A stretch of DNA of 64,000 nucleotides, taken from the NCBI GenBank assembly GCA_037974665.1, contig CM075780.1, positions 52,679,594 through 52,743,593 of the forward strand. The letters run 5' to 3'. Below, piece after piece: positions 1 to 64,000 of this stretch (positions are counted from its first letter, which is position 1; each line of letters begins with the position of its first letter). The notes beneath the pieces are model-generated. The model saw only the letters and a list, made by a program, of their open reading frames with translations. It was not told the origin of the DNA and ran no database searches. The position numbers and the translations under genes are program-made. Source of the stretch: Ehretia macrophylla. Taxonomy: Eukaryota > Streptophyta > Magnoliopsida > Boraginales > Ehretiaceae.

Positions 1-1824
1 ATAAACAAATCTATAAAATTGCATAGTTGCTGGAATCTTATGAAATGTATCAAAATAAACCCCTAAATCCACAAAACTCTCACTAAAGCTATGAAATCAT
101 ATACTAATCACATATAAACCAAATTCTCAACTTCTAATTAATAAAGTTAACACAAAATCACTTATTCCATCACCAATAAATTCATACGTATGTATTAAGC
201 TCTCACATTACTACTACAACATATAATCATCTATATAAGCACTTATAACACACTTATACATGATTTCTACGGATCAAAGTAAGCATACACTACAATACAT
301 TTGTATTTACAAATAATACATTCGACAATTGATATTTCACATTTGGGTAATAAAGTAGATCACCCAACCCATAGTAAACATTTACAACATGCTTGACAAG
401 GACTCTACAACACTCAATTAACGAACTAGGTAAGGCACTTCTAATTTATAATTCAGCAGAAGCGTAAATTAATCAAATTGTATGTCTATGTTAACAATCT
501 CTCAATACCCTGTTTTCTATCTAGCAACTAAGCTTATTGAATATAGATAGTTCTAGGTTCAAATGAAGCTCAATTTCGAGTTAAATTCATTGAGTTATAG
601 CCATTTTAGTGCAAGTACTACAAATTGTCCAGTTGCAATGTTTTTCTGGCACATCTCGGAAATAGAAAATTTGGAAGGTCTAAACGTTAGAATATGACTG
701 TTTGTAAAACACAAAGTTTGTTCCCAACTGCCTAATCTAGCTACGATAAAATTTTCGTTTGATTCCGAGGTCGTTTACTATTTTTAAAACATAAAAGAAG
801 TCAGAGGCAGTGAGCTGTCCAATAAATAATTGATAGCTTTCATGGCAAATTCACTTCCTATCTTGCTTCTATAACAGCACAAACCTCAAATACAAGCGCA
901 TAAACAAGATCACATAATACTACAACAATCTAGATCTACAAACCCTAGCATTTATCTTCAAAAATGCAAAATAAATACAAGATATAACAACAAGAACACA
1001 ACAAACCCAAAAGTCTACTCCTAACACATATATCTAGCATTATGAATCAAGATAACAACATTTCTTCAAACTAAATTTAATTTCAAGAATTTAAATCATG
1101 CAAGCACACAACCTCCCTCGCCTTAATTTAGCATATAAGGCTAGAAATGAAGATGAAATGGCAAGAAGAAACTTCTCTATGGATCAAACTTTGCTCAAAT
1201 CCACCAAGGAATGAAGAATCAACCTTGGAAATAGTTTTTCTTCTCTTTTCTCTTATGGCCGAATTTTGTAAGTGTTCTAGGTGTTGTGTGTGTTTTTGTC
1301 TTGCAAAATAATATTTGGTTGAAATAAATAGGCTAAGTCCAATGGTCAAATAACTAAATAAGCAAAGTCAAATAGCATTTGTTTGGTCAAACCCATGTAT
1401 ACAAAGCAGTTTTGACACCTTTTACTAAAATGATCATAACTTATGCTAGAGAACTCCAATTGGTAAACGGTTTGAAGTGTTAGAAACTAGACTCGTAGAG
1501 CTTTCCAACCATATATAATTTGTCACCTAAATATTCCCAATTAGTGCAGTGTGTATGTTTTGTTTTGCAAGAATGATGTTAGGTTGTTATATGCAAAGTC
1601 AACAAGTTAAAGATGACAACTTTGAATACTAAGGCTAAAATTACCTAGGAACCAAAGCTATTTCACATAATTACAAGTTTTCCATTGTAGCCAAAATAGT
1701 AGAAGTCAAAGTCAAAAGTCAACCCAAAATAAAATAAAGTCAAATACCACTTAAAATGCAAATAAAGACTTCTAATTAAATGATTAAAGCATTTAAATAT
1801 GCAATGCATGTTCGAGGTCTCACA
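1..1824 (-). mobile_element. Partial long LTR (family D), truncated by window edge
   Basis: On the minus strand this LTR begins at 1824 with TGTGAGACCTCG and runs leftward past the window start. It is inserted in a copia reverse transcriptase remnant that resumes at 1825. Bases 580-800 resemble 62240-62460 of the solo LTR at 59737-63395 (shared phrases such as GGAAGGTC and AACGTTAGAAT), which places it in the same broad LTR superfamily. The palindrome's outer left limit (695) is inside it. The far end is not in the window, so I cannot tell whether it is solo. The small ORF at 1128-1349 (minus) lies within the LTR, and I do not regard it as a gene. Confidence 0.7.
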
Positions 1825-2100
1825 CGAACTTGCGTTTGTCACATACTACAGTTATTATATCTGGCGAATGGATATTAAAGCTATGCTCCCAGATAGTTAT
1901 CAAGGAGAAGATGTCTATATGGAACGATTATAAGTTTTAAATCCAAGTATGATCGAGTATGTAAGCTTCACATACTTAGAGCATCTTATATAGTGATGAA
2001 ATAATAGAGATTGTTTTCATCAGATATGAAGATGAATCCTGTGTGTTTACAATGAGGTTAGTGGGAGCGTGTCCATTTACCATATATTGTATATTGATGA
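1825..2100 (+). pseudogene. Ty1/copia reverse transcriptase remnant, N-terminal part (left arm)
   Basis: A degenerate stretch that reads, across several frames, like the start of a plant copia RT. A YY-YIW-RMDIK-like segment near 1845-1885 corresponds to the family motif around the first catalytic Asp. A GEDVYME-like segment follows near 1905-1925, and near 2030-2100 there is an ESCVY-like segment followed by IYH-ILYIDD. The last codons are the catalytic YxDD motif, and a solo LTR is inserted exactly there (GATGA duplicated at 2096-2100 and 5467-5471). Stops and frameshifts make it non-functional. It continues at 5472. The mirror copy is 44387-44661. Confidence 0.75.
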
Positions 2101-2774
2101 TGTCACGCCCCAACCCGACCTATAGAGGCTAGACTGGGGTATGATCTAATCATTCTCGTTATTTTACGACCATAACCGATTAACGAAGGTTAAGCTTATC
2201 TGTTAGACTAGAACCTCAAACGTTTTTCAAAAAATCGGCAGCATGACGACTGTATTTAGGACCTTTGGTTTGACCTATTTTCTAAAACGCCTCAAAAACT
2301 TTCAATCATTGATTCGATTCCAGCTAACACCCCTACTTATAATCAACCGATATGCCTATTGATCTAACTCGGAAGTCTCATTTGATTAATAAGCCTAACG
2401 AGATAACTATGCTCCACTTATTTGTCAATTCCTATTACACAAGCACTTGTTATCCTTTAGCCTATGAATAGGTAGCTGGTTAAGACTAGATAGATTCATC
2501 TTATTTGATTCTTTACCTAATGCTTCATATGCCTATGATAGTTACTAATTCAAAATAGTGATAACAATCATCCAAATAAAGTGTCTGTCTAGTTATAATC
2601 AGTACAAGTCAAAATTAGACCCCAAATTATAACGGGGGTCTTTTACAATAACAACAAAGTAGTCTTCATAACAAACAACAACGTTCACAAAATAGCCACA
2701 GTCAAGCAAGGCACATAAGGCATGCAATCATTCCAAGGAATCATCAATAGGCACATTTTCCTCGGGTACTTGTT

Positions 2775-2850
2775 CCAGATCTTCTTCACTTGTGATGATG
2801 AAAGAGGGTGAGTCCTTATGAACTCAGCGAGGGAAAACGAGAAATAACGT
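2775..2850 (-). promoter_or_regulatory. Shared LTR block B (CTGAG / CTCACC / pyrimidine tract / CAGGT)
   Basis: Read on the minus strand it contains a CGCTGAGTTC half, a short loop, a GGACTCACC half, a pyrimidine-rich run and CAAG/CAGGT-like bases. The same order occurs in the other LTR families at 6840-6900, 12350-12440, 12990-13060, 33440-33515, 34050-34110, 39590-39650, 43655-43705 and 60325-60420. It resembles a 3' splice acceptor next to a small inverted repeat. The function is inferred. Confidence 0.5.
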
Positions 2851-3059
2851 TTTAAAACTCCTTTTCGGTTAATCTTATGAAAATCCCTTTTTGAAAACAT
2901 GTCACATAATACAAATAATAAAGTGCGCAAAGTATAAGAATCAAATTGAACAACAAATACAATTACCAATCATTTCAAGGATTCGGTGAGCTTTCGCTCT
3001 CGAGTTTATTTCCATTAACATTTGTTGCGGCCGACTTCAATCATCCACTTATTACTCCA

Positions 3060-3240
3060 AATGAGTATACTCCGGATTGTACACCAAACCTACGACCCAA
3101 CTCTCCGAGGGTGGAATGCCAAGCGAGAGAGGGAATTGGACCATGGTAATCACGGGAGCACCAGCAAGCCCTATGTCGCCCGGCGTTCGTGAATCGCTAC
3201 CATGCTACAATGAAAGGTTGCAATCTTGTACGCAATGCAC
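3060..3240 (-). repeat. Shared LTR block A (GGTTGCAACC block), copy in LTR A
   Basis: A roughly 180-bp block that stays recognisable across otherwise unrelated LTRs. Here it includes GTATACTCCGGATTGTACAC, an ACGACCCAACTCTCCGAGGG stretch, a GCAAGCCCTATGTCGCCCGG stretch and GGTTGCAATC. Other copies are at about 7100-7310, 13310-13480, 33000-33180, 39175-39390, 43255-43440 and 60610-60790. ORFs at 3077-3268 and 43219-43464 are readings of this block. It may be an RNA structure or enhancer; no protein reading is conserved between copies. Confidence 0.7.
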
Positions 3241-5215
3241 AATTATACCATTTAACAATTCACATTAGGAAGACAACAAAGTAGGTTGCCTCTGAGCAAT
3301 TACAAGATCACACATTGTCAAGTAAACACACGAGGCATGCTTTGACATGTACTTTCACTTTGTAGAACACTTAGAGGTATATGAACATTAAACGAGCAGC
3401 CAAGTAACACATATAAATCAAATCATATAACTCATTTCGGGTACATATATCAAGTGTTGAGGTCATACAAGCATGCAACGACACGTACACAAAACCAGGT
3501 GCAAGAATAGATCATTTATCAACAGGCAATCATCGAAAATCATGTTTAGGGCTATAAGGATAATTACGGGCAGCCTATTAACAATCCTCAACATCAATTC
3601 AATGTCACACAAGAATGGTTTATGACTTGGGAGTCTACGTGGCCATTAGGGTTTATAAGGCCCTGCTCAGGAGTCGGTTTTGTTTGCTAAACCACCACAA
3701 TTGACACTTAAACTATTTCAAGCATACTTAGCAATTATTGGACAGCCTACTAACCAATCAATTGAACACATTTAACCATAGGATCAACACTTAGCAAGTA
3801 TTCATAAGCAATAGGGCCTCAATTTCGTGCTACACGTGTGATTAAGCAACAATTCATCATGTAACTAAACCCAAGCCATGCATCAATCAATTAAGCATCC
3901 TCTACCAACCAAAACAGCCTACACAACTTCTAATTGCCACAATTCCAAGCATTCAATACCACAAGTAAAGTTTCAACATGATTCAAAGCATATTACCAAG
4001 CCAAAAATCCTACTGCAATGGTTTGTTTTTCCACATTCATTTAGCCAAGAAAATAACCTCCAAATTCAGTGAACCAAATGTCAAATTGAAGCTTAATGAG
4101 TACTTTAAATCTAGGAACAAACCTTGCTGCATTTAGAGTTCGGACTTAGGAGTTATGGCCAAAAACACTTCGTTCTACCAGGTCAATAATCTGCCAAAAA
4201 AATGAGTTTGCATATTTCTAAGTTTCTAGCCAAAATCAAGCCATGCATGAGTAGATAAGCTTATATACATACATATACAATAACTACAGAGGTAACTACA
4301 ACCATATGAGAGTATGCATGTGAGTTTTGAAAGCATTTAAAAGGTTTTAACCCTCACCTTAGCTTATTAATGGATGAAAATGCAAGGTTGCTTTTTGAAT
4401 CGCACAAAAGGTCCTCTTTCCCTGCTTTGGCTGAGTAGTGGCTTGACTTTCCTTAAATCCTAGCTTAGTTAGCTTGTGTAGGAGATGTGCATGTGTGTGA
4501 AATCAAAAGACAAGGAAGAAAACCATCAAAACTTACCTTAGGTCGAAAATGATGAGTTTTGTGAGCTTGTGGGAGATTTTCTTGCTTTGCTTGCTATGGT
4601 TGAACTTATTAGAATCCTTGAGAGCCTAGGTGAGTCTTAGAGATTAAAATTTCAGTCTTGGAAGCTCAAGGGAGCCATGGCCGAGAGAGTGAGAGAATGG
4701 GAGAGAATGAGAGAGAGTTTGAGAGAGAAATGGTGTTGAATTGTTTGTATAAGTGTGGCATGTATGTGTGTCGACCTTGGGCTTGCAAAATCTGAAATTT
4801 CTTTTGTCATTTGTGCATTTTGAATTGTGAGGACCATGCTTGGTGAGTAGGCCGAGAAAGGGTAGCTTGGGTAGGGTGCTTAGGAGTTTTTTATGCATTG
4901 TGTCTTGTGTTTGTGTCATAGAATGTCTAGGATAATTAATAAATTGTGCAAAGCTAGTCAAAATGCCTACACATGGTCGGCCAAGGCATGTAATTTGAGC
5001 ATTTTTGTGTTATTTTTTTATTGTATAATGTTGTATTATAGTATTAGTGTTATAGGTTTTTGTGTGCATGGGTTTTAGAATAAGAATAAAGAATAAAGAA
5101 TGTTTGAACATTAAAATATTGAGTTGAATTTGACATAGGATTAAAATAAGAGTTAGTGGTGTTTGTAGGATTATTTTATAGTCTAGTATTTTGTGTAGGA
5201 TTCTTTATTGATTAG

Positions 5216-5455
5216 CGTGCAGACACATTTTCCTATGTCTAGGGCATGCACTACGAGGTAAGGCACGAACTCTAAGACAAATGCACGAATTTCAAAGTAA
5301 ATGCACGCAACCCTAAATGAATGCACGTAAATCAATGCAAGACACTTAATTCAATGCAATGCACGTAATTTCAAGGTATGACTCTTGGACCTAGGTTAGG
5401 GCACGCAGTTCAAGGTTAAAGCACACGAATTGAGGTGACGCACGCAAATAGAGGC
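5216..5455 (-). repeat. Minisatellite at the start of LTR A
   Basis: About ten degenerate copies of a 22-24-bp unit around GCACG-AATTCAAGGTAAAT (sense strand: TTACGTGCATT...). It lies in the first 250 bases of the LTR in sense orientation. The same array is at about 41035-41265 in the right arm. Confidence 0.75.
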
Positions 5456-5471
5456 TGGGTCTCACAGATGA

Positions 5472-6420
5472 CATTTCAGACAATGGAAAAGATAAAGTGA
5501 CTTATTTGTTAGACTTGAGTCTAGTTGAGTAATATTCCATAAAACTTGGGACGAGCCTATTATATCTCAGAAATTTGTGTCTATAGGGATAGAGCGAAGG
5601 GATCAAATTAGGCTTATATCATAACGTGTACATTGAACGAATCTTGAAAAAATTCAAGATGAAGAATTCTAAGAATTGTTTGGTCTCCAGCCTCTGAGGT
5701 GGGGTATCCGTCTTTTCTTTTAAAATGTCTCCAATATTAGATGAAGTAAAAGGCAACGATGGGTTGTGTTCCTTATGCTTCAACCATAGTCAGTCTACTA
5801 TATGCTATGGGATGTACACAGTTTGATATAGATCCTGATGTAAAATGGTATGAGCAGATATCAGTCTGATCCAAGTGAATAACTAAGGATCTTATGGAAA
5901 TAATGAATTTCGTGGGGACGAATTCACTGATTCTATTGTATATATAGATAAAGAAAATAGAGAGTTAATATTTGGAATTGTCTTATATGTAATAAAGAAA
6001 TAGTAAGTTAGAAATAGTTCCGAACTACTAGTGATTGTTGACTTTATTGCCGAAGTCGAATACATTATAGCACTTAATGTTGCATTAATAGAAGTTTGAA
6101 TAGGAAAAGTTCTTCATAGAACTTAAGATGGTTTCAATCATTGAATCGTCATTAACGGTAACAATAAGGTTGATGCACCAATTAAAGGAACCTAGATCTC
6201 ATCGAAGATCCAAACACATGAAAAATGAGTTTTTCATATTATTTGAGAAATTATTACTCGAAAGAATATAAATCTTGCAGAAAGTTTCCTACATTGAAAA
6301 TATAGTTGACCCACAGATCCTGTAAGACCAGTCACAGTTAATCACCATCTTGGAGAAGATAAGTATATGATACGAGTGTATGATGCACTTATCCTATGAG
6401 AGATAACATTAGTGCAAGTG
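5472..6420 (+). pseudogene. Ty1/copia RT C-terminal part and RNase H remnant (left arm)
   Basis: Continues the copia reading after the solo LTR. Near 5625-5680 a YIERILKKFKMKNSK segment matches the plant copia RT thumb region. Near 5700-5880 there are traces of the GIPYASAIGS/MYAM region. Near 6050-6330 RNase H features appear: an AEY-ia-like segment, HQLKEPRSHRRSKHMKNEF-like residues and an LLLERINLAE-like segment. Many stops and frameshifts show it is dead. Next comes a GTGGGAGGT polypurine tract (about 6416-6426) and then the 3' LTR at 6427. The order RT, RNase H, PPT, LTR without integrase downstream is that of copia. The mirror copy is 40060-41013, on the minus strand. Confidence 0.8.
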
Positions 6421-6426
6421 GGAGGT

Positions 6427-6465
6427 TGTTAGAGATATGCCCTAATGCTATAGTTAGATGACCTA
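6427..6465 (+). mobile_element. Copia 3' LTR, first 39 bases (left arm)
   Basis: Starts TGTTAGAGATATGCCC directly after the polypurine tract AAGTGGGAGGT. The LTR is then interrupted by the family-B solo LTR and resumes at 9747. In the right arm (about 40020-40059) the first bases are mutated. Confidence 0.75.
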
Positions 6466-9400
6466 TGTAACGACCCCAACCCGACCCTTCTCAAGATTAG
6501 GTCAGAGTCTTCACTCACTGTCGTTGTGGTAACATGTACATAATTTGCTACCACATTAGGAGGAAGAATATATAGAGAACTTTTATTAACTAACTATTAC
6601 ACAATAGTTTAAGTCCAAAAGGGTGTTATATAAGTTACACCACTACCCGAGACACAAAAACTACCCTGCCGCTCTACAAATTAGGGTTTCAACAATAGCT
6701 ATCCCTCTCTACCCAAGGGTAATACAGGTAAACTTTAGCCTTTCAACTTGGATCATACAGTAGAACATGTTAGGCAAGAAACTTTGAGCACATAGTCAAC
6801 CAACATCGGCACATAATAACAACTTCTATTTCAAGCTAAATTGCACCTGCAAGGGGAGGGGGAAAAAGAGGGTGAGCTCTTTGAAAGCTTAGTGAGGATG
6901 GAATAGGAGAAGTTTTGAAAACATTTTTGGAGCTTTTGAAAACCATGATGCAATGCAATACAAGCGCGATAACATCAATTCACTGTTAATATACAATTAA
7001 TGATAAGAGACAATTATATATCACGTTGGAAATGATACATTTTAATATCACTTCAGTTGAGGTGACTAGCCTCAAATCACGATTTCAACTTTTTATCTCT
7101 CCCCAATAGGGTACTCCAGATTGTACCTGAAACCAATGACCCAACTCTCTGAAGGCGGTACTAGTCCCAAGCGAGAGAAAGCTCTCCAAGGGCGGTAGTG
7201 GTCCCAAGCAAGAGAGGGAATATGACCACGATAGTCACAAAAGCACCGACAAGCCCTATGCCACCTGGTGTTCGTGAATGCTATCGTGCCTGAGGTTGCA
7301 ACCCCTAATTCCAGTAGCACACAAGCATACACAAGTAACCACATAACACACGATTGATAATACTTTTGCAAATTTATGATAACGCAATTCGATAATCACA
7401 TAAGTAGGGAACAACAAAAGAGTTTGTCCCCGAACAAGTACCTTTAACAATTAGAAATATTTATACAAGTAGACAACAGAATGTAATCTATATCAACTCA
7501 TTGTTATCACTTAAACATTCAATAAATACTATCTCAATTGATAACCAATAGATAATCAATAACAAGAATAGATAACTTATACATATATACTATGAACCAG
7601 GTAAATTCCAGTCTCAATTAGTTAGGCCGATTATAATTAGATGTTCTTTGCTAAAATTACCTTATTACGGAAAACTAATCGTTTACTGGATCTTGAACTA
7701 ACATTCTAGCTAATTAAGCTATTTCATAGGGTTTCTTTCCTATTAATCTTAATTAAATATAAAACCTACTTAGCAAGAAATAACAATTTTATTTAGTTAC
7801 TCATTTTAAATTTCAGTCAACCTCTTAATCTTGCTAGTAATACTTACGGTTTATCTACCACATAAATGACCGAAAGCTGGTTTAGCAACTAATCCTATAT
7901 CTACGATAAGCTGTTTGTAAGAACACACAATAATAATAAACTAATTTATAATTATGTAATACAACTTAGAATAAAACTTACTTAGCGAAAAATAATGATA
8001 ATTTATTTAGTTCCTATTTTAAATTCCTATTCCACTTATTAGTAACCATTCTTTTAAATCCTATCTAAGTTCAACAGGTATATAGTAGTATCTACCTATA
8101 AAAGTCTACAAGATAGGTTAAAATTAAGCATAGTCTTATGATACAAAATATCATGCACAACTAGCTTATCTTATTTAGCAATCCTATGGGAACAGTAATC
8201 CTTTCGTAATATACCCTCACAAACCATTCATGCAAACCATGTCAGAAGCAAAACTATAAACACTTATACAGTAATGATGCTGCCTTTAAGTAAAATTTTC
8301 TCACCTTAATTATGTTGTTGCTGCTGTAAGCTTAATCGAAGTGTTTCTATGCTAATCGTATAAGTGTAGTGGTTCTTATATAGGGTCTTTGCCACAATGT
8401 AATTGGCTCATGTGATACTAGAATTGATTCAATGATAGAGATAGACTCATGATTAAATCTTTGGCTTGGTAATCATATGATAACATGTCAATGCTTACTT
8501 GCTCGATGGTGATTGCTTTAAGTGGGCAACTATATTCTTTAGCTAATACACTTGGCTTTGCTTTGACTATGCTACCTAACTACAAAACCAAAGCTAATTA
8601 AAATAAACACTTAAGTGGGCATGAAACAGGCTGCTGCGTAGCATGTTGCATGGTTTAGGCTTTAATAACTAATACATGTAGCTGATATTGGTAATAGACT
8701 TGGTGACGAGTGTACTAGGCAGTGAGGTGTTTGATATGGCAATAGTTTTGCTGAATCAGTGCAATGAGAATGTGATGTGTGGTATAGTAATTATTATGGT
8801 TAGGATATGTATGAGTAGTGTAATGATATCATAGGTTAATGATGAGCTTGAAAGATAAGGCTGCGTGATGTGATGTTGTTTCTTTAGCGACTATATTATT
8901 CGAAGCTCTGATGATTTAGGAATATTTGGGAGATAATATTATCTAGCAAAGTCAACAACTAATAAATCCTATTAAGAATCAATGAGTTATATTCTAAAAT
9001 GCTATATTTATCTTTCATTCTAGTGGAAAGTATTTCTAATTTTATTAGTAAGCAGGTAGTAACAGACCTAATAAACCCTAGTATTCCTAAAAATTTCATT
9101 TGTACTTATTAAACTAATTTTCCTTCTTTTAGGATTGTCATATAGTTATCACTTGGTCACTAGATCATTTTTCCCAGTAAACTTCTATATCCAGCTAAGA
9201 CAATTAATTAATAGAACAAACCAAGTAGATCATATATTAACATAGTTCTTTAACTAAGGTAAAGGTTTTCAGTAACAACCCTAAGTATATTTCTAAGTGT
9301 TAGTATTAAAGGGAATGACTTGATATATTATCCTTTTACTTTATAAGCCAGAACAATATTTTCTTATAATTCTACATGCTTAAATTGATTAACCTAGTTT

Positions 9401-9741
9401 CATTATCTATAACTTCATATTGTCCGTATGTACTTTGAAAATTATTATAAGCTATATTATTTCCCATAAATTCCCATATTGTAACTAAGATAATTAATCA
9501 ATAGGTTATTTAATTCAAATGACAAATAAAGTACGAACATTAATATTTCTAACTTTTTAACGTTCAAACTATCCAAATGCATCTAACAAGTTATTATTTC
9601 CTCCTTAATTGAAACGAATGCCTAGTTTGATATGTTTTCTAATTTTAATTTAATTCCTAATATAGGAAATACGAACACCAACCACATTAATAATACCTAA
9701 ATAATATACTAATGCTCGGGATTTGAGTACCAGTCCTTACA
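6466..9741 (-). mobile_element. Solo LTR, family B (left arm), TSD ACCTA
   Basis: A 3,276-bp LTR, plus-strand start TGTAACGACC and end CCAGTCCTTACA, with a perfect 5-bp duplication ACCTA (6461-6465, 9742-9746). It is inserted 39 bases into a copia LTR. On the minus strand it starts TGTAAGGAC and ends GGTCGTTACA. It carries block B at 6840-6900 and block A at 7100-7310, where block A has a short internal duplication (GAGAGAAAGCTCTCCAAGGGCGG). No coding domains were seen; the ORFs at 7093-7450 are readings of block A. The right-arm copy (36748-40019) has one base of each duplication changed. Confidence 0.93.
7100..7310 (-). repeat. Shared LTR block A, copy in LTR B
   Basis: Contains GGTACTCCAGATTGTACC, GACCCAACTCTC, GAGAGGGAAT, CGACAAGCCCTATGCCACC and GAGGTTGCAACC. 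The motif order is the same as in the other copies, although the surrounding LTR differs. Confidence 0.7.
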
Positions 9742-9746
9742 ACCTA

Positions 9747-11999
9747 TATAGGGATATTTTGATATGTATGTGTATCTTTCATCATGGCATTTAGTGGACA
9801 TTCATATTCTCCGTCTATAATATATGATTGAGTCCTTAGTGTTTCTTCAGAGGAGAAATATATTCTAAAAGTGTTTAGAATACGTCGGCAAATTTCTTTG
9901 ATATGATAAACACTAGAACTAATTTGTAGCCCTTAGATTATTTACCCAGGACTAGAATAATTGAGTACGAGCTATTATATTTAGTTACCTTTGATTAACA
10001 TAGGGATATTAATGTAAAAGATCACGAGCCTTGTGCTATAACAACATGGAGATGCGATTAACTTATATATGAGTGATCATTAGTGGAATGGATCATTGAA
10101 TATGGCGTAGATAATAAATTACATAACTTCGGATTAATAGTTTGTTATCTGTTCCAGATTGTGCAAATTAATCCTTTGACTTCAGAAATTACAACTGCCG
10201 GATATATCAGGGGCTAAATATAATGTTTGGACAAAGCTCGCCTTCATAAAGTTAGGATACGGCCTCTCGCAGTTTAATCTTGTGATATAAAGACTGAAAG
10301 GTAGTTGTTAAGATAGGATCCGTTAACCTCCAACGTGAGGAGATGTTCTATGTGCTCTTATTACGGTCGATGAACGAGGAAGTCCTTGACTAAGGCGTGA
10401 GTGATTGATGGAAATGGGTTTTTCTATAGTGTCATCTCTCATTCCACTGTTTAGATCTAAGCATAGAATTGGTTTAGTGGACTTAATTGTATTATGTTCC
10501 CCACAACGATCAGGACATTTTAATGAAAGAATCGGACTACACACTAATTCGTGACTATAAATGGATTCATATAAGTGGGACTTCATTTATCGTATAAATT
10601 GTCTTGACACGTATGTTGCTATGTATCACTCTTGAACGTGAGAGTATTTCAGAGAATGACGAAGACATTCTCCGGAATAGATTAAAAGCGTTTAATAATC
10701 CCTCATCGCTATACGGTTATGAATCTAGAATATTACACACTTAACAATATCATTAATAGAATAATCGATGAGCTTATATGTAATTTAGAAAGAACGTTAA
10801 AAAGTTAACATCATTCCTTTTGGTCATTAAAAGTTAATGGGACAATTATGTAATTATTGGAAGTATTGGTCTGATTATGTAATTAGTAATAGTATTGGGC
10901 CGTGTTGGTGTGATTGTTGAGAGTATTGAGTGTTTGAGTTATTACCAAAAGTTTTGGGGCCATTGTGTAATTATTAAAAAGTATTTTGAATTAATTATTC
11001 TAATAGAGATTAGAATTAATTAATTAATTACAAAAATTAGTGGACATATATGTACATGTGGCATGTACATGTAAGCATATGTGGAAGATTGGATTGCATG
11101 GCTAGGATTTGCCAAGTCATCAATCCAAATCATCTAGTGATGATGTCACATCGCACTAATTTAAAATAGATGGCCAAGATTTAATCTTGAAAAGTATAGC
11201 CTTTGTATGGCTTGCTTTGGTAATGATAGCTAATGCATGTGGATTAGGAGAGAGAAAACCTTTTGGACACTCAAACACTCAAGCTAAAGACAAGATCAAT
11301 GATAGAGATTAAGCTAAGTTTTCTCTCCTCTCTCCTACACGGCTACACACACAAAGCAAGAGAAGATTATTATCTTCACTAACACACACATACACTCACG
11401 GCATTGAGCTTGAAGATGAACAAGAGTTAGAAAGTTTTTGACATATTTTCTTACTTCTTGTTCTCGGCCCAAGCAAAAGAAAAAGAAATGAGTGTTTATT
11501 TTATCTTTTAACACACATATAAGCTAATATCACTAAAGACAAGCTAGCACATTTAGTCTTTGAGCGTAGATTGTTCTTGGATGTTTGGTGTTTCTGCCTA
11601 GATCCTTCACACTTGAGGAAGAGCTAGTCCGCATCATCAAAGACATTCTACAAGTTGTTGGCTATCTACAAGAGGTATAACTACACCTATACCTTTGTCT
11701 TTATATATATAGTTTATATATATTGAAATGCATGTTAGTTTTTATGGACATTACTTGAAGATCACATATGAATACAAAGGTTATGGAGTAGAAATTTTTG
11801 AAAAGACATGCTTCTAGTTTCGGCCATAGGGGTTTTGTGATTTGCATGTTTTCTTTGACGATCCTACAACTATATGTTGTGTTTTCCTTCATTGGATTCA
11901 TGAGGAAAGACATGTACATGGTCTTGGATCATAATAACCAAGCATGAATTATCATTAAAGATGCTACTGTTGAATTGACCAATTTAGGTAAAGAGGATT
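9747..11999 (+). mobile_element. Copia 3' LTR, remainder, and downstream flank (left arm)
   Basis: Continues the LTR that begins at 6427. It has no coding domain. The minus-strand ORF at 10323-10586 and its mirror at 35902-36165 are the longest in this stretch but match no family I recognise. I could not place the LTR's 3' end with certainty; the sequence around 11680-11700 (before the TATATATAG run) is a plausible end. Bases 11700-11999 may then be flanking DNA. The minus ORF 11701-11919 has a conserved mirror at 34570-34788 but no recognisable product. Confidence 0.55.
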
Positions 12000-14900
12000 T
12001 GTAACGACCCAATCTCTCTTGGAATCAAATCTAATAGTAACAACCCGACCCAATCCCAAAGGCAAGTAAAACGAGAGAAAACATACGGATTTTCCCTTGT
12101 ATTATGGACAATCCAAAATCAAAACCTATTCAATCAAACAATCTCACAACAACAAGCATTCAACATCTCTTAAGCCTTTGACTTTTACACTCAAGTTTAT
12201 TAATATTACAAATCTCAAACCAGACAATGTATACACTTATTACAATTTCACAATGATTAACGAACTCTTCACATTCTAATGACATCAACAAGGCAACATA
12301 ATAGGCTAACTCGAGCAAAACGGCACTCCATGTAAAATAGCCCAAACAACTTGTAAAGCACTTCAATTCTACCTTATTACACCTGAAATTGTTAGAGAAA
12401 AATGGGTGAGCAACCACTTACTTAGTAAGAGGGAAATAAATGTGGGGAGTTTTCGAAAACCCTTTCAAGCATGTAATCAATATTATCCACAATTTAGAAC
12501 ATCAAGGTTATTAAGTGAAAGTGTAACAGGAAAACGGACAGAGTTTCCCCTAAAACTCGGACATTACAGTTCTTCATCTACACATAAAAGACCGTAAACC
12601 ATTTCTAACCCAACATAACTATAATCTTCCATCATCCAATATCCAACAATTCAAGCAAACAACACAAATCCCAACATACTATTCCACAAACTAATTCCTC
12701 AAGATATATGTACAGGTTATTCATCTAAGCCTAAAAGTACTACTTAATAAAGTACATATCATAATTTAAGTTCATAAATACCAAAGTAACAGTTTACATT
12801 TGTACAAATTATACAAACTTCATCACTAACTAATATTTACAAAACTTTAGTATTTTATAACATTCAACATTAATATCTGGGTATTGCCAAACAGTAAGCA
12901 ACTACAGCAGCACACCAGGCGAAAATCAGCATTATCACATAAAGGCGCATTTTCATCAACTTGTTGAGCATATCTTAGTTCATTTTCACCTGAAAGGGCA
13001 GAGAAACGGGGTGAGCTTACAACAACTTAAGCTCAGCGATGAGGGAAATCGGGAAGGGTTCTCAAAATCATTTTCTCCTTTAAAACCTTTTTGAAAACCT
13101 GTGAATGTCATGCACATATTGGCAACAATTATTAAACACATCGCATCAGTTTATAGTAAACAGTCGTATCATTATATAGTAAATACATCGCATCGCTTTA
13201 TAATAAGCATTTAACACATATTAGGGAAAGAATACGATTACGCTATTATAATGCATCTTATCGCACATAGTGGCCGGCCAAATGATTCATCAAATCCCTT
13301 ATGTCTCCCAACATGGGGTATTTCGGATATACCCAAATCCTACGACCTACTCTCCTAAAGTAATAAAGTTTCCTAACGAAAGGGGAATTGGTAATCATAG
13401 TAGCTGAGCTAGACCGACAAGCCCGATGCCGCCCAGAGTTTCTCGACACTACCATGCCAGAAGTAGGTTGCAACCTCTCCAATAACACATTAGATTATGC
13501 AATGCACATTAATCACATAACATGTCGTGTATCACATAGGTAACCACATCGCATAACACTTCACAACACTTTTAGTCTCAACACATAGCTTTACATAATT
13601 CTTGACATATATCGCACATAAACAATAACTCATAGTTCATATTTTAGCCACAAAAATCAATAATAGCACAAATAAACAAGTTCAACATTTTTTAGAATTT
13701 CAGCAGTAGCTAAAATTTGACAACTTAATTACCTAGGTAAATGATCTCCAATTAAACTTATTTTTATATGTATGTGAAGCTCTTCGAGTGTAGATAACTC
13801 TAAAATTAAACAGAACTCAATTCCGGGCTATATTCATTAAGTTATGACTAAAATAGTACAATTGCACAAAACTGTCCAGTTTAACAACGTTTTCTGTCAA
13901 CCTTCAGTTTTTAATTTTTTAGAGGCACTAAATGGTGGAACTAGCCTTAATACCTAAAAAAAAAAAACTTGTTTCAAACTGACCAAGATATGCCCTGCAA
14001 AATTTTCAGAATTTTTCAATTTGGTTTACTAGGTTAAAGGCACCACAAAATTCGAACAAGCAAAATTGTCCAGTTCTAACTCAACTACAGTACATCTCGG
14101 ATTTTAACAATTTCAGGCATGTAAACGATTTTTTCTCAAAAACCTTCCAATATAAGAATTGGTCCTCTAAGAGTCTAGTTTAACATAGAATTTATTCAGA
14201 ATTTTCCCATTAAATATACCTACTCAAACAGTTCACACAATATAACTACCCTAACTAATTCCTGCAAGCATATTCACATATAATCTAGTGTAATACATCA
14301 AAAGCTTACCCAACAACACATATTTATGTATTATAAACCTCTGAAATTCAGTTTGAAAGAGTCCCCTCACCTTAGCTCCTTGAGAAAAGATGATAATACT
14401 TGCAAAAATTGCTCCAAAGTTGCCCTTCCTAAGCTAGTTGGTTGAGTTGCTTTTGTATCTACCTTACCTTCTTCCTCCTTCTTCTTCCTAGCTTCCATCG
14501 CAATTTCTTCCTTCATCTTTGCCTAAGGGTGCCACTAGTTGGGGGGGCTTTGGTAGGTAGGGATTTGTTTTATTTTAAATGGTATTCTTGGGAGATAAGT
14601 CAATAGTTTTGAAAATTTTAGTTTTGCCCCTATTTTTCTTTCTTAGTTGCACTTGTGCTTTGCTTATTTTTTCTTCCTTGGTCATTGGGGTCTAAGTACA
14701 ATTAGTTAAATTCTAACTCTAATTCAAGGCTTAGCTTAATGTCTCACGTAATATTTCAAGTAATTACACTTTAGCCCCTAAAGTCTCTAATAACTACTAA
14801 GTCACCCGAAAGTTAATCTTCTTAATTTTTGAATCCTATCTTATTCTAACTTAGTTTCTAACTTATTTCTATGGCATACAACATAAATTAAGACATATAT

Positions 14901-15618
14901 AATACTAGAGTATATGTAATTATTCACAATATAATATTAATGCACGTGAGTTCAGGACCGGGTCACACAAATACAAGCCTTTAATAAGCAATTAAAACCA
15001 CATACAAGAATTGACTACACAATCAATATATCACTAGTACCTAGCTTCGTGCACATAGTAAATAGCTTTGCATGCTTTTGAAGCTTCAACTAACACTTAA
15101 CTACACCCAAGCAAGCTTGCTACCAATAAACTATCAAATGAAAATGCACAATAACATGAACCCCTCACCTAAGACTTGAATAATTGCATGAAAAATGGCT
15201 TTGCAAGGCTTGATTTCCCTATTTTCTTCCTTCTTTCTTCTTCTTCTTTCTCTTTCTTTTCTCTCTTCCTTCCCTCTCTTGGCCGACTCCTTTTGAGCTC
15301 TCTAGATCCTTATCTTGTTTTGTTTTATCTTATATTTTTGCTAGATTGGGCTAATGGGATTTTAATTATAATCCAACATGATCTCTTAGGCCCAATTCTT
15401 TTTAATCATCTTGTTGATCCTTTTAAGCCCTCCAAAGCCTACTAAATGCTCCTATAATACTACTATCTATGCAATCTACTTATTAACATTAATTTCACTC
15501 ACTCTAAATGCAATGCAAACATACTTCAATTCATATATATCGAGGAACAAACAAATTTTAATGCTACAAATACATGCACATTAATAAAATAATTATATGC
15601 TCAGGCCGGGGTGTGACA
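12000..15618 (-). repeat. 3' LTR of the non-autonomous element, split by an insertion
   Basis: The outer parts, 12000-12505 and 14968-15618, together match the 1,155-bp 5' LTR at 16435-17589. Terminal bases are TGTAACGACC at 12000 and GGGGTGTGACA at 15618. Duplicate ORF pairs such as 12097-12279/16532-16714 and 12160-12417/16595-16852 arise because the two LTRs are copies. They are not genes. Confidence 0.88.
12506..14967 (-). mobile_element. Nested LTR-like insertion (family C) inside the 3' LTR (left arm)
   Basis: A 2.46-kb segment absent from the sister LTR at 16435-17589. On the minus strand it starts TGTGACCCGGTCC, like the other long LTRs here, and carries block A (about 13310-13480) and block B (about 12990-13060). 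Its other end shows the typical GGGGAGACTCTGTCC-like tail near 12520-12560 but lacks the terminal TTACA, so that end appears truncated. I see no clean target duplication. The ORF at 13258-13488 is a reading of block A. The mirror copy is about 31525-33984. Confidence 0.7.
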
Positions 15619-15630
15619 TTCTCCCCACTT
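15619..15630 (-). other. Polypurine tract of the non-autonomous element (left arm)
   Basis: AAGTGGGGAGAA on the minus strand, immediately before the 3' LTR. The right-arm copy is AAGGGGGGAGAA at 30862-30873. Confidence 0.8.
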
Positions 15631-16420
15631 AAAACAATTGCGTCCTCACAATTCTTTCTTCATAAGGCAACTTCGCATTGGGCTGTAACAACTCTGGCTC
15701 AAGCATACAAAATGGAGTACCGAATACCAATTTTGAATACCCAATGTCACATTCTGAATATCAATACCAAATGCCAAGAGCCAAATGTTGAATACCGTAT
15801 AAGAACACCGCACAAGAATACTGATGAGAACCTCAATAAGAATGCCATAAAGAAATACCAAATGAGAATTACTGAATAAGGATGCAAAATAAAGGCTTCG
15901 ATTAAGAACACCAATTAAGAATTCCAAATAATAACTCCCTGAATAAGAGCACCATATAAGCTCCAAATATGAATACCAAACGAGAATTTCAATAAAAAGT
16001 CCAAATAAGAATCCCAAGTAGGAATACTAAAGAAAATACTGAATAAGAAATCAAAACGAGAATACCCAATGAAAATACCAAATATGAATAGCAACAATCG
16101 AACATTGAGCACTGGCCACCAATCATCAATCACCGACCACCGATCATCGATCTCCGATTACCGATCATCAAAGGAGGGGATGGACCACGTAATGTGCGAT
16201 TATCATGTAATGCAACATTATTGTATCATGCAATGCACATTCCACATATTCAAAAGCAATTACCACATTATGAACACTTGTCATGTTATGATCACATAAT
16301 ACACACTTAACACTTTATATACAGGTACCACTTTGTCCATTTAACACATTTCACATGCATGCACTCAAGGGTTACTACCCGACAAACCGAGGACCCTGTC
16401 TTGGCTTATGAGCTGTCTAA

Positions 16421-16432
16421 GCTCTGATACCA
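16421..16432 (-). other. Primer binding site, tRNA-iMet type (left arm)
   Basis: TGGTATCAGAGC on the minus strand, two bases after the end of the 5' LTR. This is the standard complement of the 3' end of plant initiator tRNA-Met. It fixes the element's orientation. Confidence 0.9.
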
Positions 16433-16434
16433 CC

Positions 16435-17589
16435 TGTAAAGACCCCATCCCTCGTGGAATCAAGTCTAATAGTAACAACCCGACCCAATCCCGAAAACAA
16501 GTAAAACGAGGGAAAATGAACGTAGTTTTTCTTGTATTATGGACAATCTAAAATCAAAACCTATTCAATCAAACAATCTCACAACAACAAGCATTCAACA
16601 TCTCTTAAGCCTTTGACTTTTACACTCAAGTTTATTAACATTACAAGTCCCAAACCAAACAATGTACACACTTATTACAATTTCACAATGATTAACGAAC
16701 TCTTCACATTCTAATGACATCGACAAGGCAACATAATAGGCTAACTCGAACAAAACGACACTCCATGCAAAATAGACCGAACAACTTGTAAAGCACTTCA
16801 ATTCTACCTTGCTACACTTCAAATTGTTAGAGAAAAAAAGGTAAGCAACCACGTGCTCAATGAGGGGGAAAATAAATATGGGGAGTCTTCGAAAACCCTC
16901 TAAAGCATGTAATCAATATTATAACTACACCTTGGATCATCAATACAAGCCTTTAATAAGTAATTAAAACTACATACAATAATTGACCACACAAGCAGTA
17001 CATCACTAGTACCTAGCTTCTTGCACATAGTAAATAGCTCTGCATGCTTTTGAGCTTCAACTAACACCTAACTACACCCAAGCAAGCTTGCTACCAACAA
17101 AATATCAAATGAAAATGCACAACAACATGAACCCCTCACCTAAGACTTGAAGAATTGCATGAAAAATGGCTTTGCAAGGCTTGATTTCCCTATTTTCATC
17201 CTTCTTTCTTCTTCTTCTTTCTCTTTCTTTTCTCTCTTCTTTCCCTCTATTGGCCGACTCCTTTTGAGCTCTCTAGATCCTTCTCTTATTTAAATTTATC
17301 TTATATTTTTGCTAGATTGGGCTAATGGGCTTTTAATTATAATCCAACATGATCTCTTAGGCCCAATTCATTTTAATCATCATGTTGATCCTATTAAGCC
17401 CTCCAAAGCCCACTAAATGCTCCTATAATACTACTATCTATGCAATTTACTTATTAACATTAATTTTACTCACTCTAAATGCAATACAAACACACTTCAA
17501 TTCATATATATAGAGGAACAAGCAAATTTTAATGCTACAAATACATGTACATTAATAAAATAATTATAAGCTCAGCCCGGGGTATGACA
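16435..17589 (-). repeat. 5' LTR of the non-autonomous element (left arm)
   Basis: A 1,155-bp intact LTR, TGTAAAGACC at 16435 to GGTATGACA at 17589. It shows what the 3' LTR looked like before its nested insertion. A pyrimidine/purine-rich stretch lies at 17185-17260. Confidence 0.88.
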
Positions 17590-17900
17590 AGATTCCTCCT
17601 TATTTATTTTATTTTTAGTATAGTACCTCAACTAATAAACATGGTACCATCCGGGATAAAATTTGTATATTTTCTCGCATTGTCTCAACGATTAAAAGTG
17701 TATTTTGCCTTCCTTTAGGGTTTATCAAAAAATATAAAAAGTTTACCTTGTTTGATAGGAAGTTACGACATTTGATATTATTTTTAACGAGTAAATGGAT
17801 GGACACACTCCTGTAAACCGGTTACATTGTGAAAGAACACAACCATGTATGAAGTCTCTAGGTTTACGTAGATGATGATCATAGAGATCATTTTTATGCT

Positions 17901-18110
17901 ATGCTTAGGGCTAAATTAAGCTTTAGCCGAATCATAGATCTATTTACGAATGAGACAATTTGGTTTGACAACATTGGATTAATTAGAAAAGACTTGTACA
18001 ATGTTTTCGACCTTAATGACCAAACAAAAATTACGATAGGGGATACCGATGTTGCATTTCCATATTTGCAAGGTAAAAAAGGATTATTAGAAACAAATAT
18101 TTTTTTTTAA
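17901..18110 (+). CDS. Unrecognised 69-aa ORF, conserved in both arms
   Basis: The reading begins MLRAKLSFSRIIDL and continues through an NETIWFDNIGLIRKDL segment to FPYLQGKKG, with a normal mixed, mildly acidic composition rather than the low-complexity look of the neighbouring frames. Upstream, an in-frame YVDDDHRDHFYA-like reading suggests the original frame may have been longer. In the right arm (minus, 28305-28577) the residues are almost unchanged, but a one-base difference in a homopolymer changes the tail. It could be a captured gene fragment or a decayed element domain. I cannot assign a function. Confidence 0.3.
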   Translation: MLRAKLSFSRIIDLFTNETIWFDNIGLIRKDLYNVFDLNDQTKITIGDTDVAFPYLQGKKGLLETNIFF

Positions 18111-19823
18111 TTTATATAATCCCGTGCATCATTCTCTTTTTCTCTTTATTTATCTTTTTTTCTTCCTTTAGTTTTTGGTTTTAGAATATTTATTGGTTGA
18201 GGTTTAGTAAGAGAATTTTAAACTCGAGCAGGTATGGGTTGGGTTTGGTAAAGAACTATAGTAATAGGGTGTGTGTTGGGTTTTAGAAACTTTAGCGATT
18301 ATCCGAACTATTGCCATTCATCAGACAAGTCTATACAAGCTGCAATGCTTCATTAGTTCATCCTTTCACATGACAAATATCCTTTCCGTATATTAACATA
18401 TCACTTTATTAAGTACGATGCGCGTTTTATCTTATTAGATAGACGATTTATGATAAATGATACAATGTTAACAATAGTACTAGAAATTTTAATATTTCCT
18501 CCCAAAATTTCAACATTTCCTCCTAAATTTTAGGTCCTTCATATGATTTCAAAACCCATCCTAGAAATACTACTATTCTCACATCTTTTAATGTTTAATC
18601 TACACAACACAACACCACATCTCATAAACACTATTTGGCTAAAACTTTTTTTTTGGGTCAAAATTGTCTGAAGTTCTCATGCTTGAAGTTAAAATCGAAG
18701 CTCTATTGCATTCGTGTATTTTTATTGTTTATAATAATAATTTTTTTACTTTATTTTAATGTTTAAGTGAATTATGTAATATATAGAATGAATATGAAGA
18801 TGGCTATTGCTAAGTATATTTTGTTCTTCAACATTGGCAACAACGTTTCTTTGTTACTTAGACATTGCTTGTTATGTTTCTTTACTTAGCTACAATTTTT
18901 TCCTTTTTTTGAATTACACCTACATAATTCAATTCTCCATACTTGTTTGGCTTAGTTTGATTCTTAGATTTTTCATTCCAAGTGAATGCCAATAATTTGT
19001 CATTTATAATTACTTGGCATTTTTTTTTTGCAAGTGAACACCAAGCGTCTTAAACTGGCCCTTTACTAAGTTTTTGGATAGTTGACTTTTTTTTGCTTCA
19101 AGAATTTGTGAGGAACTTTAACAAGGATTGATTAACTATCTCATGCAATGCCAAGGATAATGAAAATATACAACAAAAAATGGACATACCCAACATTTTC
19201 AAATGTTTTAAGGACTAGAAGTGGTTTGTTACATGGGTTCGATGCAAAGCCAAAAGCCTCACAAAGAGTTATTGATCTCTAATTCAATTCCAGTCACCCT
19301 CTCAGAAAACGTTATACTCAAATAATATCAAAGCCAAAAAAGTAAAAAATTCCCAGATGTTAAGTCAAGTATTCATCTCTAATTTAATTCTAGTCACCCT
19401 CTCAAAAAAAAAAAAAAACATTCTTCCATTTGTTATCACACATGCGAAAATTTTCAATTACATCAATATATTTTAAACACAAACACAATTCAGAGTCAGA
19501 CATTTTTATAGGAAACTTTTGATCCAAAAGAAATGTTCTAATTTACTACCGCAAAAATGTAAAATAGAGATTCGAAACTGATGTCATCGGTTAGATGCTA
19601 ATAGAATACAAAATGAGCACAAATGTATAAATAACAACCATTTTACCAACCTATTAATGGTGCTTTCACATACTGCAAATGAATGATTAACGACAAAAGT
19701 TCAAGAGCATCTAGACAACAAGAACAAAACATTGGGATTTTGCAGACACTCGTTTTGTCAACAATCATCTAAATACAGAAAAACCATAAGGGCTGGTTAA
19801 TGAGTATGGATCAACAGACATGT

Positions 19824-19916
19824 TCAAAAGACTAGCATTTTCCCATCAAATTTCAAAAAGAGAAAGTGGTTAGGGTGAAGGAAGAATATATAATGGTGGG
19901 GGTGTTGAATCGCCAT
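19824..19916 (-). CDS. Possible 30-aa ORF behind a UTR-like leader (left arm)
   Basis: A short frame starting MAIQHPHHY and ending KMLVF-stop, preceded on the minus strand by a CTCTCT/GAGAGA-rich leader of the sort seen in plant 5' UTRs. The right-arm copy (26554-26646) keeps the same length and stop, with His for Gln at residue 4 and Leu for Ile at residue 10. It could be a first coding exon of a captured gene or a chance ORF. There is no recognised domain. Confidence 0.2.
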   Translation of the reverse strand: MAIQHPHHYIFFLHPNHFLFLKFDGKMLVF

Positions 19917-20349
19917 AGCTGTAGAGGATAGAGAGAAGAGACTCTCTGAGAGAGAGGTAGCAAAAAGTGAGAGAGTAAATGTGAGAGAAATAGTAGAGAA
20001 TAGGTGAGTTTCTGATCTGGTATGACTCTTCTGACATGTTTGCAGACTTAGGAAATGAGCAAAGGGTGTTTTCGTAATCTGCTATTTTTTATTAATAGTG
20101 TCGGGGTACTTAAATATTTTTCAAAAGCTTAGATGTTAGATCATGCAATTATAAAAAGTGAAAGGACTAGCCGTCAAAAAAAAAAATGGTTATTTTGAAG
20201 GCCGATATACCGACAAAGAGAACGAACTTTGACAAAACAAGCCTATAAAAGAAATGGAAATATGTTGTCTTGATGTTCTATTTTACTTGCTAAATCTATG
20301 TATTTTATGTGTATGAGTGTGTGTTCATACGTATATTTTATGAATATGA

Positions 20350-20601
20350 GTGCGTATTCATACGTATACTTGTATCTGCAGAGTCATAAGCAAGACTTTG
20401 ATGCAACACTTCAAAACATTTGGAGCCTCATCTTTGGAAGATTATGAGGGCCGGGACAAATGTACCGCAATTTTATTATTGCGAAGAGAAACGCAATTCT
20501 CTCTTCTGTTATCAGTTTTGCTTAATCTATTGATTATTGTATCCCTTATGATTTGGATTTTTGTGCTTAGGCATCTTTTATTAATTTCACATCATTCATG
20601 A
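20350..20601 (+). CDS. Unrecognised 83-aa ORF, possible exon fragment (left arm)
   Basis: The frame is open from MRIHTYTCI to a hydrophobic tail that would form a membrane segment (about residues 50-80), and it is kept in the right arm with two residue changes (25870-26121). An alternative frame over 20370-20450 follows a TTGTATCTGCAG acceptor-like site and reads DFDATLQNIWSLIFGRL before a stop. That looks more like an exon, so the true coding frame, if any, is uncertain. I recognise no family. Confidence 0.2.
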   Translation: MRIHTYTCICRVISKTLMQHFKTFGASSLEDYEGRDKCTAILLLRRETQFSLLLSVLLNLLIIVSLMIWIFVLRHLLLISHHS

Positions 20602-21404
20602 AAGACACAAACGATTTATCTTATAATTATTTTGTAATCATGGTTTCTCTCTTCCAACTAAAGGCAAAGGCAGTTGAAATAAGAGCATTGTTATATATAA
20701 CTTGATTCTCATTATTTATTTTTCGCCTCTTATGTGCATATCTAATTGACATGTTAAAAGAAGAGACCCTAAAAATAAATAAATGATGAAAAAATGGTGA
20801 TACCTGACATTTCCTTTTGACATAAAATCATCTCGAACAACTTTACTATTTTAGAAATTTTTTATTTCAATTTATTCTAATAATATTTTTCATTTCTAAT
20901 GAACCCCTACCATAGGAGTTATTTACTTCAAATTCACTCCAACAACACTCCTTATTCCAATTTCATAGTAAACAGCTATAAAAAACAAATTAAGTAACAT
21001 GATACTTCTCTCCAACTTTGAGAGGTCATGCCGTCTTTAGTTTGAAGAACCCCTAAAAATTAAGAGGGCACTTAGGTAAGCTATTGAAGATCGTGACCAA
21101 TACGGTGAGAGATCGGTCACTTGCACAGCAAAAATAAAGCAAGGAACACACAGAAAAGTAAAAGACATGAAGAAGAAAACAATGCCATTCTTTGAATACA
21201 CTAGCCATAAACTATTTTGATGCTTTTTCAATTCTTTTTCCTCCTGATACCGCTGCCATTACTATGAACCATTTTCAACCTTTTACTTAATTAGTTATTG
21301 ATTAGCATTTCTTTATAACTTGGAGCATACTATTGCTTGCTCTTTCAACTTTCGCGTGTAGAGTTGACTGCCTGACATGCATCCGTACAGTGAAAGCATG
21401 CCAT

Positions 21405-21448
21405 CACTACAGGAAAAGGGTAGCATAGGTGGCCTGTTTTTTACTTGA
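21405..21448 (+). mobile_element. CACTA element end stub (left arm)
   Basis: CACTACAGGAAAAGGG at 21405, continuing TAGCATAGGTGGCC, matches the terminus of the CACTA element that ends at 25066 in the other arm. It stops at a TGA (21446-21448) and jumps to the inner arm segment. The missing 1,641 bp is present in the right arm, with TCA (the complement of TGA) at both ends of the missing piece, which indicates a microhomology deletion. Confidence 0.82.
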
Positions 21449-21764
21449 CGGGTTGAGAACAAATTTCTACTTTAGAAGAAAATTATTTAGGTCTGACAAA
21501 TAGCTCTCTAATGCTAATAAAATTCATATTATATGAATTCCAATACTAATTATGAGAGTCATTAAATTCGAGCGTAAAATTCATATTTTATGAATCGCAA
21601 TACCAACTATAAGAGTCATTAAGTCCAAGTCGGGCCTAATAGCAATCCACTTTGGAATATATAGCTATTGTCTGCCAAACTCACTTACCCAAGTCGATGC
21701 ATGGAAAAAGGATCAAGTGTCATTATTTTTTTTTTGTATTTTCCTTTTCTCTCTTTTCTTTTTC
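21449..21764 (+). repeat. Inner arm segment (left)
   Basis: 316 bases plus the TGA junction mirror 23066-23384. It contains two short near-repeats of TATGAATTCCAATACTAATT type (21530-21615). The ORF at 21652-21918 starts here but crosses the palindrome breakpoint, so I do not count it as a gene. Confidence 0.85.
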
Positions 21765-22424
21765 GCTTTCTTTTGCTCCTTCCCACTTTCTTCTTTTGAC
21801 CGAAAAGTTGTTCCTCCTTTACTTTTGTTCTCTCTCCTACTCTTTTCCTTCCTTCATTGAGCAATCAAATGGTGTTATTTTACTCCCATCATCGAGCAAT
21901 CAAATGTTTTTATTTTGAGTAAGTGGCTAAAAAATAAATAAAAACACCAAAAACAATGACTATTTTACTAATTACCATTAAGGACATTTAGCATTATCCA
22001 ATTGGTTTGATTGGAATTGAAGTTTTTTCTTTTTTTTTTTCTAAAAAAAAAAAAGAGAATGTCCTTGTAATTTAACAATTATCTAATGGTGTTCAAAGTT
22101 ATGGGAGAATCTAGGCAAAATTTAAAGTTCATAGGGGATTTTATATTTATGGATAAAGACATGAAAATAATGGGAGTCTACCTTTAAAGAAATATGTTGA
22201 TTTTATATATGAATTCAAAAAGTTGAAGACCAATAATTCCAAACAAAGAGGCCACGCTTTTTAATAATCTCTATAAGCATTAGGACGACCTTATAGTTGC
22301 TTTCTTTTATCCATAATGGCTATTTTTCACATTGGATTACCTCTAGCCATCAAGGAAAAATAGTTAGTAAAATTTGTGTATTGCAAAGGAAAAAGACTAC
22401 ACACTAGTGTGTCGCTTTTGGCTA
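21765..22424. other. Asymmetric palindrome centre, no gene seen
   Basis: AT-rich sequence with no mirror copy. It contains a pyrimidine-rich stretch, a short direct repeat GAGCAATCAAATG (near 21858 and 21894), and poly-T/poly-A runs near 22030-22055. No coding domain was recognised. Confidence 0.6.
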
Positions 22425-23066
22425 CAGTGTGTTGGGATTGAGGGAAGGAAATTTAATAAAGGAAAGGACATGAGAGTATCATAAAGGAGAGGAGGGGAGA
22501 GTATTAAATTATGTTTGGATTGGATAATTTGAGGAAATGAGAGTATCATAAAAGATGATGAATGTTATTTGTTTGGATTAAAGGGTGTGTTTGGATTGAG
22601 GGGAAGGAAGTTTAATAATAGATTGGAAGGGAGAGTATCATAAATAAAATAAATAGAGGGAGTTAAATTATGTTTGGATTGTATAATTTTATAAAGGAGA
22701 GTATCATAAAGGATGATGAGTGTTCTTTATTTAGATTAGAAGAAAAATGGAAGTGAGAGAAATTTTTTTTTGTGTAAAATGATTTTTATAATTTTTTCTT
22801 AAATTATATAAACTTTCATATGGTTGGTTTTAATATAATTTATGTAATGATAAAGAATAATATAGTTTTCACATAAAATAATATTTTTCTCCCTTTTCAT
22901 TTTACTCCAAATTGGAGGAATGATGTTTGAAGATAATGAAGGGACCAATACCCTCCCCTCTTTACCCTCACCATCCATTAACTTTTAAACAAAACAGCAT
23001 AAAGGACCACTGCCTCCCCTCCATTACCACTCCCTTCCTCCCATTTCCCCCAATCCAAACACACTG
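22425..23066. mobile_element. hAT-like MITE at the palindrome axis
   Basis: About 640 bp with inverted ends CAGTGTGTTGGGATTG (22425) and, as reverse complement, CAGTGTGTTTGGATTG (ending 23066). Inside, a block including GAGAGTATCATAAA and TTAAATTATGTTTGGATTG is repeated about 150 bases apart, and an internal GTGTGTTTGGATTG copy sits at 22586. CAGTGTG-type ends are hAT-like. No matching 8-bp flank was seen, and the right end coincides with the start of the right arm. Confidence 0.6.
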
Positions 23067-23384
23067 AAAAAGAAAAAAGAGAAAAGGAAAATACAAAAAA
23101 AAAAATAATGACACTTAATCCTTTTTCCATGCATCGACTTGGGTAGGTGAGTTTGGCAGACAATAGCTATCTATTCCAAAGTGGATTTCTATTAGGCCCG
23201 ACTTGGACTTAATGACTCTTATAGTTGGTATTGCGATTCACATAATATGAATTTTATGCTCGAACTTAATGACTCTCATAATTAGTATTGGGATTCATAT
23301 AATATGAATTTTATTAGCATAGAGAGCTATTTGTCAGACCTAAATATTTTTCTTCTAAAGTAAAAATTTGTTCTCAACCCGTCA

Positions 23385-23602
23385 GTTTGGCAGAAATTTG
23401 CTACTGAATTGGTGAACAATGCACGACGTGTCTCGCAACCTTCCAGTTAAAAACAGAGAAATGCTAATCATGTAAATAAATACTCCTAAATTTTAGTCTA
23501 AGGATGTTGTAGTCATTGATCCATTTCATAAGATCTAGACGACAAGGAGGAGGATGATTTATATGGCAGAGACGGAAAGCTATATTTATGGGCCGCAACA
23601 TA
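23385..23602. other. Right-arm-only flank of the CACTA element
   Basis: 218 bases between the inner arm segment and the CACTA end, with no mirror because of the left-arm deletion. No gene seen. Confidence 0.6.
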
Positions 23603-25066
23603 CACTACAAGAATTCGAAGTATAGATAGTTGGTTTTTGACTTTTAAGGTAGCGGTTTTTAACCATTGCCTATTAAAAGGTAGCACTTTATAAAACCGTT
23701 GTCAGAACGGTTGTCTATGTGCCCAAGGTAGTAATACTATATATAACCTTTTTTTCATTACTTTTTTATCACCTCTTATGTGACATTTTACATGGCATGC
23801 CAACTAAACAATATATCTTTTTTCCTCTTTCTTCTTTTTTTTTTTTCCTTTTTTCTCTTCCTTCTTAATCTCTTTCACTCTCTCTCTATTAATATTTTCC
23901 AAATATTTTCCTTCTTTATCTTTAACCACATCAGACTCCATATCAATCAACCGCATATGTGATCAATCTTCCTTTTCAAACTAATCTACCTGTCACATCT
24001 CAACCGAATCATTTGCAAATTTCTTTTTTCAGTAGCTTAATAAGTAGCACAATAGGCTATCACATTCACAAAATTTTCAGCTTATGAATCGAATATATCA
24101 TGTCTACGTTAATAAATTACTCACTTGTGTACATGGACATAGCATGAAACCACGTTGAGCAAGTGCATTACTTACCGTTGATGGGTTTCTAATTTTGTGA
24201 TGATCTTGCCAATACCATTATATGGAGATTACAAAACTATTGGTGAAAATTTAGTTGGAACATTTGCCATTTGCTTATTGTTTTTCTTTTTGATGATATT
24301 TGATTCCTGATATTTGAAGGTCATGCATAATTCTTATCTCTTAGAATAATTAAAACTATTATTGATCAAATTCCAAGAAAAAATTAAAATCTTCAAATTT
24401 TGGAGAAACACTTATGGATTTTCTTTTTGAATTAACAGATTTTCTTCTCTCTTAACAAACTTAATTTGCATTGGAAAAAAAAGGCTGACTAACAAGATAT
24501 GTAAAAATATTCAACATAACTTCTTCTATTCCTCCAATTAGATTCATTGCTAGGGTATAGGAGGCTTTAACAAATCAGTTTTGAATCAATCTCAATGAAT
24601 GTACCAAGATGTCCACTCGTCATAGTCATTACGCAGGCTTGCTTGATTGCCATTGCTTTTGATTGCAATATGTACAGAAGCATTGCACTTTCCAGGTTTG
24701 GCCTTCACAAATCTAAAAAGGAAGATTGATATGAAGTTTGATATGATTAAAAATAAAGAAGGAAAAGATTTGACAAATATTAATTAAGAAAGAGAAAAAG
24801 AAATTAAGAAAGAAGAGAAAAAAGAAAAAATAAGAAAAAAGAGGAAAAAAATATTGTCTAGTTGACATGGCATATAGAACGCTATATAATAAGTGATAAA
24901 AGAGTGATAGAAAAATAAGTGATATATAGCATTACTTTTTTTTTTTAACATACTACATTTGCAGTATTTTTATCTTAAAATTATCACCTTTATTGTAATG
25001 AAAATTTCATAAAGGTGGCAGTTCAAGTAGAAAAAGGGCCACCTATGCTACCCTCTTCCTGTAGTG
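23603..25066. mobile_element. Non-autonomous CACTA transposon (right arm)
   Basis: 1,464 bp. The left end CACTACAAGAATTCG is followed by a GCGGTTTTTAACC / ACCGTTGTC subterminal motif typical of plant CACTA elements. The right end reads CACTACAGGAAGAGGG on the minus strand. Subterminal regions are inverted copies (about 23720-23960 against 24720-24945: TGGCATGCCAACTA..., TTTTCCTCTTTCTTC...). No transposase was found. The 3-bp flanks (ATA, ATG) do not match, and the two 13-base ends differ, so the exact element limits could still be revised. The ORF 23780-23962 is a low-complexity pyrimidine run. Confidence 0.7.
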
Positions 25067-25869
25067 ATGGCATGCTTTCACTGTACGGATGCATGTCAGG
25101 CAGTCAACTCTACACGCGAAAGTTGAAAGAGCAAGCAATAGTATGCTCCAAGTTATAAAGAAATGCTAATCAATAACTAATTAAGTAAAAGGTTGAAAAT
25201 GGTTCATACTAATGGCGGCGGTATCAGGAGGAAAAAGAATTGAAAAAGCATCAAAATAGTTTATGGCTAGTGTATTCAAAGAATGGCATTGTTTTCTTCT
25301 TCATGTCTTTTACTTTTCTGTGTGTTCCTTGCTTTATTTTTGCTGTGCAAGTGACCGATCTCTCAACGTATTGGTACGATCTTCAATAGCTTACCTAAGT
25401 GCCCTCTTAATTTTTAGGGGTTCTTCAAACTAAAGACGGCATGACCTCTCAAAGTTGGAGAGAAGTATCATGTTACTTAATTTGTTTTTTACAGCTGTTT
25501 AGTGTGAAATTGGAATAAGGAGTGTTGTTGGAGTGAATTTGAAGTAAATAACTCCTACGGTAGGGGTTCATTAGAAATGAAAAATATTGTTAGAATAAAT
25601 TGAAATAAAAAATTCCTAAAATAGTAAAGTTGTTTGAGATGGTTTTATGTCAAAAGGAAATGTCAGGTATCACCATTTTTTCATCATTTATTTATCTTTA
25701 GGGTCTCTTCTTTTAACATGTCAATTAGATATGCACATAAGAGACGAAAAATAATTAATGAGAATCAAGTTTATATATAACAATGCTATTATTTCAACTG
25801 CCTTTGCCTTTAGTTGGAAGAGAGAAACCATGATTACAAAATAATTATAAGATAAATCATTTGTGTCTT

Positions 25870-26121
25870 TCATGAATGATGTGAAATTAATAAAAGATGC
25901 CTAAGCACAACAATCCAAATCATAAGGGATACAATAATCAATAGATTAAGCAAAACTGATAACAGAAGAGAGAACTGCGTTTCTCTTCGCAATAATAAAA
26001 TTGCGGTACATTTGTCCCGGCCCTCATAATCTTCCAAAGATGAGGCTCCAAATGTTTTGAAGTGTTGCATCAAAGTCTTGCTTATGACTCTGCAGATACA
26101 AGTATACGTATGAATATGCAC
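25870..26121 (-). CDS. Unrecognised 83-aa ORF (right arm)
   Basis: Mirror of 20350-20601 with two amino-acid differences. The whole region is conserved to a similar degree, so conservation here reflects recent duplication rather than selection. Confidence 0.2.
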   Translation of the reverse strand: MHIHTYTCICRVISKTLMQHFKTFGASSLEDYEGRDKCTAILLLRRETQFSLLLSVLLNLLIIVSLMIWIVVLRHLLLISHHS

Positions 26122-26553
26122 TCATATTCATAAAATATACGTATGAACACACACTCATACACATAAAATACATAGATTTAGCAAGTAAAATAGAACATCA
26201 AGACAACATATTTCCATTTCTTTTATAGGCTTGTTTTGTCAAAGTTCGTTCTCTTTGTCGGTATATCAGCCTTCAAAATAACCAATTTTTTTTTTACGGC
26301 TAGTCCTTTCACTTTTTATAATTGCATGATCTAACATCTAAGCCTTTGAAAAATACTGAAGTACCCCGACACTATTAATAAAAAATAGCATATTACGAAA
26401 ACACCCTTTGCTCATTTCCTAAGTCTGCAAACATGTCAGAAGAGTCATACCAGATCATAAACTCACCTACTCTCTGCTCTTTCTCTCACATTTACTCTCC
26501 CACTTTTCGCTATCTCTCTCTCAGAGAGTCTCTTCTCTCTATCCTCTACAGCT

Positions 26554-26646
26554 ATGGCGATTCATCACCCCCACCATTATCTATTCTTCCTTCACCCTAA
26601 CCACTTTCTCTTTTTGAAATTTGATGGGAAAATGCTAGTCTTTTGA
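26554..26646 (+). CDS. Possible 30-aa ORF behind a UTR-like leader (right arm)
   Basis: The reading starts MAIHHPHHYLFFL and ends KMLVF-stop. The leader at 26470-26550 is rich in CTCTCT and contains a CTCTCTCAGAGAG hairpin. The downstream sequence has no clear donor site. It could be a captured first exon. Confidence is low. Confidence 0.22.
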   Translation: MAIHHPHHYLFFLHPNHFLFLKFDGKMLVF

Positions 26647-28304
26647 ACATGTCTGTTGATACACACTCATTAACCAGCCCTTATGGTTTTTCTGTATTTA
26701 GATGATTGTTGACAAAATGAGTGTCTGTAAAATCCCAATGTTTTGTTCTTGTTGTCTAGATGCTCTTGAACTTTTGTCGTTAATCATTCATTTGCAGTAT
26801 GTGAAAGCACCATTAATAGGTTGGTAAAATGGTTGTTATTTATACATTTGTTCTCATTTTGTATTCTATTAGCATCTAACCGATGACATCAGTTTCGAAT
26901 CTCTATTTTACATTTTTGCGGTAGTAAATTAGAACATTTCTTTTGGATCAAAAGTTTCCTATAAAAATGTCTGACTCTGAATTGTGTTTGTGTTTAAAAT
27001 ATATTGATGTAATTGAAAATTTTCGCATGTGTGATAACAAATGGAAGAATGTTTTTTTTTTGAGAGGGTGACTAGAATTAAATTAGAGATGAATACTTGA
27101 CTTAACATCTTGGAATTTTTTACTTTTTTGGCTTTAATATTATTTGAGTATAACGTTTTCTGAGAGGGTGACTAGAATTGAATTAGAGATCAATAACTCT
27201 TTGTGAGGCTTTTGGTTTTGCATCGAACCCATGTAAGAAACCACTTCTAGTCCTTAAAACATTTGAAAATGTTGGGTATGTCCATTTTTTGTTGTATATT
27301 TTCATTATCCTTGGCACTGCATGAGATAGTTAATCAATCCTAGTTAAAGTTCCTCACAAATTCTTGAAGCAAAAAAAAGTCAACTATCCAAAAACTTAGT
27401 AAAGGGCCAGTCTAAGACGCTTGGTGTTCACTTGGAAAAAAAAAAAAAGAAGCGCCAAGTAATTATAAATGACAAATTATTGGCATTCACTTGGAACGAA
27501 AAAGCTAAGAATCAAACTAAGCCAAACAAGTATGGAGAATTGAATTATGTAGGTGTAATTCAAAAAAAGGAAAAAATTGTAACTAAGTAAAGAAACATAA
27601 CAAGCAATGTCTAAGTAACAAAGAAACGTTGTTGCCAATGTTGAAGAAAAAAATATACTTTGCAATAGCCATCTTCATATTCATTCTATATATTACATGA
27701 TTCACTTAAACATTAAAATAAAGTAAAAAAATTATTATTATAAACAATAAAAATACACGAATGCAATAGAGCTTCGACTTTAACTTCAGGCATGAGAACT
27801 TCAGACAATTTTGACCCAAAAAAAAAAAAGTTTTAGCCAAATAGTGTTTATGAGATGTGGTGTTGTGTTGTGTAGATTAAACATTAAAAGATGTGAGAAT
27901 AGTAGTATTTATAGGATGGGTTTTGAAATCATATGAACGACCTAAAATTTAGGAGCAAATGTTGAAATTTTGGGAGGAAATATTAAAATTTCTAGTACTA
28001 TTGTTAACACTGTATCATTTATCATAAATCATCTATCTAATAAGATAAAACACGCATTGTACTTAATAAAGTGATATGTTAATATGCGGAAAGGATATTT
28101 GTAATGTGAAATGATGAACTAATTGAAGCATTGCAGCTTGTATAGACTTGTCCGATGAATGACAATAGTTCGGATAATCGCTAAAATTTTTAAAACCCAA
28201 CACACACCCTATTACTATAATTCTTTACCAAACCCAACCCATACCTGCTCAAGTTTAAAATTCTCTTACTAAACCTCAACCAATAAATATTCTAAAACCA
28301 AAAA

Positions 28305-28577
28305 CTAAAGGAAGAAAAAAAGATAAATAAAGAGAAAAAGAGAATGATGCACGGGATTATATAAATTAAAAAAAAAATATTTGTTTCTAATAATCCTTTT
28401 TTTACCTTGCAAATATGGAAATGCAACATCGGTATCCCCTATCGTAATTTTTGTTTGGTCATTAGGGTCGAAAACATTGTACAAGTCTTTTCTAATTAAT
28501 CCAACGTTGTCAAACCAAATTGTCTCATTCGTAAATAGATCCATGATTTGGCTAAAGCTTAATTTAGCCCTAAGCAT
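28305..28577 (-). CDS. Unrecognised ORF, mirror of the 69-aa frame (right arm)
   Basis: 90 codons on the minus strand beginning MLRAKLSFSQIMDL. The first 60 residues match 17901-18110, then the frame shifts by one base in an A/T run and ends in a hydrophobic tail. The loss of the common C-terminus argues against constraint. Confidence 0.25.
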   Translation of the reverse strand: MLRAKLSFSQIMDLFTNETIWFDNVGLIRKDLYNVFDPNDQTKITIGDTDVAFPYLQGKKRIIRNKYFFFNLYNPVHHSLFLFIYLFFFL

Positions 28578-28888
28578 AGCATAAAAATGATCTCTATGAT
28601 CATCATCTACGTAAACCTAGAGACTTCATACATGGTTGTGTTCTTTCACAATGTAACCGGTTTACAGGAGTGTATCCATCCATTTACTCGTTAAAAATAA
28701 TATCAAATGTCGTAAATTCCTATCAAACAAGGTAAACTTTTTATATTTTTTGATAAACCCTAAAGGAAGGAAAAATACACTTTTAATCGCTAAGACAATG
28801 CGAGAAAACATACAAATTTTATCCCGGATGGTACCATGTTTATTAGTTGTGGTACTATACTAAAAATAAAATAAATAAGGAGGAATCT

Positions 28889-30057
28889 TGTCACACCCCG
28901 GGCCGAGCTTATAATTATTTTATTAATGTACATGTATTTGTGTTATTAAAATTTGCTTGTTCCTCGATATATATGAATTGAAGTGTGTTTGTATTGCATT
29001 TAAAGTGAGTGAAATTAATGTTAATAAGTAAATTGCATAGATAATAGTATTATAGGAGCATTTAGTGGGCTTTTTAGTGGGCTTTGGAGGGCTTAATAGG
29101 ATCAACATGATGATTAAAATGAATTGGGCCTAAGAGATCATGTTGGATTATAATTAAAAGCCCATTAGCCCAATCTAGAAAAAATATAAGATAAATTTAA
29201 ACAAGAGAAGGATCTAGAGAGCTCAAAAGGAGTCGGCCAACAGAGGGAAAGAAGAGAGAAAAGAAAGAGAAAGAAGAAGAAGAAAGAAGGATGAAAATAG
29301 GGAAATCAAGCCTTGCAAAGCCATTTTTTCATGCAATTCTTCAAGTCTTAGGTGAGGGGTTCATGTTGTTGTGCATTTTCATTTGATATTTTGTTGGTAG
29401 GAAGCTTGCTTAGGTGTAGTTAGGTGTTAGTTGAAGCTTCAAAAGCATGCAGAGCTATTTACTATGTGCAAGAAGCTAGGTACTAGTGATATATTGCTTG
29501 TGTGGTCAATTATTGTATGTAGTTTTAATTACTTATTAAAGGCTTGTATTGATGATCCAAGGTGTAGTTATAATATTGATTACATGCTTTAGAGGGTTTT
29601 CGAAGACTCCCCATATTTATTTCCCCCCTCATTGAGCACGTGGTTGCTCACCCTTTTTTCTCTAACAATTTGAAGTGTAGCAAGGTAGAATTGAAGTGCT
29701 TTACAAGTTGTTTGGGCTATTTTGCATGGAGTGTTGTTTTGCTTGAGTTAGCCTATTATGTTGCCTTGTCGATGTCATTAGAATGTGAAGAGTTCGTTAA
29801 TCATTGTGAAATTGTAATAAGTGTGTACATTGTTTGGTTTGAGACTTATAATGTTAATAAACTTGAGTGTAAAAGTCAAAGGCTTAAGAGATGTTGAATG
29901 CTTGTTGTTGTGAGATTGTTTGATTGAATAGGTTTTGATTTTAGATTGTCCATAATACAAGAAAAACTACGTTCATTTTCCCTCGTTTTACTTGTTTTCG
30001 GGATTGGGTCGGGTTGTTACTATTGGACTTGATTCCACGAGGGATGGGGTCTTTACA
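28889..30057 (+). repeat. 5' LTR of the non-autonomous element (right arm)
   Basis: 1,169 bp. It contains a private tandem duplication of about 15 bases (TTTAGTGGGCT) near 29060-29090 and block B-like sequence at 29620-29690. ORFs 29640-29897 and 29778-29960 are LTR readings. Confidence 0.88.
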
Positions 30058-30873
30058 GGTGGTATCAGAGCTTAGACAGCTCATAAGCCAGGACAGGGTC
30101 CTCGGTCTGTCGGGTAGTAACCCTTGAGTGCATGCATGCCAAATGTGTTAAATGGACAAAGTGGTACCTGTATATAACGTGTTAAGGGTGTATTATGTGA
30201 TCATAACATGACAAGCGTTCGTAATGTGGTAATTGCTCTTGAATATGTGGAATGTGCATTGCATGATACAATAATGTTGCATTACATGATAATCGTGCAT
30301 TACGTGGTCCATCCCCTCCTTTGGTGATCGGTAATCGAAGATCGATGATCGGTGGTCGGTGATTGATGATTGGTGGCCAATGCTTAGTGTTCGATTGTTG
30401 CTATTCATATTTGGTATTTTCATTGGGTATTCTCGTTTAGATTTCTTATTCAGTATTTTCTTTAGTATTCCTACTTGGGATTCTTATTTGGACTTTTTAT
30501 TGGAATTCTCGTTTGGTATTCATATTTGGAGCTTATATGGTGCTCTTATTCAGGGAGTTATTATTCGGAATTCTTAATTGGTGTTCTTAATTGGAGCCTT
30601 TATTTGGCATCCTTATTCAATAATTCTCATTTGGTATTTCTTTATGGCATTCTTATTGGGGTTCTTATTAGTATTCTTGTGCGGTGTTCTTATACGGTAT
30701 TCAACATTTGGCTCTTGGTATTTGGTGTTGATATTCAGAATGTGACATTGGGTATTCAAAATTGGTATTCGGTACTCCATTTTGTATGCTTGAGCCAAAG
30801 TTGTTACAGCCCAATGCGAAGTTGCCTTATGAAGAAAGAATTGTGAAGACGCAATTATTTTAAGGGGGGAGAA
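30058..30873 (+). mobile_element. Internal region with ~15-bp degenerate repeats (right arm)
   Basis: The PBS is followed by a GCATTACATGAT-type repeat zone (30240-30310), a GATCGGTGATC-type zone (30325-30380), and a long zone (30400-30770) built from TTCTTATTTGGTATTC-like units. The 123-codon frame 30475-30846 (GIHIWSLY, VLISILVRCSY and similar) is open in both arms. No family is recognised. Confidence 0.75.
30060..30071 (+). other. Primer binding site, tRNA-iMet type (right arm)
   Basis: TGGTATCAGAGC, two bases after the 5' LTR end. Confidence 0.9.
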
Positions 30874-31524
30874 TGTCACACCCCGGCTCGAGCATATAAT
30901 TATTTTATTAATGTGCATGTATTTGTAGCATTAAAATTTGTTTGCTCCTCGATATATATGAATTGAAGTATGTTTGCACTGCATTTAGAGTGAGTGAAAT
31001 TAATGTTGATAAGTAGATTGCATAGATAGTAGTATTATAGGAGCATTTAGTAGGCTTTGGAGGGCTTAAAAGGATCAACAAGATGATTAAAAAGAATTGG
31101 GCCTAACAGATCATGTTGGATTATAATTAAAAGCCCATTAGCCCAATCTAGCAAAAATATAAGATAAAACAAAACAAGATAAGGATCTAGAGAGCTCAAA
31201 AGGAGTCGGCCAAGAGAGGGAAGGAAGAGAGAAAAGAAAGAGAAAGAAGAAGAAGAAAGAAGGAAGAAAATAGGGAAATCAAGCCTTGCAAAGCCATTTT
31301 TCAAGCAATTATTCAAGTCTTAGGTGAGGGGTTCATGTTGTTATGCATTTTCATTTGATAGTTTATTGGTAGCAAGCTTGCTTGGGTGTAGTTAAGTGTT
31401 AGTTGAAGCTTCAAAAGCATGCAAAGCTATTTACTATGTGCACGAAGCTAGGTACTAGTGATATATTGATTGTGTAGTCAATTCTTGTATGTGGTTTTAA
31501 TTGCTTATTAAAGGCTTGTATTTG

Positions 31525-33984
31525 TGTGACCCGGTCCTGAACTCACGTGCATTAATATTATATTGTGAATAATTACATATACTCTAGTATTATATATGTC
31601 TTAATTTATGTTGTATGCCATAGAAATAAGTTAGAAACTAAGTTAGAATAAGATAGGATTCAAAAATTAAGAAGATTAACTTTCGGGTGACTTAGTAGTT
31701 ATTACAGACTTTAGGGGCTAAAGTGTAATTACTTGAAATATTACGTGAGACATTAAGCTAAGCCTTGAATTAGAGTTAGAATTTAACTAATTGTACTTAG
31801 ACCCCAATGACCAAGGAAGAAAAAATAAGCAAAGCACAAGTGCAACTAAGAAAGAAAAATAGGGGCAAAACTAAAATTTTCAAAACTATTGACTTATCTC
31901 CCAAGAACACCATTTAAAATAAAAAAAATCCCTACCTACCAAAGTCCCCCCAACTCGTGGCACCCTTAGGAAAAGATGAAGGAAGAAATTGCGAAGGAAG
32001 CTAGGAAGAAGGAGGAATAAGGTAAGGTAGATACAAAAGCAACTCAACCAACTAGCTTAGGAAGGGCAACTTTGGAGCAATTTTTGCAAGTGTTATCATC
32101 TTTTCTCAAGGAGCTAAGGTGAGGGGACTCTTTCAAACTGAATTTCAGAGGTTTATAATGCATAAATATGTGTTGTTGGGTAAGCTTTTGATGTATTACA
32201 CTAGATTATAAGTGAATATGCTTGCAGGAATTAGTTAGGGTAGTTATATTTTGTGAACTGTTTGAGTAGGTATATTTAATGGGAAAATTCTGAATAAATT
32301 CTATGTTAAACTAGACTCTTAGAGGACCAATTCTTATATTGGAAGGTTTTTGAGAAAAAATCGTTTACATGCCTGAAATTGTTAAAATCCGAGAGGTACT
32401 GTAGTTGAGTTAGAGATGGACAATTTTGCTTGTTCGAATTTTGTGGTGCCTTTAACCTAGTAAACCAAATTGAAAAATTCTAAAAATTTTACAGGGCATA
32501 TCTTGGTCAGTTTGAAACAAGTTTTGTTTTTCTAGGTATTAAGGCTAGTTCCACCGTTTAGAGCCTCTAAAAAGTTAAAAATCAAAGGTTGACCGAAAAC
32601 ATTATTAAACTGGACAGCTTTGTATAGTTGTACTATTTTAGTCATGACTTAATGAATTTAGCTCAGAATTGAGTTATGTTTGATTCTAGAGTTATCTACA
32701 GTCGAAGAGATTCGCGTAGATATAAAAATCAGTTTAATTGGAGATTATTTACCTAGGTAATTAAGTTGTCAAATTTTAACTACTGCTGAAATTCTAAAAA
32801 ATGTTAAACTTGTTTATTTGTGCTATTATTGATTTTTGTGGCTAAAATATGAACTATGAGTTATTGTTTATGTGTGATATATGTCAAGAATTATGTAAAG
32901 TTATGTGTTAAGACTAAAAGTGTTGTGAAGTGTTATGCGATGTGGTTACCTATGTGATATACGATATGTTATGTGATTAATGTGCATTGCATAATCTAAT
33001 GTGTTATTGGAGAGGTTGCAACCTACTTCTGGCATGATAGTGTCGAGAAACTCTGGGCGGCATCGGGCTTGTCGGTCTAGCTTAGCTACTATGGTTACCA
33101 ATTCCCCTCTCACTAGGGAACTTTACTACCCTAGGAGAGTGGGTCGTAGGATTTGGGTATATCCGGAATACCCCGTGTTGAGAGACATAAGGGAGTTGAT
33201 GAATCATTTGGCCGGCCACTATACGAAATGCGATGTGATATGAAAGCGTAAGCGTATTCTTACTCTAATATGTGTTAAATGCTTATTATAAAGCGATGCG
33301 ATGTATTTACTATATAATGATGCGACGTGTTTACTATAACTGATGCGATGTGTTTAATAACTGTTGCCAATATGTGCATGACATTTACAGGTTTTCAAAA
33401 AGGTTTTAAAGGAGAAAATGATTTCGAGAACCCTTCCCGATTTCCCTCCTCGCTGAGCTTAAGTTGTTGTAAACTCACCCCGTTTCTATGCCCTTTCAGG
33501 TGAAAATGAACTAAGATATGCTCAACAAGTTGATGAAAATGTGCCTTTATGTGTTAATGCTGATTTCCGCCTGATGTGCTGCTGTAGTTGCTTATTGTTT
33601 GGCAATACCCATATATTAATGTTGAATGTTATAAAATACTAAAGTTTTGTAAATATTAGTTAGTGATAAAGTTTGTATAATTTGTACAAATGTAAACTGT
33701 TACTTTGGTATTTATGAACTTAAATTATGATATGTACTTTATTAAGTAGTACTTTTAGGCTTAGATGAATAACCTGTACATATATCTTGAGGAATTAGTT
33801 TGTGGAATAGTATGTTGGGATTTGTGTTGTTTGCTTGAATTGTTGGATATTGGATGCTAGAGGATTATTGTTATGTTGGGTTAGAAATGGTTTATGGTCT
33901 TTTATGTGCAGATGAAGAACTGTAATGTCTGAGTTTTAGGGGAGACTCTGTCCGTTTTCCCGTTACGCTTTCACTTAATAACCT
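31525..33984 (+). mobile_element. Nested LTR-like insertion, family C (right arm)
   Basis: Starts TGTGACCCGGTCCTG and includes a GAGCTAAGGTGAGG motif near 32110. It carries block A at 33000-33180 (GGTTGCAACC, GGGCGGCATCGGGCTTG, GGGTATATCCGGAATACCCC) and block B at 33440-33515 (CTCGCTGAGCTTAAG, CTCACCCC, CCCTTTCAGGTG). The 3' end lacks the TTACA terminus. The mirror is 12506-14967. Confidence 0.7.
33000..33180 (+). repeat. Shared LTR block A, copy in family C (right arm)
   Basis: GGTTGCAACC at about 33014-33023, followed by the GGCGGCATCGGGCTTGTCGG core, CAATTCCCC and the inverted pair GGGTATATCCGGAATACCCC. Confidence 0.7.
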
Positions 33985-34489
33985 TGATGTTCTGAATTGT
34001 GGATAATATTGATTACATGCTTGAAAGGGTTTTCGAAAACTCCCCACATTTATTTCCCCCTTACTAAGTAAGTGGTTGCTCACCCATTTTTCTCTAACAA
34101 TTTCAGGTGTAATAAGGTAGAATTGAAGTGCTTTACAAGTTGTTTGGGCTATTTTACATGGAGTGTCGTTTTGCTCGAGTTAGCCTATTATGTTTCCTTG
34201 TTGATGTCATTAGAATGTGAAGAGTTCGTTAATCATTGTGAAATTGTAATAAGTGTATACATTGTCTGGTTTGAGATTTGTAATATTAATAAACTTGAGT
34301 GTAAAAGTCAAAGGCTTAAGAGATGTTGAATGCTTGTTGTTGTGAGATTGTTTGATTGAACAGGTTTTGATTTTGGATTGTCCATAATACAAGGGAAAAT
34401 CCGTCCGTTTTCTCTCGTTTTACTTGCCTTCGGGATTGGGTCTGGTTGTTACTATTAGATTTGATTCCAAGTGAGATTGGGTCGTTACA

Positions 34490-36747
34490 AATCCTCTTTA
34501 CCTAAATTGGTCAATGCAACAGTAGCATCTCTAATGATAATTCATGCTTGGTTATCATGATCTAAGACCATGTACATGTCTTTCCTCGTGAATCCAATGA
34601 AGGAAAACACAACATATAGTTGTAGGATCGTCAAAGAAAACATGCAAATCACAAAACCCTTATGGCCGAAACTAGAAGCATGGCATTTCAAAAATTTCTA
34701 CTCCATAACCTTTGTATTCATATGTGATCTTCAAGTAATGTCCATAAAAACTAACATGCATTTCAATATATATAAACTATATATATAAAGACAAAGGTAT
34801 AGGTGCAGTTATACCTCTTGTGGATAGCCAACAACTTGTGGAATGCCTTTGATGATGCAACTAGCTCTTCCTCAAGTGTGAAGGATCTAGGCAGAAACAC
34901 CGAACATCCAAGAACAATCTACGCTCAAAGACTAAATGTGCTAGCTTGTCTTTAGTGATATTAGCTTATATGTGTGTTAAAAGATAAAATAAACACTCAT
35001 TTCTTTTTCTTTTGCTTGGGCCGAGAACAAGAAGTAAGAAAATATGTCAAAAACTTTCTAACTCTTGTTCATCTTCAAGCTCAATGCCGTGAGTGTATGT
35101 GTGTGTTAGTGAAGATCATAATCTTCTCTTGCTTTGTGTGTGTAGCCGTGTAGGAGAGAGGAGAGAAAACTTAGCTTAATCTCTATCATTGATCTTGTCT
35201 TTAGCTTGAGTGTTTGAGTGTCCAAAAGGTTTTCTTTCTCCTAATCCACATGCATTAGCTATCATTACAAAAGCAAGCCATACAAAGGCTATACTTTTCA
35301 AGATTAAATCTTGGCCATCTATTTTAAATTAGTGGGATGTGACATCATCAGTAGATGATTTGGATTGATGACTTGGCAAATCCTAGCCATGCAATCCAAT
35401 CTTCCACATATGCTTACATGTATATGCCACATGTACATATATGTCAACTAATTTGTGTAATTAATTAATTAATTCTAATCTCTATTAGAATAATTAATTC
35501 AAAATACTTTTTAATAATTACACAATGGCCCCAAAACTTTTGGTAATTACTCAAACACTCAATACTCTCAACAATCACATCAACACGGCCCAACACTATT
35601 ACTAATTACATAATCAGCCCAATACTTCCAATAATTACATAATTGGCCCATTAACTTTTAATGACCAAAAGGAATGACGTTAACTTTTTAATATCCTTTC
35701 TAAATTACATATAAGCTCATCGATTATTCTATTAATGATATTGTTAAGTGTGTAATATTCTAGATTCATAACCGTATAGCGATGAGGGATTATTAAACGC
35801 TTTTAATCTATTCCGGAGAATGTCTTCGTCATTCTCCGACATACTCTCACGTTCAAGAGTGACACCTAGCAACATACGTGTCAAGACAGTTTATACGGTA
35901 AATGAAGTCCCACTTATATGAATCCATTTATAGTCACGAATTAGTGTGCAGTCCGATCCTTTCAATAAAATGTCCCGATCATTGTGGGGACCATGATGCG
36001 ATTAAGTCCACTAAACCGATTTTATGCTTAGATCTGAATGGTGCAACGAGAGATGACACTATGGAAAAACCCCTTTCCATCATTCACTCACGCATTGGCC
36101 AAGGACTTCCTCGTTCACCAGTCGTAATAAGATCGCATAGGACGTCTCCTCACGTTGGAGGTTAACGGATCCTATCTTGACAATTACCTTTCAGTCTTTA
36201 TATCACATGACTAAACTGCGAGAGGTCGTATCCTAACTTTATGAAGGCGGGCTTTGTCCAAACACTATAGTTAGCCCCTGATATATCCGGTAGTTATAAT
36301 TTATCACGTCAAAGGATTAATTTGCACAATCTGCAACAGATAACAAACTATTAATCTGAAGTCATGTAGTTTATTACCTACATCATATTCAATGATTTAT
36401 TCTACTAATGATCACTCCTATGTAAGTTAATCGCATCTCCATGTTGTTATAGCACAAGGCTCGCCATCCTTTATTATTAATATCCCTATGTTAATCAAAG
36501 GTAACTAAATATAATAGCCCGTACTCTATTATTCTAGTCCTGATTAAATAATCTAAGGGCTACAAATTAGTTCTAGTGTTTATCATATCAAAGAAATATG
36601 CCGACGTATTCTAAACGCTTTTAGAATATATTTCTCCTCTGAAGAAACACTAAGGACTCAATCATATATTATAGACGGAGAATATGAATGTCCACTGAAT
36701 GCCATTATGAAATATACACATACATATCAAAATATCCCTATATAGGT
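34490..36747 (-). mobile_element. Copia 3' LTR and flank (right arm)
   Basis: Mirror of 9747-11999, interrupted at 36748 by the family-B solo LTR. The minus-strand copia LTR resumes at 40020. No coding domain. The plus ORFs at 34570-34788 and 35902-36165 mirror those of the left arm. Confidence 0.55.
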
Positions 36748-39700
36748 TGTAAGGACCGGTACTCAAATCCCGAGCATTAGTATATTATTTAGGTATTATT
36801 AATGTGGTTGGTGTTCGTATTTCCTATATTAGGAATTAAATTAAAATTAGAGAACATATCAAACTAAGCATTCGTTTCAATTAAGGAAGAAAGAATAACT
36901 TGTTAGATGCATTTGGATAGTTTGAATGTTAAAAAGTTAGAAATATTAAAGTTCGTACTTTATTTGTCATTTGAATTAAATAACCTATTGATTAATTATC
37001 TTAGTTACAATATGGGAATTTTTGGGAAATAATATAGCTTATAATAATTTTCAAAGTACATATGGACAATATGAAGTTATAGATAATGAAACTAGGTTAA
37101 TCAATTTAAGCATGTAGAATTATAAGAAAATATTGTTATGGCTTATAAAGTAAAAGGATAATATATCAAGTCATTCCCTTTAATACTAACACTTAGAAAT
37201 ATACTTAGGGTTGTTACTGAAAACCTTTACCTTAGTTAAATAACTAAGTTAATATATGATCTACTTGGTTTGTTCTATTAATTAATTGTCTTAGCTGGAT
37301 ATAAAAGTTTACTGGGAAAAATGATCTAGTGACCAAGTGATAACTATATGACAATCCTAAAAGAAGGAAAATTAGTTTAATAAGTACGAATGAAATTTTT
37401 AGGAATACTAGGGTTTATTAGGTTTGTTACTACCTGCTTACTAATAAAATTAGAAATACTTTCCACTAGAATGAAAGATAAATATAGCATTTTAGAATAT
37501 AACTCATTGATTCTTAATAGGATTTATTAGTTGTTGACTTTGCTAGATATTATTATCTCCCACATATTCCTAAATCATCAGAGCTTCGAATAATATAGTC
37601 GCTAAAGAAACAACATCACATCACGCGGCCTTATCTTTCAAGCTCATCATTAACCTATGATATCATTACACTACTCATACATATCCTAACCACAATAATT
37701 TCTATACCACACATCGCATTCTCATTGCACTGATTCAACAAAACTATTGCCATATCAAACACCTCATTGCCTAGTACACTCGTCACCAAGTCTATTACCA
37801 ATATCAACTACACGTATTAGTTATTAAAGCCTAAACCATGCAACATGCTACGCAGTAGCCTGTTTCACGCCCACTTTAGTGTTTATTTTAATTAGCTTTG
37901 GTTTTGTAGTCGAGTAGTATAGTCAAAGCAAAGCCAAGTGTATTAGCTAAAGAATATAGTTGCCCACTTAAAGCAATCACTATCGAGCAAGTAAGCATTG
38001 ACATGTTATCATATGATTACCAAGCCAAGGATTTAATCATGAGTCTATCTCTATCACTGAATCAATTCTAGTATCACATGAGCCAATTACATCGTGGCAA
38101 AGACCCTATATAAGAACCACTACACTTATACGATTAGCATAGAAACACTTTGATTAAGCTTACAGCAGCAACAACATAATTAAGGTGAGAAAATTTTACT
38201 TAAAGGTAGCATCATTACTGTATAAGTGTTTATAGTTTTGCTCTTGACATGGTTTGCATGAATGGTTTGTGAGGGTATATTACGAAAGGATTATTGTTCC
38301 CATAGGATTGCTAAATAAGATAAACTAGTTGTGCATGATATTTTGTATCATAAGACTATGCTTAATTTTAACCCATCTTGTAGACTTTTATAGGTAGATA
38401 CTATATATACCTGTTGAACTTAGATAGGATTTAAAAGAATGGTTACTAATAAGTGGAATAGGAATTTAAAATAGGAACTAAATAAATTATCATTATTTTC
38501 CGCTAAGTAAGTTTTATTCTAAGTTGTATTACATAATTATAAATTAGTTTATTATTATTGTGTGTTCTTACAAACAGCTTATCGTAGATATAGGATTAGT
38601 TGTTAAACCAGCTTTCAGTCCTTTATGTGGTCGATAAATCGTAAGTATTACTAGCAAGATTAACAGGTTGACTGAAATTTAAAATGAGTAACTAAATAAA
38701 ATTGTTATTTCCTGCTAAGTAGGTTTTATATTTAATTAAGATTAAAAGGAAATAAACCCTATGAAATAGCTTAATTAGCTAGAATGTTAGTTCAAGATCC
38801 AGTAACTGATTAGTTTTCTGTAATAAGGTAATTTTAGCAAAGAACATCTAATTATAATCGACCTAACTAATTGAGACTGGAATTTACCTGGTTCATAGTA
38901 TATATGTATAAGTTATCTATTCTTGTTATTGATTATCTATTGGTTATCAATTGAGATAATATTTATTGAATGTTTAAGTGATAACAATGAGTTGATATAG
39001 ATTACATTCTGTTGTCTACTTGTATAAATATTTCTAATTGTTAAAGGTACTTGTTCGGGGACAAACTCTTTTGTTGTTTCCTACTTATGTGTTTATCAAA
39101 TTGCGTTATCATAAATTGCAAAAGTGTTATCTATTGTGTGTTACGTGATTACTTGTGCATGTTTGTGGGCTATTGGAATTGGGGGTTGCAACCTCAAGCA
39201 CGATAGCATTCACGAACGCCGAGCGGCATAGGGCTTGTTGGTGCTCCCGTGACTATTGTGGTCCTATTCCTTCTCTCGCTTTGGACTACTACCGCCCTTG
39301 GAGAGCTTTTTCTTGCTTGGGACCAGTACCGCTCTCGGAGAATTGGGTCGTAGGTTTCGGGTACAATTCGAAGTACCCCATTGGGGAGAGATAAGAAGTT
39401 GAAATCGTGATTCAAGGCCGGCCACCTCTGGAAGTAATATCGAAATGTATCATTTGCAACGTGATATATAATTGTCTCTTATCGTTAATTGTATATTAAC
39501 AGTGAATTGATGTTATCGCGCTTGTATTGCATTGCATCATGGTTTTCAAAAGCTCCAAAAATGTTTTCAAAACTTCTCCTATTCCATCCTCACTAAGCTT
39601 TCAAAGAGCTCACCCTCTTTTTCCCCCTCCCCTTGCAGGTGCAATTTAGCTTGAAATAGAAGTTGTTATTATGTGCCGATGTTGGTTGACTATGTGCTCA

Positions 39701-40019
39701 AAGTTTCTTGCCTAACATGTTCTACTGTATGATCCAAGTTGAAAGGCTAAAGTTTACCTGCATTACTCTTGGGTAGAGAGGGATAGTTATTGTTGAAACC
39801 CTAATTTATAGAGCGGCAGGGTAGTTTTTGTGTCTCGGGTAGTGGTGTAACTTATATAACACCCTTTCGGACTTAAACTATTGTGTAATAGTTAGTTAGT
39901 AAAAGTTCTCTATATATTCTTCCTCCTAATGTTGTAGCAAATTATGTACATGTTACCGCAACGACAGTGAGTGAAGACTCTGACCTAATCTTGAGAAGGG
40001 TCGGGTTGGGGTCGTTACA
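36748..40019 (+). mobile_element. Solo LTR, family B (right arm)
   Basis: 3,272 bp, TGTAAGGACCGG to GGGTCGTTACA. Flanks TAGGT and TAAGT are the complements of the left-arm duplication with one substitution. Block A lies at 39175-39390 and block B at 39590-39650 (CCTCACTAAGCTTTC, GCTCACCC, CCCCTTGCAGGTG). Confidence 0.92.
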
Positions 40020-40059
40020 TAAGTCATCTAACTATAGCATTAGGGTATATCTCTAAGAA
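40020..40059 (-). mobile_element. Copia 3' LTR start (right arm)
   Basis: Mirror of 6427-6465. The polypurine tract CAAGTGGGAG is present on the minus strand, but the terminal TGTT has mutated. Confidence 0.65.
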
Positions 40060-41018
40060 TCTCCCACTTGCACTAATGCTATCTCTCATAGGATAAGTGC
40101 ATCATACACTAGTATCATATACTTATCTTATCCAAGATGGTGATTACCTGTGACTGGTCTTACAGGATCTGTAGGTCAACTACGTTTTCAATGTAGGAAA
40201 CTTTCTGCAAGATTTATATCTTTCGAGTAATAATTTCTCAAATAATATGAAAAACTCATTTTTCATGTGTTTGGATCTTTGATGAGATCTAGGTTCCTTT
40301 AATTGGTGCATCAACCTCATTGTTACCGTTAACGACGATTCAATGATTGAAACCATCTTAAGTTCTATGAAGAACTTTTCCTATTCAAACTTCTATTAAT
40401 GCAACATTAAGTGCTGCAATGTATTCGACTTCGACAATAAAGTCAACAATCACTGGTAGTTCGAAACTATTTCTAACTTACTATTTCTTTATTACATATA
40501 AGACAATTCCAAATATTAGCTCTCTATTTTTATGATCTATATATACAATAGAATCAGTGAATTCGTCCCCACGAAATTCATTATTTCCATAAGATCCTTA
40601 GTTATTCACTTGGATCAGACTGATATCTGCTCATACCATTTTACATCAGGATCTATATCAGACTGTGTACATCCCATAGCATATAGGAGACTGACTATGG
40701 TTGAAGCATAAGGAACACGACCCATCGTTGCCTTTTACTTCATCTAATATTGGAGACATTTTAAAAGAAAAGACGGATACCCCACCTCAGAGGCTGGAGA
40801 CCAAACAATTCTTAGAATTCTTCATCTTGAATTTTTTCAAGATTCGTTCAATGTACACGTTATGATATAAGCCTAATTTGATCCCTTCGCTCTATCCCTA
40901 TAGACACAAATTTCTGAGATATAATAGGCTCGTCCCAAGTTTTATGGAATATTACTCAACTAGACTCAAGTCTACACAAATAAGTCACTTTATCTTTTCC
41001 ATTGTCTGAAATGTCATC
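40060..41018 (-). pseudogene. Ty1/copia RT C-terminal and RNase H remnant (right arm)
   Basis: Mirror of 5472-6420. The same RT thumb (about 40815-40865) and RNase H traces (about 40190-40440) are visible on the minus strand, with several new substitutions and stops. Non-functional. Confidence 0.75.
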
Positions 41019-44000
41019 TGTGAGGCCTGACCTCAATTTACGTGCTTTACCTTGATTTGTGTACCCTAACCTTGAACTGCGTGCCTTAACCTAGGTCCAA
41101 GAGCCATACCTTGAAATTACGTGCATTGTATTGAATTACGTGCCTTGCATTGATTTATGTGCATTCATTTAGGGTTACGTGCATTTACTTTGGAATTCGT
41201 GCATTTGTCTTGAAGTTCGTGTATTACCTAATAGTGCGTGCCCTAGACCTCGGAAAATGTGTTTGCACGCTAATCAATAAAGAATCCTACACAAAGCACT
41301 AGACTATAAATAATCCTACAAACACCACTAACTATTATTATAATCCTAAGTCAAATTCAACTCAATATTTTAATGTTCAAACATTCTTTATTCTTTATTC
41401 TTATTCTAAAACCCATGCACACAAAAACCTATAACACTAATACTATAATACAACATTATACAATAAAAAAAATAACACAAAAATGCTCAAATTACATGCC
41501 TTGGCCGACCATGTGTAGGCATTTTGACTAGCTTTGCACAATTTATTAATTATCCTAGACATTCTATAACACAAACACAAGACACAATGCATAAAAAAAC
41601 TCCTAAGCACCCTACCCAAGCTACCCTTTCTCGGCCTACTCACCAAGCATGCTCCTCACAATTCAAAATGCACAAATGACAAAAGAAATTTCAGATTTTG
41701 CAAGCCCAAGGTCGACACACATACATGCCACACTCATATAAACAATTCAACATCATTTCTCTCTCAAACTCTCTCTCATTCTCTCCCATTCTCTCACTCT
41801 CTCGGCCATGTCTCCCTTGAGCTTCCAAGACTGAAATTTTAATCTCTAAGACTCACCTAGGCTCTCAAGGATTCTAAGAAGTTCGACCATAGCAAGCAAA
41901 GCAAGAAAATCTCGCACAAGCTCACAAAACTTATCATTTTCGGCCTAAGGTAAGTTTTGATGGTTTTCTTCCTTTTCTTTTGGTTTCATACACATGTATA
42001 TCTCCTACACAAGTTAACTAAGCTAGGATTTAAGGATAGTCAAGCCACCACTCGGCCAAAGCAAGGAAAGAGGACTTTTTGTGTGATTCAAAGAGCAACC
42101 TTGCATTTTCATCCATTAATAGGCTAAGGTGAGGGTTAAAACCTTTTAAATGCTTTCAAAACTCACATGCATACTTTCATATGGCTGTATTTACCTTTGT
42201 AGTTCTTGTATATGTGTGTATATGAGCCTATCTACTCATGCATGGCTTGATTTTGGCTAGAAACTTAAAAATATGCAAACTCATTTTTTTGGCAGATTAT
42301 TGACCTGGTAGAACGAAGTATTTTTGGCCATAACTCCTAAGTCCGAACTCCAAATGTAGCGAGGTTTGTTCCTAGATTTAAAGCACTCATTAAGCTTCAA
42401 TTTGACATTTGGTTCACTGAATTTGGAGGTTATTTTCTTGGCTAAATGGATGTGAAAAAATAGACCATTGCAGTAGGATTTTTGGCTTGGTAATATACTT
42501 TGAATCATATTGAAACTTTACTTGTGATATTGAATGCATGGAAATTGTGGCAATTAGAAGTTGTGTAGGCTGTTTTGGTTGGTAGATGATGCTTAATTTA
42601 TTGATGCATGGCTTGGGTTTAGTTACATGATGAATTGTTGCTTAATCGCATGTGTAGCACGAAATTGAGGCCCTACTGCTTATGAATACTTGCTAAGCGT
42701 TGATCCTATGGTTAAATGTGTTCAATTCATTGGTTAGTAGGCTGTCCAATAATTGCTAAATATGCTTGAAATAGGTTAAGTGTCACTTGTGGTGGTTTAG
42801 CAAACAAAACCAACTCCTGAGCAGGGCCTTGTAAACCCTAATGGCCCCGTAGACTCCCAAGTCATAAACCGTTCTTGTGTGACATTGAATTGATGTTGAG
42901 GATTGTTAATAGGCTGCCCGTAATTGTCCTTATAGCCCTAAACATGATTGTCGATGATTGCCTGTTGATAAATGATCTATTCTTGCACCCGGTTTTGTGT
43001 AAGTATCGTTGCATGCTTGTATGACCTCAACACTTGATATATGTACCCGAAATGAGTTATATGATTTGATTTATATGTGTTACTTGGCTGCCCGTTTAAT
43101 GTTCATATACCTCTAAGTGTTCTACAAAGTGAAAGTAAATGTCAAAGCATGCCTCGTGTGTTTACTTAATAATGTGTGATCTTGTAATTGCTCAGAGGCA
43201 ACCTACTTTGTTGTCTTCCTAATGTGAATTGTTAAATGGTATAATTGTGTATTGCATACAAGATTGCAACCTTTCATTGTGGCATGGTAGCGTTTCACGA
43301 ACGCCGAGCGGCATAGGGCTTGCCGGTGCTCTCGTGATTACCATGGTCCAATTCCCTCTCTCGCTTGGTATTCCACCCTCGGAGAGTTGGGTCGTAGGTT
43401 TGGTGTACATCCGGAGTATACCCATTTGGAGTGATAAGTGGATGATTGAAGTTGGCCGCAACAAATGTTAATGGAAATGAACTCGGGAGCGAAAGCTCAC
43501 CGTATCCTTGAAATGATTGGTAATTGTATTTGTTGTTCAATTTGATTCTTATACTTTGAGCAATTTATTATTTGTATTATGTGACATGTTTTCAAAAAGG
43601 GGTTTTCATAAGATTAACCGGAAAAGAGTTTTAAAATGTTATTTCTTGTTACCCCTCGCTGAGTTCATAAGGACTCCTCCTCTTTTATCATCACAGGTGA
43701 AGAAGATTTGGAACATGTACCCGAGGAGAATGTGCCTGTTGATGATTCCTTGGAATGATTGCATGTCTTATGTGCCTTGCTTGACTGTGGCTGTTTTGTG
43801 AACGTTGTTGTTTGTTATGAAGACTACTATGTTGCTATTGTAAAAGACCCCCGTTGTAATTTGGGGTCTAATTTTAACTTGTACTAATTATAACTAGACG
43901 GACACTTTATTAGGATGATTGCTATCACTATTTTGAATTAGTAACTATCATAGGCATATGAAGCATTAGATAAAGAATCAAATAAGATGAATCTATCTAG

Positions 44001-44386
44001 TCTTAACCAGGTACCCATTCATAGGCTAAAAGATAACAGGTGCTTGTGTAATAGGAATTGACAAATAAGCGGAACATAGTTATCTCGTGAGGCTTATTAA
44101 TCAAATGAGACTTCCGAGTTAGATCAATAGACATATCGGTTGATTATAAGTAGGAGTGTTAGTTGGAATCGAATCAATGATTGAAAGTTTTTTTAGGCGT
44201 TTTAGAAAATAGGTTAAACCAAAGGTCCTAAATACAGCCGTCATGCTGTCGATTTTTCGAAAAACGTTTGGGGTTCTAGTCTAACGGATAAGCTTAACCT
44301 TCGTTAATCGGTTATGGTCGTAAAATAACGAGAATGATTAGATCACACCCCAATCTAGCCTCTATAGGTTAGGTTGGGGCGTGACA
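41019..44386 (+). mobile_element. Solo LTR, family A (right arm), TSD TCATC
   Basis: 3,368 bp, TGTGAGGCCTGACC to GGGGCGTGACA, with perfect duplications TCATC at 41014-41018 and 44387-44391 (the complement of GATGA). A minisatellite lies at 41035-41265, block A at 43255-43440 and block B at 43655-43705. ORFs 43219-43801 are LTR readings. Confidence 0.93.
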
Positions 44387-44661
44387 TCATCAATATACAA
44401 TATATGGTAAATGGACACACTCCCACTAACCTCATTGTAAACATAAGGATTCATCTTCATATCTGATGAAAACAATCTCTAATATTTCATCACTATATAA
44501 GATGCTCTAAGTATGTGAAGCTTACATACTCGATCATACTTGGATTTAAAACTCATAATCGTTCCATATAGACATCTTCTCCTTGATAACTATCTGGGAA
44601 CATAGCTTTAATATCCATTCGCCAGATATAATAACTGTAGTATGTGACAAACGCAAGTTCG
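44387..44661 (-). pseudogene. Ty1/copia RT remnant, N-terminal part (right arm)
   Basis: Mirror of 1825-2100. The YxDD codons abut the solo LTR, and the DIK-like motif lies near 44605. Interrupted by stops. Confidence 0.72.
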
Positions 44662-45789
44662 TGTGAGACCTCGAACATGCATTATATTTAAATGCTTCAA
44701 TCATTCAATTAGAAGTCTTTATTTGCATTTTAAGTGGTATTTGACTTTATTTTATTTTGGGTTGACTTTTGACTTTGACTTCTACTATTTTGGCTAGAAT
44801 GTCAAACTTGTAATTATGTGAAATAGCTTTGGTTCCTAGGTAATTTTAGCCTTAGTATTCAAAGTTGTCATCTTTAACTTGTTGACTTTGCATATAACAA
44901 CCTAACATCATTCTTGCAAGATAAAATGTATTCACTGCATTATTTGGGAAGAGTTAGGTGGCAAATTATATATGGTTAGAAAGCTCTACGAGTCTAGTTT
45001 CTAACGCTTCAAACCGTTCGCGAATTGGAGTTCTCTAGCATAAGTTATGATCGTTTTAGTAAAAGGTGTCAAAGTTGTTTTGTATACACGGGTTTGACCA
45101 AACAAATGTTATTTGACTTTGCTTACTTAGTTATTTAACCATTGGACTTAGCCTATTTATTTCAGCCAAACATTATTTTGCAAGACAAAAACACACACAA
45201 CACCTAGAACACCTACAAAATTCTGTCATAAGAGAAAAGAGAAGAAAAACTATTTCCAAGCTTGATTCTTCATTCTTTGGTGGATTTGAGCAAAGTTTGA
45301 TCCATGGAGAAGTTTCTTCTTGCCATTTCATCTTCATTTCTAGCCTTAGATGCTACATTAAGGTGAGGGAGGTTGTGTGCTTGCATGATTTAAATTCTAA
45401 AAATTAAATTTAGTTTGAAGAAATGTTGTTATCTTGATTCATAAGTCTAGATATATGTACTAGGAGTAGACTTTTGGGTTTGTTGTGTTCTTGTTGTTAT
45501 ATCTTGTATTTATTTTGCATTTTTGAAGATAAATGCTAAGGTTTGTAGATCTAGGTTGTTGTAGTATTATGTGATCTTGTTTATGCGCTTGTATTTGAGG
45601 TTTTTGAAGCTATAGAAGCAAGATAGGAAGTGAATTTGCCATGAAAGCTATCAATTATTTATTGGACAGCTCACTGCCTCTTACTTCTTTTATGTTTTAA
45701 AAATAGTAAACGACCTCGGAATCAAACGAAAATTTTATCGTAGCTAGATTAGGCAATTGGGAACAAACTTTGTGTTTTACAAACAGTCA
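44662..45789 (+). mobile_element. Truncated LTR, family D (right arm)
   Basis: Starts TGTGAGACCTCGAAC at 44662. Similarity to the left arm stops at 45789, within CAAACAGTCA, long before an LTR end. It includes an AGTTTCTAACGCTTCAAACC stretch and an AAGGTGAGGGAGG motif (45358-45372). Confidence 0.75.
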
Positions 45790-45957
45790 ATACATGTGAG
45801 TGTATTGATGCATGTTAAAAGTGGCATAATTGCTTGGGTATATGGTTGGGAATTTGTCAAATGAACATGATACGTGAATATGCTCGGGAGTTCAACCTAC
45901 TTTGTTGATCTCCTTTATTTGTCATGAATATGTGTTTATTTGTCATGAATATGTGTT
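45790..45957 (+). mobile_element. LTR-like fragment outside the palindrome
   Basis: Contains GCTCGGGAGTTCAACCTACT followed by TTGTTGATCTCCT, resembling LTR A at 43188-43222. Ends with two copies of TTATTTGTCATGAATATGTG (about 45915-45957). It may be the deleted continuation of the LTR at 44662. Confidence 0.45.
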
Positions 45958-45984
45958 AATAATATGTAAATAATTCACCCAACA
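45958..45984 (-). repeat. 27-bp stub of the Athila-like 3' LTR
   Basis: On the minus strand TGTTGGGTGAATTATTTACA, continuing ATATTATT. It matches the first 27 bases of the 5' LTR (53061-53035) with one difference, then diverges. The rest of the 3' LTR is gone. Confidence 0.82.
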
Positions 45985-46000
45985 AACACCCCCAAACTTT
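45985..46000 (-). other. Polypurine tract of the Athila-like element
   Basis: AAAGTTTGGGGGTGTT on the minus strand, immediately before the 3' LTR start. Confidence 0.82.
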
Positions 46001-48552
46001 AACTTTTCTTGTCCTCAAGCAAAAGAAACAACTAAAGCAAAAACAACTTAAAGATTAAAGACTCAACATCATAACTCATAAAAGTAATGTTGTAGGATAG
46101 TCAATTTTCCACGGCCTTAGTAGCAATTTTCAACACTCAATTTCAAGAGATATTTCCAAAAATCATGAGCATGAGGAATATCAACTTCAAAATAGATTTT
46201 ATTTTACTTCCAATCCTACTAGTGAGTGTGTGTATAGCCTCTATCCTAATCAATTGTGACCCAATGAGTTTATGCAAGCAAGTGAGTTGTTAATGTCGAT
46301 CTTTTACTCTCAATTCATTTAGGACTTCATAGGCTCACTTTTCATGCCACTTTCTACTAATGTAGATTAGATATAGCATCAAAGATCATTAGGATTTTAT
46401 ATTTGGTTGTAATGTATGGCTAGGGTCACAATAGGATACTGGACATCAATGTAGGGCTAAACTACCCATAGACACATAACCATTCTAGGATTTTCAATGG
46501 AGCTTATGTCAACTCTACTTCTCACACCCAAAAATTTATCAACACGTCTCTTTTCTTCCTTTTTTTTTTCTTGTCACTTCCTCAACATTCATCTGCAACA
46601 TTTACAATTACACATAGAGCCCACACTCCCCCAAACTTACATTTTTACATTAACTACCAAGGGTGTGGCTCTTTTTCCTTTCTTTTCATTCTCTTTTTAG
46701 ATTTTGTTTTTCTTTTCTTTTTTTCATCAACAAGCCATTTCACCCAGTCATAATGCTTCTCATCCTTCAACACAAGCATAGCTCCAAATAATCCTCCAAG
46801 AATAATCACATGCCACGAGTAGAAAGGTTATTATCTGGGAATTTAAACTTGAAAAGCTAAGGAAGCTATCATGGGCTACACAAAGAAAGAAAAAGCTAAT
46901 TCAGGCTCAAAGGGGTGGACTAAGGATATTCAATTATTACATAGTTGGCTTGAAAGGCTCAAACTGTCCAAAGATGGTCTAAATCATCTCTCTAATGCTA
47001 TGTAACATAGGATTTCACCTCGAGGGACAATCAAGCAAGTTCTAAAGTTCTATCATCATGTTTCTGTTCACTTAAGCTCACATAAACCTTTTCTAAACAA
47101 CAAATTGACTAGGCAAGACTAAGTGCGCAAAGTGTGGGGATTTTAGTAAGACAAACCATTTCCCAATCAATCATCCTCACTACTATCATTCTTATGCTAC
47201 TTATCATTAGTCTAATTTCTTATCCTTTCAGCATCACCTTCAACTATTTTTGGTTTTATATATTTTTTTAAAGGGAAATGACATAACATCTAGAAAATAA
47301 AAGTAAACAATCTCTAAACAGAACAAGTTAACAAGGTAGACACCAAATAACTACCCCCAAACTTTAAATTGAGACATTGTCCTCAATGGAAAAAATTAAA
47401 GAAAAGAAAGCAGAGGACTTCCCTGAATATCCATGTCATTCATCATCTGAAGGGGAGTAGGTGCTGGCAAGTAAAAATGATGGTAGAATGGGTACTGGTG
47501 GCAAAAAGTCTGCATTTGATCCCTTATATATCGCCCCCACGGATCTGACTAACTATGCCATGTAGTTAAAGCTCACCTCTTGTCGTGCTGTTAGTTGATC
47601 TTGCCTGCGAAGGATAAAGTCCAAACGCTGAACAATTTTAGACTTTGAAGAAAAGGCACCCGAAGTCACACTCTGTTTTCGTTTAAATGTCATTGGCACT
47701 TTGATATGCTAAACAAGCTCTTCTAGATGACACCACCCAACAAACAACGGTGAAACCCACAACTACTAGGCACTCAAGCAATAACAAAACACCCCAACAT
47801 ACAACCCCTTAATAAGAATATACCACTCATGGCTCAACACTTTAGTCCCAACGCGAGTGAAGAATGAACAAACACCAACTAATCCACAGTTCGATAGGCC
47901 TCTAAACCCAATGCGAAACACAGCCCGCTCACATGTCACTTGGCACTCAACACACAACTCCAAGTTCAAACTTTGTATGAAAAGCTGACTTGTCTCTTGT
48001 TAAACCTTTTAGCAAACAGGGGTGTGCACACAAGGTTCTCAATTTACCCCAATTGTATTCATAGGGTCACGGGTCCTCAAACATCATAAAATCACAATGC
48101 AAACCAGCCATGCCCATCACAAATCAAACGGCGCACTTTAGTCACAAAGCTATGCTCCAAACCCAAAATCCCCAAATCACAATCTTTTCCACTCTTTTCT
48201 TTTTCTCACGAATTGATGCTCAAAGAAAATAAATGATATTTACTTGCATTCAAAAATCACACTCAATTGCAACTGGGGAGGAAAATTTTCGCTGCCCCAA
48301 TTCCAGTTGTAAAATCCACGTCATCGAAAAAGGTCCTGTTGATGCCACGACCTGCTCACTGAAGAGAGAATGGCGTATTTTGGGCTTAGGGTTTTGTTTT
48401 GGGTGGATTGGGGGTGTTTGATTTTTGGGTGAATGTGTGTGTTGTGTGCCTTAGTTCTAACGGCAGAAAGAAGAAGCGATAGCCTAGGTTTTCTCTTTTT
48501 TTCTCTTTTGTTTTTTGATGTTGAACCCACGCTGAAACATTGTTGCCTGATA

Positions 48553-48586
<34 letters not shown>

Positions 48587-49036
48587 TGGCATGTTCAAAC
48601 GTCAAAAATTAAAGGACGCCAACGCAGCTGCACTGTGCCTACGCTATTTTCTTTTTTACAACTCTCACAAAAGAAATGTCAACTTTGGTATTGCCAGCGC
48701 AGCTGCGCTACATTTTAGCACAATAACACAATGTCAACAGATGTTTTTCTTGCACCCCTACTACCAACGTTCACACTTAATACGAACCAAGCACAACTCT
48801 GAGTAATTTCTCCCTTGAATCACCTTGTGAGGCCTCTCTTTCTGCTTTTCAACCCTCAAACTTGTTCTGGACCTATAGCAGCCATGAGAATTAAACATAA
48901 GTAACATGACTAAAGGAGAAACACAATAAAACAACGAAGAAAACTAACTAAAAGAAACAAAAAGAAAATTAAGAACACTCGGGTTGCCTCCCTAAAAGTG
49001 CTTGTTTTAATGTCGACAGCTCGACGTAGCCTCTTT
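46001..49036 (-). other. Long 3' region of the Athila-like element, no intact gene
   Basis: About 3 kb between the integrase remnant and the polypurine tract, where Athila-group elements carry an additional ORF or non-coding DNA. Extra PPT-like tracts (ACCCCCAAACTTTAAA near 47351, CTCCCCCAAACTTAC near 46625) occur. A 46-codon minus frame at 47553-47693 (MTFKRKQSV...) and a 67-codon minus frame at 47766-47969 could be decayed pieces of the additional ORF. Plus-strand frames at 46497-46753 are pyrimidine-rich shadows. TA and T microsatellites lie at 48549-48588. Confidence 0.55.
48549..48588 (+). repeat. (TA)n followed by poly-T
   Basis: About ten TA units run directly into about 19 T. The overlapping KKKKK/IYIYI and FFFFF frames are artefacts of this run. 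Confidence 0.9.
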
Positions 49037-49400
49037 TTATGTGGAGTTGAGATGAACACTAGTCTTTGGCTTGTCAAACCCATCATCCCAATAAATCTTC
49101 AAGCGTTGCCTGTTGACTTTGAATATCTCTTTCTCTAGATGGGTGACCTCTACAGTACCATAGGGAAACACCTTAGTCCCATCTCGACTTGCATTTTTTA
49201 GGAATTCGTGAGTTATAAAGAAGTACTTGTTTCCTAGGAGAGAAATCTTTTCCCGAAATGGGGTTGTCATGCCACTCTATTGTCATCTCCTTGTAACTTC
49301 TTGCATTCACATCTGCTCCATTATAGAATTCTTCTAGCTGATTCCCTTGTAATAGTATTTTTTCACCCACTGATTGTACATCCATGTTTAATTGTTTAGT
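49037..49400 (-). pseudogene. Integrase C-terminal remnant of the Athila-like element
   Basis: Two minus frames (49173-49385 and 49037-49270) give the typical C-terminal sequence order: a KEMTIEWHDN segment, a QVLLYNSR segment, a KSRWD break, then VFPYGTVEV and FKVNRQRLK. In Athila-group Ty3 elements these residues follow the integrase core, which is absent. A frameshift near 49185-49260 separates the two parts. A reading ATKQLNMDVQ just upstream marks where the deletion joins the protease region. Confidence 0.75.
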
Positions 49401-49404
49401 AGCC

Positions 49405-49872
49405 TAATATTCCTTGTGCTCCAATCCTACTGGAACAAAAGAATCACCTTGTAAGACGCTAGCCTCTAAGGGATCCAATTGGCCCCCATGGTTAGACACT
49501 ATAGCTTGTATGGCATCAATGCAGAAACAATTATCACTCGCTTCTGGGTCCTTGAAAGCTTTGAAAACATTAAAGATTACATCTTCCTCTTGTACTCACA
49601 GACAGAGCTCACCATTTGGAACATCAATAAGTGCTCTCCCAGTATAATTAGGATATCTTTGTCTTCCTCCATGTCAAGAACTATGAAATCTGCAGGAAAA
49701 ATGAATTTATCAACTTTGACGAGCACATTTTCAATTACTCATCTAGGGTACTTGAGCGAACGATCAGCCAGTTGTAGTGTTATTATTGTTGGTCTTGCTT
49801 CATTTAAACCAAGGTTCTTATAAATAGACAAATGCATTAGATTAATACTAGCACCCAAATCACACAAAGTAC
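49405..49872 (-). pseudogene. Retroviral-type aspartic protease remnant (Athila-like pol)
   Basis: On the minus strand TLCDLGASINLM is followed by SIYKNLGL. The catalytic Asp is codon 49859-49861. Downstream come the VDKFIFPADFIVLDMEEDKD segment and an LGEHLLMF segment, matching the conserved protease-to-RT linker of Ty3 elements, and then FKAF/CIDAI/LDPLEA-like residues. A stop precedes the active site (near 49872), and there are shifts near 49600. The frame ends at EHKEY-stop (about 49410), where RT should begin. The plus ORFs at 49414-49823 are shadows. Confidence 0.78.
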
Positions 49873-49873
49873 G

Positions 49874-50149
49874 CTAAAAAATAACATTTCCAATTGAACA
49901 TAGAATGGTGAAATTCCCCGGATCCTTGAGTTTTGGTAACAACTTCTTTTGTAGGATAGCATTGCACTTCTCAGTAAGTGTAATCATCTCATAATCTTCA
50001 AGCTTCCTCTTGTTTAAAAGAATGTCCTTTATAAATTTCATATAACTCAGCATCTGCTCAAAAGCGTCAGTGAATGAAATATTAATGTGAAGCTTTTTGA
50101 AGACTTCAAGAAATTTAGAGAACTGTTTGTCAAGCTTGTTCTTTTTCAT
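49874..50149 (-). pseudogene. gag-protease linker of the Athila-like element
   Basis: A 91-codon frame (MKKNKLDKQFSKFLEVFKKL...) with an LHINISFTDAFEQM segment and KLKDPGNFTI...IGNVIF just before the protease. This order (FLEVFKKLHINIPF, ILQKKLPPKLKDPGSF in the family) is characteristic of Athila-type polyproteins. The upstream pyrimidine-rich stretch 50190-50280 encodes a Lys/Glu-rich spacer on the minus strand. Confidence 0.78.
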
Positions 50150-50548
50150 GCGTTAAAGGAACGACACTTTTAGAGATGGTTCTCGAGGAAGTCTTGTTTG
50201 ATCTTCAACTTTTTCTTCATCTTCTCCTCATTTTTCTTTTCATCTTTTTCGGTCTTTTTGGCTCTCACAGGTTCCTCTAACTCTTTACCACTTCTCAAAG
50301 TGATAGCTTTGCAATGCTCCGTGCCATACCTTTTGCAATTCATCTCAGAAGTACAAGGTAAACTTTCTTGTTGCCCTTTATCTCAGATTAATCCTGGTTT
50401 CATTCATGAATTGAGTTTGAGAATCAGCCAATTTAGCTTAAGAGTTACCAATTGAGTTTGAGAGGTAGTCAATTGAGTATGAGAAATAGCCAATTGAGCC
50501 ATTACATCCTCTAAATTCACTTTCTTCTCTTATGGTGGGTTACTCTGT

Positions 50549-51523
50549 TCATGTCGCAACTGCTGGACTAAACTTGTTAGAGTAAGGATTGTTTTGTTGC
50601 CCATTAAAGTTTACCATATATTGTGTTTGCTCCAACATGGCCTGCGCAAATGGATTACCAACCTGGTATTTCGAGCAATAATGAGCTCCATTACAAAATT
50701 CACATACCATTTCCGCCGCCTGAATAACTTTAGTCGTCACTTGATTGTTTTGCATATGTTTAATGAGAGTTGCAATTTGAACAGTCAAAGCAGTTATAAC
50801 ATCAATCTCATGAACCCCAGTTGTCTTCTTCGACATGGTTCTCTCGCTCGGACATTGAAAGTTATTAATGGCAATATCTTCCAACAACTCATGTGCCTCA
50901 TCTTCTGTCCTCTTCATAAGGGCTCCTCCTACTGATACATCTATCAGAGTTCCAGTTGTACCCATCAACCCATTGTAAAAAAATATGAACCTGTGTCCAC
51001 TTGGGCAACCCATGATGCGGACACTTTGTCAGCAACACTTTATACCTCTCCCATGCATCACAAAGAGTTTCTTCTTCATACTAAGCAAAATTATTAATCT
51101 CCATGCGCATCTTTGCTATCTTTCCAGGTGGGAAGAATTTAAATAGGAATTTGTACACCAAGTCATCCCATGTGGTGATTGAATCTAAAGGCAGCGAATT
51201 TAACCACTTTTTAGCTTGATCCCTCAAAGAAAAAAGAAATAAATGAAAGCTCAAGGCTTCATCCGTGACTCCGTTATGTTGACAATACCACACACTTCCA
51301 GAAAGTTTGTAATATGTTGATTAGGGTCCTCAGTAGGCAATCCACTAAACTGAATGACTTGTATCAATTGCAGAATTACGGACTTCAACTCAAAATTATT
51401 CGGCTGAATCGCTGGTCTCCTGATCATAGGTTGAACTTTAGTAGGTGGCAAAGCATAATCTCGCAATGCTCTTGGCGGATTGTTCTGATTATTCTCGTTT
51501 CCTGCTTCAACAATATCGTCCAT
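50549..51523 (-). pseudogene. gag polyprotein remnant of the Athila-like element
   Basis: Three minus frames in series. 51251-51523 (start MDDIVEAGN) has RALRDYALPP and an FELKSVILQLIQ / EDPNQHITNFLEVC segment. 51081-51293 has the gag core SLRDQAKKWLNSLP / WDDLVYKFLFKFFPPGK. 50549-51013 has the later part with a CEFCNGAHYC-type zinc-knuckle-like cluster and AQAMLEQTQYMVNF. Frame changes near 51251-51290 and 51013-51081 break the protein. In the family this is one capsid/nucleocapsid polyprotein of the cytoplasmic particle. The ATG at 51523 follows 117 bases of leader after the primer site. Confidence 0.85.
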
Positions 51524-51640
51524 AGTTTCCTACAGTTGATGAAACTCAGGTAGCAAAAAGAAAAATAAGAAAACAAATAATAGAATAAAATTCAAAGTAA
51601 AACTAAAGCTATTTGGTATTGATATTAAAAAAATATACAG

Positions 51641-51658
51641 TCCCTAGCAATGGCGCCA
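51641..51658 (-). other. Primer binding site, tRNA-Asp type
   Basis: TGGCGCCATTGCTAGGGA on the minus strand, a few bases downstream of the 5' LTR. It is close to the TGGCGCCGTTGCCGGGGA consensus used by Athila/Tat elements, with two transitions. Confidence 0.85.
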
Positions 51659-51664
51659 AAAACT

Positions 51665-53061
51665 TGTTGTGCAAAATCTAACGCAAGTGTATGTATCGCA
51701 ACAAGTAATAAAGTAATGAATAGGGATCGTTCCCACGAGGACTATGATTACTAATTACCGAAATTAATCTAGCGTTAACTTTATTTGGACAACCAAAATT
51801 TGAGAGTTTGCGAATAACAACTAATAACTAAAGTGCTTTTGAAATTAATACTAAATGAATTCGAAATCAATAAAAAGGATGAATCAAGAATTAAAGAGTT
51901 CTAAGGTTTCCGACTTCACCGAGATTAATCCCACTTGAATCTACTGCTTTGAATTAACTAATGCATGTTGCCAGCAATTTCGCTAAGGTGGTTATTAATA
52001 TTTCTCAAGCATCAACAACATATCCGAATAACTGTGAACTTATGGAACTCATTACAAAAATCGAGCAAATACTATAGAACTTATGGAACTCATTAAGGGA
52101 AAACTTTTCAAAAAGTCTGACTGACCGGTCAGTCAGGAATTTTACTTACATGAAATGGTCCCTACATGTGTTTGGCCGCCATGTTTTGTGAGTAAAAGTC
52201 CTGACTGACTTGTCAGTCAAACATTTTGAAGAGTTTCTCCTCATTAAGCCCTAGAAATTCAAGTGTTGCGCAAGATTTTACAAATATCTCTACCTTATGA
52301 TAATCTAATGGTATCTCAAACGTGGTCTAATCTAATCATCACTTCTTAGTCTCAAACCAAACCACAAAACATGCAACTGTTGGTCAGGCAATCACAAGCA
52401 TTGAGTTCATAATGAAATACTCAACATATATTTGGGATAGTGCATCAATCAATCAAAACAAATAGAATTCAAGTGTTCTTAATCTAGCTACATCGTGGCC
52501 CTAGAAAAATAACTTAGAGCAAAATCACAAAATTAAACAAAATCCAAAATGTATTGTAAATCATGATAAATGAAAGAGGAAAAACTATGATTTGGAGAAG
52601 AATCGCTGTAGAAGCCCGTCTCCAGATTGTTTCTCCATCTTTAACTCACGAATCCTAAAGTTTATGTCTCTTTGAAACATTTCTTTCTTCCAAAGTTGGC
52701 TCTCCTTCTGCTCCAAAATGTTTCTTTTATTTGCTAGTTTCCTCTTTTTTTTTGTTTCATACCAAAATACCCTTTCTTATGCGTAGGAAATTTCCTTTTT
52801 CAACCCTCAAGATGCAGCACAGCTGCGCTATGGCTGGCTAGATGTGAATTCGCGCGTCTGGTAATTTCCAAGCTTTAATACACTTTCAGACCTTGGTATT
52901 ATTTTAACCAATCGTGCATAGAAATTAGTTGTTCATCACAAATAATACCTATGTCATAAGAACGAACGCAAAGGCCCATAAGATTGTCCAAAAATCACTT
53001 GAGAACAAACAAGTGTTAAGTAAAAAGGTGCTGGAATAATATGTAAATGATTCACCCAACA
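51665..53061 (-). repeat. 5' LTR of the Athila-like element
   Basis: 1,397 bp, minus strand TGTTGGGTGAATC to TGCACAACA. It holds a perfect 20-bp palindrome at 52117-52136, an imperfect partner at about 52200-52220, a 19-bp direct repeat with 22-bp filler (52036-52095), and GCACAGCTGCGC near 52815. Confidence 0.88.
52117..52136. promoter_or_regulatory. 20-bp perfect palindrome in the LTR
   Basis: CTGACTGACCGGTCAGTCAG. About 85 bases away (52201-52220) CTGACTGACTTGTCAGTCAA is a near-perfect second copy. A protein-binding or hairpin site is possible; the role is unknown. Confidence 0.6.
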
Positions 53062-53162
53062 ACAATACATATCGAGACAAGCTACCAAATTAGTTTCTTA
53101 AGTCTCAAATCCACTCGTCCAAAATGATAAACTCGACTTATTACTTACAAAAGTTACTTATT

Positions 53163-53913
53163 GGGTAATTAACACAAATGATAATTTATATTTGTCGTGT
53201 GTGTCAACTAATTCCCTTATCTTTTAAGTGTACATTATGGTCCATGATCTAATACTAAAACGACGCAGTTAGTCCTTACATGTGAAATCCGTCAAAAAAA
53301 TGAGGAAAAAAGCATGCTTCTTACATGTGCTAACTTGTGCAAGGTCAAAATAGTCTAACAACTTATATCTACATACCCATTACAAAAATCGAACAAATAC
53401 TATAGACCCATTACGAAAATTAAACAATACTATATGTATTTTGAGAAAATCGAACAATACTATATGTACTTTGAAAAAATTGAACAATACTATATTATTT
53501 TTAATATAAACCTAAACCAATCGAACAGAGAATATTGGAGAAATACGCTTACGGTATTGTCGATGTCGATTATTGTTAGCCATCTCCGATTCAAGTAGCA
53601 TTACCCGAGAATTTAAGTGAAAGTAGAAGTTAGAGAAAGAAAAACCCTAAGTTCAAAAATCCCAAATTGAAGAGAAAGAATGAAACCAAAAGTGAAAATG
53701 AGTATCTAACTTATAATGGACTATTTTGTCCTTGCATAAGTCAGCACGTGAGCAAGGCATGTCATTTCCGTCATTTTTTTTGACGGATTTCAAACGCTAG
53801 GACTAATGGCATCATTTTAATATCATATCAGCGACCAAAATATCACAATTGAAAGATAAAAGAATTAGTTGATACATGTGGCAAAAATAAATGACCATTT
53901 GTATTAATTACCC
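53163..53913. mobile_element. MULE-like MITE, TSD TTACTTATT
   Basis: 751 bp with long inverted ends (about 190 bp, starting GGGTAATTAACACAAATG and GGGTAATTAATACAAATG). A perfect 9-bp duplication TTACTTATT lies at 53154-53162 and 53914-53922. Nine-base duplications and long inverted ends are Mutator-like features. The interior has three or four copies of an AAAATCGAACAATACTATA-type unit (53380-53500). No transposase. Confidence 0.88.
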
Positions 53914-53958
53914 TTACTTATTTTGTCTTTCACCAATATACCAATGTGGAACAATATA

Positions 53959-54605
53959 CAGTAGAACCGATTTAAATTAATAGCGTTGGAACCACCAAAT
54001 TCTATTAATTTAGCGAGATATTAATTTATCGATAAATTAATAACTATTAATTAATAGAGTTATTTTTTTATTTTTTTGGCTTTATAGTAAGTAAATATAT
54101 TATGATTATGATGTTTTTTTTTAAAGTGACTTGTATTTTTTCGATCCAATTTAAAAAGATAAATAATGATAATAGAATATAAAATTTAATTTAGTGAGAT
54201 TATAAAAAGTTTTTCTAATCTCGTATCCAAGTCCTTGTAGGATTGGAATGAGAATTAATTTATCTAATCTTGTATCTTAATCCTTGTAGGATTATTCCAT
54301 TTTTTTCTCTTTAAATAATTAAATATGAGATTCAACTAGATTTAAAGTTCAACAAAAGACAAGCTACTCTTGATTCATATTTTTAAAAAATCTCATAGTC
54401 AATTTATTATAAACTTTTTAGCTAATTATTAATTTATGAAATATTTGAATCAATAAAATACAAAGAAATTTTTTTAAAGTATATTATCTTATAATTTTAT
54501 CGAATTTATCAATTTTTTATACTGGTCCCAAGTCAGGACCAAACAATTTTACTAATTAAAAGAGATTATTAATTTATCGAGTATTAATTTAAAGAGGTTA
54601 TACTG
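53959..54605. mobile_element. Emigrant/pogo-like MITE, TA target
   Basis: 647 bp with ends CAGTAGAACCGATTTAAAT and CAGTATAACCTCTTTAAAT, flanked by TA on both sides. These ends resemble the Arabidopsis Emigrant/Lemi1 group (CAGTAAAACCTCTATAAAT). No transposase is left. Confidence 0.8.
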
Positions 54606-55017
54606 TATATCAGACAAGCTTTTCTATTAAATTTTTGAATTCACCCACTATATATATTATTATCCACAGGTTCACACGTTAGTCCTACGTACTTAGATTA
54701 ATTGCAAGGTCTTGAAAAACTTATAAAGTCTTTGACTAAATCCTTCATAACCAAGTATCATGTTTTGCCTCCTGTTCTCTTTCCTTTTTCCCCTTTCTCT
54801 CCTCTTTTTTCTCCCTTTCAGTTTTAACATACGTTTTTCTTTTTTATTTTCATGTAGGAAAGTTACTAGTATTTACCTATTTTTTTTCTTGTGTTACTCC
54901 ATATATATATTACATATCCCTACTTTAACCTTATTTCATTTATTTAAACAAATAAAATAAACAGCTGCCCTTAGTTAAAATGTACATGTTATGTACAATG
55001 TCACGAACGAATAGATA
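54606..55017. other. Unassigned spacer
   Basis: AT-rich, pyrimidine-rich stretch at 54760-54900. The ORF there (54760-54960) is a Leu/Phe/Ser-rich translation of the pyrimidine tract. Nothing recognised. Confidence 0.6.
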
Positions 55018-55026
55018 TAAAATCAA

Positions 55027-55734
55027 GGGAGTATAGTACGTACGGTATGTTTCACCAAAAAATTAATTTAGTCCTATATGTTTTAAAAGTCAATTTAGTC
55101 TTCTATATTTTCCTAAAAGTCACAGTTTAGTCCTATATATTTTAAAAGTCTCATGTTAATCCTATATGTTTACCTAAAAGTTTTAGTTTAGTCCTATATA
55201 TTTCTTAAAAGTCTCAGATTAGTCCTAACCGTTAAAATTGGGATTAACTTTAATGGAAAATTGATCATGTGATTCGTACATGACTATGGTTAAAGGGGCA
55301 AAATTAGAAAACATGTGCAAAAGAGAAAAGTTCATTTAGGACTTAGAGTTTTGCAAAAATGTTCAAATTGATCCTGAGTGTTTGCACAAATATTATAAAC
55401 ATATTTAGAATTGGCGCTTCATATTTGAACATTTTTGTAAATATTAAGGACCTAATTGAACTTGTCTCTTTTGCACATGTTATTTTTTCAATTTTGCCCC
55501 TCTAACCATGGTCATGTGCCAATTTTTCGTTAAAATTAACTATAATTTTAATATTTAGGACTAATCTGAGACTTTTAGGAAATATATAGGACTAAACTAA
55601 AATCTTTAGGCAAATATATAAGATTAAACTGAGACTTTTAACCAAATATATAGGACTAAACTGATACTTTTGAAATAAATAAAACTAAACTGAATTTTTG
55701 GTGAAACATACAGGACCATTGGTACTATTATCCC
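55027..55734. mobile_element. MULE-like MITE, TSD TAAAATCAA
   Basis: 708 bp, ends GGGAGTATAGTAC and (reverse complement) GGGATAATAGTACC, each followed by GTATGTTTCACCAAAAA. A perfect 9-bp duplication TAAAATCAA lies at 55018-55026 and 55735-55743. The arms are arrays of a roughly 27-bp TTTAGTCCTATATATTTT unit (about five copies left, four right). Confidence 0.88.
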
Positions 55735-55743
55735 TAAAATCAA

Positions 55744-56112
55744 AGTCAGCATATCCGTAATATTTTTTGTTAGTTGACACATGAGCATAGGTTGATTTAA
55801 ATGAGTCAGTTAGTTTTGAAGTTGTAGGTGTTCTGGCCATTTCTAACTTTAAATAGATGTTTTCGCTAAAAATTGCTTGAAATCCACAAAAATGCATCAC
55901 TAGGAAATAATTCATAATAAAGGGCATAAGACTAAAAAAAAAGTCGGAATTGACCTTAAATTAACAACTAGTGTCTCAAAATTTTGGTCTTTCTAAATCG
56001 ATGTTATGTAATTACAGATGTTACAAATTGAACTCTATGAAGAACTATTAACTAAAGTGAGTTTTACTTTTTTAGTCATATTTTACAGCAATTTCTTCAA
56101 TAAATATATATT
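55744..56112. other. Unassigned spacer
   Basis: AT-rich sequence between two MITE-like units. No gene or repeat structure recognised. Confidence 0.5.
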
Positions 56113-56760
56113 AGGGCAACTCCAACATACTTTTTATTTTTTCTCCATAATAGAGAGTGAAATTAGTGACTTTCTACTTTTATACACTCTCTATTTCAGT
56201 TTTACTCCAATAACATTCTTTATTTCAGACTCTCTATTTAATTTCCCTCTAATAACTCTCCATATTTTAACTAAACTCATTACTTAATAACCTTTTTTTT
56301 ATCTTTAATTTTTAATTATTAACGATTATGTCATAACAAAAATTGTAATATTAATACAATTTTTGAACATTGCTATACATGTGGGCTGAAACACTAATAG
56401 AATAAAAAAAATTGCACCTATTACCGTAACTCATTTCAAATCCTGCTGCTTGACAAATTAAAAAGAAAAAAACGTGTAGGAAAAAAAAGAGCACGACTAT
56501 AAAAAGAAAGCATCGGTGGTGCTGTGTTGAGCTTGACAAATAAAAATAAATAAAAATAAAAAAAGAGATTAGCGAATGTGAAGTTCGCTCGTTGTTGCTC
56601 GTAGTGAGAAAACAAAAGCAAGTGGAGAGCTATCTATTTTGGCGAGAGCTAATTGCTAATCTGTTGAAGTGTTTTTCTTAAAGTTGACTCTCTATTTTAG
56701 TTTTTTAGCCAAAATTGAGAGCCAAAACATAAACTATACCATATCACTTGCTTCAATTAT
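56113..56760. mobile_element. Possible MITE (GGGCAACTCCAACA end)
   Basis: Starts TTAGGGCAACTCCAACATAC, followed by the CTCCATAATAGAGAGTGAAA type of sequence common at plant MITE ends. Inverted material (GACTCTCTATTTTAG, CAAAATTGAGAGCC) lies near 56685-56730. Exact limits and target duplication were not resolved. Confidence 0.4.
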
Positions 56761-56767
56761 AAAAAAA

Positions 56768-57115
56768 AAGGTAATTATTTATTTAGTTCTATATTTTTAC
56801 TAATTATCCTAACTTAATCTTTATCTTTTAAAATATAGTTTTTCAATTCTGTATCTTTACTATTTATTTTAATTTAGTCCTTATCTTTTAAAGCTTATTT
56901 CGTTAGATTTTTTAACTAAAAAATGATGGAGAATTAACGTGGATTATAATGACAAATATATTCGACTAAAATGGTACATTTTAAAAGATAAGGACTAAAT
57001 TCAGATAAATGGTAAAGATACATGATTAAAAAAATATACTTAAAAATATAAAAATTAAGTTGAGATAAATAATAAAGATACGAAACAAAATAAGTAATTT
57101 ATCTTTAAAAAAATA
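56768..57115. mobile_element. Inverted-repeat MITE-like unit
   Basis: About 350 bp that folds on itself: TAATTATTTATTTAGTTCTA / CTTAATCTTTATCTTTTAAAA on the left mirror TTTTAAAAGATAAGGACTAAA / AATTAAGTTGAGATAAATAAT on the right. No clear target duplication. Confidence 0.6.
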
Positions 57116-57120
57116 GATAT

Positions 57121-59560
57121 ATTTATCTGACAAGGACAAAAGAAAGGATTGCAATCTAAAACCGTCCAATGAAGATTTGATACGTTTACATAAAACTGTC
57201 CATTGAAAATTTGATACGTTTCCTAGGACTATTGGCCCCGTACATGTAACAAAGATTTTCCTAGGACTAGTGGTCCCGTTCATGTAATGAATAATCCATG
57301 TCAGCAACTACTAGTCCACACGTGGAAAATATTGAAATTTCATAATGGTGCAAAAGGTTGTAAATTTGATATTTTTTTATTATTTTATAATTTTATTTTT
57401 GAGTAATTTGATATATATGTAAGAGTGTATCGTTATATTTAAAGGTTCATCAACTCATAATTGAATTTTACTAATTAAATTTTTACATTTTTTTAAAAAT
57501 AAAAAAAAAAGCGCAACAACTGTTGCGTTAGTTAGAAGGTGGACCAATGACAACTGTTGAATACTCAGAAACATCAATGGCATGCCTCCACTGTGGGTGC
57601 GCATGTGCTGCGGGTACAAGTTGGGGACCCGAGTGTCTTTTACCCACTACATACGAAAGTTGAAACAAGCAGTAGGAAGAAATGCTGATCTATAACTAAA
57701 TCAAATGTTGAATAGAAAAGGGAAAAATGGCGTAAATGGTGTATATTGTTTTTCAAAAATTTTAAATTTATTCTTATTGTGTAAAATTAGTCAATTTAAT
57801 TCCTATTATTTTTAAAATAAATTTAATTTAGTCACAATTTTTTTTAAAAAAAAAAACATTGAGGTAGTATTAGTGTGAATAAGGCACTTTGTGACCTAAT
57901 AATAAGTGGTTCCTACACATTAAAGTGAGATGGACCGGGTACGTGTGTGATCCTCGTTCTGAGTAGATGAACGTAGAAAATTTAATCATTTAATTAAAAC
58001 CAATTAGAATTGAATGAGAAATTTGATAACAAATTTGGAGTATCAACATGGAAAATGGAAAGGTGTGAAAGGAAAAGATGTGAAGTGAGGTTTCTCCAAT
58101 ATGAAAAGATTATAGACAAAATGTCTATTTTTATATACTTATAAGTTTGTACTTAGAATTCGGTCCTAAGGGATACTAATAATTTTTAGGCAAAAGGAGA
58201 CTTACCTATTATCGGATTCGATCCAAACCACCTCATATGCATGTGCCTAGCTTGGGCCGACCTAACCCAACTGTGATCGTGATCGTGATCACCGCTATAT
58301 GTGTTAGATCTGGCTTTAATTAATTTCTTGTAATGTTTCTGTTTAAATTTTTAAGAAACTATTTTATCACACTTTTCTCAGAGTTATGGTTGGAACATTT
58401 TTGCCATTATTCTGATTACAAATTCACGTTTAAAACCAATTAGATTTGAATGAGAAATTTTGATAGCAAAGTTGAAGTATCAATTCCCATACTTCAACTT
58501 TAACATACGTTTAAGAATGATACTTGAGCCGAGAAAGTGTAAGCACTAACTTATAGTGGCAACTAAAGTCTTAAAAGTATCAAATCTAATTGAAGTCTCA
58601 ATAAAATCTAATTTATTTATATTTCAATGTATATCATTAATAATAAAGTATTTAATTTCTGCTTACTATAATTACTTGAGTTGTACATCCTATTTTTCTA
58701 ACAATAACGTAAATTATAAAAGAACTCATCTCATATACGACATTTAAAGCATGAATTGTACTTCAAAAAAGGAATAAACATAGCACCTAAATTATACTTT
58801 TATCACCATCACATCATGAAGAAACTCTTTTTGGAATTAGGAAAAGGGGTCATTTAAGTAACTGAACTTAATCTAATATAGAATTAAGGGTCTAAATTTC
58901 AAAACCTTCCGTGTTAAGGTTCAAATTTTTAAAAGTGATGAGTTTAACACATTGTAAAGTAACGGCGTTAATACTTTGTTAACATGGTATTTTTCTTTTC
59001 TTTCAAATCCTATGTGTCATTTTTTTTTTCTTTCCAACTCTCAAGTGGCTTGTTTTTTAAACACTAAACAAAAATAATTTTTAATATCTAAAATTCAACA
59101 ATAATGTAATAAATTCTACATCTTTTTAAAACTAAAAAATAAGATACCTACATATATATGCACACAGTGGCAGAACCAGACACTCGAAGTTAAGTTGTGC
59201 ACTATAGTCGTGAAATCAATAACCATGGGTCGGAGCACTCATTGAAGCATAAATATTTTGCATAAATTATAAAAAAAAACTATTGACTTTCATGCCTAAA
59301 TTATTTTTGTAATGATGACGACTCATAATATGTTATAACTCAATCAATAGTTAATCAAATTAGTTTTCAAATTGATTTTTTTTTAAATAATAAGGACTAA
59401 ATTTGTTAATTTTGAATAACAGGGACGAATTCGACAATCATCATCACTATATGATTATTCAAAAACTCTTTTATCAGTCCTGATTAATATCAGTCCATGA
59501 AAAATATAGTGGGCCCAATATGTGTGTGGAACCCACTCAATGTAAGAGGAATGATGTCAA
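57121..59560. other. AT-rich spacer with repeat fragments, no gene
   Basis: Contains a diverged copy of the palindrome-core sequence at 57575-57720, a duplicated stretch of about 55 bases (AAACCAATTAGAATTGAATG) at about 57995-58050 and 58431-58488, a GTGATC triplet repeat at 58277-58294, a fragment resembling the MULE arms near 57750-57850, and a GTGGCAGAACCAGACACTCG motif near 59167. The ORFs 57026-57307 and 58556-58747 show no domain. Confidence 0.5.
57575..57720 (+). repeat. Diverged copy of the CACTA flank
   Basis: Shares, in the same order, ATGGCATGC, a CATACGAAAGTTGAAA stretch, AAGAAATGCTGATC and TATAACTAA with 25067-25200 (and the mirror 21270-21404). It contains an extra GGGTACAAGTTGGGGACCCG segment. 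The CACTA element is not present here. Confidence 0.6.
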
Positions 59561-59574
59561 TATAGACTGATTGA

Positions 59575-59736
59575 TGAGGACATCCAGGCTGTATGAACCA
59601 TTCAAGAAAGAGCCAAAAACCAGCCATACATGTCCACGTTCATTGAGCATACACGTCCACATTTAATGAAGTCATACACGTTCACATTCATTGAACCATT
59701 TGGAAGTCACATTCAATGAACCATTTGGGCAAATTT
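59575..59736 (+). repeat. Short repeats upstream of the right solo LTR
   Basis: Imperfect repeats of CATACACGTCCACATTTAAT and CATTCAATGAACCATTTGG. The sequence resumes after the solo LTR at 63396, so both sides belong to one older unit. Confidence 0.55.
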
Positions 59737-62700
59737 TGTAATGCCCCGATCCCTCACGAGACCGGGATTCCTATTTATCACACTATTCTCAACCCAATTC
59801 CAAACCCCGGAAACGAAATTTAGGGAGAAACGGACGGAGTCTCCCCTGTTTATAGGACCAATCAAAAACCTGCGAATAATATAATACAACTACAAAACCA
59901 TAATCCAACATTCTCATATACTTCAACTTCAACCACTAAGCTATGCCTTGTCTCAAGGCCATCCAAGCTTTAGATTCAACAAAATAGGTACACAAGCATG
60001 CTTAGGCCTCAAATATTGAAATACTATGTTATAAAGCCACTTATCATACCATTCTAACTTTATCTCTTCAATTGTCTTGTTTATTAATCCAGCCTACTAA
60101 CTCCATTAACCCAAGCTAGCATGCACGACAATTAAACTATAACATAGTCCTTTAAACTATTACAGGCCACCTACGAACCAAATACAAACAAGATCTAATA
60201 CAATTACAAGTCGAGTTTTTATAGTTCCAATCAAATTACAATTCAAATCACTTCACTAATTCACATGGATTCGTAGGTACTAATAATGAAAGCCAACACA
60301 ACCAAACATGGTAACTCTCGAGCTTTCCCTATATCACCTTGTGAAGGTGCTGAACCTGAAAGGTGTTAGAGACGAGGGTGAGTATACAACTGGTACACTC
60401 AATGAGGGAGGGGAAATGGGAACAGTATACCAGGGTTCGTGCAATGCGGCAACTTAACACATTTAATACAATAAATAAACAATGAATAACAATTCTAATA
60501 CCACATTTTGAAAGGATACAATCGATAACCCTTATCACTCCAAATCTTCGATCCCCGATCCACGAACCATGATCTCAATCTCGATATGCCGGCATCCCTT
60601 ACACCAATGGGTACTCCGGATGTACCTGATCCTACGACCCAATATCCCCTGGCAATCTCCGGACCAAGCGAGTGAGGGAATAGCGGACGGAGCTAAGGGA
60701 ACCAACACTGGCAAGCCCGATGCCACCCAGCGAGGCCATCGCATCTGCCGCGACAATGAGGTTGCGCAACCACGATGCAATGCAAGAATGATAACAATGA
60801 CAATATAATCAGGAAACACATTTAAGGACAAAAGTAAGTTGTTCTCGCACCAAGTTACAATTTAGCAACAATAAGCATATATCAATTACGCAATTATACT
60901 AAACAATATACTATTTTAGAAAGAAAATAAACTATACTGCACGTAAGGATGCAGGTCCATCACCTTTAGGAAGCCAAACATACAAAACTTAGCCAAACTC
61001 CCAATTGAACCTTCTCCCATGGCATCAATTCCCTTCAATTCCTAATTAGGCAGTTATGCAATAAAATCATTTTACATTCATCCGATTGACCATACACAAA
61101 TAACATGAGTTAAGAATGCTAATCATGCAATTAAGTAGCTAGTTCTACAAGTTCACGTCACAATATCAAACTCTAAAATCTCTAGACATGCATTATCTTA
61201 ACTAACTTAGAGGATATGACAAGAAGCATTCTTTGCCTTTTAGCATTAGCATGCACAAGGCCCTAATTCCATTTAATTAGCTAAATGGCAGCCAATCACC
61301 TCCCATTTCAACTTACATGTTCAACAAGCTAACCATTTGTCTAAACTCAACTCTAGCTAATTACAAGATAATTCAAGTTATCATACTCATTTTTTCCAAT
61401 TTACATTTTGTAACTCAATCAATAGACAAATATAGCAATTATAACAACTATAACAATTCAAATAGCTACTTATGCAATAAGCTTAACTAATTCACATAAG
61501 CTTCATTTAGACACTTTTCACATACTTGGTATTTAGGTCATAAACTTCACACTTATATAACATATAACTCTATCATGATCAATTAGAGCAAACATAACAA
61601 TATAATAACAACTAATGCAACTAATTCAAGTAATTCACAAGAAATCTAACAAATCTCCTTCTAAATGCTTACAAAATAAGCTCTAAACTTCACACAAGAT
61701 AACGAACCTCAAATCTAACTATACTAAATATCTAATGACACTTTATGGCACCACTTAAGCCCTTAAAATCTCACTTTAAAGTACAATTACCCGAAAAGTC
61801 CGAATTTACCTCTTTATGCATTTACACTATAAGTACCCTAACCGGAACTCAACCGAGGTTTAGAAAAGCATATCTAGCACCTATATAGCCTAAAAACACT
61901 AAATGTGATGACTAAATTAACCCGGATTCGCATTACACCCAAACCCCTTTTCTAAAAGTGTCCTATTTCATGTTTTAGCCAATTTTTGAGCAATTCAACA
62001 TCATGTGGCTATTAAACTATCTTTATTAACATCTAAGGCACCTACTAGATAGCATCGAATCAATTATAGAATCAACTTTGCTCAAAAACCCTAAAATATC
62101 ACTAAAATGTTTTCCAATTTCTCTAACAGGGGCTTAACTTAATCAATTTAGTTATCTATGCTATGGGCCTCCAAACTGACTTTAGATTACTTTAGCCTCA
62201 AGCGAAACTCAATTCCGATCTAAATTCCACAAGTTATGACCTTTATCGTACAACTACACCTAACTGTCCCTGCACAGCGATTTCCCAGACACATTTCGGA
62301 AATAGCTAAATCGGAAGGTCAAAACGTTAGAATTTGCCTTAGCTCTAGAAATCAACATTTGTTCTAAACTGTCTAATCTAGCTACCATATTAATTTTGTT
62401 CAATTCTAAGAACGTTTGCTATGCCAAAAAGGCTCTAAAAGTCACGGACAGAAAGCTGGTCAGATTTGTACTTTTGCACTAATGTTCAATTAATTTAACT
62501 TCTTGCTTATTCAACTAGTTTAGCATGTTATTAACTTCACAACTAACTCAAAATCTTCACTCAGGCACTTATACAAGCACATAATCTACAAACATTGAAC
62601 ATTAAATCAACTCTTAAGCAAAGAGATCAAACTACATACAAGCTTTAGCTACATATCCACAACAAGTTTAAAAGTCTACTCTATACACTAATATACTCAC

Positions 62701-63395
62701 ATTACATGCATATTTGACTCAAATACTCAACAACTACACAATACCATTTATACTACAAAGCAAGAAATCAAATAAAATAGCACTTAGGATGAAACCCTTA
62801 CCTCCAAGAAGTCAAAAATGGAGGAAATGTGCAAGAAAACTCTTCAATTCACCTAAAACTTGCTCAAGAATGCACCAAATAGCCATGCCCTAGCTTTTTT
62901 TTTTTTTTTTTTTTTCTGTCTCACGTTTTTCTCCCTGCCCTCTTTCCTGATTTTTGCTTCTATCTTTTTTTCCCCTTTGGTTTGGTCTTGTTTTGTTATA
63001 TATAATGTAAGCTAAATGGTTAATGGGTTGGGCTTGGTTAATTAGGCCTAAGTAATATATTTTGGATGGTAGACAAGCCCAAATATAACTAGGAAACCCT
63101 TAAAGGCCCAATTAAAAATCTCTACAAAAAGTTACTATTCTTTCGTAACACTATTTATACGAACCACTAGAACATTTTCTAAATGAATGCTCCTAACGCA
63201 TTTAGTCCAAACGCACATTTTTCTCATTCTTAAAATAATTAATATGATTTTAAAAAAATGCTAATTCAAAGAAAATAAGTGGTTGAAAAACGTGATAAAT
63301 AGTAACTAGAGAAAGTAACAAGCAATGCACAGTGAAATGCGTAAATAGTGGATGCAATAGTTAATAAGTATACGGTAGTGATCTTGGGCGTCACA
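59737..63395 (-). mobile_element. Solo LTR with TSD AATTT
   Basis: 3,659 bp, plus-strand TGTAATGCCCCG to GGGCGTCACA, with perfect duplications AATTT (59732-59736 and 63396-63400). No internal domain. It carries block B at 60325-60420 and block A at 60610-60790, where the palindrome is GGTTGCGCAACC. Bases 62240-62460 resemble the LTR at the window start. Poly-T at about 62896-62916. The ORFs 60329-60831 are readings of the shared blocks. Confidence 0.93.
60610..60790 (-). repeat. Shared LTR block A, most diverged copy
   Basis: GGGTACTCCGGATGTACCTG, CCTACGACCCAATATCCC, GCAAGCCCGATGCCACCC and GGTTGCGCAACC occur in the common order. Confidence 0.7.
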
Positions 63396-64000
63396 AATTT
63401 TCCAGCAAAGAATCAAGTCAATATTTCTGTTTTCAAGATTCAAAAAATTCAAGATTTTTCAAGAGGTTCCAAGAAGCTTAGGAGTTTGGTCAAGATTGGA
63501 TTTCTTTATAATTCTTTCTTAGTTTTAGTTTCAGTTTAATTTGAATTCTAGTTAATTGGATAGAGTCCAATATGGACGAATTTGGTAGAATTTGGGAGAT
63601 TGGATTCTTGTCTAATTCTAATATTGAGTCAAATCCAGGATAGGAAGGAGTCTTTATTAGCTCAAACACTATTCACGTTTTTGTCTACTTAGTATAAGGT
63701 TGCTAGGATAAGATTGTTAGGATAAGGTTCCTAGGATAAGGTTGTTTGGGGTCTTTATTGAGTAGGAGTTACTATTTACATTTTTTCCTAGTAGTTTAGG
63801 CGTTTTACTACTTGGGATAGGATTAGGAACTATTTTTCAAGTAGGATACTTATTTGTTATTTGCCTATATAAGGCTATCTTTGAAGAATAATCATATACG
63901 TTTTTGACTTAATATAATTGTGAGATTATTCTCTCTTGAGTTTTTTAAGAAACTCTCCCGAACTTATCAAGGATTCCTTGTGGTGTTCACCCCAACTTAT
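63396..64000 (+). other. Possible LTR or promoter region at the window edge
   Basis: Contains four tandem 14-base units of ATAAGGTTGCTAGG type (about 63697-63752), a CCTATATAAGGC TATA-like box near 63864, and a following leader rich in CTCTCTTGAG. It continues past the window. It could be an LTR U3/R of an older element, or a gene promoter. The ORF 63348-63539 crosses the solo-LTR boundary and is not a gene. Confidence 0.4.

Follow-up and report, generated by a model that had tools for sequence, protein, structure and literature searches.

A carboxylesterase gene array with reversed units underlies a large palindrome in Ehretia macrophylla

The DNA analysed here (the window, 64,000 nucleotides of Ehretia macrophylla beginning at C17:52,679,594 in a genome of 1.58 Gb) belongs to a cluster of carboxylesterase (CXE) genes. 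Self-comparison of the window with 110 kb on each side (264 kb, then 284 kb, with zero N) resolved eight units, of which five are long (40-48 kb), two are short (12-13 kb) and one has no measured length; U0 and U7 are only partly visible. U2 and U4 are reversed and the other six units (U0, U1, U3, U5, U6 and U7) are forward, so that a multi-kilobase unit is present in several direct copies, U6 being one at 95-96%. Head-to-tail boundaries, at which an H end is followed by a T start, join U0|U1, U5|U6 and U6|U7 and lie at -105k, 94.3k and 170.5k (negative positions precede the window). U0 and U5 represent a short form in which the same 32 kb is missing, and their common junction (82,970|82,976) suggests that this form may be older, the 32 kb having been added later, or may be the product of a deletion. 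Copies of the core discussed below at C17:52,553,436-52,558,732 (91-93%) indicate that the array extends further left; past position 174,000, reading was confined to the CXE at 52.877 Mb.

The U6 gene copy matches Abhydrolase_3 (PF07859) with 164.8 bits against a curated cut-off of 25. The nearest solved relatives of the CXE proteins are 2-hydroxyisoflavanone dehydratase (8ea1, the best at E 1.4e-68), CorS and tabersonine synthase. HMM matches on C17 fall at 52.563, 52.658/52.659, 52.749/52.752, 52.775, 52.852 and 52.877 Mb. Two frameshifts are common to U2, U3, U4 and U5, neither occurring in U0 or U7; U2 carries a third, and U1 gave no CXE match. Hence, among the palindromic units, CXE copies are either broken or absent and no intact frame was found. 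Damage also extends outside the palindromes: U0 has two in-frame stops (its ownership of this CXE is assumed, ~5 kb between the gene and -110,000 being unread), U7 has one, and U6 lacks the N-terminal part. The CXE at C17:52,876,685 presents a 316-aa frame from Met.

Within the window, a forward and a reversed unit meet. U3 (plus strand) occupies 1..22581, the whole unit spanning about -21,018..22,581 by self-comparison, and U4 (minus strand) occupies 23067..64000 of a unit at 23,067..71,317, of which U2 lacks ~3.6 kb (59,738-63,393). The initial annotation had described a palindrome of ~45 kb, and its mirror symmetry is confirmed, and chance excluded, by a single BLAST alignment of 695-21448 with 45789-25023 (20,789 columns, 96.1% identity, 755 mismatches and 32 gaps, of which 31 span ≤5 bp and the remaining one 12 bp). 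The aligned arms are the H-proximal halves of U3 (695..21448, plus strand), which is 98.2% identical in direct orientation to U1, and of U4 (25023..45789, minus strand), for which U2-U4 divergence is p=0.016 over 34.5 kb. An innermost segment at 21446..21764 (plus strand) pairs with 23066..23384 (minus strand) at 95.6% over 320 columns. As had been proposed, the arms have diverged by substitutions; at 3.5% apart (1.2 to 11% per 500 bp), they reject a mirrored single read as their source. Of 548 transitions between the arms, 136 touch CpG.

The inverted repeat itself was correctly recognized, but not its arm length of ~21 kb nor its outer end at 695/45789. Pairing resumes outwards in inverted blocks at -3110..-445 versus 48522..45852 (95.2%), -8502..-3120 versus 53958..48586 (94.4%), -13627..-8501 versus 59737..54606 (98.1%) and -21080..-14552 versus 70248..63684 (97.1%), making the arms about twice as long as supposed. 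The window palindrome is thus U3 (forward) plus U4 (reversed), with arms of about 43-48 kb. Nor is it a stand-alone object: next door, U1 and U2 repeat the U3-U4 pair at 98.2% identity and an offset of 87.6 kb, with the same central junction. This duplication appears in the self-comparison as direct alignments of 53.6 kb (98.2%) and 18.6 kb (98.1%) at that offset, spanning the palindrome centre, alongside inverted alignments centred near -65k, -21k, 22.5k and 71k.

The interruptions of arm pairing have histories of their own. The apparent outer palindrome end is made by about 1.1 kb (-444..694, of which 1..694, plus strand, lies in the window) that is kept in U1, U3 and U6 and absent from U2 and U4. 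The indel between the arms, put at 1,641 bp originally, is present with an actual size of 1,638 bp (23385..25022, minus strand); 25023-25171 pairs with 21300-21448 at its edge. This 1.64-kb segment is kept in U2, U4 and U6 and absent from U1 and U3, and 23849-45789 aligns with U6 168851-146886 at 96.4%. Because U6 also carries the segment, we read the difference as a loss from the lineage of U1 and U3 and dropped the idea of a young right-arm insertion.

Nested LTRs and a unique core (17590-21404) had also been described, and neither description held. The LTRs are interleaved (A-B-A-B) and form one pair of 1,155 bp within an element at 12000..17589 (strand unassigned), the right LTR at 16435-17589 and the left (12000-12486 and 14970-15618) interrupted by ~2.5 kb. 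Its outer flanks, GGATT and AGATT, are alike at four of five bases and could be a target-site duplication. LTR-LTR identity is 90.6% and 94.1% against 96.1% arm-to-arm, and matching segments occur in U1, U2, U4 and U6; the element thus predates the duplication of the long units. The core query (17590-21448) gave at least 51 genome matches, with 40 of 267 candidates scored; among the matches listed, five are full-length on C17, including itself, and partial ones at 73-94% lie on C17, C1, C2, C3, C4, C7, C9 and C16. No Pfam match above the curated cut-off was obtained in 10 of the window's 13 stop-to-stop frames of ≥100 aa, the three omitted frames lying in the right arm, and within this limited Pfam scan no gene was found at the window centre.

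What the centre does contain is a 485-bp element at 22582..23066 (plus strand), with terminal inverted repeats of about GTGTGTTTGGATTG, classed by eye as MITE-like. The breakpoint with U4 coincides with the 3' end of this element, and U4 homology restarts at 23067. Copies stand at both palindrome centres on C17, and with 40 of 1,145 candidates scored at least 38 further sites, all on other chromosomes, match at 83-89%; the element belongs to a dispersed family. Immediately to its left, 22427..22581 (plus strand) corresponds to the first ~155 bp of a related 870-bp insert located at the forward boundary U6|U7; it is absent at U0|U1 and U5|U6, where the join resembles an empty site with an 8-bp overlap. 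MITE-related sequence borders U4 on both sides, forward at H2 and reversed at T2 (70,620-71,317). Consequently, a plain cut followed by a flip would have to include duplication at a staggered break, unless the unit was re-inserted instead. Two copies of the H junction exist, each of which has changed on its own, and they agree at 98.6% over 3.9 kb. Against the instability expected of such a structure, the junction has survived ~1.7% divergence of its two copies, and the centre holds ~1.3 kb of unpaired sequence that includes the element.

Pairwise divergence among U1, U2, U3, U4 and U6 ranges from p 0.016 to 0.040, U1-U2 standing at 0.035 as against 0.017 for U1-U3. Quartet sites group (U1,U3)(U2,U4) at 683 of 763 positions, (U1,U2)(U3,U4) at 71 and (U1,U4)(U2,U3) at nine. 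The longest exact matches are 486 bp for U3/U4, 878 bp for U1/U3 and 1,681 bp for U2/U4. The palindrome arms therefore diverged independently, and gene conversion between them was minor, with 71 conversion-like sites, 29 of them within 5,640-6,010.

U3 is a hybrid, being U5-like leftward and U1-like rightward of a switch at about -13.3 kb, as unequal crossing-over predicts. Left of -13,465 it is 97.3% identical to U5 over 7.6 kb, while to U1 it reaches 90.3% over 2.4 kb and 96.0% over 0.35 kb, the remainder being unaligned; right of the switch it is 98.2% identical to U1. Across 3.6 kb common to U1, U3 and U5, U3 agrees with U5 at 13 sites and with U1 at seven in the first 400 bp, and the other eight bins sum to 68 sites for U1 and 14 for U5. 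Two of those eight bins show no U1-likeness (-11,864, none for U1 and two for U5; -10,664, nine for each) and count against the model, as does the first kilobase on the T side, where U2/U3 (99.4%) are closer than U3/U5 (98.9%). The latter might reflect local conversion spanning the centre of T0, the seam at which U2 and U3 meet.

Taken together, the observed unit order, orientations and identities, the hybrid U3 and the common junction lead us to consider it highly probable that the locus is a local segmental-duplication array of a CXE-bearing block, in which reversal and then unequal crossing-over produced the palindromes. The mechanism and timing of the inversion we infer as follows. The starting order would have been head-to-tail, each block with one CXE gene, and one long unit would then have been turned round, either inverted where it lay or re-inserted backwards, its junction falling at the end of the MITE-like element. 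A forward unit, a reversed unit and a forward unit in succession yield a palindrome at each border between the two orientations. Unequal crossing-over between the forward units on either side of the reversed one would have duplicated the 87.6-kb pair, giving U1 U2' U3 U4' U5 (primes marking reversal) with U3 as the hybrid and the window as U3 plus U4'. On this reading, the arms are alike because they are neighbours in an array. For the plant, the structure is probably in the main a by-product of an unstable cluster; one side effect, the pair of tail-to-tail CXE pseudogenes at -21 kb, may have a function.

How the unit came to be reversed allows a further reading, which we regard as possible if doubtful, namely that a rearrangement at transposon ends, such as reversed-ends transposition of the MITE family, and not an accident of break repair was responsible. 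Reversed-ends transposition is known from maize Ac/Ds. The U3|U4 junction sits on the 3' end of an element of a dispersed family and related sequence also borders T2; however, the T2 breakpoint (71,317/71,323) does not coincide with the end of an element, MITEs depend on a helper transposase in trans, and the junction has no clear target-site duplication. A palindrome folded back in one step was considered and rejected, since the outer T seams and the forward boundaries show an array.

That haplotypes or repeat copies were joined head to head during assembly is improbable. The array is read from assembled sequence, an arm difference of 3.5% is within the range of a highly heterozygous plant, and the 87.6-kb copies are only 1.6-1.7% apart, so that two haplotypes could conceivably have been placed in tandem by mistake. 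Nevertheless, the five distinct copies (U1, U2, U3, U4 and U6) exceed what two haplotypes can supply, the 284 kb contains no N, and the longest exact matches are far shorter than long reads. Even if U1-U2 and U3-U4 were two haplotypes, the H junction present in both pairs, with its independent changes, would make the palindrome real, and a haplotype mis-join as the sole cause is refuted. We give still less credence, and indeed very little, to a selected ampliconic palindrome whose arms are homogenised by gene conversion in the manner of the mammalian Y or willow W. The layout does recall the willow W, described as two consecutive palindromes with four arms, 20-kb conserved stretches and a 3.6-kb spacer (PMC7023750), and some conversion-like patches exist. 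Set against this, arm identity is 96%, the arms were kept separate at most informative sites, and the CXE copies of all four palindromic units are broken or absent. A palindrome of sex-chromosome type was rejected, since the arms are not closer to each other than to the same arm of the duplicate (683 versus 71 sites).

The initial annotation had also suggested that transcription through the window palindrome could yield double-stranded and small RNAs. A better place for this idea would be T0, outside the window at -21.05 kb, where two CXE pseudogenes lie tail-to-tail (-22,218..-21,086 and -21,018..-19,886, inverted, 98.9% identical) around a 67-bp loop. They were joined by a 1.56-kb deletion whose sequence is still present at T2. 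Inverted paralogues with a short loop are thus found here, and T0 has the anatomy of hairpin silencing loci. Between T0 and the intact frame at C17:52,876,685, a possible target, 63 21-mers are shared, in runs of up to about 60 nt; a relative at C13:20,649,579 shares 15 (run about 27), and one 10-kb control sequence shares none. It is tempting to speculate that T0 is a natural hairpin gene, a dominant silencer of the Lgc1/OGI type acting on the remaining CXE genes, although we judge this unlikely. The deletion would have come after the palindrome duplication and would have stripped away MITE-related sequence, the 3' flank of each CXE gene and, in the U2 copy, the final ~20 codons. Transcription from the promoter of either CXE would then proceed directly into the antisense twin. 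Such a read-through transcript would form dsRNA of >1.1 kb with a 67-nt loop, and its siRNAs would silence the CXE at C17:52.877 Mb and that of U6. If true, an esterase/dehydratase-type trait of specialised metabolism would be altered by a silencer born from segmental duplication of a pseudogene.

A seemingly exotic 45-kb palindrome thereby becomes a readable history of tandem units, reversal at a MITE-like element, a locatable crossover and limited arm conversion, and illustrates clearly, in a plant, how palindromes arise when units of a gene cluster are reversed. Small deletions at palindrome seams may in turn provide ready-made hairpin genes. The question of whether such seams regularly give rise to new silencing loci (compare soybean I, Lgc1, OGI and the poplar Y repeats) can now be put to the test on a 2.3-kb interval. 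A literature search of mostly freely readable papers, not aimed at carboxylesterase, returned neither a CXE hairpin locus nor the present array.

Among known systems, T0 (-21,086/-21,018) has the shape of rice Low glutelin content 1 (Lgc1; Kusaba et al. 2003), in which a deletion between two tail-to-tail paralogues is reported to remove what lies behind the genes, so that read-through would yield a hairpin; the T0 genes differ in being pseudogenes. PAI1-PAI4 are likewise counted among hairpin RNA silencing loci. At the soybean I locus, CHS1-3-4 inverted repeats are described within segmental duplications (PMC6710647), and that account shares with ours tandem and inverted copies of metabolic genes in low-copy repeats and unequal recombination over ~100 kb, seen there as 138-kb deletions and here as the 87.6-kb duplication. 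The soybean arms are given as two identical 10.91-kb repeats with measured siRNAs (PMC6710647), whereas those described here are ~45 kb long, 96% alike and carry broken genes. Willow (Salix purpurea) W.P1/W.P2 resemble the present locus as two consecutive palindromes with four arms, reported with a first spacer of 3,586 bp in a region of about 200 kb; the same report (PMC7023750) describes gene conversion, expressed genes and a sex-determining region, in contrast to the minor conversion here. Persimmon OGI (PMC7048303) and the response-regulator repeats of the poplar Y, which are incomplete fragments (PMC7465354), are inverted paralogue copies that arose by duplication and are reported or proposed to give small RNAs against the intact gene. 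Both act in sex determination (PMC7048303, PMC7465354), whereas the targets of a hairpin at T0 would be CXE genes.

The ~45-kb palindrome first noted at 695..45789 is real: 695-21448 aligns with the reverse complement of 25023-45789 at 96.1% identity over 20,789 columns, with 755 mismatches (548 transitions and 207 transversions) and 32 gaps, 31 of ≤5 bp and one of 12 bp. The arms extend inwards (21446-21764 pairs with 23066-23384 at 95.6%), and the ~21 kb first ascribed to them understated their size. They measure 43-48 kb, with some interrupting indels, and correspond to two whole units, U3 and U4, of a carboxylesterase (CXE) cluster. Divergence between the arms (mean 3.6%) peaks at 7-11% per 500 bp at 5001-5500, 7001-7500, 10001-10500 and 13001-14000. 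The interleaved LTRs at 12000-17589 form a single element (LTRs of 1,155 bp, interior ~0.8 kb), its left LTR being interrupted by a ~2.5-kb insert. An Rfam snoR71 match lies in the U4 arm (51007-51110; 47.3 bits, gathering 40), and the U3 arm has its counterpart (-5,674..-5,569; 45.4 bits). Unit and feature positions are numbered from the start of the window, negative ones lying to its left.

The supposedly unique core of the initial annotation did not survive a search of the 1.58-Gb genome (20 contigs), where 17590-21448 has at least 51 matches, a lower bound with 40 of 267 candidates scored. Among the matches listed, five full-length copies all lie on C17, the contig carrying the window (itself at 52,679,594-52,743,593), at 52,609,643 (+), 52,617,068 (-), the core itself, 52,704,616 (-) and 52,843,393 (+), and partial copies lie on C17 and seven other contigs. 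The segment 17590-20205 is a dispersed repeat within the long unit; among the matches listed it recurs whole or in pieces at 86-94%, clustered on C7 (26.7-32.8 Mb) and C16 (67.4-67.9 Mb) and with a single occurrence on C1. Because the core occurs repeatedly on C17, self-comparison was extended to 100 kb on each side of the window and then a further 10 kb per side.

This comparison places the window within an array of units, each with the CXE-bearing T end first and the H end last. Forward units are U0 (read in part; H end -105.8k..-105.06k), U1 (-105k..-65k), U3 (-21.0k..22.58k), U5 (71.3k..94.3k), U6 (94.3k..170.5k) and U7 (from 170.5k; 3.5 kb read only); U2 (-64.5k..-21.09k) and U4 (23.07k..71.3k) are reversed. 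Forward units meet at -105k, 94.3k and 170.5k, and the palindromes are the seams with reversed units, at ~-65k (H1), -21.05k (T0), 22.6k-23.07k (H2, the window's palindrome centre) and 71k (T2). With later inserts excluded, U1-U4 and U6 span 40-48 kb, U5 ~13 kb and U0 ~12 kb. U0 and U5 lack the same ~32.5-kb block (U6 136,256-168,759) at one common junction (82,970|82,976 in U5; at ~-106,570 U0 aligns straight across, 93.9%), and therefore a short unit form exists, which could reflect either an inherited deletion or gain of the block by the long units' ancestor. The window palindrome is ordinary in kind, a reversed unit within a segmental-duplication cluster.

The inserts carry features of their own, with coding classes assigned by eye. 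In U5 (insert ~83.6-93.4k), a long Ty3/gypsy polyprotein-like frame (84,154-89,449) is flanked by 467-bp terminal repeats (83,629-84,095 and 92,951-93,416). The ~30 kb inserted in U6 (95,978-126,501) holds a tandem satellite (108,670-114,766; ~334-bp period, ~18 copies; related copies at 100,421-101,989) and a long CACTA (TNP2-type) transposase-like frame (117,714-121,401).

Head-to-head mis-joining of two haplotypes at H2 is very unlikely, because 284 kb of assembly contain no N, five unit copies are mutually distinct, the H junction is present twice (98.6% over 3.9 kb) and U3 and U4 nowhere match exactly over more than 486 bp. A residual probability remains that the 87.6-kb pair of units was falsely doubled in the assembly, its two copies being two haplotypes.

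Over ~34-35 kb, the closest pairs are U1-U3 (pairwise difference p=0.0172) and U2-U4 (0.0161), forward and reversed units differing by 0.0347-0.0368 and these four from U6 by 0.0330-0.0397. Reversal therefore came first and pair duplication later. An upper substitution rate of 1.3e-8 per site and year was taken. The lower, 2.5e-9, is the one that PMC7023750 quotes for Populus tremula. By p/2r, a rough guide with rates from outside this species that may not be its own, the forward/reversed split falls ~1.3-7 million years ago and the pair duplication ~0.7-3.4 million years ago. Comparison with U6 polarises two differences as losses, of 23385-25022 in U1/U3 and of -444..694 in U2/U4.

Ancestrally, U1 and U5 would have flanked a single reversed unit, and an unequal crossover between them would have produced U1 U2' U3 U4' U5 (primes marking reversal), with U3 part U5 and part U1. 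Left of -13,465, U3 matches U5 at 97.3% over 7.6 kb, versus 90.3% (2.4 kb) and 96.0% (0.35 kb) to U1 with the remainder unaligned; to the right, it matches U1 at 98.2% over 54.7 kb. Across 3.6 kb common to all three, U3 agrees with U5 at 13 sites and U1 at 7 in the first 400 bp, and with U1 at 68 and U5 at 14 in the remaining eight bins, two of which are not U1-like (0 vs 2; 9 vs 9). Unequal crossing-over, with a switch in U3 near -13.3 kb, is well supported by these alignments.

Informative sites among U1-U4 group (U1,U3)(U2,U4) in 683 of 763 cases, arms of the same palindrome in 71 and the remaining pairing in 9. These 71 sites fall in clusters, with 29 of them at 5,640-6,010 and 18 at -6,200..-5,850. 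U6 agrees with U3/U4 at 29/29 of the former, which therefore mark a diverged patch common to U1 and U2; at the latter it agrees with U3/U4 in 15/18 and U1/U2 in 3/18. Arm-to-arm exchange seems to occur in short patches, and the palindrome is not maintained by it.

The reversed unit could have arisen by an in-place flip with staggered breaks or by re-insertion as an inverted copy. At H2, a MITE-like element of 485 bp (22,582-23,066) stands between the end of U3 (22,581) and the start of U4 (23,067). The element occurs at the two palindrome centres on C17 and in at least 38 places on other chromosomes (83-89%; 40 of 1,145 first-look candidates scored). At T2, related sequence lies within reversed U4 (70,620-71,317), and U5, from 71,323, lacks ~1.07 kb of the T start. 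The U6|U7 boundary has an 870-bp related insert; U0|U1 and U5|U6 wholly lack one and join with an 8-bp overlap, resembling empty sites. Involvement of a transposon end is plausible at H2, not at T2.

Of 82 PF07859 profile matches genome-wide, those near the array lie on C17 at 52.563, 52.658 and 52.659 (a pair), 52.749, 52.752, 52.775, 52.852 and 52.877 Mb. The U6 copy, whose best solved relatives are 2-hydroxyisoflavanone dehydratase, CorS, tabersonine synthase and catharanthine synthase, lacks its N-terminal part. U2-U5 share two frameshifts, U2 has a third, and U0 and U7 carry two and one in-frame stops; neither array self-comparison nor the profile search found a CXE match in U1. The 52.877-Mb gene has a 316-aa open frame from Met (82% at the DNA level).

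The most valuable lead is the T0 seam, 21 kb left of the window, a tail-to-tail CXE pseudogene pair (-22,218..-19,886) in a palindrome with 6.5-kb arms (97.0%). Compared with T2, T0 lacks ~1.56 kb (70,187-71,743 at T2), including MITE-related sequence and sequence 3' of both CXE genes. The U2 copy lacks its last ~20 codons; the retained end of the U3 copy forms the 67-bp loop between CXE arms of 1.13 kb (98.9% identity). The predicted fold of a 1,201-nt piece has an energy of -1035 kcal/mol; a single control piece of similar length gives -291.5. Of the 21-mers in the hairpin arms, 63 also occur in the 52.877-Mb CXE, 15 in a relative on C13, 396-642 in U6/U7/U0 and none in one 10-kb control. 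T0 is a candidate natural hairpin gene, and its function is no more than a lead, as most array CXE copies are themselves broken.

The anatomy of T0 is that of Lgc1. The seam also resembles the soybean I locus (PMC6710647), persimmon OGI (PMC7048303) and poplar Y repeats (PMC7465354). The palindromes described here are nearest in layout to those of the willow W (PMC7023750), and the array is nearest in its way of making to the soybean I locus.
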